This document shows, piece after piece, positions 1-64,000 of a stretch of 64,000 nucleotides of DNA. This DNA comes from Antedon mediterranea. Lineage: Eukaryota; Echinodermata; Crinoidea; Comatulida; Antedonidae. Where the stretch lies: contig NC_092679.1 in assembly GCF_964355755.1 (NCBI RefSeq), positions 19,210,932 to 19,274,931 of the forward strand, written 5' to 3'. Both the position numbers and the translations under genes were made by a program. The notes under the pieces were generated by a model. It was not told where the DNA came from and did not search any database. It was given only the letters and a program-made list of their open reading frames with translations. Numbering within the stretch: position 1 is the first letter of the stretch; every line of letters begins with the position of its first letter.

Positions 1-54
1 ACACACCATGATTCAATGGCACACAGCCCGTCAGAGGTCATTGATAGACTAAAG
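1..54 (+). CDS. Exon (partial) of unidentified gene
   Basis: Only one frame is open through this segment; it ends AAG before GTAATA and joins in phase 0 to the exon at 446. Confidence 0.5.
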
Positions 55-1457
55 GTAATACATGTTTTATTCATAGTTCAGGGGCGGATCCATGGGAAGG
101 CCCACCCTAAATTTTTCAAAGAAAAAAGAAATAGGACATCAAATTAAGCTCAGCCCTTTATTTCACCATTTTTAGGCCCCTTCTTTCAAAATCCTGCATC
201 TGCCACTGTTAGTGGCTGTTGACTATGTGTCTACTATTTCTACTAATAGAATTTAATTCTTTGTGTTATAATCATCAATTTTATTCAAATTGCATCTATG
301 GAAAACTTTCTGTCAAAAATCTAATTACTGTAGTAATAATTTATTTATTATCTTCTTTATTGTTTATTTATGTAGATTACAATAAAATAAAGTCACTAAT
401 ATAGACTTGTTGGTATTATTAACAGTTATTTTGTATTTTTTATAGAATTTGTTGCGTAAATTGTTGTGCAATGCCCCAGTAACTTTAGAAGAAGTGCAAA
501 CAGAAATGAAATTTGTCAAAAGATCACTGCTAAAAAGACAGGTAAAACAGAGAAATTGAATAGCTGGTTATTGATACTGTATGCATACTTTGTCCAGTAT
601 CATAGGCAAATTCTGTAATACAGTGTCACATATGTATCACATGTTCTGCCTGTATGTTAGGTCATACGCTTAACCTTAACCACAACAGTACTGTGCAAAA
701 TATGCCAGATACAGTAGATAATTGGGTGAAAGTTGAATAACCCAACAGCCGGCTAATTCATATAATGTAATTTTTTAATTTGAGATTTTTAATTTACATT
801 CAACAGGATATGACACCCATTGCATACCAGTCGATTCATTCATTAGTCGCAGAATTGATAGCCGTTCTCCTAGTACAATGCCCGGACTATCTGTCGGATG
901 CTGCGGCCAATAAGAACAATGGAAACAAGCAGACGACGACGTCCATCAATTATTTTGAAGAAGTTTCTATTCAGCAAAATAGTAAAAATGTAGTAGTATT
1001 GAGAGAGAGTTGCGAAAAACTGGAAGAAACAGATGTAATTAATCAATACAGTGAGAAAAATGCACATATACAAAAGGAAAAAAATACAATGAATTTTGCG
1101 AAGGATTGTACAAATAATAAGGAAAATAAGAGAAGTGATGAAATTACAAGCACAAGCAGAAACCCAGTTACTAATGACAATCAAGAACATGTTCAAATTG
1201 ATAATAAAAAACCAAGTGAAAATATGATTGTTCCACTAGTAACGTGCACATTCAGTAAACAGGTGGACTTTGAAAACAAAATATTGTTAGATGTTATGAT
1301 GAGTTTATGGGAGGAGGGGGATTGCCCCTTAACGTTCCCCACAGCGGTGATTACGTGCAATAGGATGGACATGTTGATTGAACGCAGTGAAAACAGAGAT
1401 AAAGCCATGTCAATTAGGGAAAGAATTCCAACTAAAATTAAGATTAAACAAATATAA
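1..1457 (+). CDS. 3' part of an unidentified gene (three exons)
   Basis: I do not recognise this gene. Three exons join in phase 0: 1-54 (open from the window edge, donor GTAATA), 446-541 (acceptor TTTTTATAG, donor GTAAAA) and 807-1457 (acceptor TTCAACAG, stop TAA at 1455-1457). Together they give about 266 residues of a C-terminus. The first 80 or so residues are helix-like and mixed hydrophobic/charged (for example EVIDRLK, NLLRKLL, ELIAVLLVQCPDYL). After that comes a low-complexity stretch of about 100 residues rich in Asn, Lys and Glu, then a more ordered tail with a run LLDVMMSLWEEGD and a basic end. No transmembrane segment or catalytic motif is visible. The start lies upstream of the window. 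A poly(A) signal follows at 1562. Gene reality is supported by consistent phase and splice sites; function is unknown. Confidence 0.6.
446..541 (+). CDS. Internal exon of unidentified gene, 32 codons
   Basis: Pyrimidine-rich acceptor ending TTTTTATAG and donor CAG|GTAAAA flank exactly 32 codons, rich in Leu, Lys and Glu and helix-like. Confidence 0.6.
807..1457 (+). CDS. Terminal exon of unidentified gene, 216 codons plus stop
   Basis: The acceptor TTCAACAG precedes a 651-nt open frame. The upstream in-frame ATG at 780 lies inside the intron and should not be taken as a start. The central part is Asn/Lys/Glu-rich and probably disordered. Confidence 0.6.
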   Translation, partial: DMTPIAYQSIHSLVAELIAVLLVQCPDYLSDAAANKNNGNKQTTTSINYFEEVSIQQNSKNVVVLRESCEKLEETDVINQYSEKNAHIQKEKNTMNFAKDCTNNKENKRSDEITSTSRNPVTNDNQEHVQIDNKKPSENMIVPLVTCTFSKQVDFENKILLDVMMSLWEEGDCPLTFPTAVITCNRMDMLIERSENRDKAMSIRERIPTKIKIKQI

Positions 1458-1561
1458 TTGTTATTATATAATATTTGTTATACAAATTATAAGCAAATTG
1501 GACTAAATTGGAATATATTTTTGATAATTTTAAGATAATAATATATTAATTATAATATAAT

Positions 1562-1567
1562 AATAAA
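1562..1567 (+). terminator. Poly(A) signal AATAAA of the first gene
   Basis: AATAAA lies 105 nt after the stop codon, in AT-rich 3' UTR. Confidence 0.6.
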
Positions 1568-2750
1568 GTATACTGTTTGTAATTTAATATTGTAGTAATT
1601 TTCATTTAAGCCCACCTTTTGAACTTAAAGCTCAGGTACATGCATGAATTTTAAATATAATATTTGGTTAATTGTACATAAATCAAATATTTGTAACAGA
1701 ATTCAAGACAAAAAACATGAATTTCCCTTAATATGGTCAAATACAAAATTGTGCAAAATTCTTCCATAAAAACCAAGAAAACTTTTTTTCAGTAGTTAGG
1801 TAGTTAGCCTAATGTAATAACATGTCTGGTGACTCCCTAGACGGTGAAAAAAGATGGTAAATATACGGTGGATAATTTTTGCTATAGCCTGAAAATAAAA
1901 ATCTGAAGTTGAATAAAAATATCAGAAATGTAATATTCAAGTTATATTACCTATATTTAGTCATCTGATAACATTTTTTACCACACCGTTTATTTTTCAT
2001 AGCTTTTTAAAATGCCTCTCTATTTACAAAATTTGTGTACAAAAGAATAGAGATTTTACTGTGTAATTTGAATTATCCCCCCACTGATAAGAAAGTGCTT
2101 ATTTTCAACAAGCTCGTGTAACACAAATAAAATCCCCAAGGGAAAGTATAGATCAATAATTATTGGAATGTATGATCAAAAGAAATTTTTTGCCCGTACC
2201 TGGCCTTTAAAAATTAGATCTGTGTTTTTATTGCCTGCTATTCCGCCCTCTATATTTTAGAGTGTGGTAAGGAGGTATGTCTAGAATACCAAATTGGATT
2301 TCTCAGATGTGATAATTTACACAGCGTCTGGTTCTGCGACTACATTTTTGTAAAATCAAATCGGGATTGTCTAGCGTGCCAAATTGGACAATTTTTCAAC
2401 ATTTTTTTATTGTTTGTTTTTCCTGTCACTCATTGGGTATTCTATATTCCTTTGTTAAGGTATGTCTAGAATACCAAATTGGACTTCGGAAATAGTTGAC
2501 GTTTCTACCTTACTACGTCTGGATTCGAGACTACTTTTTTTATTATGCAATCGATCAATCAACTTTTATAATCAATACTAGGCTATACGTTTTCGTAAGA
2601 ACTTAGACGCATACAAAGTCAAATTATAATTGAAAGTGAACTAAGTATAAAACAAAGTAAGTACTGGACATGATCCATTGCATATTTCTGGTAGTAAACA
2701 TGTAAAATTTAACTCAGTTTCGTGATAATATAAACTAAATATATTTGTTT
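1568..2750. other. Intergenic, AT-rich, with a partial direct duplication
   Basis: No coding signal seen. Two related segments begin at 2272 and 2459 and share 'ggtatgtctagaatacc' plus a following 'aaattgga' and a later 'cgtctgg'. A third, diverged core sits near 2369. They look like a degraded repeat of about 187-bp period. Confidence 0.5.
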
Positions 2751-2758
2751 TTGTCTAG
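2657..2758 (+). other. Possible 5' UTR intron of the FMO gene
   Basis: A strong donor GTAAGT begins at 2657 and an acceptor TTTTTGTCTAG ends at 2758, eight bases before the FMO start codon. A short non-coding first exon just upstream of 2657 is therefore plausible. This is inference from splice motifs only. Confidence 0.4.
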
Positions 2759-2766
2759 GCTCTGAT

Positions 2767-2963
2767 ATGCAGCGAGTTGCCATTATCGGAGCAGGGGCTG
2801 CGGGCCTTTGTGCGGCTCGATATCTATCTAAGAATCCAAGCCTTTTCCGGGCTGTAGTTTTTGAACAGTCGGACTGCGTGGGAGGAACATGGGTTTACAC
2901 GGAGAATACAGCCGTCGATCAATATGGTCTCCCAGTGCATTCAAGCATGTACTCATCTTTAAA
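2767..2963 (+). CDS. FMO coding exon 1
   Basis: Starts at ATG 2767 in the exon beginning at 2759. It encodes the FAD dinucleotide fold and ends after two bases of a Lys codon at donor GTAAAG. Confidence 0.9.
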
Positions 2964-5211
2964 GTAAAGTATTATTAATATTAATAAATATAAAACATTG
3001 TTTAAAATTGACATCCATTTTTTAGGGGCTGGTCAAGCACATCACAAGATGACAGTTTTATTACTTTTGCTTTTCCGCTACTCCCCTGTTATACTTTATA
3101 TTTTTTGTTATGTAGAAAGATTAAAAAAAAATAATAATAACTAAGCAGTACAGTACATATTTACATCTCTTTATGTATTTACTTTACTTCTTTGGCTTAT
3201 CAATATTATAATAGAAGCTTTTATTATTGATTCCATTCTATTATTATGATTCTAAAGTTTAGTAAACCCATCAGTTTTGAAACGAATAGACAGTAGTGCA
3301 CAGTCTTTATAATAAATGTCTTTTTATAGAACAAATTTACCAAAAGAGGTGATGGCATTTCCTGATTTTCCATTTGACAAGAACCTCTGCTCGTTTGTTG
3401 GACATCAAGATGTCTTGAAATACCTTGAAAGTTACTGTGACGCATTTCAACTAACGCAATATATAAAAGTAAATATTTATAAAGAATATTTTCATTTTAT
3501 TCAACTTTATTTATGGAAGGTGACCCTAAACAGCATATGCTGACAATCAAGGGTAACCCCCTACTCGTCTCGAAAGATGTACTTAGGTTCTTTAAATTGC
3601 ACACGAGCAAGTTGTGTACACTGGACCTACAGTTTATAGTCCTTATCCGAGAAGACTCGTTCTACCACCAGAACCATAAAGCAAGTGACGCTCAAACCCT
3701 TGCCAATGTTATGACTGTTTGCACCACCATCAGTGACTCGACAAAGTGACACTAATGTTAGCCTTAGCAGTGCATACTATTCAATTCAAAATACAGTATA
3801 ATCAAACTAAATGATAGCTTGTGTATTTTCTTTGTTCCTTTTTTCAATAATAAGCTACCCTTAAATCTGAATTTTAACTGATCTATCAAGAGGATCTGCC
3901 ATTGAGCGCATGATATGTTCTTCATTTCAGTTCCAAACTAGAGTTGAAAATGTCCAGCCAGTGTCCAGAAATGGCAAAACAACTTGGGACGTACAATATT
4001 CAAGTGTAAAGAAAGAGAAAACTGACCAAAAGAAAAAAGAAGTATTTGATGCTGTTATAGTTTGTAATGGGTGAGTAGCATTATTTAGTTCCATAAATAA
4101 TTTCATAAATAGTTTAATTATTTGTTTAATATATACTGTAGTTTAATAAATATTAAATTATTGAATTATTTAATAATAAGTCAATAATTGATAATATAAA
4201 ATTTAATAATGTTTAATAGTAATTTGATAATTAAACATTTTATTTTGTAATTTGTTGCGGTAAATAATTTTATTAACAATAATTAAAACTGATAATTATT
4301 AATGTAATTAATTAATTAATAAATGGTACTTAAATAATAAAAAAAAATAATAATTGATTTAATAAAAACAATGAGGGAAAATACCATTTATTTTTAGACA
4401 TTACTCCCTTCCGAAAATTCCTGACATTGCTGGATTGGACTCGTTCGCTGGTAACATTATTCACAGTCACACCTATAGACATGGCGAAGATTTCAAAGGA
4501 AAGAGATTGGTTGTCCTCGGCGCGGGAGCTTCTGGAATTGACATCGCGCTAGACGTGGCAAAATATGCAGCTTTTGTTACCATAAGTCACTGGAAGAGTC
4601 CGCTGAGGTCTCCACTACCAGAAAACATGAAGCAGGTAAGCGTCATCAAAGAGGTTGTCGGGAACCAAGTGGTTTTCTCTGATGACACAAGAGAGGTCGT
4701 GGACGGTATCATCTTCTGCACTGGATATAACTTTGATTTTAGCTTCTTGCATGCGGAATGCAACGTGACCGTTGATGATGGTCGTATTACACCATTGTAC
4801 AAACACATTCTCCATAGCAAGTATCCATCGTTATCCTTCATCGGAATCTGCTCAACAATCTGTCCATTCCCGATGTTTTCATGCCAGGTGCTGTTTGTCA
4901 TTTCCGCCCTCACTGGAGTCATGCAGCTTCCAAGCGAAGAGCAAATGAAAGTTGATATCGAGAATGATTACGAGAAACGACGGCGTGAAGGTCTTGCGCA
5001 TCGGCACGCTCACGTCATGGGGCCACGTCAGTGGAAGTATAATGATGATATATGTAATCTGGCCGGCGTTGACACTATACCTGAAGTGGTACAGACCCTT
5101 TATGATGCAGTTCATGATGAAAGAACTTGGAACGTTGCCGATTACAAAAAATCTAATTTTAAATTAGTTGATAACAAATCATATGAAAAAATACAGATAT
5201 TTGTTCATTAA
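2767..5211 (+). CDS. Flavin-containing monooxygenase (FMO), four coding exons
   Basis: NADPH- and FAD-dependent oxygenase of the class B FMO family, which oxidises soft nucleophilic N or S atoms of small molecules. Exons 2767-2963, 3330-3468, 3931-4070 and 4398-5211 splice into 429 codons with matching phases (2, 0, 2). Visible motifs: FAD-binding GAGAAG at residues 8-13; the GGTW segment near residue 41; SSMY then NLPKEVMAFPDFPF across the first splice junction; FMO identity motif FxGxxxHxxxY at 175-185; NADPH-binding GAGASG at 200-205; and C-terminal FCTGY near 265. Length fits the short FMOs of invertebrates and plants rather than the roughly 530-residue vertebrate forms, and no C-terminal membrane anchor is apparent. 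The first ATG after the intron acceptor is the start. Family assignment is firm; the substrate cannot be told. Confidence 0.93.
3330..3468 (+). CDS. FMO coding exon 2
   Basis: Acceptor TTTTTATAG; one base completes the Lys codon, then TNLPKEVMAFPDFPF, a block well conserved in FMOs. Donor AAA|GTAAAT. Confidence 0.9.
3516..3750 (+). repeat. Dispersed SINE-like repeat, copy in FMO intron 2
   Basis: Shares blocks with 20395-20640 and 50385-50505 (both opposite strand). Common words include 'ggtgacccta', 'ctcgtctcgaaagatgtact', 'cactggacctac' and 'gtccttatccgagaaga'. It lies wholly inside the FMO intron, so the frame seen here is not coding. Confidence 0.75.
3931..4070 (+). CDS. FMO coding exon 3
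   Basis: Acceptor TTCATTTCAG. Encodes FQTRVENV at the start and DAVIVCNG at the end, typical of the FMO segment before the GHYS(L/K)P block. Donor GTGAGT. Confidence 0.9.
4398..5211 (+). CDS. FMO coding exon 4, terminal
   Basis: Acceptor TTATTTTTAG. Begins HYSLPKIPDIAGLDSF and contains the FMO identity motif, the NADPH fold and FCTGY. Stop TAA at 5209-5211. Confidence 0.93.
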
Positions 5212-5239
5212 TAATGTTAATACAAGTTTCCTCATGTAA

Positions 5240-5245
5240 AATAAA
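5240..5245 (+). terminator. Poly(A) signal AATAAA of the FMO gene
   Basis: AATAAA starts 29 nt after the FMO stop codon. Confidence 0.6.
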
Positions 5246-5739
5246 AATATATTATTAAAAATATAAAATTAGATTTTAATTAGTAATAGACCATAAGTAA
5301 TAAACATAGTGCTCATATTAGTATAATATATGGAACCCATCTTTTCTATTAAGAGAAATCTTTCTCGTAAAAATGTCCAGCAATATATGTTTCAAAACTA
5401 CATCCAAATTGGTTGGGTCCCAAGGGGTGTCTCCTTAATTTTCAAATAATAGCCGAATTTTTAACCCTTTTATTTTTAACATAACTGGTTAATATGATTC
5501 TAAAAGATGATGATAAAGGCAAGAAACTTTACTTACATTTGCCTTTCTCCACCCAGGTGTATAAATAGTACCCGGTTAGATCATTACACAACTTTGCGCT
5601 GATTACTAGCTGCATTATGGGAGTATCTTTCCATACGTGTTTGATCAGAAAAAAATGACTTGGGTAATAATGTTTAGCGCTTAGAGGTTTAACAACATTA
5701 GGCGCTATATAAATCCAGGATATTATATTATTATTAATA
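5246..5739. other. Intergenic, with repeat fragments
   Basis: No gene seen. Near 5413-5435 there is a fragment of the dispersed 'tgtctccttaat' family. At about 5697-5742 a fragment 'aggcgctatataaatcc' matches, in reverse, the tail of the repeat at 48300-48380. Confidence 0.5.
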
Positions 5740-8700
5740 GTACAGGGAAATTTTCGACCCTTTTATTTTTTGACATAACTGGTTAAAATGACTCTATAAG
5801 ATGATAAAGCAATATATCTGCATATATGGCAATTTTTGACCCTTTTATTTTTAGGCATAAATGGTTACTATAGCATAATAAACATGCGAAGAGTCGAACA
5901 ATGGGTTCTGCGCATGTCAATTATGCTATAGTAACCAGTTTTGTCAAAATATAAAATGGTCGAAATTATTTTTAGACATAAATGGTTACTATCGCATAAT
6001 AAACATGGGCAGAGTCGAATAATGGGTTCTGCGCATGTCAATTATGCTATAGTAACCAGTTATATCGAAAAATAAAAAGGTCGAAATTTGTCCATTTTTG
6101 GAAAAAATCCCTGTACTATAGTACAGGAAAATTTTCGAAAAATAGCAATTTTTCAAGTATTTTATTTTTAGACATAAATGGTTACTATCGCATAATAAAC
6201 ATGCGCAGAGTCGAATAATGGGTTCTACGCATGTCGATTATGCTATAGTAACCAGTTATGTCAAAAAATAAAATGGTCAAAAATTATTTTTAGACATAAT
6301 AAACATGCGCAGAGTCGAATAATGGGTTCTGCGCATGTCATTTATGCTATAGTAACCAGTTATATCGAAAAATAAAAAGGTCGAAATTTGTCAATTTTTG
6401 GAAAAAATTCCTGTACTATAGTACAGGAAAATTTTCGAAAAAAAGCAAATTTTCGAGTTTTTTATTTTTAGACATAAATGGTTACTATCGCATAATAAAC
6501 ATGCGCAGAGTCGAATAATGGGTTCTGCGCATGTCAATTATGCTATAGTAACCAGTTATATCGAAAAATAAAAGGGTTGAAATTTGTCCATTTTTGGAAA
6601 AAATCCCTGTACTATAGTACAGGAAAATTTTCGAAAAATAGCAATGTTTCGAGTATTTTATTTTTAGACATAAATGGTTACTCTCGCATAATAAACATGC
6701 GCAGAGTCAAATAATGGGTTCTGCGCATGTCGATTATGCTATAGTAACCAGTTATATCGAAAAATAAAAAGGTCGAAATTTGTCCATTTTTGGAAAAAAT
6801 CCCTGTACTATAGTACAGGAAAATTTTCGAAAAATAGCAATGTTTCGAGTATTTTATTTTTAGACATAAATGGTTACTCTCGCATAATAAACATGCGCAG
6901 AGTCAAATAATGGGTTCTGCGCATGTCGATTATGCTATAGTAACCGGTTATGTCAAAAAATAAAATGGTCGAAATTATTTTTAGACATAAATGGTTACTA
7001 TAGCATAATAAACATGCGCAGAGTCGAATAATGGGTTCTGCGCATGTCAATTATGCTATAGTAACCAGTTATATCGAAAAATAAAAGGGTTGAAATTTGT
7101 CCATTTTTGTAAAAAATCCCTGTACTATGGTACAGGAAAATTTTCGAAAAATAGCAATTTTTGGAGTATTTTATTTTTAGACATAAATGGTTACTATCGC
7201 ATAATAAACCTGCGCAGAGTCGAGTAATGGATTCTGCGCATGTCGATTATGCTATAGTAACCAGTTATGTCAAAATATAAAATGGTCAAAAATTATTTTT
7301 AGACATAATAAACATGCGCAGAGTCGAATAATGGGTTCTGCGCATGTCAATTATGCTATAGTAACCAGTTATATCGAAAAATAAAAAGGTCGAAATTTGT
7401 CCATTTTTGGAAAAAATCCCTGTACTATAGTACAGGACAATTTTCGAAAAATAGCAAATTTTCGAGTTTTTTATTTTTAGACATAAATGGTTACTATCGC
7501 ATAATAAACATGCGCAGAGTCGAATAATGGGTTCTGCGCATGTCAATTATGCTATAGTAACCAGTTTTGTCAAAATATAAAATGGTCGAAATTATTTTTA
7601 GACATAAATGGTTACTATCGCATAATAAACATGCGCAGAGTCGAATAATGGGTTCTACGCATGTCGATTATGCTATAGTAACCAGTTATGTCAAAAAATA
7701 AAATGGTCGAAAATTATTTTTAGACATAATAAACATGCGCAGAGTCGAATAATGGGTTCTGCGCATGTCATTTATGCTATAGTAACCAGTTATATCGAAA
7801 AATAAAAAGGTCGAAATTTGTCAATTTTTGGAAAAAATCCCTGTACTAGTACAGGAAAATTTTCGAAAAATAGCAAATTTTCGAGTATTTTATTTTTAGA
7901 CATAAATGGTTACTATCGCATAATAAAAATGCGCAGAGTCGAATAATGGGTTATGCGCATGTCAATTATGCTATTGTAACCAGTTATATCGAAAAATAAC
8001 AACTGCCTCTGGAGAACATATTTTCGGATCGTCTTCTGAAAAAGGCAGTGGCTATCAAAGATGATCATTTTCATCCGGCCTCTAGTATGTTCCAGTTGAT
8101 GCGCAGCGATTTCGTTCTATTAAGGCCAATAAGGCACGATTTACAAATAGTTTCTTTCCAGGATCTATTAGAGCCTTAAATATGATGTAGACACTTTTTT
8201 TTTTTGTAATGTTTTTGTTTTTGAGTTTGTGTTGTGTCCATTTTTGGAAAAAATCCTATAGTACAGGAAAATTTTCGAAAAATAGCAATTTTTCGAGTAT
8301 TTTATTTTTAGACATAAATGGTTACTATCGCATAATAAACATGCGCAGAGTCGAATAATGGGTTCTGCGCATGTCGATTATGCTATAGTAACCAGTTATG
8401 TCAAAAAATAAAATGGTCGAAATTATTTTTTGAAATAAATGGTTACTATCGCATAATAAACATGCGCAGAGTCGAATAATGGGTTCTGCGCCTGTCAATT
8501 ATGCTATAGTAACCAGTTATATCGAAAAATAAAAAGATCGAAATTTGTCCATTTTTGGAAAAAAATTCCTGTACTATAGTACTGGAAAATTTTCGAAAAA
8601 TAGCAATTTTTTGAGTATTTTATTTTTAGACATAAATGGTTACTATCCCATAATAAACATGCGCAGAGTCGGATAATGGGTTCTGCGCATGTCCATTGTT

Positions 8701-8830
8701 CTATAGTAACCAGTTATGTCAAAATATAAAATGGTCAAAAATTATTTTTAGACATAAATAGTTACTATAACATAATTAACATGCGCAGAGTCGAATAATA
8801 GGTTCTGCGCATTCGAAAAATAAAAAGATC
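5740..8830. repeat. Array of about 18 long palindromic hairpin units
   Basis: Each unit holds a long imperfect palindrome: GGTTACTATNGCATAAT, then ACATGCGCAGA, a short loop, TCTGCGCATGT, and ATTATGCTATAGTAACC. Flanks are also inverted ('ttttatttttagacata' against 'tatgtcaaaaaataaaa'). Alternating with it is a second, shorter palindrome centred on CTGTACTATAGTACAG at about 6118, 6418, 6615, 6811, 7128, 7428 and 8577. Spacing between successive short palindromes is 300, 196, 196, 317 and 300 bp where measured, so the array mixes one-hairpin and two-hairpin modules. I count 18 hairpin cores between about 5880 and 8820, the last truncated. Short open frames in the array are repeat-derived. Confidence 0.85.
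8000..8190 (+). pseudogene. Non-LTR retrotransposon reverse-transcriptase tail, frameshifted
   Basis: One frame reads PLENIFSDRLLKKA then HPASSMFQL. A second frame continues with RFRSIKANKARFTNSFF and SIRALN before TAG at 8188. This order (HPLS-like block, GRRYR-like block, RT.R.KNSF.P.AI..LN ending) is the usual C-terminus of CR1/L2-like LINE polymerases. Fragment only, with a frameshift between the blocks. It interrupts the hairpin array, which resumes at about 8235. Confidence 0.65.
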
Positions 8831-9080
8831 GAAAAGATTGAAATCCCTGGGAAAAAACATGGAAAAACATGGCATGTGTTCTGCGCATGTTACCTTCCGT
8901 ATTTTTAAAAATTCGATGGAAATCTTTCCTTCCTTTCTTTTTATATAGGCTTGTTAACAAACGTCTTCAACCTTCTTCAAAAGTGCTGCTGTTTGTGTTT
9001 TTTTAATATATACCGAAATAAATATAGGCCTATAATTTGCAAATGGCACGAATAAACAAAAATAAATTGCCATAGGCATC
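8831..9080. other. AT-rich spacer after the hairpin array
   Basis: Degenerate array tail to about 8890, then unremarkable AT-rich sequence up to the 3' end of the 7B2 gene. Confidence 0.4.
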
Positions 9081-9086
9081 TTTATT
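9081..9086 (-). terminator. SCG5: Poly(A) signal of the 7B2 gene
   Basis: AATAAA on the minus strand (TTTATT at 9081-9086), about 370 nt past the 7B2 stop. It is the first clear candidate but not the only AT-rich possibility. Confidence 0.45.
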
Positions 9087-9454
9087 AATTTGAAATTATT
9101 ACAATACGTGTACACAAACATACATTATAATATTCTATCTCTATACGTAACATCTTCTGTAAGCTAAGGCAGATTCATTTAATTTCATAAAACTATAATT
9201 ACATAACTTGTGAACGCTCACGTGAATTTTATACACAAAATAACTCTTTTTCGATTAAAAACCGTTTACACCTAAAACCGGTAATGTATTAACAAGTCTA
9301 AAGAAATGTTCGATTTTCAAATATTAATATTTAAACTAAATCTGATAGTTTTAATATAATGCAGAGAGTTATTGTCTAGTTACAACTCCATGATCAGTGT
9401 ATACCTGATATGTCGTGCTAGTTATAGTCGATATATACATTTTTATGTGTTTTT

Positions 9455-9547
9455 TTACATAGCTGGTAGAGCAGCTGCATATTTGGGGGACTTTTTAGCA
9501 ACAACGTTACGAAGATGTGAGTCTGCCATTACATACGGGTTGATCCG
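9455..9547 (-). CDS. SCG5: 7B2 coding exon 5 (PC2-inhibitory peptide)
   Basis: Acceptor TTCTTTTAG; 30 codons and TAA at 9457-9455. Encodes INPY followed by NVVAKKSP, matching the vertebrate C-terminal peptide. The acidic vertebrate ending is replaced by an alanine-rich end (KYAAALPAM). Confidence 0.95.
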   Translation of the reverse strand, partial: RINPYVMADSHLRNVVAKKSPKYAAALPAM

Positions 9548-12500
9548 CTAAAAGAAAATAAGTGAAAACGATGTTATATAATAACACAATGATATACTTG
9601 ATGCTACAGTATTAGATTAGACTACATCACTACCCACTAGATGAAAATCCTAGGTCAAACCCGCAAAAACACACCCTAGACAACTACATTAGACCATACC
9701 CTAGACAACATTATACAACCCCTTAGACTAAACCATTAGACCACAACAATAAAGGACAATTTATTCTGAGCGGTAAAGTCCAATTTACACATACGAGCGG
9801 TAGCGGTAACGGAAAATCGCGTAGCTTGTCACACGTATAATCTGTATCTACCGGGAGCGGAAATCACCCGTCCGCTCCACGTTGTGTGTATGGTCATACG
9901 GAATATATTTATATTACTGTTACCACTCGTCTATGTAAAGTGGCATATTTTATACCACCCAATTAAATTACAGTCATTAAATTAGAGCCACTAAACCACA
10001 TCATTATACCACCCAATTAAACCACACTCTTAGACCACACTCTTAGACCACACTCTTAGACCACACTCTTAAACCACACTCTTAGACCACACTCTTAAAC
10101 CACACTCTTAGACCACACTCTTAAACCACACTCTTAGACCACACTCTTAAACCACACTCTTAGACCACACTCTTAAACCACACTCTTAGACCACACTCTT
10201 AAACCACACTCTTAGACCACACTCTTAAACCACACTCTTAAACCACACTCTTAGACCACACTCTTAAACCACACTCTTAAACCACACTCTTAAACCACAC
10301 TCTTAGACCACACTCTTAAACCACCCAATTAAACCACACTCTTAGACCACACTCTTAAACCACACTCTTAGACCACCTCTGGACAACAAAAACTAAAACA
10401 CTCTTAGACCACACTCTTATTAGACCACACCTTTTAGGTGCAATTCAGTACTACAACCACGGAGGTATACCTCCATGCTACAACTACCACTAACTACAGA
10501 ATGTGCTACTATAAATACATACCCTTTGTTTCAGTCCAATATTATTCCTGTTCCATGTGTTATATCCCTAAAGTATAGGAAACAAAGATTTCTGTGAATC
10601 AAGCGATCAGAAACTGAGCGAGAAACTTGTTAAAACGTGGCAGCAGAGACCACCTGAGATAGCGTTTGATAACATTGTAACAATCAAGAAAAGATAACAT
10701 TCTTATAAATTAATAACGTCTGTCTTACCCGTTTGTTTATGGTCATTTGTGGTGATTTCTTCGCAACCAGAGTTGAGCGTTTTAATCCATCAATATGAAA
10801 ATCACCCTACAATCACAAATAATGACCAAATTATTATACGCCTACCTCTCTTCTCCGTTGTATAATTTATTTTAATAATATTTTCTATCGCAAATTTTCT
10901 TTAAAATAAATAGGTGATATATATTGATAATAAATTTACATTGACACAATTTTAAAATGGCAGGGAAGTTGTTCTGTTAAGCTTGGTTTACACTATACGC
11001 AATGACGTAGACGTAACGCAAGCCAATGCCCTTCTAATAATTGTGTTTAGTGACTTGACCAATGACAAAGCGATTTTCAATTTTTCAATTCAATTCAATT
11101 CACATTTATTTACTCATCGTTTATAAATATAATTTCATAGCATAAATGATGGCAAAGATCCTGCATAGAGAAGTTTACACTTCTGTTTTCGCAGGACCCT
11201 TTTACATAAAAAACATAAAACAATAAACACAACATAATATATATAAAATAAAATATAGCATTTCCTATTTACATTTTAGAGTTGTTCATCATCATAAAGC
11301 GATAGTGTTTTTCTAACATGATTATTTATACATTTATTTTTCTTAAAAGAAGACGCAACACAATGACGTAGACGCAACGTAAAACGTGGTTCCCACTAAA
11401 ACGCAACGAAGCGACGTATCGACGCAAAATGATGTATTGCGTAATCACAAGTGGGAACCGACTACGCAATAGTGCTTCCAATATCGCAGGTTTGATTTCA
11501 CGCAGGCGGTGGTAAACACAATTATTAGAAGGACATTGGCTTACGTTGCGTAGATTGCGTTACGTTGCGTCACTAGTGGGAACCAGGCTTAAGCGAGTTG
11601 ACTAATGACAAAGCGACAGTCTGTTTAATCAAATCACGATAGCTTGGTTCCCACTAGAGACGCAACGCAATGACGTAGACGCAACGCAATTCGGACTATC
11701 CATTTCTTTGATTGGTCAACAAGTGGGAACCAAGCTGTCCCATTATGACGTTACGCAACCACGTAAGCGCGACGTCAGCCATTTACCCAATCACAAGCGA
11801 TGGATTGGTCAATTCGCTCTCGTCATTGCGTTAAGACTCTAGTGGGAACCAAGCATTATATTAGTGTGGAGGTGGGTTATTTTCGTGTTGAAATTAGGGT
11901 ACTATTTAATCAATAGATTAAACCTACCAAAAACCCTTCATCCATGTCGTTATCTTTCGGAACTTCTTGATATTTATTCACAAACTGAGCTGTGTTCGGC
12001 ATGTTAGGCAAACAACACTGAGATGCTATAAAAAAAATTAAGATATTAGAAATGTTAACAATTATAAATGCTTTTCATATCATATCAAAGTTAGTGTGAA
12101 CCAATAAACAAAGTGTGATGTGCTCAAATATCGTAGTGATATGCTTAAATATAGTAGTGATATGACACCATCGTGTCCATATATGGGCACATCACATTTT
12201 TGTCACATAAAGTTTGATAGTGTAGATAAATCTTTAGACACCACATTAAAGGTCGGCTTAGTGGGGTACCTTTTTCAGGTATTAGATTTTATTCTCAGAA
12301 ACAAATTTTGTTTCAACTGAATTTAATTGAACAAATGTATTCATTGATTGAATTTCCTCAAATACTGTTACCTATGTCCGTTCATAACAGATTCTTTTGT
12401 ACACCAGCATTTATGGATACAAGGTTAAGTAGCCTATGTTACTCACATTGTGTACAGTCCGAAAATTCATCATTTTCGTCCCAGGATTCGGCACAGGAAC

Positions 12501-13906
12501 ACTTAAGGTTAGGATATATAACAGATTTCACAAGAGAATACCCTGTAAAAAAAGTCATAATAAAATTCAACAACACTGTACTTAATTAACACATATCACA
12601 ATTTGGAGTTTTGTCTTGAACGCGTTTTGTCTTGAGTGCGTTTTGTCTTGAACGCAACGATTTGGTCGGATCGATTTATTCATGGGGGGGGGGGGGCGAG
12701 TGTAAAATTGTCAGCTTCTTATGGCCATTGTGGATGGGTTCGAGACTCCATATTTCTCAGTTTCTACACGATTTTCAGTGCTGTATCTCCACATAATTAC
12801 TATAATATTTGCCTAGTGTCAGAGGGATATTTGGTATTACAGCATCATTTTTATCATCACATATGGTGCCTGTATCAGGTTGGCTTAGCTTTTGTTATAT
12901 GATACTATATGAAACACCATGTGTTAGTATTATCAACTATTTTCTATGATACTGGAGAACACAGAGTGTCGAGAATACGGTGCAGTCTCTTTATTACAAG
13001 ATTTTTTAGACGTACCATTTCACCTAATTGTTACTATATGATGAAAAGAGACATTAAGCCTACAATAACAACAACCTACCTTTGGACAACTGTTGCCCTG
13101 GGCAGGGGTTGGGTGGAGTATCAAATCCGTGTATTCCTATTTCGGGAATGGCAACCTGTTTGTTGGCTAGTTTACCAAACTCTCCAATGTTTTGTTTTCC
13201 TTCGCCAGCACCTCCTATAAAAATGTAGGAAAAATACGATATAAATGTTAAAGGCAGTCCTACTTAAAACTCAGATCTGTCCACACTATCAAACTAGTCT
13301 GAAAAAAGTGTGATATGGCCAAATAATTGGTAGTGATATGGCCAAATATGGTAGTGATATACGTCATCGTCACATTTTTTTATATAAAGTTTGATAGTGT
13401 ACACCATGGAGAAATGTTTCCATGTGTAGACAGAGCTTAAGATTTAAACGAGGGACATAAAATTGGTTCACACTTGGACGCAACGCAACCTCGATATAAG
13501 CACAACGACCAACCACAAGCGACAGTTCAGACGATCGTTAAATTCTGGTAAAATTACCAGTGCGGCGCGCAAAAAACGGAAACAAAACTTAAGCACTAAA
13601 TGAGCAGCAGTTGTGTAGATTTTGACCGGTATTATAAGGCAAGTAGATTGCATATTATAGTATTAATTTGTGAAAACATTCTAGCGTACGGTCTATGAGT
13701 GGCCTACAATGTTTCAATAAAAGCGGATTCGTGATGCGGGAGAATTTTGTAAAATATCATAGCCTACCTGCGACATATGTATTTTCATCTCCTTTCAATT
13801 TGTTCTGTTCTGCAAGTTCTTCTCTCCGATTAAAATTAAAGTGATTAAAGCTCCACGGAAAGGATGTGACGTGGCAAACCAACGTTACAAATATAATTAG
13901 TCTCAT
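9455..13906 (-). CDS. SCG5: Neuroendocrine protein 7B2 / secretogranin V, complete (five coding exons)
   Basis: 7B2 is a secretory-pathway chaperone that binds pro-PC2 and, through its C-terminal peptide, inhibits PC2. Exons (minus strand) 13768-13906, 13080-13214, 11928-12025, 10729-10806 and 9455-9547 join in phases 1, 1, 0, 0 into 180 codons. Visible: signal peptide MRLIIFVTLVCHVTS; the family hallmark PPNPCP at residues 80-85; a Cys/Pro block CCLPNMPNTAQF matching the vertebrate GCLENTPDTAEF; a basic cleavage site INKRR at about 147-151; then INPY and NVVAKKSP, the PC2-inhibitory C-terminal peptide. Length is slightly below the vertebrate protein (about 210 with signal). Oddity: exon 4 carries an additional VAKKSP at 138-143. 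No single open frame reveals the gene, because all exons are short. Family identification is very strong. Confidence 0.95.
9781..9944. mobile_element. Foldback MITE, family 1, copy 1
   Basis: Inverted ends: 'atttacacatacgagcggta' on the left and 'taccactcgtctatgtaaag' on the right. Related copies are at 19301-19452 and 34262-34444. Lies in 7B2 intron 4. No coding capacity. Confidence 0.75.
10003..10437. repeat. 13-bp minisatellite in 7B2 intron 4
   Basis: Tandem 'ttagaccacactc' and 'ttaaaccacactc' units, often alternating so that a 26-bp higher period appears. About 30 units with a few 'ccacccaatt' interruptions. Degenerate 'ttagaccac' words extend upstream to about 9610. Confidence 0.85.
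10729..10806 (-). CDS. SCG5: 7B2 coding exon 4 (extra VAKKSP motif)
   Basis: A 78-nt phase-0 exon with acceptor TGATTGTAG and donor CGG|GTAAGA, 26 codons. Encodes LKRSTLVAKKSP and then INKR, which with the next exon forms the basic processing site INKRR. Phase fits exons 3 and 5 exactly, but skipping it would also keep frame, so it could be alternatively spliced. Confidence 0.8.
10980..11592. mobile_element. Foldback MITE, family 2, with a nested copy
   Basis: Left arm 10980-11049 and right arm 11517-11592 are inverted copies (shared 'acgtaacgcaagccaatg' and 'cttctaataattgtgttta' in opposite senses). The middle (11359-11480) holds another copy of the same family ('ggttcccact ... gtgggaacc'). 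Lies in 7B2 intron 3. Related to 11642-11854, 13461-13527, 25550-25675, 29814-29953 and 30032-30190. Confidence 0.75.
11642..11854. mobile_element. Foldback MITE, family 2 (tandem or nested pair)
   Basis: Begins 'gcttggttcccactagagac' and ends 'tctagtgggaaccaagc'. Internal 'gtgggaaccaagc' near 11722 suggests two elements side by side. ACGCAACGC-type subterminal words are shared with the other copies. Confidence 0.75.
11928..12025 (-). CDS. SCG5: 7B2 coding exon 3
   Basis: Acceptor TTTTTTATAG and donor GTAGGT. Encodes SQCCLPNMPNTAQF and an acidic stretch ending DEGFL, matching the segment after PPNPCP in vertebrate 7B2. Confidence 0.9.
12095..12235. mobile_element. Foldback MITE, family 3, copy 1
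   Basis: Shares 'aagtgtgatgtgc', 'tagtgatatg' and 'aagtttgatagtgtaga' with copies at 13275, 21616, 41261 and 47610. The left end is diverged. Lies in 7B2 intron 2. Confidence 0.65.
13080..13214 (-). CDS. SCG5: 7B2 coding exon 2 (PPNPCP)
   Basis: Acceptor TTTTTATAG and donor GTAGGT. Encodes IGEFGKLANKQ and DTPPNPCPG, the most conserved 7B2 motif, known to be needed for PC2 binding. Confidence 0.95.
13275..13404. mobile_element. Foldback MITE, family 3, copy 2
   Basis: Inverted ends 'tgtccacactatcaaact' and 'agtttgatagtgtaca', with internal 'tagtgatatg' words. Lies in 7B2 intron 1. Confidence 0.75.
13461..13527. mobile_element. Partial family 2 MITE
   Basis: 'attggttcacacttggacgc' followed by 'aacgcaacc' matches one end of the family 2 foldbacks; no partner arm is seen. 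Confidence 0.5.
13768..13906 (-). CDS. SCG5: 7B2 coding exon 1 (signal peptide)
   Basis: ATG at 13906-13904 lies 24 nt inside an exon whose acceptor TTACAG is at 13931-13936. It encodes a hydrophobic signal peptide followed by FPWSF. Donor GTAGGC, phase 1. Confidence 0.9.
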
Positions 13907-14624
13907 TTCGGAAATGTTGTCGAAAAAAATCTGTAAGAAAAGGGATACATTATATATGGAATAGAGTATACAAAAACATGGTACAACATATTTGGAAATG
14001 GGGAAATTCGTGGGTAAAGGACTGGAGTCTAAATGTTACTTTTAGTACAGTAGGCCTATTATCAAGGCAATCTACCAACACGAAACTGAGCCTAGGATCT
14101 CGTAACAGTCCTTTGATCTTATGTCTGGCTGCGACAAATACCAACAGTACTGTACTATGTATATATTATCTGTGGCGCGATGTATGCTATTGATAAGGAG
14201 CATGGAACTGATCGTGTCGCAGTCACAGCTAAATATATCTCCGGAACTCAGCATCCTGTTGTTAGATTTCCTTGGTTATTACTGTATTAGTAAAATAGTT
14301 CATCTGAATCTGTGTATAGCGTTAGTAGAATTTTACTAATAGGGCCTACTGTTGGTAGGCTATAGGCCTTTTTTTATTCATTTTATATAATCATTTATGG
14401 TGTTTAGATAAATCAAATTTAAACGTTAAAGTATAAATATTAAGCTGCGTTGGTATTTTCAAATATCATTTCTAGACGTGGGTGAGCAATTTAAGTCGTC
14501 ATTTTTTCTAATAAATAATTAATTTATCCATTATCTATGAAGCGTGAATTATTAATAGGATTTCCTTCAAGCCCACGTCGTACACACTGCATGCCGCGTA
14601 TGCACATAAATAGATGATGTTGTT

Positions 14625-14840
14625 TAATATTATGATGATGATAATGTCGTCAGATGATCATGATGATAATGCGAATCGATGATAATAGTGATGATGATAA
14701 TGTTGTTGATAATGATAAATATGATGATGATAAAGATGATGATGTGGTCAGATGATGATGATAATAAAGATGATGATGATGATGAAGATGATTATAATGA
14801 TAAAGATGATTTCTATAATAATGTATCAACGTTAAAACAT
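14625..14840. repeat. GAT-rich microsatellite, left arm of an inverted repeat
   Basis: Dense 'gatgat' and 'gataat' repeats. The part 14645-14690 ('aatgtcgtcagatgat' and 'gcgaatcgatgataat') recurs inverted at 15642-15700. The acidic and methionine-rich open frames here are repeat artefacts. Confidence 0.75.
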
Positions 14841-15081
14841 GAAATACAATGTAGATACTGTAGGCTTATTACTGAACGTTTCAAATAAACACTTCCACAC
14901 AATATAATAATACTGTCGAACGTTAACAGAAACACAATGATTAAAAAATACGAAATCTAATTATTATTATGATGATGATACGCTAACAATACACATAGCC
15001 TATGTCTGATACCTTTATCAAAAAGAACGATAAACGATAAAAATATAATTATGTATAAAACTATGATTCTTGGGTACATAC

Positions 15082-15135
15082 CTGTATTGTTATTGCTATA
15101 AAAGAATCTTCGTTCTACCGAATCAAGATGGCTGT
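15082..15135 (-). other. SCG5: Probable non-coding first exon of 7B2
   Basis: A donor CAG|GTATGT ends an exon at 15082 on the minus strand, 1151 bp upstream of the acceptor at 13931. The upper limit is only estimated from the promoter elements above it. Inference. Confidence 0.5.
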
Positions 15136-15159
15136 ACTAAGATGTATTCAATGAGAGGA

Positions 15160-15218
15160 GAAATGAATATACGTCAATTACTCATTTTCATATTAAGTAG
15201 TTGACGGCGATGACGTCA
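15160..15218 (-). promoter_or_regulatory. SCG5: 7B2 core promoter with perfect CRE
   Basis: A palindromic CREB site TGACGTCA lies at 15211-15218, and a TATATTC element (minus strand) near 15165-15171, both upstream of the inferred first exon and with usual spacing. CRE-driven transcription is common for neuroendocrine secretory genes; its use here is inferred. Confidence 0.55.
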
Positions 15219-16190
15219 TGACAATGCTAATGAGAAACCGTATAGTCTTCGTAGAGTGGTTGCCTAGCAACCGATGTAAATTATACGGATCGATAAATCT
15301 GCCTAGATTAAGTCTCTCCTAAAACAATTCATCCTTTTTATAAACATGTTCACGATATGTATTATAAAACAAATAACCAGAAATAGAAATATTATAAAAG
15401 TTTAAACGTATTGAATGGTATGAAATATAGTATTTAATAAAGTCACGTGAACCTCAGTCGTCCAATCAACGACTATGGAATAAGCTAGGTGTTTAGTAAG
15501 ATGATGCGTGACGGCATTATAGAATATATAATAATAATAATATAACTTGAGCCCACGCTATTAAATATAAACCTGCGCTCACATTGTATGTCAATTATTT
15601 ATATTTTTTACTAGAATGAAATGATATGATTAAAAAGATTATCATCGATTCGCATCATCATTATCATCTGACGACATATTATTATCATCATCATCTATAT
15701 AGAATCTCGGTACTGATTTTAAAAACCTGATGTAACCATGTTTACTAATTAAATTGAGTTAGATAATTATTGACAATTAAAACGAATTTAGGTTCAACGA
15801 TTTGCCCCAAATAGGGGTGTTTTTCGATCGTGGTATACACTGTCTAATGGATGTCCGTCTTGAAAAATACCCGAAGACAATAATATGAGGATGCTTCGCA
15901 TTTTCCTATCTCCTCCTACGATAATTGTTTTTAATGGCTGAAAACCGGTTGAACAGCTCAAGTACAGCATCATAATGTTGAAGACAGGCCGATTTTCTTT
16001 AAAAAAATACTATTTTGATAGATTTTATATACGTTTATATAAATGTATTGATTTGCGATGAATGGAACATTCCAATCTCTGTTACACAAGTGTCTTTTCC
16101 CTCAGGCGTCGTAAAGGCAAGTACTGTATACTCATAACAGAAATTCGATCCATTTTTTTTTTCCAATCTGTACTGCAGAGTATGGAACGC
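15219..16190. other. Intergenic, 7B2 upstream region
   Basis: No gene recognised. Contains the right arm (15642-15700) of the inverted repeat paired with 14630-14690, and AT-rich sequence. Confidence 0.5.
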
Positions 16191-16192
16191 CG

Positions 16193-16990
16193 TTTACGCA
16201 ACATTTCGATGATATGAATTTTATGACGCGATATGTGAATGAAATGCATCGATATGAATTAAAATGGTGCGATATATGAATGAAATGTTTTTAATTGAAT
16301 GCTTTGAATTGAATATTTTGAATGAAATGTTTTGAATGAAATGTTTTGAATGAAATGTTTTGAATGAAATGTTTTAAATGAAATGTTTTGAATGAAATGT
16401 TTTGAATGAAATGTTTGAATTGAATTGAAAAGTCAAACTATTGGTGGCGTATGTCATTCTCGCTCGCGATTATTTTCTCAACCTCTTAGGCCTAAGCCTG
16501 GGTACCCTCATCTCCTTTCTTCCACGCTGCCTTTACAGAGAATCCTAACAGACCTGGGTTCGGAAATATGTATTCCAATGTTTCAGGTCTGTTAGGGAGT
16601 CTCTGTAAAGGATTCATATAGATGACAGCATTGAAAGGAGATGAGGGTGGGTATACCCATGCTTAGGCCTATTAAGAGGTTGAAAAAAAATCGCGAGCGG
16701 GAATGACATACGCCGCCAATAGTTTTACTTTTCAATTCAATTCAAACATTTCATTCAAAACATTTAATTCAAAACATTTCATTCAAAACATTTCATTCAA
16801 AACATTTTATTCAAAACATTCAATTCAAAACATTTCATTCAAAACATTTCATTCAAAACATTCAATTCAAAGCATTCAATTCAAAACATTTCATTCATAT
16901 ATCACGCCATTCAATTCATATCGATGCATTTCATTCACATATCGCGTCATAAAATTCATATCATCGAAATGTTGGGTAAACGGCGTTCCA
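16193..16990. mobile_element. 798-bp foldback element with subterminal tandem repeats
   Basis: The ends are long inverted copies. Left begins 'tggaacgccgtttacgcaac' and right ends with its complement. Both arms continue inward through matching GATATGAATT and ATCGATATGAAT words, tandem 'tttgaatgaaatg' units, and a unique inner part ('gcctaagcctgggtaccctc', 'ggcgtatgtcatt'). Flanking TA dinucleotides at 16191-16192 and 16991-16992 suggest a TA target duplication. No transposase is encoded. Confidence 0.8.
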
Positions 16991-16992
16991 TA

Positions 16993-17900
16993 GCAGAGGT
17001 TGGATATAATTTTTTGTAAACGGATAATGAGCTAGCGTTTTCAGTCGCCGTTTATTATGTACAAATCTTTATTATTGCATTTAAACCACCACATCATCAC
17101 CCTTCCCTCACTGGCATGAGTAGCGTTGTAAAGCCAGTAGAGGATAAGCCTATATACGGTGCATCACATGCCCTAAACGCAGAACAACTTTGGTGGGTAG
17201 GGTAGGAACCAACTTAATTATGAATTGGCTCTAAGAAACAATTGAAAACAATTAGGCCTACTAATTAAGTTGAGTTAGACAATTTAATATTTATTGACGA
17301 TTAAATCGAATTTATGATTTTCCCCGAATAGAGGTGGTTTTCACAAATTGTTTAACATTATATATAAACATACGTCGTAGTGTATCGTTACATGTACTGT
17401 ACTATTTCAATCGACTACGACGGTGATAGTTTCAACAAAGTATTACATCGCAATGTTTTACTGTGTTTAGTGGTACATTATTTGTAAAACATGAAAACAA
17501 TTAATATTTCGTTACAAAATAAAGAATATATTTAAAATTGTTCCTCTTTGCACCCATCCTCTTCCCCATCCCTCAACCATAATGTTACATACAAAACACA
17601 AAATAAGTTTGTTTAAATCTGACTTTTAAAACAATTGGTCTCATTTTGTGACAAGTTTCTCTTTCGGAAGTAATTCCCAGGGTGCTAATTTTAGTTGAGT
17701 ACATAAATCACAGTGTCTATTTATTCGTTCCTGTAAACGACATGTATTATTGTCCTGCATTATTGTACATTTGAAATCGCCAGTTTTTTAACGCTGAAAT
17801 CATTATGTATTCGAAAACGAGCGAAGCGAGCGTACCATCTAGTAATAATAATAAACAACAATCATCATTTTTTGCATATTTGTATTGTAGGGGCCCTCAT
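16993..17900. other. Intergenic, no gene seen
   Basis: AT-rich, no credible coding frame. Ends with 'cgagcgaagcgagcg' near 17818, a word seen again near 19203. Confidence 0.5.
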
Positions 17901-17990
17901 GAGACAAGCTATTGGCCCGAGTTATTATCAAATAACTGAATAAATGAGACAAGCTATTGGCCCGAGTTATTGTCAAATAACTGAATAAAT
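17901..17990. repeat. 45-bp tandem duplication (two copies)
   Basis: 'gagacaagctattggcccga' starts at 17901 and again at 17946. The two 45-bp copies differ at one base (ttatta against ttattg). Confidence 0.9.
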
Positions 17991-19300
17991 GTGTATGAAT
18001 GAATATTGATTCATGAAAAACAGGATTCGTCGCGTGGTCACTTTGCGGGGTTTTTTTTCGTCGCGCGTCAATTAAAAAATCTCCGCTTACCTGTGTATCT
18101 TTGCCAAAATCGGCCACACCACGAGATAGGATAACGTAGATATGGAAAGGGAAATGTAGGCTAAAAATGGCAGTAAAACATTATATTTTTAGGCAATGTA
18201 TAACTATAAGTAGCAAAAAACAGGCACTTTCCATCAATCAATACAGTGTCCCTTTGGAAGACGAAAAAAAAAATCAGATATAGGCCATTAATCATAGCCA
18301 TTTCAGGTTTTTGATAGGCCATTAATCATAGCCATTTCAGTTTTTTGTTTATTTTAAAACATACCGCAGCGCGTGTGTACAGTAGTTAAATAATAGGAAT
18401 TATACTGCAAATTAATAAAGATCAAATTAAATATACGCCATAAAGAATCAGAATATATTGTGGGGAATAGTATTATAAAATCACATAGAGAGATTTGATG
18501 ATAAGACATTTTTCGCGTGAAATCCCGATAGCTGAGTTTTATTGAGTAAGCTTGCAGGAATAACTGTAGGCTATCTTCCTGTGTCCCGTTAGGACCGAGA
18601 TGTCTGCCCATGTAGCCGTACCATAATGTCTTCTTTCTTGGGCCCACCCTGTCACGGCAGTTAGTTTCAAAAGATGATTAAATTAAATAATGTATTAATA
18701 ATTATTAGGATGGTATTCATTTGAATAAACGCCTCTCTAAAAACATCACTTTGAATAATAACCCCCCACCCAACTATCTAATAAACGTCCATCCACATAT
18801 TTATAACAACACAATTATACGGTACTATTTGTAGTAGAATTCACCGCACTGTTATCTACTATTTACCAAGCATTTGTTATTCTTTTTTAGCACTTTTCAT
18901 ATCTATATTTATTATTAGAGGATTTCATTTGATTATAAATGTTACCATATTATTAAAACTACAAAATTTAACATATATCCCTCGAATAAGCACCTCCCTC
19001 AAATGACCTCCGCCTCCCCAAAGGGCCCTACCAAACAATAAAAACTGTACTTTAAAATGTCATTAATCATCTAAAACACTGTGAAACAAAGTAGTTTAGT
19101 TTTACAAATGTCAAGCATTTTCAATAATGGTAACCGACAGAAAACGTATAAGGAGAACATTATCATTCCGAGAACCATCGTCTACACTTCCTAGAGGGGG
19201 AGCGAGCGAAGCGAGCTCACCACCCTCTAGTAAGTAGCAATTGATGAAAACCGCCGCTGATATGAATAATGCTATAGAAATGTACGCTTTAGCTTAGACA
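17991..19300. other. Intergenic, with a small tandem duplication
   Basis: No gene seen. 'ataggccattaatcatagcc' occurs twice near 18281 and 18316. A second 'gagcgaagcgagc' word is at about 19201, again closely followed by 'ctctagtaa'. Confidence 0.5.
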
Positions 19301-19452
19301 ATTTACACAGACGAGCGGTAACGGTAAAACGGAAACAAAAATATAGAGTGTTATTTCTTATATTATGACCATTTACAACAACAAAAAGCGGAGCGGTTGA
19401 GTGGAATAGATAACAGATTATACGTGGGACATGCTATACGCTGTTTTCCGCC
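19301..19452. mobile_element. Foldback MITE, family 1, copy 2
   Basis: Left end 'atttacacagacgagcggta' is followed by 'acggtaaaacgg'. The right half ('tatacgtgggac ... ctgttttccg') matches 34262-34444 but the terminal end is lost. Confidence 0.7.
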
Positions 19453-20394
19453 TACGTCATAAATAAACAAAAAGGAAAATAGCGTCATATCTTGCGTACA
19501 CAAGTAACACAGTCTTTTTAACATTCGTAAAAACCGTATTGTCAAAGACGGCCGATAGATGTGGATTTTGTTTGTTTTTTTGCCTATCTCTACATTCGGG
19601 TAATGTAGATTTCAACGGGGTAGGCCTAATTATCGTTTTCCCTCTTTATCCAAGAGCGACTTAAAAAGGTTTTTATAGCACTGTACTGTACTGTTTATTT
19701 TTACTATTTTTATCATTACTCTTTAAGTTAGTTTGAAATTTCATTCCCAACTCCAGCGCCAATAAGGCGAAATATTTGGAATACATTATATTAAATTTGT
19801 CGCCTATTCTAATATCTTAATTCCATGTATGCATACAAGTACACCGATATGTTTTTCACTGAGGTCCTTGTAACTAAGCCTACGCAGTTTGACACATTGA
19901 GACAGGTGGTCACTTAGGTAGCATTTGATGACACCAGAAAACAGGTCGATTACTATTCCAAATAGTCATTTGGCACGTTTTACTGCCACTGATCGTAGGC
20001 CTATCGCCACATGATTTAAACGCTCATATCACTGGCTTTGCACAACGTCTGCGCCCACCGCCAAAAACGCGTCGATATCAGGCCCGTCGTCTGCACAACA
20101 AATATCAACAAATCACTGTCGCAGATCATTCAAATACGTCATTGACCAAATGAATTATTGAGTAAAATGTAGTTTAAAACATGTTTAATGCATTTACAAG
20201 GAAATGTATATTTCATTACTGAAAGAAATTTGGCCTATAGCAACATTATGTGGAATATTGCATACAGTAGAGAGTACAAAATAAAAGCAACTGTTTACAC
20301 GTTATTTCTGATTTACGAGTTTTAGTAGAGCAAAAATGTATTAGGCCTATTTTCTAAGTTCTTACGTAATATTCATTCGCCGTTACGGTACCTA
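19453..20394. other. Intergenic, no gene seen
   Basis: AT-rich with several 'aggcctat' words; no supported feature. Confidence 0.4.
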
Positions 20395-20640
20395 AAGAGC
20401 CAACATCGGCAATGGTTCAAGGCCGCCCGCTCCTAGTTCTGGTGGTGGAACAATCTTCTCGGATAAGGACTATATGAACGGTAGGTCCAGTGTACAGTCC
20501 TGTGTGCACTTAAAAAGAACCCAGTTCGACATCATTCGAGAAGAGTGGAGTTACCCAGGTGAACTGGTTCAAAAAATAGCCCCTGTATCAAAGGGCATCA
20601 CCACCGATCTGATAGGACAGTGATTAATTTACTATTGGTA
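20395..20640 (-). repeat. Dispersed SINE-like repeat, copy 2
   Basis: The reverse complement matches 3560-3749 over 'cactggacctac', 'gtccttatccgagaaga' and 'ccaccagaac', and continues further on both sides. Confidence 0.75.
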
Positions 20641-20976
20641 ATCCTTGGCAACATTGCGTAAAGACATAAAATAAATTTTAAGAAATAAATAGTCAATTTG
20701 TCTCGGATATAATCGTTATTAAAATAAGATCCATAATAGGCCCAACATTAAAATATATTGCAACGACGGTCGCCTATTTGCAATTAAGACTATGTCTATT
20801 TGATAATTAATTAATATTTTAATGGCTAATCGAAAATACTGCGAATAAGCACGGTGTGCCGAAGTTAAAAGACGGTGCCAAAAATATTATCGCCAGAATA
20901 TGATCAAACGAGCGCCACGACGTAATACAAATTTCTAAAGTTGTCTGTCTAGCGCCCTCAGTCAGTATACAACCAA

Positions 20977-21066
20977 CCAATAGCGTTGATGCCGCCAAAA
21001 CTTCTCGTGTCAGTTTTTAAAGAAGTTGATCGATCGATCAAACATAAAGGGCTGTCGTTATAAAAG
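20977..21066 (+). promoter_or_regulatory. Probable upstream promoter of gremlin (CCAAT, TATAAAAG)
   Basis: CCAAT at 20977-20981 and a consensus TATAAAAG at 21059-21066 have normal spacing. About 30 nt further on begins the inferred exon 1A. No transcript evidence is available. Confidence 0.55.
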
Positions 21067-21089
21067 AAGGCAATATATATATATTAATC

Positions 21090-21193
21090 TTATTCTCGGA
21101 TATTCATTAAAAGAAGACAAACATTTCATTTTGAACCATCAGTTTGAATTGAAGACAGCGGAGAGGGAATACTAACCGACAACTTAATGTACG
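21090..21193 (+). other. Candidate gremlin non-coding exon 1A
   Basis: Runs from the expected start below the TATA box to a strong donor ACG|GTGAGT. It contains ATG at 21188. Joined to the gremlin coding exon at 26721 this gives a five-codon upstream frame that stops before the gremlin start. Vertebrate GREM genes also have a non-coding first exon. Inference. Confidence 0.5.
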
Positions 21194-21200
21194 GTGAGTT

Positions 21201-21222
21201 TTTTTTTTTTTTTTTTTTTTTG
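21201..21222. repeat. Poly(T) tract
   Basis: An uninterrupted run of T just after the candidate exon 1A donor. Confidence 0.9.
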
Positions 21223-21615
21223 CAAGTTCTGAAATATATTCATTTTGGTTTGTGAAACAATATAACGCGGTTTACTGAAAAGCAAAATAAGAATACGTGA
21301 TTAAATAATCAAAGTAGGCTATCATGTAAATATTAGTCAGGTTACAAATTCATTACATTAGAAATAATTATCATTTACTTTCTTTATAGTGTGTTGTTGA
21401 AATAGTGGTTCCTAAATTGTTCACATCTTGTGCACATTTTTCCTCTGATGCTATGAAATTTAATACCAATGTATAGATAGTATAGGCTTAAGTTTAACTA
21501 ATAATTTTATTTTGCCATAGAACCATGGTAATATGGTACGCTGAGTAGTGAAACATTGTACTAACAATTAGCAAGTTTACTTGGAATTCATGCGCAGTAG
21601 TCGCATTGTACGTAA

Positions 21616-21808
21616 AGCTCTGTGTACACTATCAAATACCTCCATGATCTTTATGTGACAAAAGAATGTTATTGCCCACATCAACATGATGATGTCATAC
21701 CACTACCATATTTGGACATATCAGTACCATATTTGGACATTATCAATACCATATTTGGGCGCATCACACTTTTTTGTCAAACTAGTTTGATAGTGTGGAC
21801 AGGGTTTA
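21616..21808. mobile_element. Foldback MITE, family 3, copy 3
   Basis: Ends 'gctctgtgtacactatcaaa' and 'tttgatagtgtggacagggt'. Internal 'accatatttgg' words repeat three times. In the putative gremlin intron. Confidence 0.75.
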
Positions 21809-24580
21809 CTGTATAGTACGAAGTGTCGTTGATAACAGTTTGAAAAAAGACAATGGTTGCGAAATAACAGAGGCGCCAAGCAGCCTACAACCGAGTGAAA
21901 CTCCTTGTCAATTATTTGCTATTCTGTATTAACAGTATTACACAAGTACAGAATACTCTATATTATAAATGAATAGACGTAAAGAATACTACAAATGCTG
22001 AGCCTTTGGCAGTTGAAAGAAACACGCCTACATTGATTTAAATTCCAATGTCGACCCTTATTCTTTTCAGTTATTGTTTACTAATACGCTAGGCCTCATA
22101 AGTCAATGCTACACGTTGTCCCAACGAGGCGCGTAGATTCCTATCACCTTAACCTACTACAGTACCACCATTTTAGTGAGGATTGTCACGCTAGCCTCTT
22201 TCTAACGATTCGGGGAGATCTAGCCTTTGTTTCCCAACACCGTTGGCACTTTATTCGCTTTGATATCGGCGCCACACTTCTCCTACCCGAAGATGTTTAT
22301 TTGCGTGTTCTTGTTTACTCAAACAAACGAATTCAAATAGTAAATATTTCCGCCAACCCAATCCGGGTAAACAATACATGCACACATTTTTTTCCTTATC
22401 AAGATAAGTGAAGAACAATAGCAGGAGATTTAACTCCGATAGCAAATACACATTTTTTAAATAATACAAAAAAATGACATAATTTGTGGCGTCGTTTAGT
22501 TACATATTTTAATATTTTGCATTTCGTGTGTGGTTTATCGGCACAGACAGGAGATGACGATTGACATGTGTCAGTCATCTGGCGCGCCATAGGCCTGTCA
22601 ATAATGCCTATGGGGTTACCAAGGCGACAAACGAACACGCTGCGTGCTTTTGTCAATTTTGTTGCCACCAGACACAATCCTCAATTTCAATTTCTTTAAC
22701 GCCCTCTAACACTTCCGACACAAATTATATGGGCGTTTTTTAAGGGGAGGGGAGGGGTGTCGAAATTATAATTTGTAACGCGTAACCAGGGTTGCGGGAC
22801 TCTTACATCATATAACTATATAACGGCAAATAATTTGATGGCATTGACAAAAACGTCATAAACATTTATTTTACATTTAAGGAAAACAAAAAGCTACGTT
22901 TCGAATGTAAAATTAGTTCTTAATTATTGTTTTAAATATTTATTTTGAGAGTGGGTGGTTTTTTAATGGACGACACTAATAACCCCGCTTCTTTTTAATA
23001 AAAGTAACATAGGTAACATTTTGATGGCCAACGACATAAAAACGGTGCCGGTTCGGCACAAAAATACCAACGGAATTATGTGAAGAAAGATACCTTTGGA
23101 GCCAATGTTATAGTCTGCTAATTTTTCTCTATGGCGCGCCTACGGCAAAATTTGTTTTGTTTCGCCATACTTGACGTTGAACTGATTGGCGCTTGGAGGA
23201 CGTACACGGGCGGGCGTACTTGTGGTAATCACCACGCCGTTGGGCCTAGTTCCATGGGGTTGGGTCACCCGTAGTCAAGGCGTGTGTCTGCATTAATTGA
23301 AAACGTTCTTTAATAATATTTTGCGAGATTCTAAAACGTCAACATTAATTTGGATGGAGTTTACAAATCTACAGTTAATGATGTTACCATAAAATTATGT
23401 TTGTCCTTAAAAATGAAAAACAACTTAATAAATATCAGCAAGTCAAAGGCTGGGTTTAATTAAGAAACAAGTCACTATCGTTAGAGTTGATGTATTGTTA
23501 TTTAATCAAAGTTAACAATACATTCCTTATATGTTAAATTAATGGTAACGGTATTAAATGTAGGCCTACGTACACCAAACGTACGACAAAATTGCTTTAT
23601 GAGCATGCGGACAATTGTCGAATATTTCAGACGGTGTGATTTGTGACGTCATAAATAGGCGTGGCTTGTTTTATATACCTGCGTTCACACATAACGTGAC
23701 TATTAGTTACATTTCTACCAAGCGCGACATCAAAACCAGGTCAGTGACCCGATATCTATTATTGATACCTGTCACAGTTAATTGTATTGTAACGGATTTG
23801 ACATTTTGTGTCAGAATAGTAGAAACACAAAAACTTACTTTTTCTAATGAGACTGAACTATTTGTTGTTAACACAAAACCTAATCCAGACACGCGTGTAC
23901 GAACACACTTAACGTACGTCGGAGCCAATCTTTTATTTTCATTGGAGTGTATGTATTATCCCAAAACAGTCGTAATATTAATATGGTATTGCTGCTATAC
24001 ACGGATATCCAGCGCTATATGTTCTGCTACTTTTCTTACATGGATCATACGGTATAGCTGGCCGACCGTACCACTGTAAGTAATTATCAGTTTCACACTA
24101 AATTTCGTCTAATTTTGTTATAAGATGATGCCCTACACAGTACCATGAGGAGGTACAGAATGTGTGTGAAGTGGTTGGTCACGTGAGGGTTGGGGTGGTG
24201 ACATGTTTTGGGTAGTAGGCCTATGACTTACTTGCTTAAAAACGGCATTTACACTTGCTGTCCGTTTCACGAAACGAAAGACGTCTTTTTTTTGGGATAT
24301 GAAAAATCAAAATTATATACAAAATTTGATACAAGGTAATTGTATCGCGGTCCTCGGTTGCAAAATGGAGAGAATTTGTAACACTGACCAGAGTGCGATA
24401 ATCATAGAGTGCTATTTCAAAATCCCATATGACCATAATATACAAGACTCTTTTGTGGCAAGATCGTGCCGATTTACATAATAAACCACACTTTCCCTTA
24501 AGCTAACAAAATGTAAAAAATACCACACAATGTTGGTATCCATCGATAACATCCGTTTCTGTAACTTCCGACGACGATCC
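21809..24580. other. Putative gremlin intron 1, no gene established
   Basis: No exon recognised. The longest frame, 23615-24079 (154 codons), has no family motif, no convincing splice context and unremarkable composition; I regard it as chance. A G-rich 'ggggaggggagggg' run lies at 22743. Confidence 0.4.
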
Positions 24581-24619
24581 CCTCATGTGTCCGTATCGTC
24601 TGCTTCCGTTCGTCAGGCA

Positions 24620-24770
24620 CGAATTCACTCGCCCTTTTAGGAGCTGCACGATCATTGCCTCAAATGCTCGCAAGTGTATGCGATATGTAACCGTTTGTCC
24701 GACTCGCCCTTTTGGGAGCTTACCTCAAATGCTCGCAAGTTTGCGATGTAACCGATTTGTCCGATATACC
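24620..24770. repeat. Imperfect tandem duplication upstream of candidate exon 1B
   Basis: 'ctcgcccttttaggagct' and 'ctcgcccttttgggagct' each precede 'cctcaaatgctcgcaagt' and a 'gtaacc...tttgtccga' end; copy length is roughly 65-80 bp. Confidence 0.75.
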
Positions 24771-24949
24771 AAAGAGTAAATATTTGTACCAGTTAAAATA
24801 AATTGAATTTTAATGATAAAGTAAACTCAGAGAATTTGGTGCCGGCCGTCGGAAGTTCTTTCGTCCTAAATTGTGAAATTACGTGCGGCGGCGGACGAAT
24901 CGGGCGCCAGGTGACTGCGCACATAGTCAGCAGCAGCGGTTGAGGGGCG

Positions 24950-25250
24950 GCCCGTAATTGGTATCCGTGTGACGTAGCAGTTACTCGATCTATATAGCTA
25001 AGCAGCTATGGTTGGCTGTCAACAGATTGACTTTATAACGCTTCATAGGGAGACCAATTGAAGTATTTAAATAAGTGTTTTTACTTCACTGCTTCAGTTG
25101 TATTCAAGAGGCAAACGGTAGCACCACGCGTAGCCGTGCTACTCATGTCGATATTTGTTGTGTATGGTATTTTATCGGACTCTCATCTATCTTAATTTGT
25201 TTGTGGATTTCATATAATAATGACATTTTAAAGGATTTAAATTTATCTGG
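24950..25250 (+). promoter_or_regulatory. Candidate second gremlin promoter and exon 1B
   Basis: A locally GC-rich stretch holds a GC-box-like 'ggggcggccc', ATTGG (inverted CCAAT) near 24957, 'tgacgta' near 24970 and TATATAGC at 24991. An exon from about 25020 could end at donor CTG|GTAAGT (25250). Its distance to the coding exon is 1.5 kb. The 63-codon frame at 25075 looks like chance. Alternative to, or used together with, exon 1A. Confidence 0.4.
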
Positions 25251-26720
25251 TAAGTTCTGTATTTGATATTTGGAAATTAGTAAGTTCAAAAACATTTAAA
25301 TATGTTTAAAATGTTTAGTGACGTTAATTTACAAATATGTAATACTAAAACTTTTGCTATTTTCTTGTTTTCATCGAGATCAAGTTAAAACATTAATCAA
25401 TAATAGAATAGTTAGATATAAAACTTTAGAGTTTTTAATAGTTTTGTTTTATGAATTTGTTTGTTTTATTCGTCTTTAACTTATCTTCTATTCGTTTCCC
25501 ACGTGCGTAAAAGATAGAAAATAATACTTATTATAGCTGTAGCTAAATGTTTGGTTCCCCAACTTTAAGACGCAGCGCAACGACGTAAGCGCAACGCACG
25601 AGAATCACAAGCAATATATTATTATGGTCGATTGTGATTGGTCAACTCGCTTGCGTTGCGCTTACGTCCTAGCTTATACGATCGCTATACAACTTTTGGT
25701 TAAACCAGCCAATAGAATGTCGATACGTTATCGTTTAGAATAGGATATCGCATGTGACCTAAAGAACTATAATTTGATCTGAAGTCAGGGGCTGAATAGC
25801 GTCGTAAGTCCCCGTAATCCTGTTAATCATTTACGACAAGTATTTATAGGCATACAGATCTAGGCCTAGGCTCATTTGATACCCTAACAAACAAACACAC
25901 ACGGGGCTTACGATTGTGGTTTGACATAATGTACTTTTATCACGGGACTGAAAGGGACGAAGCTTATAATGACAGTATTACACTAATAATACTGTTAATG
26001 TCTTTATGGAGTTGATTCTAACCCGTTCCTTCGTTGAAACGCTTTTCAAAATGTAAATAATATAAAAGAAAGTTTATTTATAAAATACATGGTTATCTTA
26101 TTGTGTTGGAGTACTGCGGAAGTATTAAAGTCACTGTATGTACATTCGAATATTTTACTACCTTTTTTACCACTTGCGGTTACACTAGTTTAAAAATACA
26201 CGCTTAACTAAACATTTAAAACGTATAAACAGTTTGTGTTCTGTTGCCCTGTACTATGTTTTGTCAGTCTGTCTGTAGCAGGTGACACAATGAGGGAGAG
26301 GAGATTACATTTTGCAGTTGAAATGTTTCGTCCTTCCCCACCTTTCTTTCTTTAAAACTTAGGCCTAGGCGATATTGATATAGTACTGTATACTAGGCTT
26401 GTACCATGGGAGTCGTGGGAATATCCGACTTTCAACCAATCATTGCCAATACATCTATTTTCACTAATATATCACGATCAATGTCTGGTTATACTAAAAT
26501 AATTAAGATAACGATAACAATGACAATGATAATGAATATTCGCATAACAATAATGACGTTAGTGATTGTAAACGGTGACGACAAAATAATGAAAAACAAC
26601 GATGACGATGACAATGATTATGCCCAGTATGACAATGATACAGTAATACTGGTGATGACACCATAATTACTATAATGCTTATCATTAGGCCTAACGGGTT
26701 GTTTCTTTATTTTGTTGCAG
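25251..26720. other. Gremlin intron proximal to the coding exon
   Basis: Holds a family 2 MITE at 25550-25675 and, at 26500-26680, a degenerate 'gataac/gacaat/gatgac' repeat. The 86-codon frame at 26406 lies in that repeat and is not coding. Ends with the acceptor TTTTGTTGCAG at 26720. Confidence 0.6.
25550..25675. mobile_element. Foldback MITE, family 2
   Basis: Left 'gacgtaagcgcaacgc' and right 'gcgttgcgcttacgtc' are perfect inverted words. Outer ends are 'ttggttcccc' and 'gtcctagctt'. Confidence 0.75.
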
Positions 26721-26744
26721 AGCACGCATAGTATAATAGGAGAA

Positions 26745-27305
26745 ATGAATTTATCAAGTCCACTAATCTACCTAGTGCCAGTCACATTATTACTATTATC
26801 GAGTTTAGCCGATGCAGGCAAAGGAAGGAGAAAGGCCAAGAATGTACTTTCTATGCTAGACGACAGCGAGCCGACCGTTGGGGCGACCGCACCACGGCGC
26901 AACAGAGAAAACAACAGACGCGGTGGCGATCATCGCGGGAAATCACCGGACGAACTTCTAACGCCGTCAAGCGAAGAAGCGATTGAAATTACTGAGAAAC
27001 GATACCTGCGAGGGGACTGGTGCAAAACACAGCCTGTAAAACAACTTATCGAAGAAGAGGGTTGTATTAGTCGAACAATAACCAATAGGTTTTGCTACGG
27101 GCAGTGTAATTCGTTTTATGTTCCTAAAACGGTACGAGACCGGGAACAGAACGCGTTTGTATCGTGCGCCTTTTGTAAACCGTACAAATACGAAATGAAG
27201 ACAGTGACGCTACGTTGTCCTGGTAGGACGCCGAACACTAAACGAAAGAAGATTAAGAAAATTAAGCAATGTCGCTGTATAGCTATTGATGTCCCCATCG
27301 ATTGA
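26745..27305 (+). CDS. Gremlin, secreted DAN-family BMP antagonist, complete
   Basis: Encodes 186 residues, close to human GREM1 (184). Gremlins bind BMP2/4/7-type ligands outside the cell and block receptor binding. Visible: signal peptide from MNLSSPLIYL through LLLLSSLADA; a basic, disordered region to residue 90; and a DAN cystine-knot domain from WCKTQP (92) to the end with nine cysteines at 93, 107, 117, 121, 141, 144, 158, 176 and 178. Hallmarks are CKTQPVKQLIEEEGC, RFCYGQCNSFY and CRC, then IAID. A basic KRKKIKKIKQ near the end fits heparin binding. The ATG at 26745 is preferred; an in-frame ATG at 26712 is inside the intron, before the AG acceptor at 26720. One coding exon, as in vertebrates. 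I cannot tell GREM1 from GREM2; a single pre-duplication gene is expected. Confidence 0.96.
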   Translation: MNLSSPLIYLVPVTLLLLSSLADAGKGRRKAKNVLSMLDDSEPTVGATAPRRNRENNRRGGDHRGKSPDELLTPSSEEAIEITEKRYLRGDWCKTQPVKQLIEEEGCISRTITNRFCYGQCNSFYVPKTVRDREQNAFVSCAFCKPYKYEMKTVTLRCPGRTPNTKRKKIKKIKQCRCIAIDVPID

Positions 27306-27832
27306 TTTCCAGTTATACTTTAACGTTTATTATTTATACATATAAATATCTATTCCAATTTCAACGTATAGATTAGCCCATTCCGATACATTAACCAACA
27401 CACATCTGAAATTATGGATAAAAAAAACTGAAAGATTTTTATTGATATATATATATATATATTGACAGCCGTAGAAATATACAAAACCTTGTCAAATGTT
27501 AGAAAATGTTGTTTTAATGTGTTTTTTAAACAGAATAAGAAAGTTTATCATCTGTTTAGTACCGTATTAAGTAGACCTATTGATTATTGTACACCTTGTA
27601 AGAAAAGATTCGTTCCACTAATAATACGTAGTGATCTTTAGTCTCTAGCATAGAAATAATTCGACTTGCTGTACCCGGTGCGAATCTCGTTAGTTATGCC
27701 GCAACAAGAACACATAGTGTACGCGCGCGTACAAATGCTGATTCTTTACAGTGATAGTATAAACTACAATTCGTTACCATTAGCTCTGGGAATAGAAGGA
27801 GAATAGGGAGGCGTGGTATATGACTGGGGTAA

Positions 27833-28473
27833 TTCCATAGTGATTGTTTTGTGAAATTTCGGAAAGCATGTTATACTGTGTAATATATGACTTTTAGGTC
27901 AAAACATTGCCTTTGTAAATACTGTACCGTAATGTATTTATGATTGCCTTTAAGGCTCTGTTCACACTGTAACCATTAAGGGGTACTCAATGCACGCGCT
28001 AATTTGGGGGCTGTCGCAAATGCGTATCGTAAAAATTGATCCCACCTTATGATATTTGTACGTCACACGCGCTTGCTTACACATAGTGTGAACAGGGCTT
28101 AAGCATACGAACCCCACCTTGTATTTAAATAAAACCTTGTATATCCGAATGCTTTGTAAATAATATACCTGTACATATACAAGATATATAAATGTTGTGT
28201 GTATATATGTATAAAAGTATAGGCCTATTAATATTATTATTGAGGATGTAAGCAGCGTACACATGAATTTACTAGTGTGAACAGTATCTGCATATTTTCT
28301 ATAGTATTATATACACGATATCATTGTTGTTGAGACCAAGCTTTTTATATTTGAATCATGTTCAGTATTATCTGCAAAAAATAAAATTATACGTAACTTT
28401 AACGTGAGTTGTTGTGTTTCCATAGTGATTGTTTTGTGAAATTTCGGAAAGCATGTTATACTGTGTAATATAT
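27833..28473. repeat. Identical 56-bp direct repeats, 585 bp apart
   Basis: 27833-27888 and 28418-28473 are identical ('ttccatagtgattgttttgt' to 'ctgtgtaatatat') and flank the MITE at 27952. Confidence 0.9.
27952..28101. mobile_element. MITE with 'ctctgttcacact' inverted ends
   Basis: Left 'aaggctctgttcacactgta' and right 'tagtgtgaacagggctta' are inverted. The same end word recurs at 40240-40720. Confidence 0.65.
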
Positions 28474-28543
28474 TTAGGAAATTTATTTATTATTATATAT
28501 TCTTTATTTAATTTTTATTTTATTTTCGAAACCCCACAAACAG

Positions 28544-28677
28544 CAACAAAAAATTCGCCAATAACAGGAGGGCTAAAATTAGCAATTAGCAGAAGGTGTC
28601 CTGAAACCCATGAAAAGCCAAGATGCTCATTATTAAAAGTAGAAGTAGACTCGGCTTATCGGAAACAAATATTCTAG
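28544..28677 (+). pseudogene. Possible terminal exon or exon-like remnant
   Basis: After an acceptor-like CCACAAACAG (28543) an open frame encodes SPITGGLKLAISRRC, then PETHEKPRC, and stops at 28675-28677. AATAAA follows at 28706. Amino-acid composition looks protein-like, unlike nearby AT-rich DNA, but I recognise no family and no partner exon. Could be a degraded gene or chance. Confidence 0.25.
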
Positions 28678-28711
28678 TTCTAAGAAGACGTTAAAAATAT
28701 GATATAATAAA

Positions 28712-29813
28712 AAGCTCTCCTTCTACTTCCAAATTCAGCGGGGAGGGGGAGGGATATTTAGGTCCTTATAATACAGGAGATGTGGTAGTGTGACGAAATA
28801 ACGATTCATGAATGACGTCACATGCGATTTCTGGTAACAACGCGTGCAGTGATTTAATTCTCGATAAGGTGCGTTTACACTAACGACTTGATTGATTAAC
28901 GATCGATTGATTGACAATTTAAAACGATTAAGTAGCCAATAGATACGGCGATAACAATTGTCCGGTAGAGTCAACAATATAGAATCATCAAATATGCTAA
29001 CTCTGAGACGTGGTATATAAATTCTTTTAGAATTGTTTGAACTTAAGAAAGATATATTTAGTCAATAGTACTGTAACAATAATATATGAGCAGACTGGAG
29101 CCAAAGTATTTGCATGGCGTTGTTAATAGGGAGCAGTCGACTTATTTTTTACAACCGTGGTCGATCAAATGAAGAATTTCCGAAGCGCTAGTTGGCGATT
29201 CTCATCATCAACACGGCAGCTGGTTTGCTCGCGGTCCTTTGGTCGATCGTCTGGCCGTCTTGGGGCCTAGCTAGCATTGACTTATCACGTCTTTCGTATC
29301 TTTTCATAATTGCAAAACATATGAAAATCTTTTTCATCTAGCGAGCAAATTCAGCTGCTCAGCTTTGGTCCATCGCTTTACATTGGTTCCACTGGCGCCA
29401 GCAAGCTATCGCTGGTATTAGGCACCGTCGGGCCAAGTACACGATCCGCCTGTTTAATCTTTCTGTTTCGGGCAGATGTTGAAATAATCTTTGGCATGAA
29501 GGCCTAACGGTTCAAGATACCCCACTAGTTCAATATCAAGTTGTTTTAACGATGTTTAAGGGCTTAATTCTGGTCTGCTTTGCTCTGCACACTCAAGTAC
29601 ACACCTGTCTCCGTGACAGTGATTAGCATAGCCACCTGTATCGATTTCCGTCAGGTGGTGAAATAACGATTATCGAATAACCAGCAAAGAAACATACGAG
29701 CACTAATTACATTTACTTATAATTTTTTATTAATTATAAGTAACTTTTAATAGGCTTCTAATTAAACGTATTCGCGTCGAGCGCAAAGTCACTGGTGCCA
29801 ATAATGGTCTTAT
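28712..29813. other. Intergenic, gremlin-formin interval
   Basis: No coding signal recognised. Locally GC-richer around 29150-29500, with 'ggtcgatc' words and 'ggcgccagcaagc', but nothing I can name. Confidence 0.4.
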
Positions 29814-29953
29814 AGCTTGGTTGCCACTTGGACGAAACGTAAGGAAAGTTGACCAATGACAAGCGACAGTTTCAATAAGTCATCGCTTGTGGTAAGTCAA
29901 CTCGGTTGCGTTACGCTTACGTCCTTGCGTTGCGCACTGGTGTGAATCAAGCT
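29814..29953. mobile_element. Foldback MITE, family 2
   Basis: Ends 'agcttggttgccacttggac' and 'actggtgtgaatcaagctt'. Internal 'gaccaatgacaagcgacag' is shared with other copies. Confidence 0.7.
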
Positions 29954-30031
29954 TTATTTTTAATTGCGGCGTTATGCGGTTAAAATGGTCTAATGCGTTT
30001 TGTATGCTGTATTCAACTTAAGTGCCATATT

Positions 30032-30190
30032 ATTGGTTCCCACTAGGACGCAGCGCAATGACGTAAGCGCAACCTAAGTAATTTGATCAACCATGACGCG
30101 AGGGATCATCAGAACTGTCACTTGTGATAATTGGTCAACCCACTTGCGTTGCGCGTACGTCATCCCGTTTTGTGTCCACGTGGGAACCAA
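30032..30190. mobile_element. Foldback MITE, family 2
   Basis: Ends 'ttggttcccactaggacgc' and 'tccacgtgggaaccaa'. Contains 'gacgtaagcgcaacc' and 'ttgcgttgcgcgtacgtc' as inverted subterminal parts. Confidence 0.8.
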
Positions 30191-31010
30191 TGTTAAGGAG
30201 CATTCACGACCAAACAGTAATATTGGTCGGTACCGTTGAAGTCTCGTATAAACACTACGTATTACGAGAATAAATACTTTTCTTTAGGCCCCATTTGAAC
30301 TAATTTTCTTTTTGTTATATAATAAGGTCGCTATACTAACATTGATTTTAGCTTGACAACGGTTCATTGTTTTACAGTGATTTCTGTTTTCGCCAAGTAT
30401 GTACTGTAATGTAATTATCAATAACAAAAAATGTATTTAAAATCGGGCGACTAGAATTTGGTAATCAACAATGACGGGGCCTTTATATTGCCTAACATGT
30501 CAACACTTGAACATGCCATTTAACCCTTTTAGTGTTTACAAGTATCACACTTACGAACTTTGTTTGATAACATCCACTTTGAAAGGAGACGTTTTAGAGC
30601 CGCCGAGGCGCTGTATAGCCAATTATACGACACTCGTGAGATTCACAAGCCGTGAACTTGAGTACGAGCAGGTATTTCCCTATTTGCAAAAGAGGGATGA
30701 ATTTCGACATCAACAGTGCGAGTAGACGGTTTAAGAGTACGCGTGCCATACCCACATGTGCGAATACCAAGAATAGAAAACCAAATACAAATCAATATTC
30801 TAAACAAATAGATGCGGCGCCTTTTAGTACCACATTTGATTATATTACGGATTGGTATGTCATTATTGATTTTTTTTTTCTTATGCTATATTGCTCGGTT
30901 CAATTTTGTAACATAGAATAAGGGAAAAACAATAGGGCCTACATTTTAGAGTTTTAATTATTTGTACTAAACGTGATAGTGGAGAATGAAAGACACAATG
31001 AACGGACGAA
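30191..31010. other. Intergenic, no gene established
   Basis: Two overlapping short frames (30471-30725 and 30652-30921) share no family motif and lack splice support; treated as chance. Confidence 0.4.
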
Positions 31011-31012
31011 GC

Positions 31013-31195
31013 GACAGATGCGAATGAACCAACTGACGGACGGAAAACGAAAATGAACGAACGGACGGACGAGAACGAACGAACGGACGAGAATGAACGA
31101 AAAAACGTAAATGAACGAACTGACGGACGAGAGAAACGAGAATGAACGAACGGACGAGAACGCACGAACGGATAGACGCGAATGAACGAACGAAA
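31013..31195. repeat. GAACGAACGGACGA minisatellite
   Basis: Degenerate tandem 'gaacgaacggacgagaa' words of 4-bp sub-period (gaac/ggac/gaat). Ser/Arg/Phe-rich frames on the minus strand are produced by it. Confidence 0.85.
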
Positions 31196-34100
31196 AGACC
31201 CTAATTAAATTGATTATCCAAACTACACTACGTACTGTGAAAACTGACAATCGGCACACAGGTAAACCAGAACGCTCTTACAGTTGTACGGACGAGTATC
31301 ACAAAGTTAATTGAATCCAGACTGAAAAAACCCATTCGCAAGGTATAAAAAAGGCTTCCGGATGATCTAGACAGCGGTGGGTGTAAAGATCACAGAAGCC
31401 TCGGCCCCACGGTCCAAGATGAGACGAAAGCATTGTCTTGGTAGAAAAACACGAAAGGGCCTAAAGCTCTATCTGTTCGTTTGTATAAGGCAATCGCCGA
31501 ATTTCCCAGACTATTGGTCTAAGCCTCAACCTCTAAATATTTCCCTTTGGCGCCGTACATCATGTAATTTAGTTGACTGGCGCCAGGGGAGCCTAAGTCG
31601 TGGTAGTGGGTGTGTGTACTTCTTATCAGACAGGGCCTAATGTGTATAATTTAGCTCTACGAATCTCCTTCAACCCCGAGATCAGCTGTGTCATCGATCG
31701 GATCAAACGATTATTATATAAAGATGAGTTTCTGATGATACCAGTCGAAATGACCACTTGAGCCCCGTAGATGCTTATCGAGGAGTGGGGTCATTCAAGG
31801 CCTAAACTAAGAACAGATACAGTATTCTTATATCCATTGTTGACAATGTTTTGATAGCCAAATCTGTTTTTAATTGACTTGCTGTTGACTTGTTGAAAGA
31901 TAATTTATTTATGAGTACTTTGATAATTTCATAATAATATGTAAACATCCCAGTGTTTTTGTTGGATTGACGTGTGGAGTAAATTACCTATATTCGTCAC
32001 AAATTCGTACGTTACGAGTAACCACGAGGCTTAAAAATACATCGTAAAATCACGTAAAAATACACTGGTAATTATGTATAAAACAATAATTCAGAGTCTT
32101 TTAATCTCACAAAATGCAGGAATTATCATGAATAAATAATAGTCTAGTTGGCAGATCAATGTAACACTCAGGGCAAGGTAACACTTGGTTTAAAATATGA
32201 CAGATTTCCAACATTGAATGAACAGATTAATAAACAAAACAACACAATTTAGAAATGAAATGTCATTATTGACCAATTAACGGCAAGCAAAACTCTCATT
32301 GACCAATCAAATTACGCGAATTAAACATGAATGACGCAATATAAATACGATAACTTTAGACCAATGACGATGCACGATTCTTAATGTTACAGTATGTTAC
32401 AGAACGTTTGTTAATCTGGGGTAAGTTAGTTCACACTGGACCAACCGGATTAGGAGAATGACGTAATACACACCAAGTGTAAACCATGATGCATGACTAA
32501 CAGTAATTAATAACATACATAATTGTGATTCCTGATGAATTTTTAGGCCTAGATCACAAACTTTACTTTACGGTTAAACGCGCTTCTAAATCTCGGTTTG
32601 GTTTTTGATTAAAACCATTTCATATGGATTTGTTTTCTCATCAAAATGAGTCAATCTGTTCAGATAAATAGATTTAATCTTCAGCTGATGAAACAAGCGG
32701 ATCAGATTAAATATAGACATTCTGGACCGGAAGTAGAGGCAGACGATAGCACAGTCATTTTATCACATTTTAATCATCACTGCCTGCAATATATGTAGCG
32801 TTCCATAGCCTAGAGCCCTAACCTTCTATGTATATATTTTTGTATACAAATGATATAATAAATAGAAATGAAATGAAAATTCGTATCGATTTCGTTTATA
32901 AATTATTAAAATAAATAAATACTTTGCGAAGTCGCTTGTAGCCAATCGTTGATTCGAGTACCGCGTGCAACACCGTCACCACAAAGCGTCTGGATTTGAC
33001 GGCTAATAAACTTTATTTGATAAGGAAACGAGGTCGTCTGTAACAATACTACTCAACGCAAACATATCCACAACACGTACGTACTAGTAGTGTACTGTGA
33101 TTTGCTATTAATTCATCGGGTTTTCACATATTATTAATATGTATAAGAATATAAAATAATAAATATAATCATTCGTTTTATAGTTTTTAGTAACAAACCA
33201 AAGTCTAAATACACCGTAGAAATAATAAGTTTAAATTCAGAATTAAAACTAAAATTCTGTAAGAATAACCAGGTCGAGTAGGGTGAAATAATATTTACGT
33301 AAAATATAATGACCGTCACAGCTGTGCGGTGTCAAACTATCTAGGCGTCATAGCCAATAACATTACGCCTGAGGACATATAATATTATAGGCGACGCTTC
33401 TAAATACATTTACATAGCGTAGCCATTATGTCTTCAATCATTATCTTACCAACATTGCAGTCGCTGCCGTGTGGACAAATGTTTCATCTCAAACGAATTT
33501 TAAACGTCTGTGAGAAACGCAGGTGTCGAGTAACCGGCCGCCGGATCCCCAAGAGAATGTTTAAACTACCTGACCGGTGAGACTAGAAAAATTGTGCGTA
33601 ATAGGCGACGCGTCAACTGTTGGGTAATTATTGTACCGCCGACACAATTATATGATGATGTTTTATAGCAATGACATGTGATCAATAAACATAGGGCGGG
33701 ACTCGACAACGATCGAAAATTACGACAATATATGGACAGTTATTAATATTATTAGCTTCATAATGTTTGTATTATACTTCAACATTCCTGAAATGAGTAC
33801 TAATACTTTTTATAGAGCGCCTAGTAAAGCTCCGAAGTTTTTTTTTTCTCTTTTGTGGCGTGAACCACCACCTTTATTCTTTCATATCATAATTAAATAC
33901 ATTACAAATAAATCAGTAATATCTGTCTTCATATGTTCTTTCTTTAATTATATTGTTTTCCGTTAATATTCTACATTTTTCTTTGTATAAGAGTTTTTAC
34001 ACATTGGTTTGTTTAATTCAGTTAAAATCTTAATGTTATATATTGAGAAGACAGCAATTGAATATAAGTCATTTTTGTATTCACAATCAGACCCTAAAAG

Positions 34101-34261
34101 AAGTTCTCTAAAAGAGCTTCTGCCATTGTCAATATTTTTAAAAATGTTATCTATGTTTGTCCATAAAGTTTTATTTCGTATGCAGCTCCGAAGTTTGCAC
34201 ATTGTGGCGATGTGAAAGGTATATACAAGTGCTTGATTATAGGCTTAAAGTTAAGATTGCA
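31196..34261. other. Intergenic, no gene established
   Basis: No recognised exon. A 50-codon Arg/Lys-rich frame begins at ATG 33428 and runs into a donor-like CG|GTGAGA near 33575, but there is no supporting partner. The 87-codon frame at 31377 has no family signal. Confidence 0.4.
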
Positions 34262-34444
34262 AAATGATTTACACAGACAAGCGGTAACGGTAATAAAAAT
34301 ATAGAATCCATGTTATTCCTTATGACCATTTACACACAACGTGGAGGAGCGGACTTGTGGTTTCCGCTCAGGATAACAGATCCTATACGTGGGACAAGAT
34401 ACACTGTTTCCGCTTACCGTTACTGTTCGTCCGTGTAAAATGGC
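34262..34444. mobile_element. Foldback MITE, family 1, copy 3 (best preserved)
   Basis: Left 'gatttacacagacaagcggt' plus 'aacggtaa'; right 'cttaccgttactgttcgtcc' plus 'gtgtaaaatgg'. About 183 bp, no coding capacity. Confidence 0.8.
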
Positions 34445-36430
34445 CTTTAAACTGAATTTTTTTTCGAAATCTGAACAAAATCTTCGATCGCTAGACCAAC
34501 ACAACCGCTACGGTAACTTGTATGAAGATCACAGGGAGCCGGTAGTTATTAAATATTGTACCTTTACGCTAAAGGTATAAGTCGACTATCAGCACTAATA
34601 AATGTCGCGCCAGATAGGCTGCTAACGCGACAACTGTACACGCTTATAGTTACCCAGGTGTGTCGCAAAAACTAGTAGCCTACACTTCCTAAATCGCAAT
34701 TTTAGTTGCGCCGGCGACTTTTCATAAATTTCACAATTTTAATGAGTCTGTACAATTACGATTTTGTCGAAGTTTTAAGAACCCGAACTTTACGCGTTAA
34801 ACCAGATTGGCCATCCGTCACACCAATTGGGAAATCGAGCTTCGATGGCACGTTATATGACGCGCCAGAAATGACACAAACGGCGGTAATAACAAGCAAG
34901 AATGCTGTCGACATGTATGAGGGCTGTCTTGCCCAAGCCAAAGTTTATTGTCGTACCGAACATACATAAACTGTCTAGGCCTACATGTATAAAGAAAATT
35001 ATGTAATTTATAGTAAAATTATTATACAATAGAGTATAAGCATGAAGAAAATGTATTTCTATTTTCCAAATGACGGAAAAATAAATAAATGTGGAAAATA
35101 TACGTACGAATAGACGATAAGAACACTACATCAACGTAGTGTCTATAGCACCGGATACCAGTTAAAACATAACACTAGATTTGAACTCATCAACTGGACG
35201 AGTAGGTTATACGCGCAAACGCATCGTGCACGTTAAAATTATGTTTATAGTGTTGAATATGCCTTTACTGTATTTGAATATAGGCCTAACCATGGATTAA
35301 TCCATGGCCTAACGTACGTGCGTAACAATCATTGTTTCATGCCTTTAATTCATGCGGTATGTAAAAAAAGACGAGTCGGTTTTTTAACCTGTTCTTTTTC
35401 TATAATACAGTTTTGCCGTTTTACTTCCAAAACCATCTCAAATACGATAGCCTGATCTTACCGTACATTTTCCTATCTTTACAGTTGTTGTTATAATTCC
35501 GATACTCTTTATTGCTAGGATTTTATTTTGTTATCGCAGTGGGAATAATTCTTACATCTTTCTATCAGATGGCTTGAGTATCGCAGACAAGCAGACTTCT
35601 CTGTTTGAAGAGGGGTCATTAATACACAATCAAAGAAGCTCTCACATCCGATCAATTTTTGCATAATTTTCCTAAAATCTATTTTTCAGTATAAGCTGAA
35701 TTATTTCCCACGACAGAAAGTTAGGCCCTACAATTTTTTTCGTTGTTGAGCGTAGAGATGGCGATGCATGTTTTAGACAATAATTGCGGTTCTAAAAATC
35801 CCATTATCATAATAAATGGCTCTGAAACAGCATGATGGATTGCAAAGATTCCTTGTCAAAGTATTTATTAGGATTAAATCGAGGATTAAACAATTAATCT
35901 GTAAATTTTAACACGGGACGACAATAAAAGTCATAAAGATGAATAAAATCAAACTTTAAACAGGATATAATAAAGTTGTTTACTTTTTGCCCAATAGGCT
36001 ATATAAATAACGAAATAAAAAATACTGATTTCGCTCATAAAATAAACTGTAACATTTATCCAAAATCCCATTGACTTCCAGACTATGGCATTCCGGTTAT
36101 CCCTTTTTTGTCCATTAATTACGATTCAATCAGGAAAAAATGTTTTTATCCAAACGCGCAGCAGTCGCACGAATTCGTATAGAAAGAAACCACATAACAT
36201 CTAAATATAATATGAATAAAAATAGTAAAAATGTTTATTATATGCAAATACAATCCAATATACAATAAACAAATAAGTAGTTGAACAAATAAAAACGATC
36301 CCATTAAGCCTATACATAAAACACAAACTAATTTCTTTTGTAAATTTTGTATGAATACAAAAGAACGAACACTGATTACATTCAATAATATAAAAACAAA
36401 TCTACATGTGATAATTCATCAGTGACACTC
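34445..36430. other. Intergenic, no gene established
   Basis: AT-rich. The 87-codon frame at 34706-34969 has no family signal or splice support. Confidence 0.4.
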
Positions 36431-36434
36431 ACAA

Positions 36435-36625
36435 AATTTACGCGCGCGTACAAACATGATCATCAAAGTCTGTACGCACATGTGAAACGATGCGTCTTCA
36501 CAAAGTAGTCTTTAAAGTTTACGCGCGCGTACACTATTATCAAAGTTTGTACGCACATGTCAAGTGACTTCATTACATGAGTCGACGCGCGCGTACAAAA
36601 ATAATCAATATCTGTACACAAGCGT
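36435..36625. repeat. CpG-rich palindrome cluster (three units)
   Basis: ACGCGCGCGTAC occurs at 36440, 36521 and 36585. The first two are each followed about 25 bp later by 'tgtacgcacatgt', the third by a diverged 'tgtacacaagcgtac'. A fourth core is in the gremlin 3' region (27719). Very unlike the surrounding AT-rich DNA. Confidence 0.85.
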
Positions 36626-38092
36626 ACATTTTGTGAATTTTACTAAATTACTAAATTATGAAATACTGTGATTTTTTAAAAATATCATGCATCATCGAAG
36701 ACACGGTCGGTATTGTGTGTAATAAATTTATCAAATAATTTTAAAACGATTTGAAATCATTCGTGAAACAATCCGCCAATGATTGGTAATTAATAGTAGT
36801 CAAAATTTGTTATTATCGTTCCGGACTGGCAAAAATTGCATGACTATTATATTTTAGTATGTGAGTATTAATATTTCAACTATAAATAATTATACATTGT
36901 ATATTAAATTAAATATTTCATTAAGCGATAAGAAATGTTACTTTTATAATATGTCAGCAACTGCTAAAAACGCAGAGCCAGTTCTAAGAGAGTTTTGAAT
37001 ATAAAAACTACACTACAAAATCGTATAGAAAACTTGATTATAGAACACATTCAACGTTGATTTTTATCAAACTATTTACATAATGATAAATACAATTACC
37101 ATTAAATATACCCTGTTATAACTATGGATGTAAGGAGTTTATTAAAATATCATTATATGAATTGTTTTCGAAAATTACAGGTAATTTTTTTTAAAAGGCG
37201 TTTATCTAACTGGATCATTTATGAATAGCTAATAATAAGTTGTGTTCACGTACTCGGGTCACAATGTGGTACCGTATTTAATGGGAAATGGCGGTTTTCT
37301 GTAGTACTGGGACACACTGTAAAAACTGCCTACTAACTATGTGTGTATTATATAAATTGTTATTGCTGCTGCGCCGATATATTGGAAGAACATTGATAAG
37401 AATATAAACCTATATTATATACTTGCAAGTTTATAAAATGTTAACCGAGTACAGGTTTGGTCCTATTGGTTTAGCCAAGACTATTTTGATGGCCAAGCAT
37501 GATTGAGACTCTTTAGAAGGCTCGTTTGACCATTTATTCAATTAAATGACCAACTCAGCTTTGGTTAAATTAGAAATTACTATGGTGTTTCTTTGAAATA
37601 GAAAAGGTCCACGGAAAAACAGACTGGCCTACTTTACAGACGGACACAAATTGCTTGGCGTCAGTCACATTATTTGTCAAAAAGTAAAATTAGTTGATCG
37701 AATTAATCAACAAAATAACGAGTTGAGTTATAAATAATTAGTATATTAATATTATTAATATAATATTAATATTAATTAATTAATTAAAAGCAAAAAACAA
37801 TAAAAACCACCTTTGCTAAAGCTGTATATAAACGCTGACACATTTCCAATAACAAATTCTAAACTTGTCTAACTACATTTTCACCTAGTCTCTTATTGCA
37901 CTTACTTACAAAAAAAACCCCGAAAAACACACACACACACACACAAAAAAACTATTTATATATTTGTATAATGTATATATTTATATTATTTTTTTTTACA
38001 AGGGTATTAAAGTTTTCCTTTGGTGCCAATATTCTAGTTTAATAAACTGCTTATATAATTGTATTTACAGCAGTAGTCAGGTAGCTCAAACA

Positions 38093-38240
38093 GGAAGGGG
38101 AGAAAGGAAAGGATGGAAGGGGAAAAGAGGGAGAGGGGAAAGAGAGAGAGGAGAAAAAGGGAGAGAGGAGAAAGAGGGAAAGGAGAAAGAGGGAGAGGGG
38201 AAAGAGGGAGGGGAAAGAGGGAGAAGATAAAGAGGAGGGT
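38093..38240. repeat. Polypurine (GGGAGAGGAAA-type) tract
   Basis: About 150 bp of almost pure purine on the plus strand, with mirror-like 'gggagaggggaaagaggga' words. Such tracts can form triplex (H-DNA). The Lys/Glu/Gly and Ser/Pro/Leu frames on either strand are artefacts. Confidence 0.85.
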
Positions 38241-39019
38241 ACAGGAGAGATGAATGTGGATCAGGAGGGCTCAAAAGTGTTTTGTACTGTAATTTTCATC
38301 TAAGGTAAACTGGTAGGCGAACATTAAAGCTGAAGAAAGAAAAAGTTTTCCTGAAGAAAGACATTACTTTGCCATTTTTTAACTGAATGAAAGATGTTGG
38401 TGCATAGAGGGCTTTAGAAAATTTCAAATTAAGTGATAAAATTACATCGAAAAAAAAAATGTGAAAAAAATTTACCTTTTCAAAAAGCCAATTAGCTTTC
38501 AAAGTAAATAAATTATGATATTTACTTAAAAACATACCCTGTTGTCCGTGACAATTGAGAAACCATGTTTTGAGAAAGGAATGTGTTGGGTTTAGAGAGT
38601 AGACAATCCGACTACACCTCTAGTCTTACCGAGAACTTCATCTGAACTTTGAGGAAAACTCAAAACTTTGAAAAAGTTACTGTGTTGACGCAAGGAAAGT
38701 CACACAGGGACGAGAAACGGACAGGAAAACGTACATGAATAAAAATAAAAATGTAACATATTTTTTGTATGAAATTAATTACTATATACTGTAGCATGTA
38801 TTCATAGTAGAGATATGTTAGTTAATTTGATTTATGGATGTTAAATAATCACTGTTAGCCGCAGCTAGGTACATCTCTAGTTAATGATTGTAAACGTAAA
38901 TACAAGTATATAACACTGTAATATGGGTTTTGATATAAGAGGGAGGGGGAAGCCGAGATATAACAGCCATACACATACATCACGTTCACCTAACAAAATA
39001 TAAGAATTTTCATTCTTAT

Positions 39020-39250
39020 GCTGTGATATCAATATCATCATGTTATGATATGATCAAGTTGTGATCATGTTGTGATATCATCATTTTGTGATCAAGTTGT
39101 AATTATGTTGTGACATCATCGTGCTGTGATCTTGTTATGATATCATCAAGTTATGATATCATCATGTTATGAGATCATCATGTTATGATATCATCCTGCT
39201 GTGATCATGTTGTATCATCATACTTTGTGATCATGTTGTGATATTTCATC
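39020..39250. repeat. 'gttgtgatatcatcat' minisatellite
   Basis: Tandem, degenerate 'tgttatgatatcatcatg' and 'tgatcatgttgtga' words over about 230 bp, starting about 250 bp beyond the formin stop codon, so possibly within its 3' UTR. Confidence 0.75.
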
Positions 39251-39496
39251 CTGATATCCAAATATAGACCATACCTAATCATATCACCAACAATATTACC
39301 ACATTAAACACACTTTAATACCAATGTGTTTTGCAGTAGTAGTAAACCTTACCAACCTCACAATTTGACCCAGCAGATGCTTCACAAATCCGCTAAGTCA
39401 AAGGTCAAGTCATTTAGATTGACCCATCAAATATTGCACCATTTTTTTATACATTCATTTCATTCTCGTTATTCTTTGTTATTCTCCTTTATCATC

Positions 39497-39538
39497 TCAT
39501 TTTGCATCTTTTAAATTTTGGGCTGCAAGTTTTGCTTT
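39497..39538 (-). CDS. Formin terminal micro-exon ([13 protein letters not shown])
   Basis: Acceptor TTTTTTGTTATAG followed by 13 codons and TGA at 39499-39497. KAKL directly continues GGL, as in the formin-Spire-interaction tails of FMN proteins. Separated from the previous exon by 3365 bp. Confidence 0.8.
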   Translation of the reverse strand, partial: KAKLAAQNLKDAK

Positions 39539-42500
39539 CTATAACAAAAAACAGATTAAAAAAATGTTGTATATACAGAACAGTAAAATCTATTGACTAA
39601 ATATTGTTATACAGTATACTTTCACAGTTTTCATAAAAAATGCTGATTGCATTTCAAATTCAAAACACATTTTATATAAGCAACTGTAAAATATAACAAA
39701 TATAAGATTTAGACCGCATCCAGGATTTTAAATAATTTTTTGATGAGGGCAGGCAATAGGTAGTGAGGAAAATCGTTTCAAACCCAGTTGCCATTACACA
39801 CCTCACAACGTTTGATGACTGTGACCGTGAAATCTCGATGAGAAATTGTACGATGGGAATACGACAACCATTTATTTCGAAAGAAAAATTATACAAATAT
39901 TTACAGTAGTAAAGAACATCATGTGGCCCCCATTTTTGGCCTTATTGGAGGACTTGTAAAGGTGGTTTTAGAGAAAGATTCAACTTACAAGGAGTGACGT
40001 ACAAGATCATTAGGGTGTCTCACAATCGGCCTACATTATTACACAACTAGGCTAACTTAATCAATTTGCATTATGACTTAGAAAGAGCAACACAGCTGGT
40101 GAACAGTGTGTATGGTCAAATATTATACTATACTATCACTTATTTAATTGTATAACATACGATATTTTTTTACACTGGAGGTAGAAAGTAGAAGAAAACA
40201 AGGGTGAATATAAACTCCTCTTCTAAACATAAAGTGTGTGTCTGAACAGGGCTTAAGGATAACAAACAAGATAGAAAATAACCCTCTATAGCAACACATT
40301 ATGTTTAGTGTGAAGAGGACTTAAGGATAATATTATACTAGCATTTATTTAATTGTACACCATAAGATATAATTTTATACTGGAGGTAGAAAGTAGACGA
40401 TAACAAACAAGGGTGAATATAAAACTTAACATAATGTTCTAGTGTGGACAGGGCTTAAGAATAACAAACTAGGGTAGCATATAACCCTCTACAGCTACAT
40501 ATTAGTGTGAATGGATAATATTATACGAGTACTCATAAATATACCAAAAGAGATACACTTGAAAATGAAAAGTAGACAATTGAACAAAGGTGAAAATATT
40601 AACGCTCCTCGTCTAAACATAATGTTCTATTGTGAACAGGGCTTAAGGATGGAAAGGGTGGAAATATAACCCTCTATAGCTACAAATTATGTTCTAATGT
40701 GAACAGGGCTTAAAGATAATAAAAACTAAAGGTATTAAAAGAGGTTTTGTATTACAAAGAGAAGCCTACTGTATAGGATGATGTCTCTTTCTACAAATTT
40801 GCTAGAAACCGTTTTCTTTGTGTTGAAACACAAAGAAATAAATTGTGTAAACGAAAAAACTATTATTGTTTAAAAACTCTTTAAGAATTGGAGACAGGAA
40901 AATGCTAAATTTACAAATTACTATAAATCTTAAAGGCATAGACGGAAGCAATTTCCAGTGATTCCTAGAAATCAAGACACATAAAACCTGGACAATTCTA
41001 TTATAAGAAAAAAATATACAAAACAGTTGCTTTTCAATAATGTTAATGGTAACATGCGTTTAATAACTTTTCTTATTTATTATTAGATATTACTCAGACA
41101 TGATTTGAACTTAGAACATATAAATGATAGGTAATGAATTAATATCACATGCTGTATAAACCACTAGATACATTAATTATATCATGCATCCAATAGTTTC
41201 CTTGCTAATTACAGGCAGTTATCAGCATGGATAAACTATCTCCCATTCTCATTTGAGGCTTAAGCTCTGTCTACACTATCAAACTAGTTTGAAGAAAAAA
41301 GTGTGATGTGCCCAAACATAGTAGTGATATGCCCATATATAGTAGCAATATGACATCATCATGTCCATATATGGGCACATCCCATTTTTTTTGTCACATA
41401 AAGTTTGAAAGTTTAGACAAAGCATTATAGAGAGGAGTACTAGGCACTAGGTCAGGATTGAACCCTGGACCTTGGCATTTGAAGGAAATCAGGTTAACCA
41501 CCAAGCTACAGCTCCACTACTATTTAAAACAGTTAAAAATATATATTTTGGAACAAAAATTTCTTTGAAAAAAAAATCGTTTATTAGAGGATTTGAACCA
41601 AAGCTCTTATAAATGAAAGGAAAAACCACAAAACTGGTTTTTTCTTTCACAAAGATGCAAGTTCAAGTTTCAGTATTTTGGTACAATGTCCCACCTACCA
41701 GCCTGCAATCAGCGCGCTGCCAATCTTCATATACTACATAATGAACTGATGAAATTGATGGAACCTTGCTGGCGCTACCAGTAGCCCAGGGCTCTTCAAC
41801 TAATACCAAAACATAGTATTAACAGTGGTTGGATCTCCCAAAGCCCAGGAGCAGAGCAGTCATAATAACTGATTCAATAGCGTGATAAACTTGAGAAAAC
41901 ATTGGCTTTGACAGTAAGCGCTTATCTATTAGCATTCATTATTTTTGATCGATTTCTTCCAGTTTGTAGACGGAGAACGTATCGCGAGGTTTGACGTGTC
42001 AATGAACTACTGATGTGTCAGAAATATTCGCTAAAAGATGATGAATTTATCGCCGTAAGATTATGTTAATTTACCGTGATAAAGAGACACATTGGCAATG
42101 ACTAAAAATGTCCTTGTAGCCTATATACATATTTTGTTGCCAACATGACATTTTGACACAATGATGATATCTCTCAAGGAGAAGGAGAACAATCACATTA
42201 ATTGTATATGACACATTGACAGGTTACAATAGTGAAATAGAGGAAATGAACAAATGATGAATTGGTTAGGAAAGATTATCTGTGAAATCCTGAACTAATA
42301 AATCATTTGTAGTTTACATTAAAAATTCATTTGATAAAACAAATAAGGTGTTTATGCTAAGGGGACACCTTTGAGACCCAACAACGTGTCCCCTTAATAG
42401 AGGTGTCTCCTGAATCAGGGGTTGGCAGTAGTATTAAAACATATATATACTAACTGTTGCTTGTTTAACATGAAAGCGTCCTCTAATAGGGGTGTCCTTT

Positions 42501-45500
42501 GATTAGAGGTTGGCCTTAGTATTAATACAGATGTTGCCCCTCACAGAAAAATGTCCCTCTTAATTTCTAAATACGGGGTTGCCTAAAACATATATTGCAA
42601 CTCTGAATAGAGGTTGGCAGTAGTCGTGCTTCTCACAGCAATAATGACCTCTTAATAGTGGTCAGTGGCGTAAGGCATAGTCAAAGGTCAAAGGCTCCGA
42701 GTTTAGCACTCCTAAAGGCCCTCCAAATGCTGGATAGTTGCATTGGACTGCTCATGCCCTGGGGCCCCTGGGTTTAGCAAGTGAGCAATAATAGCCATTA
42801 CGCCACTGATAATGGTGTTAACTCAATAGGGGTTGGCCCAAATGAAGAGGTTGTTTTTTATTTTACATTATTATATTATATCAAATGTTATTGTAATACT
42901 CACCAATCCGCCTGCTTTCTTCACTCCCTTTACAACAATTGTTTCCTTTTCTTCTTTTATCTTTTTTACTTTCTCATGTGCTTCTCTGACTCTGTAAAAA
43001 CATAGAAATTCCATTTTATACCGGTATTCCATTTTTTTTATAGCACATTTTATTAAATGCAATTTAATTTGTCCCTGTCCCTGAACCTGATAACACACTG
43101 CCTTGTCTGGACTAAAAAAAATTTTTATCATACAAAAGAAAAATCACTTAATTAACTTAACTTAATTTAAATCAATTCCCCTCATACTACATTCAGCTTA
43201 CATACTTTACAACAACAAAAAATCATGCTGATTTTACGGATTCATTACATGAAGAATATTTACACAAATGTTTGCTTGTTATATTTTTTATTATACAAAA
43301 GAAAATCTCTTGTTAATTTAATTTAACTCAATCCTCTTTATACTACATTCAGCTTACATACTTTTCCAAAAAAAAAAATCATGCTGATTTTACGGATTTA
43401 TTACATGAAGAAATTGTGTATAAAAATATTTACACATTGCTTACTTTTGTTTGGCAATCCGTTGTTGTTCCTTCTTCCAAATGTCTTTAAAATCCCGACA
43501 AAATGGCACCCAGAGGTTAAAGAGATAATTCGGGGTGACATCATCTTCACCCTGTTTAGGCTTCGCACAGTAATAGTTCACCATGGATGCAAAACTATTA
43601 AATTAAGAAGAATATAAAACATAGCAATATAGAGTCTTCATGTCTTCGACGTGGGCTCCAAACAATAACACACCAATGTATAGTTAAATGAAAATAATTA
43701 AACATTGCAATTATAGTATGACAATGTCTGCACTTAGTTTTTAAACATTACAAATTTACCACTGACACAATACTATTAATATCAAACAATATCAAACACA
43801 ACAATATAAGGTGATCATCTTTACTTAATTCACAAAGCCCGCAAACCTATTAAAATTATTAACATATCAAACACAACAATATAAGGTGATCATCTTTACT
43901 TAATTCACAAAGCCCGCAAACCTATTAAAATTATTAACATATCAAACATACTTAATTTTGGGTGGCAAGTCCACATAGTGTTTACGTTTGATGGGGTAAT
44001 ATTAAGGTGCCTGGTATTTTAAGGGGGGAAATAAAAGATTTATAATGTAAAGAAAAATAAAGAGAGAAGTATAGAGGAAACGCAATTAAGAAATGAGATT
44101 TATGAGTTGCAGTATATATGAGAATATGATTTATATACTAACAGTTTTGTTTATACAAGAATACACTTTGCTATTTTAAATGGTCAAATATTTAAATAAA
44201 TAACTTTGGTGAATGATCTTATATACAGACGTACATGTATGGCTACTACATGTTAATTAATATTGTTAACCTGTTGGATTAGGCCAAAGAAAAAAAAAAT
44301 GTAGTTTCACGTCCCCTTCCTCATAACATTTTGGAGTCACAAAACTATTTTTTTATTTATTTAATTCTGTAGTAAAAATTTCAAATGAACTTCAAAATTG
44401 CATAATTGCAGTCAAAGGGGAGTGCACATTCCAAGTGCTACCCCCTGGATGTGACATCCCCTGGATGTGCTATCCCTCGATGTGATTCCCTGGATATTTG
44501 CTACCCTCTAAATGTGCTACCCCCTGGATGTGCTACCCCCTGGATGTGCTACCCCCTGGATGTGCTACCCCCTGGATGTGCTACCCCCTGGATGTCCTAC
44601 TCCTTGGATGTCCTACTCCTTGGATGTCCTACTCCCTGGATGTGCTACCCCTTGGATGTGCTACCCCCTGGATGTGCTACCCCTTGGATGTGCTACACCC
44701 TGGATGTGCTACCCCCTGGATGTGCTACCCCCTGGATGTGCTACCCCCTGGATGTGCTACCCCCTGGATGTGCTACCCCCTGGATGTGCTACCCCCTGGA
44801 TGTCCTACCCCCTGGATGTCCTACCCCTTGGATGTCCTACCCCTTGGATGTCCTACCCCCTGGATGTCCTACCCCCTGGATGTCCTACCCCTTGGATGTC
44901 CTACCCCCTGGATGTCCTACACCCTGGATGTCCTACCCCTTGGATGTCCTACCCCCTGGATGTGCTACCCCCTGGATGTGCTACCCCCTGGATGTGCTAC
45001 CCCTTGGACGTCCTACCCCCTGGATGTGCTACACCCTGGATGTGCTACCCCTTGGATGTCCTACACCCTGGATGTGACACTCCCTAGATGTGCTACCCCT
45101 GGATGTGCTACTCCTAGATGTGCTACCTGCTACTCCTAGATGTGCTACCTGCTGATGTGCTACGCTCTGAATGTGCTACGCTCTGAATGTGCTACGCTCT
45201 GAATGTGCTACTCCTTGGATGTGCTACTCCTTTGATGTGCTACCCCTAGATGTGCTACCCCCTGGATTCGCTACCCCCTCGATGTGCCACTTCTGGATGC
45301 GTCACCTCTGGATATGCTAAGCCCTGCCCACACTAACTTGTTTGCACCCATGTTTTGTAGCTTCATCGCTGTATTCTGTAGCTACTTCAACATATAAAAT
45401 ACAGGATTTCATGTAGCAAGCTGAGTGTATGATATAGTTTCGTCATCAACAGACCTGATATTACATGAACTTGGAGCCAGTCTCAGGAGATACAGATATT

Positions 45501-48500
45501 TAGACTGACTGGCTCTTGCCAGAAGTATTACAAGTCAAAAGTAACCACTGTGTTTGAAGTAGTCAAATGTAATTTACATGCTTTAAGATGAGTGGGAGTC
45601 TCAATGCTACAAACACTAGATTTATGTACATTTTGAGGATTTTAGTAACAGCTTGTTGATAATTTATACTTTTGTATGTGTTTAAGTCCCTTAAGTTTTT
45701 ACCAGGGACCAGTACCAATTCTTTTTGGTTTCTTTTTTGTTGATTTTATGATTTAAATATTCTGTTTTTTATTTAATATCTTGTAAAAACAGTATTGTTT
45801 AGTTTTGTTTTAACACTTTTCACAGAAATATTAATTGTATGACACACTATACAGTATACTCAATTTAACATAGTGATATGTTTGATACAAAATATGTGAC
45901 TAGAAACTTTGCAAGTGAGAGATGCAAGGATATCTATGGGTATAATGTTTCTCAAACAATGTGGATATCATAATCATTTCAAATGATTGACAATCACACT
46001 AAATACATTTTGTCCCCCAAATATGAGCATATTCCAAAATCTCAAATGAAGCGCTTTTTCTGAAAGAGATGATCAACGCATTTCTGGTCCTCTTGTATAA
46101 GCCCACAGCATTTACTGCTATAAGCCCATCACATTGACCCATGTATGTGTACTAACAGAATCAGTACAGCAATATAAATATTAAAAGTATGTCTTATAAT
46201 GTAATAGTGTACACAGTTTAATCAACTCAAAGATATATGAATACAGTATGAGTATCTTAAATATTTAAATATAAATACATCCGAGAATTCTTGGGTGGTG
46301 CTCGAACAAAGACCAGATCACAAGCCTGGCGTTCACACCTCTAGACCACGCCTACGCAGATGGTAGGGTTAGATTCGAGCCCAAAGAAGCAGAGGGTATT
46401 GCACCGACAGGATAATTATTTAATGTCAGAGTGAGGACAATAACTTTAATTAATAAACTTTGATCCTATGCAAGGCTACATGCAAGGTACTGTAGATATT
46501 AAATAATAATAATTAATATTGTTAATAAATATAAAAAAGTACAAAACATTAGAACAGTAGAACTGCTGTGGTCTGTACTTTTCTTGACAATCATACATCA
46601 ACTATAAGTCTGTCACAAATACAAACACTTACACATAACGGTTGAATCAAATGTGATATTATAATGATTTATAATGAACCTTATGCCCTCAATTGCAAGA
46701 TTTTTTTACTAATGAACCCTCAGCTATTTAGCCTAGTTATGAGAAGCTAAAGGATTTCATTAGTACGCCAATATGGCACCTGTTAGGTCTTAGTAAACAT
46801 GACGGAAAGCAACTAGTTTGATGTAAAACAATATATATGAATGCTTCTCTTGACAGATTCACAACACTGTGGTCTGCGGTTTGTTTGTGACGGGTGCAAA
46901 GAAAAAAGTAAAGTTCTAAGAAATTCATAAAATAAAACTACTTGTGGAACCGCAATTCACTGGTCTAAATATCAAAATAGTGATAGATAGAGAGTTGAAG
47001 TAAAAAGCACCAAACAATCGAAAAAAGTTCCTAAAATTAAACACCAGAAAGCTACTGTGGAATCCAGTTCCAAACTATCGTTTCAGGTGCAAAAGAAAAA
47101 CGACAGCCTATGTGTAATACAACCAAAGACAAAAAAATATGCGCAACATATAAGTGGGCATAATTGCAAACTGATGCGCATAGTGATAGCTGCATTGTCT
47201 CGCAATTTTACAAAGAATACGGAAGTTAACTGAGCTATCTCAACACTGCTAGGTTGGTGAGAACAATTGCAGAGAACAATTGTGACGCTCTGTTGCTTTT
47301 TAGTTTCTAGTTTTCCTGAATCTTTAAAATTTTAACAAGACATTCATGTTATGTCCAAATAGCTCATAATTTAGTTTCACAATACTTCACAGATCCAGTA
47401 ATTTAATATTTACATTTCAAAAATGTGGTATTTTATTTCGAGTATAAATAATATTTGCAAATACATACAGTTATTGTCTCTGTTTGTAAGAATGATAAAT
47501 TACTTTGTTCGCAATAAACATTGTTTTTACTTTTATGATTGAATACAGTACAATCATTATTATATACCTTTGAATTTTAAGATTTGTAGAATGTTTGTGA
47601 ATTTATTCTAAGCTCTTTCTACACTATCAAACTTTATGTGACAGAAAAATGTGATGACGTCAAATCACTACTATATTTACAGTACATCACAGTATTTTTG
47701 TCAAACTAGTTTGATAGTAGAACTGTGATGGGGACAAGGATTCCAATTGACAATCCTTGGAAATATGGAAAAAAAAACAATACAGTATATCCTCGGATAT
47801 AATGCTACTTCTGGTCTAATTCTCACCTCCTGTATGATTTCACAGGCATATCCCTGGGTATAGTCCCAGTATTGACTTTTGGTCTGGATGTACAGGTAGG
47901 CCAATAGCCAGTTTTTACAAGAAATGTTTACCAATCATTTTTTTGTGAACCATGGTTTCCCCAGGTATAGTCTAAATTTTGTGTTTTATGGGGTAGGGAT
48001 TATACAAGAGGATATATACGGTATTTTAAAATAATGTTTTGTACTTACGTTTCTTTGGCTTTAATAATCAATTCTTCTTGGTTTTGTACTTCTAGTTTAG
48101 CACTCAGCACAAAATTCTGCAAGTTGTCTTTGAAAGGTTGAAGATACTCTTCTGCAGATGTCTCCACTACTCTCTGCACACGCTCATCACATCCTGACAA
48201 ATAAAGCAAACATTACTCATTAAATAAAATAATCAAAAAATATACTGAAAACAGTCTTAACTAGAGGTGCACACAGAGCACAAACCTCCGTCTAGGCATA
48301 TAATAATAATAATAATAATAATAATAAACAATATTTATATAGCGCCTAATGGATCACTGACCCCTCTAGGTGCTTTACATAGGACCTTAACTAATGGAAC
48401 ATATGAAAATTGAATGACTTATTCCCATACAGCTATGAAACCATCCTTTAAAGTCTTATGAAAATCGGGCGATAATTTATTGAGTAATCCTACTAACGAT

Positions 48501-51500
48501 ATAGAAACAAACATACGCGATCAACCATATAACCTCTCGTTATTCTGGCGGAGGTAATAATAAGTCTTTACTTTCAATATGGTGGCAATTGCAGAGAATT
48601 TTGGATTAAAAAGATAACCTAACTTAACTATTTAAAGAAACGATTACATGGTTGTTTTTTAAATTCCACACACCCATTTAAATATTGCTCAATCGAGCAT
48701 CGTCCAAATGCATTTCGGGTAATAAATAAGTTAATGAAAATTTGTATATGTTTCCTTCATAAAGTACTATATATCATACTGTACAAGCCAACACTCTCGT
48801 TTTGGCCAGAATACTCCAATATTTTAGATTCGTCTCCCAGCCTATAACATCGTGCTTCCGGTTTTCCACATTTTCATTAAAAGCAAAATTACGATATTTA
48901 AGCCATTAAGACCATCTGTGGTCATAATTGATTTTTTTCTGTTCGGAAAGAGCATTCCCCTCACATAACCACCACGTGATACCTGGATTTTCAGGATATG
49001 GAGAAGAAACCGGCACTTTCAGACAAACTAAGGAGATTCCAGTATTGGAAGAGTTCAGGATACAGCAAAACTTTCACTTTTACATTGGAAAAGACCGACA
49101 ACAAGTTGGTAAAACAATTTATTGATAGACTGCATGAAATTGTGATATTATAGCAAATATAATATCATGCCCTTGAACTGTCAAAATGCCGTCTGATTGG
49201 TTGAATGTTTAGTGTCAATAAATGTCAATGAAGTAGCAATTTATCTCATTTTATCTCATTGCACCTGACATCATCTATGATTGATTGATTGATGTCAAAA
49301 TGATAAATGGGAAATATTACTCCACAACCAATAAATAATCCTAGTATTTTCTTATATTCAAACAAACAAATAAAATTCAGTTCTGAAATTTATCTGGACA
49401 TGATTGATTATTATTGATGATTAATGTGTTGATTAAATAAGTATTGATTAATTGATTATTATTATTATTATTGATAAATATGATAGGGGAGGGCAGATAG
49501 CATTACTTTCTTAAACAATTGAACCTTTTATACAATTATACAAAAAAAATCTGAACATGATTACAGTATTCATCATTAATGTATTGAATAAATAATTGAT
49601 TAATTGATAATTATTGTTTATTGATGAATGAATGGGATAAGAGAAGGCAAATAGCATTATTCTCTATTAATGAGGCACCTCCGGTCTCTCTTCAAGGATT
49701 TCCTCCAACCCATCCCCAAATACAGTTTATTAGTAGATGAAAGTAGTATCTCCTTACCATGGTTGTCCCTTGAATAGGTTTCTTCTGTACTAAATACTGC
49801 ATTAATATTATTGTTTATAATTTATAATTATTTTGTTACGAAAGAAATCAGGCTTCGGCGCGTCTGGAATTGCTGTGGTTGGCTATGAAGGCTGGGCGAG
49901 GTCTGAAAACTATTCCTATAATATTCTAAAATTAGCTATTCTAATATAAATATTAACCTTTGGTCATTTTGTAATACATTCTAGCCAAAATAATTGCACT
50001 TACTCAAAGATTTTGATCTGAAAAAAAGTGATGAAAATTAATTTCTTGATGTATTTAATTCATTATGTTGTCTGGATTCTAAGATATATGTGTCTCTGAA
50101 CTGGTTTGCCTGTTGCAAACAGTCTGAGCAAAAACTTAAGGAATTTTAATTGCTAACTTTCAAAATTTAGTGACTCCATACTACATCAATAATTTTAAAG
50201 TAGTGAAAGAAAATGAAATTCTTCCAATGCAAAATCCTATTCACCATTTACAAAACTGTATCAGCTACATAACACAGAAAAGTATCCCTTTAATAGGTGT
50301 CCCTTTAATAAATAGGGGTGTCTTTTCAATAAGGATCCCCTGGATAGGGTTTCCCCTGAAGAAGGACAGTCCAAAGAACTTAGTACATCTTTCGAGACGA
50401 GTAGGGTAGGTTACCCCGGTGTACTAGTATACACACAGCCACTGTCACTCATCAAGAGGCCACCTTGATTGTCAGCATACGCTGTTTAGGGTCACCCTCT
50501 ATAATTAAGGTGTAATAAAATAAATAAAATAATAGAGGGTTTCTATCCTACTAGATTTAGGATTTTCAAATCCAATTTTTTTCTGTAAATTAATTATTTC
50601 ATTTGAATTTTTTCCTTACAAAATCCTGTTCAAATGAGTACCAATCAAACAGAAATACCGTTAACATTTTAAAAATTTCAGAACACGACACGACACGACA
50701 CGATAACTTGCTAATTACTTAATTACAGAAAGGGAAGTAATACAGTCTTATTACAAGACATTGGCATTGTTTGACCATCCTAAGAAAATCAAAGAAATTA
50801 GTTACAACTCAGGATTAGAACCACAAGAACGTTAATGTAAGCTACTACATGCTATTTCACAGAATTGTGTCAATCACTAGAAGTTCTTTGAATTATACAC
50901 TACGTTTGATTATTAATTTAGAAAATTTCTGGCCAGGAGATTTTTTCTCTTTCTATGTTACTAGTTTTATTATTTCTGTTTGGATCCAAGAAGAATAGCT
51001 AAATGTTGGTTTGCAATTTCAGTTGCTTTTCTAGAGTATAGATAGACGAACAAACGGGGTCATAATCACCTTTCAAATCTCGCCGTACACTCCTAAGATC
51101 TTTGTCGACATCTTCAAACTTAACGAGTGTCGCCTTCGTCACTTTACTCGGTTCCGGTATGGGAAGATGCGTTAGTTCAGTGCCGGCATTCTGAAACAAA
51201 GAGACACAAGTATAATAAAATAATGACGCTCAGACCGATAAACGATTTCTCCAAAGCAATGTAATTAAAACGACCCCAACGTAGATAGTTTTTAAACTTG
51301 TTGTGAGGCCAGTTCATGGAAATAGTATATATTTTACGGTTGCCATTAGTCTCTCTGGAAGCGAACCACTCATAAAAGATAATTGGTGGATACAGTAATC
51401 TTGTTTTTATTAAGAGATTTCTTATAAATTGTAGTTACTAGATTTCTTGTTAAATAACTTGAAGAAATTAATTACTTGTATACTGTACACAACTTAATTA

Positions 51501-54500
51501 ATTTCTAAACAGAATTTGTTTTTAAAGAGAATACGGTAGATGGCTACATACAGTTTATTTTCTGAAGTAAAAGTTCATTGAAAGTTAATGAAACTAACTT
51601 CAAAAGAACAATACACAAGAATCTCTATTAAAGATACACATTCAGGACACAATTGTCCCTTTAAATTGTCCTTCTGAAAAATGTTATTTTAAATATTTTT
51701 GTTGTTAAATATGTAATTTATTATATATGTCACATAATAGAATATTCAATTTGACCAAAAATTGGATTGAAAAAAAATTATTTATCTAAAAAAACTGTAA
51801 TTTAATAAGTGAAATCATTTTTCAATGGAAGTGAATACATTCATTAGAACTGCAAAATGGGCTATTAAAAGTCTGATTTATAAATCTTTATTTTTCATGA
51901 TTTTGGGGACAATGCATCTTTAATTGGGTGTCCCCTGAATAGAATTTGGTTAGCTGTTAAGAAATATTATCATTAAAGCTAAAAATAAACAGTTAAGTAT
52001 AAAAAAATATTTTATTTTAGATGTAAAATATAAAATAGTACAGTTTTATTTTGTTTAATTTTCACATATCTTTTTGAGACAAACTTGGCAATTTTAATCA
52101 AAAATATTTAAATAAAAAATCAACTTGATTAAAACGAAGAATCTATAAGCTGAACCTCAAATAATTTAATCCATTGAAAATAAATCCATCTAAACAAATC
52201 CCCGTAATAAAAACTAAATCTTTTTTAATCTAGATGGTGTCCATAAGGTGAAATTCCTTTCTACAAATCTGCAAACGCCTTAAGGTAAATTTTGAATAAG
52301 AAGTTTGCGACATGTCTTCCAAATTAAACAAGTTACTGAATTGTCCCGATTATAAAAAGTTGATTTCTAACAGACTTCTTGGCTTCTGATGGCTATCTCA
52401 ACTTAAAATTTTCTTAAAAACTTAACACGATCATTTTAAATTCTTTATTTCTTTATTTGTATTTAACACTTACAGGTATTTTAATCATTTAAAGTATGAG
52501 TCAAGGTACTGTACTTTTTTCTAAATGCTGTTATAACTTTTGTCACTTTTTATCACCGTTGTTTCGATGATTACAGTTTAAATTGAAAGAATTTGATACA
52601 AATGAAATTGTAAAATGTAGTTGAAAATTTACAGTGTATTTAGTTACACAACTATTGGCATGAAAATAATCTATCAAGTGTTTAAACTCAAAGACTTTCA
52701 CTGTGCGCAGTTTGCTATCTATTGCGACGTCAAAAAGGAAAAGTATTCAAGTATCTATTTTAAAATTAGTATTAAGAGTGATAGTACTTGTATTGAGGTA
52801 ATTCAATTGTTGAAAATAGCATATTCTTAGTGGGTACAGATGTTTAAAATAGACAAATCATTGTTTTAAATACATTAAACAATTCTTGGAAACTTATTCT
52901 AAATTTGAAAATCTTTTGTTTTTATCTGTATAAAAAGGAAACTCTTTTTCTGGATAGAATAGACAGTATATGAACAGAAAGACTTTATAGAACAAATCAA
53001 CACCTCCTTTGGGAGCTCCATATTCAGGGGACACCCCTATTAAGGAGACACTTCCTTGTTAAAATAAAGAGGAAATATATGTTTTATTTAACACCAAGGC
53101 CAACCACTATTCAATGGACACCACTAACAAGAGGACACTTTTTTGTATAAATGTCTAAATTGTACAATTTTCCTGTGTTAATGTCTGTAAGAATGGTATT
53201 TTTTTTGTAGAATTTCGTCTGTTTATAACAACTGTTTTTGTCAAAATCCTGAATTAAATATCGTTTATTGTATATAGTATAAGTATATTGTCCATAAATT
53301 AGTTAACAATGCTACCAATTATAGATTAGATTAACTTTTCGGCTTTTCTTTTTGTTATTTTTATGTATGTGTTTTTATATTTTTATCTATATTTTCATCG
53401 TGTAATTTGTGTATACACTGTTGAATGTGAAAGAATAAAATACAAAAATACAACAAATATTTGTACAGTTAAATCATATTTTTATGATTGTGCCAAAACT
53501 ACAGTATCTGACATTGTTCCACAATCCACAGACCAAGAAACATACAGCCTGTATTAAAGCATTTTGGTTTTATGTGTTCCTTTAACATCCAACAATAATT
53601 AGCTAGGTGTCAAACTTTAATTATATCTGTTTGGTCAATTATCACTGACCAGTCCTGAAGATCAAGAAGGCAAAATGAGCCGCCAGTCAAGGCTCAGATG
53701 TGGACCAAAGAGTCCCTGAGTTGGCTCTCAGACAAATTGAATTATAAGATGGCGTATGCTCTATATTATTATCTGATTGGTTTCCATATGTGATGTTTTC
53801 CATTTGGTATTTTGGGACGAAATCAAATTTAAATTTGGAGCATCTCTTTCTCCTAATGTTGCCAGATTTAATTACACTTCTATACTTATATTCTATTAAA
53901 ATATTTCTGTATTTAGAGTAATGTTAACAGGTTTAATTTCTATATTATAATCACACATATTACCGTAGAGTATTTGGATTATTTTTACCTTATTCTTTCA
54001 ACTATATTAATATATGTATTTTTTGTCTCATTCTGCCCTGCACATGCTTGATCCTCCAAGCTGACGTGGGATGTATGTAACAATGTATTTAACAAAAAAT
54101 TAAGAATGATTTGGGAGATGCTGTATCTTCCAATTATAAATTTGTTCAAGGTTTTTTTAACTAGCATTAATGTCAGATCCATTCATAGAAGAAAATCTAT
54201 CTGACGGATAGATTGGACCAGAGATCACCTGACCACTTTTAAGTTTGAATTGAAATATTTTTTTTGGTAATACAATACTGTACAGTAAATACTATCATAA
54301 TATACGATATATTTTTAGTTGCGTTTCTATAATTTTAAATTCGGAAAGGTTGCAAATAGGCCTAGATGCAAATTGCCACTGTTACAAAAAGTGAAACATC
54401 AATAAAATAACAGTATTTGTGGTCTGTAAAGTCCATATAAAGGATACAATATACCTGCTACAGACTGTTTGGCGTGTTGGCTGGTCCGCCTCTGCAAATT

Positions 54501-57500
54501 CCCTTGCGTAATTATTTAATCATTGTTACAATATCTATTGATTTTCTTACAACAAACAAGTCATTTTCGTCATGATCAAGATAATCTAGAAATTAAATCC
54601 TATGTTTTGTAACCCTTTGAACCATTTAGTCCCAAAGGGATGCAACTGTATACCATGTACAAACACAAATTAAGATTTTAAATGCTTATTTTTATCAGTG
54701 GTATTTAGGTAGGTATGTCTTTGGATTTTACCGATTTCTAAAACTGCGATTCATCTCAATAATTATGATGGTTTTTCATTTAAAAACATCATTAAAAACA
54801 ACATTACATTTAATAAAATCATCAAAGTAAATGTTAATATTGTCTTACCAATTCTTGGAAATTATCCCAGAATTAATTAAAGTCATACTTAGTAAGATAA
54901 AGCACTTTATAGAAATAGTTCACTGTCCTTTGACAGTGCCTCCCATGTGGTCAAACGATGAAAGAAAAACCGAAATAGATGGCGCCTCTATTCCAAGTCT
55001 TTCAGATGACATGACAATTTAGCATTGTTTGGAGACGCGCCAACGAGGGCGGCTATCAACGGCACTTAACATTCGTCATTGTATTACTTTTTCTTTGCTT
55101 TGTACTGGCAGAGCTGTAACCAAAATATGCAGCATAAGCATGACTTTATAATATAGGTAAATTGATGCATGCTGTGTGGATGGTGAAATGGTGTTTGGTG
55201 CAATGCTGTGCTATTGAATGCGGCCATAGCCTGAAATATGAAATGTGTAAAAAACAAACAATGATTTGACATTGGTTAATAGTGTCAGACTCTGCCTTGG
55301 TAATGATTTTGAGAGGCTAATTGGGCATCTTATGTTACAGATCCTGGCAATTACCTCCTACCGTTTCAGTTAAAATTAATCATTTTGATGTAGCCAGTTA
55401 TTGTATCGTCAATTTCATTTATATTCAATTTAAAGTTATAATACTTGATAGAAAGGTAGTCTACCTTAAAATTTGAATTATTTTTTTCAAATTTTATTTT
55501 GTGAAGGTCTCTTTTGTTTTAAGGATTATTATCATATCAAATTTTTTAATTTTAAAAATAAGTTTGTCAATCAATCAATCAATCAATAATTATGCTCTTA
55601 TCATAATATTAAATGAAATTAAGAATGACAATTTATCCATATTATTATTATTATATTTATTTTAATATATTTCACAACTTACACAGTAAAACCATTCCTT
55701 TAGGCCATTCCTATTCAGGGGACATCCCATGAAGATAGGGGAAACAATGGTATGTTTTAACACTGGCAACAATTCTATTGGACTCATTTGTTTGGTCCTA
55801 TTAAGGAGTCCCTTTAATAGGTGTTATACTGTAGTTGTAGTAAATTTGTGTATAAAAAAAAAAGAAGGCTAGTCTGTCTTAAGATTTTATATAAATTTAA
55901 TAGGTCTATGATCGCGAGATCAGATCTAGACTAAGAAAGAAATCAGAATTATTACAAAATATGTACTGATCTGTTAATAATTCCTAAATCAGGAAGATCA
56001 AGGTTAAAGGTATGTATTTTGTAGATAAAAATAAATATAAAAATTATGAAAACAATCTGGTGTTTTTTTCCATTTAGTTATTTCTATAAATACATAAAAA
56101 ATATTATGCAAGATGATTTTATTTTTAAACATAAAAATAGCAAACATCATAATAAATTGATTAGTCAGAATATAAGATATGATCTGATTTTTTTTTATAA
56201 TTAGTAACAAATATCTAAATAAAAAATAGTGGCTAAGAAAAAGAGGAAATTTAAAACAGGAAGCTGTAAATAATGATTATTGTTTCATTGATTAATTTTT
56301 AGTTTTAGTTTAGATGTCATTTAATTTTATATAACACAAATGTCTCTATGCACTCGCTTTGCAAACAAGTCAAATTAACAAACACATAAAAAAGACTAAT
56401 AATAATCCACGTAACAATTGAGTTGTTGTTCCCTCTCTACAGTATATCTGAATGTAGCTCAGACAATTTTTTGTTCCCTTATCAATTATCTGAAATGTTA
56501 AAATTAACACACACACAAAAAGACTATAAGGCACGTAAAAATATGAGTTGTTTTTCCCTTCCTACATCCGAATGTAGCTCAGACAATTTTTTGTTCTCTT
56601 ACCAATTATATCTGTAACGGCAAAATTAACAGGGAAAGTCCCATATCAAAGCTATTTGTATAGAAATCATACTCGGATTTTGTGTATGTAGTAATTTACA
56701 AGAATTTGAATAAATTCAACAAGGAAACTGACACACAAAACATAACATTCACAACATTTTATTCCTCCAGTGGTTTACAAAAAAAAAACTTTCCTTCCTC
56801 CAATTTTCTTCTTTTTTAAAGTAACATCAACATTTTTTTATTATGTGGCCTTACAGATTTATATGATTAAATAAAAACGGGATGCAAAAAATAAGTAATG
56901 AGTATTGTATGTTCATCAAGTTAATCTAAGGATTATATACTGTTCTTTCTGACAAGGATACTACTATAGTAAATTATCTTTCCACCTTCCCCAATTATTG
57001 CTTTAGGGCGCTGGATACTCTAAAACCTATTATCCACTATAATCATACCCTGTCAACTCCTACTAAAGCTGCCGAAGGTGTTACTAAACTTGCACAGTGG
57101 AAGGCTTACAGACGCCCTAAGAGAAACCTACATATAAAAGCTCATAGATCACCATTTGATGATTGTGCAGCATTGACAGATGCCTCGATTTTTAAAACAT
57201 TCACTGCTCGTTAAATACTATAACTGATTTTGTTCATTGTTTTTGTTTTAGATTTTTTACATCTAAGAATATTTGAGTAATAATGCCTTTGGTCGATCAC
57301 ATTAATCAGTTTGTTTTACAAAATTAATTTGACAATACAGCAAATTTGTCATCCTTTATTTACATAAAAGCAATGAGTTACACATAACATTTAAAGTTAA
57401 GAATGTTTAATATTAGAACATATTTGAGAGATAGATGTAGGATTTTCCATCCATACTAGCTACTACTAGCACTATAGAATACATAATTTCTATGTATTAT

Positions 57501-60500
57501 CTACGAAACTAACATTTCGATCATATTTATAATAAACTTTGAAACCATCACTGCTTTTTGCTGAATTTTATTTATTTGTTTTTATGTATTTTCCTCAAAA
57601 CATAAAAAATGAAGATTAATAAAATCAGAATTTGAATAGGGCATTTTGTTGTTTTAATTAATTTAATCACTTCCAAAGTTCCATAGAAAAAAAAATAAAC
57701 AAAAAATGTTCACTTATGAAAAGTGGTTAATTTCAAACAAAAGCTGGCAGCCCATTTGACTATTTTTTTTTTGTGCTTTAAATTACAGTTTTTTCAGTTA
57801 AATCATTTTTTTCCTAATCCAATTTTTGGTCATTGAAAGTAAATAATTATTTTGTGACAATAAAATGGTATATTTAACAATAAAATTGTTTCCGTGGACA
57901 ATATATCTAAAAAGAATTCAAATTTTCCAAGCCACATGACATAATATGAATCTTTGTCATACAAAAGAAATCCATTGATATCTTTTACAATGTATTCTTA
58001 AAATATCGTTAGTTGGAAGCTATGTGAAAGAAAACTTCTATATGAATGTCCATATTACGTCTAATTTGATCGACCTTTGAACTTATTAAGTGAAAGTTAT
58101 TACCAAATAACTAATTGATTTAAAAATAGTTAATGAGGTGATTAAAACAAATTGAAGGAAGGTGATGTGAAAACAACACAAGAAAGTAGTTGATAGAGTC
58201 GCGGAGATGCCTTTGAGGGATAATAAATGCAGACAATGAGAAAAACGCGCATATTTATTAAGACGGTCGCGGACATTAAAATCTTTGTCTAACGGGAAAA
58301 CAGGAAATTATAGGATTAAGAATCTTTGATGTTGCAACTTTTTATCCGATTTCAGTGACAGGCCAAACGAAAGATATTTACGATTGGGTGTTTGTGATTA
58401 CGACGCAAAAGCCGAGGAATTGCTTGACACAACAAATATAAGTCGGTATGTCTACCAAAGAGGCTTTTAATTCCATCGGCCAAAGTCTGAAATCCCTGTG
58501 GAGACATCAAACCTTATAGGCTAGGCTTTAAGCCGCAAATAAAATGCGTCTGCAAATTAGTCCTGTTTAGACCTTATTTGGAGAGATATTACCACAGGGT
58601 GTGGATGGAATCGGGGCTAGGCTCAAGTATGTTGGTTATACAGATGGTACTATTGCAGATGGGAAGATAAGCTTCTTCGGATGAGTGTAACGACAACATG
58701 TGGCATTTCTGACCGCCATGTGTTCACAGATATCCTAGTCATTAATCTATAGTAGACAATGTCCCAGCATGATACAGATATTTCCTCATGCCTTATGTAT
58801 TAGTATCGCAAACAATAACCAGAGGCCTACGTAGTTAATCACATAGTAAAAAAACACACACAGGATAAATAAGTGTAGATTACATATCAATTATCCCTTT
58901 AGGGCTTCACATAGAGGGCGCTATTGTGCCTCTTACATAGTATCGCAACCAATAGCCAGAAGCCATACAATAATATGTAAACATGAACAGGATTATCCCC
59001 TGGTAGGCTTAACTAAGCCAGACAGGTCAGTGGGTGGAGAGCAGGATAAATTCACCCCAAAACTGGTGCTCCAAATTATGGGGTTGGGTGTGAGGCCGCC
59101 TTATCACCCTTTAAAAAGACTCGTCACAGAAAGAAACCGAAATAAAAATTCTTCTTTTTTTCCATTATTAAGATTGATTGATGATTTTAAAAAAATGTTC
59201 TAATTTCGACAAAAAAGTAATATTAAAAACAAAGCCGTAAGACAAACATGACTAAAGGTTAAAATAAGCAATAAAGTTAATGGGACATGACTGAGGAGGC
59301 AAGGCTGTCGGCCTCTGGTGTTTTCTACCTTAGATCATTACTGAAATCTTAAATTAATGTATAATTTGACAACTAATGTAAACAATCAAAAACACTATGA
59401 ATGTTTTTTAAAATTTTAGTTTATGAATATTAATCATCATGTGTTCCCGATTTTTCTCTCAAATACGATTATCAAATTCTAAACAATTGCCGCAAAATAT
59501 CACATTATTAACATTGATTGTCTGCCCACGTAATTCTACCTACTCTACAAATGAGGTGGATGCAGAAATTATTCAAATTCCAAAGACTTAACTGATTTAA
59601 ATATGAAATTGATAAAAAATAGAGCAAGATTTAGATTTACAGATAAAAAGGTCACTTGAAAAGGAATGAATGCAATGGAGTACAGTCCACTTCCCTAATA
59701 CTGGACGTCTGGTTTTTCATGAAATTCTGGTATTTCGAATGCGTTTTAATGGTTAAAAAGAATTTGGGACCTTTGGGACCCCAAAGAGAACTGATTTGCA
59801 GAGGGTCTGGTATTAAAAGAGTCGATTAACATTAAAGAATTTTAAGAAGGGTGTAAAACTGATAGAAAATACTATCATTCCAAGCACATAATTCTTTATG
59901 CTAAATGATTTCATAATGCATCAAAATGAAAAAGAGGGAGAGCTAAAATCAGTGTGGAGGAAAATTGTTTGAACAAACCTGAAGAAAGAAAAACGTCACT
60001 TTGGGAAGAATAGAACAGCCAAAGACAGAGTAGATAGAGCATTTTGTTGTAGCCAGCCGGAATGAAGAGGATAACTTAACCTAATGTATTCATATGGTAT
60101 TTTTACACTCACCTCATCAAATTTCTTTATATAGTATCTGACAATATAATGCAACAATGTTTCCTTATCCTCCTAGAAAAAAAATGATTAAAAATGTATT
60201 ATTCTTTTAATAACTTAGTACAGTTTTTTAATAAGGAACGCCCCTTGATAAGGTGAACTCTTGAAAAGAAGTCCTTCCGTAAGGTGGTCCTTTATTAGAG
60301 TATTAGAGTATTCACAGAGTGTCGTCTGTTGGGAATATGTCTCTTAAAAAGTTTAACCCTCTAAAAAGTGGTCCTTCGATATAGGAGTTTCTTTTAATCG
60401 TGGTACTTCAACAAACAACAAACAAACAAACATTGTATTGATTCGTATGTTAAATTTATTATGACAAAGATTTCCAATTGGACATAAGCCAATACAATTA

Positions 60501-63500
60501 GGTATCATGTTATTAGATTAAAACAAAAGATCTATCTATAGAGTAAAGTATAATATGATCCAACTCTTAATTTAATAATATAAAAGAAAAAAGATGTTTA
60601 AACTTTAAAAGATAAAAATAGAACAAAAGATAGTATTGTATAAAGCAGAATAATAAAGAACATGTTTAAACTAATTTTATTCAGATGAATGATATTGCAT
60701 TTTCTTTTTTGTCAGTCAGTCAAATATATTTCTACAAAATATGCTACAATTTCTGAAAATAAACCATTTTGAATTACGGTAAATCCAAGTTTCCTGAAAT
60801 TCTAAATTTTATCCTAATTAAATTAAAAGAAAAATAAGTTTTTCATTTAATAAATATATCTAGAAATGTTTACGGTTTTCAGAGTAACATATTTGACTGC
60901 AAACTATGTATTTTTTTAATTTGTTTGTCAGACTACAAAGTAATACTCATGTAGATTAATTTTTGTCAAACTTAGAGGGCGCTATATAACTTAAAATCAT
61001 GCACTAAACTAATCACTTAAATGTTGATAACATTAATTAGAGCAAGAAAGTATGCTTTTTTGTCTCTTTTTGCAGTAGAAGTGCGGAGTATTCAGTGTGT
61101 TGTATTTGTGGGGAAATTGCTTACATATCTGCTTGTATTTAAGTATTCCTATTAAATATCTTATACTTCTGTAATAACTTATAACAAAACGATAAATACT
61201 TACTGAGCTTTTAACATCTTTTAATTTTGGTAATATTTCCAAGCCAAACCCATCTGCTTGTCCTCGAGTTCTGTTACCTACAAGAAAAAAGAATTTTAAT
61301 ATAATGTTTAACAAATAAAATCAAATCTCTCTCGCTCTCAAGAACTTTTTAAAAGAATGTAATTCAATTCAATTTCTTTATTGCTGCAAATGCCATCAAG
61401 GGCTAATATCCGCATAAACATACTGCATCATACAAACATAATTATACATATTTACATTTAAAATTTAAACACATAAAAATTATAGTCATTGAAATATGCT
61501 TAGAAAGAGTAGCAGTATGTCTTCCCATGAAATTGGGTCATTTGGAAGGAGAGTTGGTCGAGTGGGTAATGAGCTCTTATACAAGTACCAAAAGGGAGAG
61601 TTGGTCTAGTGGGTAATGAGCTCCTATACAAGTACCAAAAGGGAGAGTTGGTCTAGTGGGTAATGAGCTCTTATACAAGTACCAAAAGTGAGAGTTGGTC
61701 TAGTGGGTAATGAGCTCTTATACAAGTACCAAAAGGGAGAGTTGGTCTAGTGGGTAATGAGCTCCTATACAAGTACCAAAAGGGAGAGTTGGTCTAGTGG
61801 GTAATAAGCTCTTATACAAGTACCAAAAGGGAGAGTTGGTCTAGTGGGTAATAAGCTCTTATACAAGTACCAAAAGTGAGAGTTGGTCTAGTGGGTAATA
61901 AGCTCTTATACAAGTACCAAAAGGGAGAGTTGGTCTAGTGGGTAATAAGCTCTTATACAAGTACCAAAAGGGAGAGTTGGTCTAGTGGGTAATGAGCTCT
62001 TATACAAGTACCAAAAGTGAGAGTTGGTCTAGTGGGTAATGAGCTCTTATACAAGTACCAAAAGGGAGAGTTGGTCTAGTGGGTAATGAGCTCCTATACA
62101 AGTACCAAAAGTGAGAGTTGGTCTAGTGGGTAATGAGCTCTTATACAAGTACCAAAAGGGAGAGTTGGTCTAGTGGGTAATGAGCTCCTATACAAGTACC
62201 AAAAGGGAGAGTTGGTCTAGTGGGTAATAAGCTCTTATACAAGTACCAAAAGGGAGAGTTGGTCTAGTGGGTAATGAGCTCTTATACAAGTACCAAAAGT
62301 GAGAGTTGGTCTAGTGGGTAATGAGCTCTTATACAAGTACCAAAAGGGAGAGTTGGTCTAGTGGGTAATGAGCTCCTATACAAGTACCAAAAGGGAGAGT
62401 TGGTCTAGTGGGTAATAAGCTCTTATACAAGTACCAAAAGGGAGAGTTGGTCTAGTGGGTAATGAGCTCTTATACAAGTACCAAAAGGGAGAGTTGGTCT
62501 AGTGGGTAATGAGCTCCTATACAAGTACCAAAAGGGAGAGTTGGTCTAGTGGGTAATGAGCTCCTATACAAGTACCAAAAGGGAGAGTTGGTCTAGTGGG
62601 TAATGAGCTCTTATACAAGTACCAAAAGGGAGAGTTGGTCTAGTGGGTAATGAGCTCCTATACAAGTACCAAAAGGGAGAGTTGGTCTAGTGGGTAATGA
62701 GCTCTTATACAAGTACCAAAAGGGAGAGTTGGTCTAGTGGGTAATGAGCTCTTATACAAGTACCAAAAGTGAGAGTTGGTCTAGTGGGTAATAAGCTCTT
62801 ATACAAGTACCAAAAGTGAGAGTTGGTCTAGTGGGTAATGAGCTCTTATACAAGTACCAAAAGGGAGAGTTGGTCTAGTGGGTAATGAGCTCTTATACAA
62901 GTACCAAAAGGGAGAGTTGGTCTAGTGGGTAATGAGCTCTTATACAAGTACCAAAAGGGAGAGTTGGTCTAGTGGGTAATGAGCTCTTATACAAGTACCA
63001 AAAGGGAGAGTTGGTCTAGTGGGTAATGAGCTCTTATACAAGTACCAAAAGGGAGAGTTGGTCTAGTGGGTAATGAGCTCCTATACAAGTACCAAAAGTG
63101 AGAGTTGGTCTAGTGGGTAATGAGCTCCTATACAAGTACCAAAAGTGAGAGTTGGTCTAGTGGGTAATGAGCTCCTATACAAGTACCAAAAGGGAGAGTT
63201 GGTCTAGTGGGTAATGAGCTCTTATATAAGTACCAAAAGGGCGAGTTGGTCTAGTGGGTAATGAGCTCTTATACAAGTACCAAAAGGGAGAGTTGGTCTA
63301 GTGGGTAATGAGCTCTTATACAAGTACCAAAAGTGAGAGTTGGTCTAGTGGGTAATGAGCTCTTATACAAGTACCAAAAGGGAGAGTTGGTCTAGTGGGT
63401 AATGAGCTCTTATACAAGTACCAAAAGGGAGAGTTGGTCTAGTGGGTAATGAGCTCTTATACAAGTACCAAAAGGGAGAGTTGGTCTAGTGGGTAATGAG

Positions 63501-63969
63501 CTCTTATACAAGTACCAAAAGGGAGAGTTGGTCTAGTGGGTAATGAGCTCTTATATAAGTACCAAAAGGGCGAGTTGGTCTAGTGGGTAATGAGCTCTTA
63601 TACAAGTACCAAAAGGGAGAGTTGGTCTAGTGGGTAATGAGCTCCTATACAAGTACCAAAAGGGAGAGTTGGTCTAGTGGGTAATGAGCTCTTATACAAG
63701 TACCAAAAGTGAGAGTTGGTCTAGTGGGTAATGAGCTCTTATACAAGTACCAAAAGGGAGAGTTGGTCTAGTGGGTAATGAGCTCTTATACAAGTACCAA
63801 AAGTGACAAAATAATTGAGTCATTTGGAAGGAGAGTTGTTCTAGTGGGTAATGAGCTCTTATACAAGTACCAAAAGTGACAAAATAATTAGTGTACCTCC
63901 GTTCATGTAGTTTCCAAAGGTCAATATAATTCCACAAATTGTTTCAACTTCTGGACTATGTAAAAGCAT
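39497..63969 (-). CDS. Formin of the FMN/Cappuccino subfamily, last eight coding exons
   Basis: Formins nucleate and elongate unbranched actin filaments through FH2. Minus-strand exons 63897-63969, 61204-61277, 60113-60172, 51070-51190, 48049-48193, 43445-43594, 42904-42991 and 39497-39538 join in consistent phases (1, 0, 0, 1, 2, 2, 0) to give 250 residues of the C-terminus. Motifs in order: [21 protein letters not shown], split by a splice site; [37 protein letters not shown] then [35 protein letters not shown]; and a basic tail with [16 protein letters not shown]. The GNxMN..N.RGxA.GF block is the FH2 signature. The LP(I/L)PEP block and the short basic tail mark FMN1/FMN2/Cappuccino, whose tail binds the Spire KIND domain. 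FH1, the FH2 start and the N-terminus lie beyond 64000. Confidence 0.95.
40225..40725. repeat. Tandem MITE-end repeats ('gtgtgaacagggcttaagga')
   Basis: About five degenerate copies of 'gaacagggcttaaggataa', each followed by 'aaaataaccctctatagc' or similar, at roughly 40240, 40310, 40445, 40635 and 40700. The end word matches the MITE at 27952-28101. In the last formin intron. Confidence 0.7.
41261..41424. mobile_element. Foldback MITE, family 3, copy 4
   Basis: Ends 'agctctgtctacactatcaa' and 'aagtttgaaagtttagacaa'. Internal 'agtagtgatatgcc' and 'atgggcacatccc'. Confidence 0.8.
41440..41525 (-). mobile_element. tRNA-derived SINE head
   Basis: On the minus strand an A-box-like TAGCTTGGTGG is followed about 36 bp on by a B-box-like GGTTCAATCCTG flanked by the T-stem pair CAGG/CCTG. 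The anticodon arm is not well formed, so this is a SINE or tRNA relic rather than a functional tRNA. Confidence 0.6.
42345..42660. repeat. Dispersed 'gtgtccccttaatagaggtg' repeat cluster
   Basis: Several degenerate 'tgtcccctTAATAGaggTgtc' and 'ggttggcagtagtattaa' words. Related copies occur near 5415, 49740, 50285, 51900, 53020, 55715 and 60235, mostly in formin introns. Confidence 0.7.
42904..42991 (-). CDS. Formin exon: basic helix before the tail
   Basis: Acceptor GTTTTTACAG, donor TTG|GTGAGT. Encodes [16 protein letters not shown] and [11 protein letters not shown], a Lys-rich continuation of the FH2 C-terminal helix leading into the Spire-interaction tail. Confidence 0.9.
43125..43440. 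repeat. 156-bp tandem duplication next to a formin exon
   Basis: 'atcatgctgattttacggat' occurs at 43222 and 43378, with 'ctacattcagcttacatact' before each and 'ttacatgaag' after. The second copy abuts the donor of the exon at 43445; the first copy has no exon. Confidence 0.85.
43445..43594 (-). CDS. Formin exon: [11 protein letters not shown]
   Basis: Acceptor TTAATTTAATAG, donor GTAAGC, 49 full codons. Encodes [20 protein letters not shown] and [12 protein letters not shown], the end of the FMN-type FH2. Intron sequence next to this exon is duplicated at 43125-43270. Confidence 0.92.
43800..43950. repeat. 75-bp tandem duplication (two copies)
   Basis: 'aaggtgatcatctttactta' starts at 43808 and 43883. 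The copies appear identical through 'attaacatatcaaaca'. Confidence 0.9.
44430..45300. repeat. 16-bp minisatellite (CTGGATGTGCTACCCC) in a formin intron
   Basis: About 50 tandem 16-bp units; main variants are GTGCTAC against GTCCTAC and CCCC against CCTT. Edges are degenerate. Since 16 is not a multiple of three and the unit lacks stops, all three plus-strand frames stay open for about 200 codons with a 16-residue period ([16 protein letters not shown]). These are not genes. Lies in the intron 43595-48048. Confidence 0.95.
45301..46280. other. Formin intron, no further feature
   Basis: AT-rich intron sequence without a recognised element. Confidence 0.4.
46285..46390 (-). mobile_element. tRNA-derived SINE head, second type
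   Basis: On the minus strand A-box TGGTCTAGAGG sits in a D-arm GGCG...CGCC, followed by a CCAGG/TCTGG stem with loop CTTGTGA, and a B-box-like TGTTCGAGCAC. The T stem does not pair well. A further GGCTCGAATC lies just upstream. Best read as a tRNA-derived repeat. Confidence 0.55.
46391..47609. other. Formin intron, no further feature
   Basis: AT-rich; short frames without family signal. Confidence 0.4.
47610..47720. mobile_element. Foldback MITE, family 3, copy 5 (short)
   Basis: Ends 'agctctttctacactatcaa' and 'aaactagtttgatagta'. Lies 330 bp from the formin exon at 48049. Confidence 0.75.
48049..48193 (-). CDS. Formin exon: [13 protein letters not shown]
   Basis: Acceptor TTATTTGTCAG, donor GTAAGT. 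Encodes [20 protein letters not shown] and a helical segment, matching the FMN EEHLQPFK region. Confidence 0.92.
48260..48570 (-). repeat. Dispersed repeat with (AAT)n and 'atatagcgcctaatgg'
   Basis: (AAT)n at 48302-48327 is followed by 'atttatatagcgcctaatgg' and 'ctctaggtgctttacat'. The minus strand reads 'cctccgccagaataacgaga' and 'cccgattttcataagacttt', words that look like a common invertebrate interspersed repeat. A fragment of the tail is at 5697-5742. Confidence 0.6.
48571..50384. other. Formin intron, repeats only
   Basis: AT-rich with 'ttgattgattatta' runs near 49390-49480 and 49600, and fragments of the 'tgtccc...taatagg' family at 49670-49800 and 50280-50345. No exon seen. Confidence 0.45.
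50385..50505 (-). repeat. Dispersed SINE-like repeat, copy 3
   Basis: The minus strand reads 'gggtgaccctaaacagcgta', 'tgctgacaatcaagg' and 'ctcgtctcgaaagatgtact', matching the 5' part of the copy at 3516. Confidence 0.75.
51070..51190 (-). CDS. Formin exon: LPIPEP and VKFEDV
   Basis: Acceptor TTTGTTTCAG, donor GTGATT (non-consensus at +4 to +6 but in phase). Encodes [14 protein letters not shown] and [19 protein letters not shown], diagnostic of the FMN subfamily. Confidence 0.93.
51191..56929. other. Largest formin intron, first part
   Basis: AT-rich intron (8.9 kb in all). Fragments of the 'gacacccctattaaggagac' family at 53020-53120 and 55715-55825. Several short open frames (52621, 53363, 54831, 56423) have no supporting motif. 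Confidence 0.45.
56423..56620. repeat. Direct duplication 'gaatgtagctcagacaattt'
   Basis: 'gaatgtagctcagacaattt' plus 'tttgttc.cttatcaatta' occurs at about 56450 and 56570, 120 bp apart, with shared flanks. Confidence 0.8.
56930..57214 (+). pseudogene. Unassigned protein-like open frame in a formin intron
   Basis: A 94-codon stop-to-stop frame without a good ATG. It reads [54 protein letters not shown] and ends FKTFTAR at TAA 57212. Composition is protein-like and less AT-rich than its flanks. An acceptor-like TTATTGCTTTAG ends at 57006, so it could instead be a terminal exon from 57007. Candidates are a decayed transposon tail or a nested gene exon. Family not recognised. Confidence 0.3.
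57215..60112. other. Largest formin intron, second part
   Basis: AT-rich to 58190. Then a less AT-rich, non-repetitive block at 58190-58640. A 140-bp-spaced direct repeat ('tagtatcgcaaacaataacc' and 'tagtatcgcaaccaatagcc') lies near 58802 and 58940. No exon recognised. Confidence 0.45.
58190..58640. promoter_or_regulatory. Candidate cis-regulatory block in a formin intron
   Basis: Composition shift, no repeats, and a cluster of common factor-binding words: GATAA, ACAATG (Sox-like), CTTTGATG (TCF/LEF-like), ACAGGAAAT (ETS-like), GGATTA (Otx-like), TGACAGG (Meis/TGIF-like). Such words are short and occur by chance, so this is a weak inference motivated by the gremlin-formin linkage. Confidence 0.25.
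60113..60172 (-). CDS. Formin exon: 20 codons ([10 protein letters not shown])
   Basis: Acceptor TTTTTTTCTAG, donor GAG|GTGAGT, phase 0 at both ends. Encodes [19 protein letters not shown], the FH2 helix after LKDVKS. Confidence 0.93.
60235..60400. repeat. Fragment of the dispersed 'cttaataag/gtcctt' repeat family
   Basis: Degenerate 'ccccttgataaggtgaac', 'aagtggtccttcgatatagg' words, like those at 42345 and 53020. Confidence 0.5.
61204..61277 (-). CDS. Formin exon: FH2 signature ([10 protein letters not shown])
   Basis: Acceptor TTTTCTTGTAG, donor GTAAGT. Completes [18 protein letters not shown], the most conserved FH2 block. Confidence 0.96.
61525..63888. repeat. 47-bp satellite array with a tRNA-type A-box, in a formin intron
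   Basis: Forty-eight consecutive units of exactly 47 bp run from 61551 to about 63806 (first and last starts are 2209 bp apart, 47 x 47). The unit contains 'gagagttggtctagtgggta', 'atgagctcttatacaagtac' and 'caaaag'. Only base substitutions are seen: g/a in aat(g/a)agctc, t/c in ctc(t/c)tat, g/t in aaaag(g/t)gag. A further unit at 63833 is separated by a 26-bp insert 'tgacaaaataattgagtcat' plus 'ttggaa', and the sequence before the first unit shares 'tcatttggaaggagagttgg'. The ancestral unit may thus have been 73 bp. TGGTCTAGTGG in each unit fits the Pol III A-box; no B-box is present. Confidence 0.95.
63897..63969 (-). CDS. Formin exon: FH2 core (FGNYMNG)
   Basis: Acceptor TTTATTTGTAG, donor GTACAC, 24 codons plus one base. 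Encodes [10 protein letters not shown] and FGNYMNG. The ATG at its start is an internal Met. Confidence 0.93.
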
Positions 63970-64000
63970 CTACAAATAAAAAAAGATGCATTATAAGTGT

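Follow-up and report, generated by a model that had tools for sequence, protein, structure and literature searches.

The limb deformity region of vertebrates is a classic limb-patterning locus: mutations in the formin region act through gremlin because the two genes are stuck together. In the accessible text of one comparative study, the Grem1-Fmn1 linkage is present in all vertebrate species analysed, the limb control region of mouse Grem1 lies within the stretch bounded by Fmn1 coding exons 19 and 23, and distances in the 3' part of Fmn1 lengthened along with the presence of conserved elements (PMC3541112). Human GREM1 is adjoined by SCG5 and FMN1 (PMC4788144, in the text available), and FMN2 is given as the 5'-side gene of GREM2 in mammals (PMC5274524, available text). 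Published data on topologically associating domains (TADs) conflict on the coupling of SCG5 and GREM1, and a firm tie does not emerge from them: mouse fibroblast Hi-C places Scg5 outside the Grem1 TAD (PMC8455560), whereas in three human cell lines a TAD takes in part of SCG5, and the associated GREM1/FMN1 region gave little evidence of contact with the SCG5 or FMN1 promoters (PMC4788144, in part).

The linkage of gremlin and formin is not new outside the vertebrates either, since it was reported in 2014. Roch & Sherwood described limited synteny of Grem, FMN, DAAM and LGMN among limpet, amphioxus and human, assigned Grem, DAAM, Lgmn and FMN to chordate linkage group 11 (CLG11) and put forward common cis-regulation as a possible reason for the Grem synteny (PMC4079206, as far as its text was accessible). 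The extension of the gremlin-FMN linkage across protostomes and deuterostomes rests on the accessible part of that study, in whose main text SCG5 has no occurrences (PMC4079206). An invertebrate SCG5-gremlin-formin block was not found in the literature searched, which was largely without subscription papers. The block presented here is a new instance and a modest extension (by 7B2, CHRM and RYR) of this known ancient linkage.

The window (the whole stretch of 64,000 nucleotides that was analysed, C10:19,210,932-19,274,931 in a genome of 354.4 Mb and 18 contigs) contains no N bases. It holds three consecutive genes: 7B2 (9455-13906, minus strand), gremlin (26745-27305, plus strand) and a formin (39497-63969, minus strand). 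Their identities, order and orientation, the intactness of the coding exons found and their linkage on C10 are shown by the present data. In-phase exons, Pfam matches and score comparisons bear out the original prediction in its gene identities, order, orientation and coordinates. Human gremlin and formin have the same tail-to-tail orientation as the pair here, and 7B2 appears inverted relative to human SCG5, so that its promoter geometry with gremlin would not be conserved.

Nothing else was recognised between the three genes, as had also been predicted. The head-to-head interval between 7B2 and gremlin (13907-26744, 12.8 kb) and the tail-to-tail interval between gremlin and formin (27306-39496, 12.2 kb) each contain 16 open reading frames (ORFs) of at least 80 aa, once the ORFs containing 7B2 exon 1 or overlapping gremlin are left out. 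None of these 32 reaches a Pfam family cut-off (genes with small exons could escape such a scan), and neither Rfam families nor tRNAs were found between the genes. Matches to Pox_I3, Ig_F54D1_6_2, Defensin_3, Mei5, ZFYVE21_C, Catalase-rel, ORF45 and MtN3_slv all fall below the Pfam cut-off and were taken as chance.

The 7B2 (SCG5) gene consists of five coding exons with GT/AG borders (13768-13906, 13080-13214, 11928-12025, 10729-10806 and 9455-9547, minus strand), which, joined in phase, encode 180 residues free of internal stops. Pfam PF05281 (Secretogranin_V) matches the assembled protein above its cut-off (31.4 bits; cut-off 25), though only over profile positions 69-141 of 232. Positions 1-68, the N-terminal third, are unmatched, either because this region has diverged or because an exon was missed; an extra exon was sought at 13220-13765 and none was found, by a finder that had also missed exon 4 (later spotted by eye). 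The protein has a signal-like start (judged by eye), a PPNPCP segment followed by a cysteine, and a C-terminal peptide INPY...NVVAKKSP behind a KRR basic cleavage site. The PPNPCP segment, cysteine, basic site and NPY...VVAKK peptide are hallmarks of 7B2, and all of them are present. Compared with human SCG5, identity is 32% over 133 aa (E 1e-14, in a search with only three subject sequences); a PDB search gave no match. All five matches of a genome search with the protein are these exons, and a single locus was found. A PF05281 profile search of the whole genome came back empty, for which the shortness of the exons is the probable cause.

Gremlin (26745-27305, plus strand) has a single coding exon of 186 aa, and the 3' splice-like site upstream of its ATG makes a 5' non-coding exon likely. 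The DAN domain profile PF03045 scores 125.7 bits. Searched against the PDB, the protein gives 163 bits for GREM1, 150 for GREM2, 58 for NBL1 and 17.8 for sclerostin, and by these scores its DAN domain appears to be of the GREM type rather than allied to NBL1 or sclerostin. Within the genome it also leads the seven matches to the DAN domain, with 126.8 bits against 43.9 for the runner-up.

For the formin, eight coding exons lie in the window on the minus strand (63897-63969, 61204-61277, 60113-60172, 51070-51190, 48049-48193, 43445-43594, 42904-42991 and 39497-39538). Together with five FH1/FH2 exons beyond the window (to 67447 in extended coordinates) these 13 exons join in phase without internal stops. 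The FH2 domain is complete (281.9 bits, profile positions 2-372 of 372), and FH1 is visible as polyproline, with Drf_FH1 scoring 27.7 bits against a cut-off of 40. The protein aligns to human FMN1 with 384 bits (49% identity over 414 aa); in the PDB search DAAM1 reaches 116 bits, Dia1 99, FMNL3 82 and INF2 77, and a 5051-aa PDB chain labelled 'Formin 1', of uncertain class, 77. By these scores the gene appears to belong with FMN rather than with another class of formin, with a gap that is indicative as the scores come from different programs. Its C-terminus, where a Spir-interaction (FSI) motif was sought, is a basic tail for which a PDB search gave nothing with a meaningful E-value. Further upstream, a 757-codon open frame at extended positions 78339-80609 is probably the N-terminal exon (the exons linking it to FH1 are outside the gene model); with its ATG 16.6 kb past the window, the formin would run that far beyond it, and the original prediction probably had only the 3' part in view. 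A second FMN-class gene in the genome is formally possible because only one of the eight other FH2 loci has been classified (as DAAM). Score comparisons are in keeping with membership of the three genes in the 7B2, GREM and FMN clades, on which the original prediction depended.

The block sits in a chromosome that carries further linkage partners. C10 makes up 25.04 of 354.43 Mb (7.1%), which under random placement gives each partner a chance of about 7% of landing on it, and all four partners examined (DAAM, legumain, muscarinic receptor and ryanodine receptor, RyR) are found there. The only RyR locus found accounts for 4 of 4 matches, at 20.75-20.77 Mb and 1.5 Mb from the block. For muscarinic receptors the top match is found at 20.41 Mb, with 60% identity and 1.1 Mb away (best of 163 matches, with 149 of 627 candidates scored). 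Legumain has six of its eight matches on C10, including the best one (17.11-17.15 Mb, 2.1 Mb away), and a DAAM formin, identified by its best PDB match (DAAM1, 204 bits), is at 12.05 Mb, 7.2 Mb away. This linkage is not exclusive: muscarinic-type matches of lesser strength occur at C10:0.56 Mb and on C9 at 4.08 Mb, and the other two legumain matches are on C4.

The human order at 1q43 is RYR2-CHRM3-FMN2-GREM2, and at 15q13-14 SCG5-GREM1-FMN1-RYR3-CHRM5. On C10 the genes run gremlin-FMN-CHRM-RYR, a mirror of the former order that also fits the latter in outline. With both DAAM and LGMN on C10, linkage of the CLG11 type is found here, and together with the limpet and amphioxus Grem-FMN synteny in the accessible text of PMC4079206 it sustains the prediction that the linkage is older than the vertebrate duplications. 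Single loci found for RyR and 7B2, and one gremlin far ahead of other DAN-domain matches, suggest a genome without those duplications.

Outside the block come an FMO-like (flavin-containing monooxygenase) gene on the plus strand (2734-5211; PF00743 100 bits on 4375-5208, borders approximate and upstream exons recognised by eye) and CDAN1 on the side of 7B2, then a SIVA-like ORF and vasohibin, and past the formin RAB3GAP2. The SIVA-like ORF has no Pfam match and carries a provisional name. CDAN1, vasohibin and RAB3GAP2 correspond to human 15q, 14q/1q and 1q, respectively, and the outer neighbours presumably differ from the immediate human ones. As for the genome as a whole, exact let-7 occurs in one copy (identity confirmed by Rfam), which marks a bilaterian. 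The exact bantam 16-mer is absent from the genome (a reversed control matched once), and an FMRF-GK pattern gave 4 scattered matches, as did its reversed control, and no FMRFamide array. Both results speak weakly against a typical protostome such as an annelid, mollusc or arthropod. A search of the assembly for COX1 gave no match.

On the gremlin side the formin has long introns, and so it does in tetrapods, in which this region controls Grem1. Its FH2 region covers 23.5 kb, equal to 63 bp for each profile position; at the other eight formin loci the figure is 9-31 bp (approximate, being derived from partial matches). The introns on the gremlin side, seven in number, range from 0.45 to 8.9 kb and the next five upstream from 0.24 to 0.97 kb; the former are longer in 33 of 35 comparisons (one-sided p 0.005, for a split chosen after seeing the sizes). 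Upstream of the FH1 exon there is a further stretch of about 9.3 kb in which no exon is modelled, so the length of the formin is not limited to the gremlin side. Nor can all of its intron length be regulatory, which is ruled out by tandem arrays: a 47-bp unit repeated 48 times (61548-63803) fills 86% of one intron, and arrays make up 23% of another long one. The largest intron (51191-60112, minus strand, 8.9 kb) is free of tandem arrays and forms a candidate regulatory landscape; three stretches of dispersed repeats within it amount to at least about 0.9 kb (40 of 5568 candidates scored). Sites resembling GLI motifs were not enriched, with 8 found against 5.96 expected and 27 of 100 shuffles reaching 8. 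A regulatory interlock of gremlin and formin is plausible as a hypothesis and compatible with these data.

The reading we lean towards, with a confidence slightly above even, is that an ancestral bilaterian chromosome has left a remnant here, in which gremlin would be controlled at a distance from the formin 3' introns and the intergenic DNA, with 7B2 as a looser passenger on gremlin's other side. Going by the literature and the human map, the block may represent the unduplicated state ancestral to both SCG5-GREM1-FMN1 (15q) and GREM2-FMN2 (1q). Gremlin would then act as a distally controlled developmental BMP antagonist and the tail-to-tail formin as a bystander; part of the regulatory landscape of gremlin may reside in the formin's 3' introns and in the intergenic DNA, so that a break separating the pair would be selected against. 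More specifically, and only tentatively, the reliance of gremlin on enhancers in 3' formin introns, familiar from the limb deformity landscape of tetrapods, may predate both vertebrates and limbs: gremlin enhancers may already reside in the 3' introns of this invertebrate formin (39.5-63.9 kb), with 7B2 marking the other edge of the block, a proposal that we regard as rather doubtful.

The main competitor, to which we give a little less than an even chance, is passive retention: C10 would have undergone few local rearrangements, and the trio would have stayed together without regulatory coupling. That the set of linkage partners was kept on C10 suggests a generally conservative chromosome, and SCG5 was kept too, despite having no firm regulatory tie in published data. 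Nonetheless, the other partners on C10 are 1.1-7.2 Mb away, yet these three genes are consecutive, and random shuffling would leave the trio consecutive in about three cases in a million (our own estimate, assuming 1,400 genes on C10).

It is unlikely that only gremlin and formin were constrained, the adjacency of 7B2 being a separate chance or lineage-specific event. The apparent inversion of 7B2 relative to the human gene would agree with such an event, as would the limpet-amphioxus comparison. The accessible text of the latter names FMN, DAAM and LGMN with Grem and not SCG5 (PMC4079206). Human GREM1, however, has SCG5 and FMN1 as its adjacent genes (PMC4788144), these same three genes stand in a row here, and convergence on the same neighbour is improbable. 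We reject an assembly join or paralogue artefact as highly improbable, given intact in-frame genes in a window without N, agreement with vertebrate and limpet linkage, partners across C10 and the gene order. A chance cluster is likewise rejected, in view of the C10 partners and an order gremlin-formin-CHRM-RYR that matches human 1q43.

If the arrangement, perhaps along with its regulatory overlap, is older than the vertebrates, then the limb landscape took shape within a neighbourhood that already existed, and the unduplicated gremlin-formin pair of an invertebrate would be a clean setting in which to test this. The order gremlin-FMN-CHRM-RYR can serve as a reference for the duplicated regions on human 15q and 1q. 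The locus resembles a genomic regulatory block, the bystander-gene microsynteny reportedly described by Irimia et al. in 2012, in that a developmental gene lies beside a gene with large introns. With the vertebrate Grem1-Fmn1 landscape and its Scg5 neighbour it shares three consecutive genes, a tail-to-tail gremlin and formin, and long 3' formin introns. It differs in being unduplicated, in its compactness (some 58 kb separate the 7B2 end and the FH1 exon) and in a 7B2 that appears inverted relative to human; its enhancers are candidates only, and limbs are not implied. Finally, it agrees with the limpet and amphioxus synteny, as given in the accessible text of PMC4079206, in having Grem, FMN, DAAM and LGMN on one chromosome; here gremlin and FMN are immediate neighbours, and the set is extended by 7B2, a muscarinic receptor and RyR.

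The 7B2 protein carries the VAKKSP motif twice. One copy, LVAKKSPQM, is encoded by exon 4 (window 10729-10806, minus strand) and lies N-terminal to the KRR cleavage site, and the other, NVVAKKSPKY, is encoded by exon 5 (9455-9547) and falls within the C-terminal peptide. Human 7B2 has a single motif of this type, located in the PC2-inhibiting peptide, whereas the Antedon mediterranea protein has two; it is possible that the inhibitory element was duplicated. Tandem-repeat detection also reveals large nested arrays (units of 104-421 bp) at 5845-8545, between 7B2 and the flavin-containing monooxygenase-like gene.

One formin intron is filled by a 47-bp unit repeated 48 times at 97% match (61548-63803; tandem-repeat detection). 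The unit contains TGGTCTAGTGG, which is similar to a tRNA A box, and may perhaps be of SINE origin. Another formin intron holds a 16-bp unit repeated 53 times (44435-45287; same detection), with all three plus-strand frames open. The N-terminal part of the formin gene contains, at about 76.7-77.0 kb in extended coordinates, a DEP-like open stretch that scores 17.7 bits, below the cut-off of 32.7; a domain of this kind would be unexpected in an FMN formin.

Elsewhere, a genome-wide profile search yields a tandem trio of DAN-domain matches spanning less than 15 kb (C1:39,230,305-39,244,807). A muscarinic query (149 of 627 candidates scored) gives clustered rhodopsin-type receptor matches at C3:31.55-31.65 Mb (about 30-40% identity) and C3:4.81-4.89 Mb (26-32%).

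On C10, the contig carrying the window, genome searches give the order gremlin-FMN-muscarinic receptor-ryanodine receptor over 19.22-20.77 Mb. Compared with human 1q43, this is the mirror image, with the same gene order.
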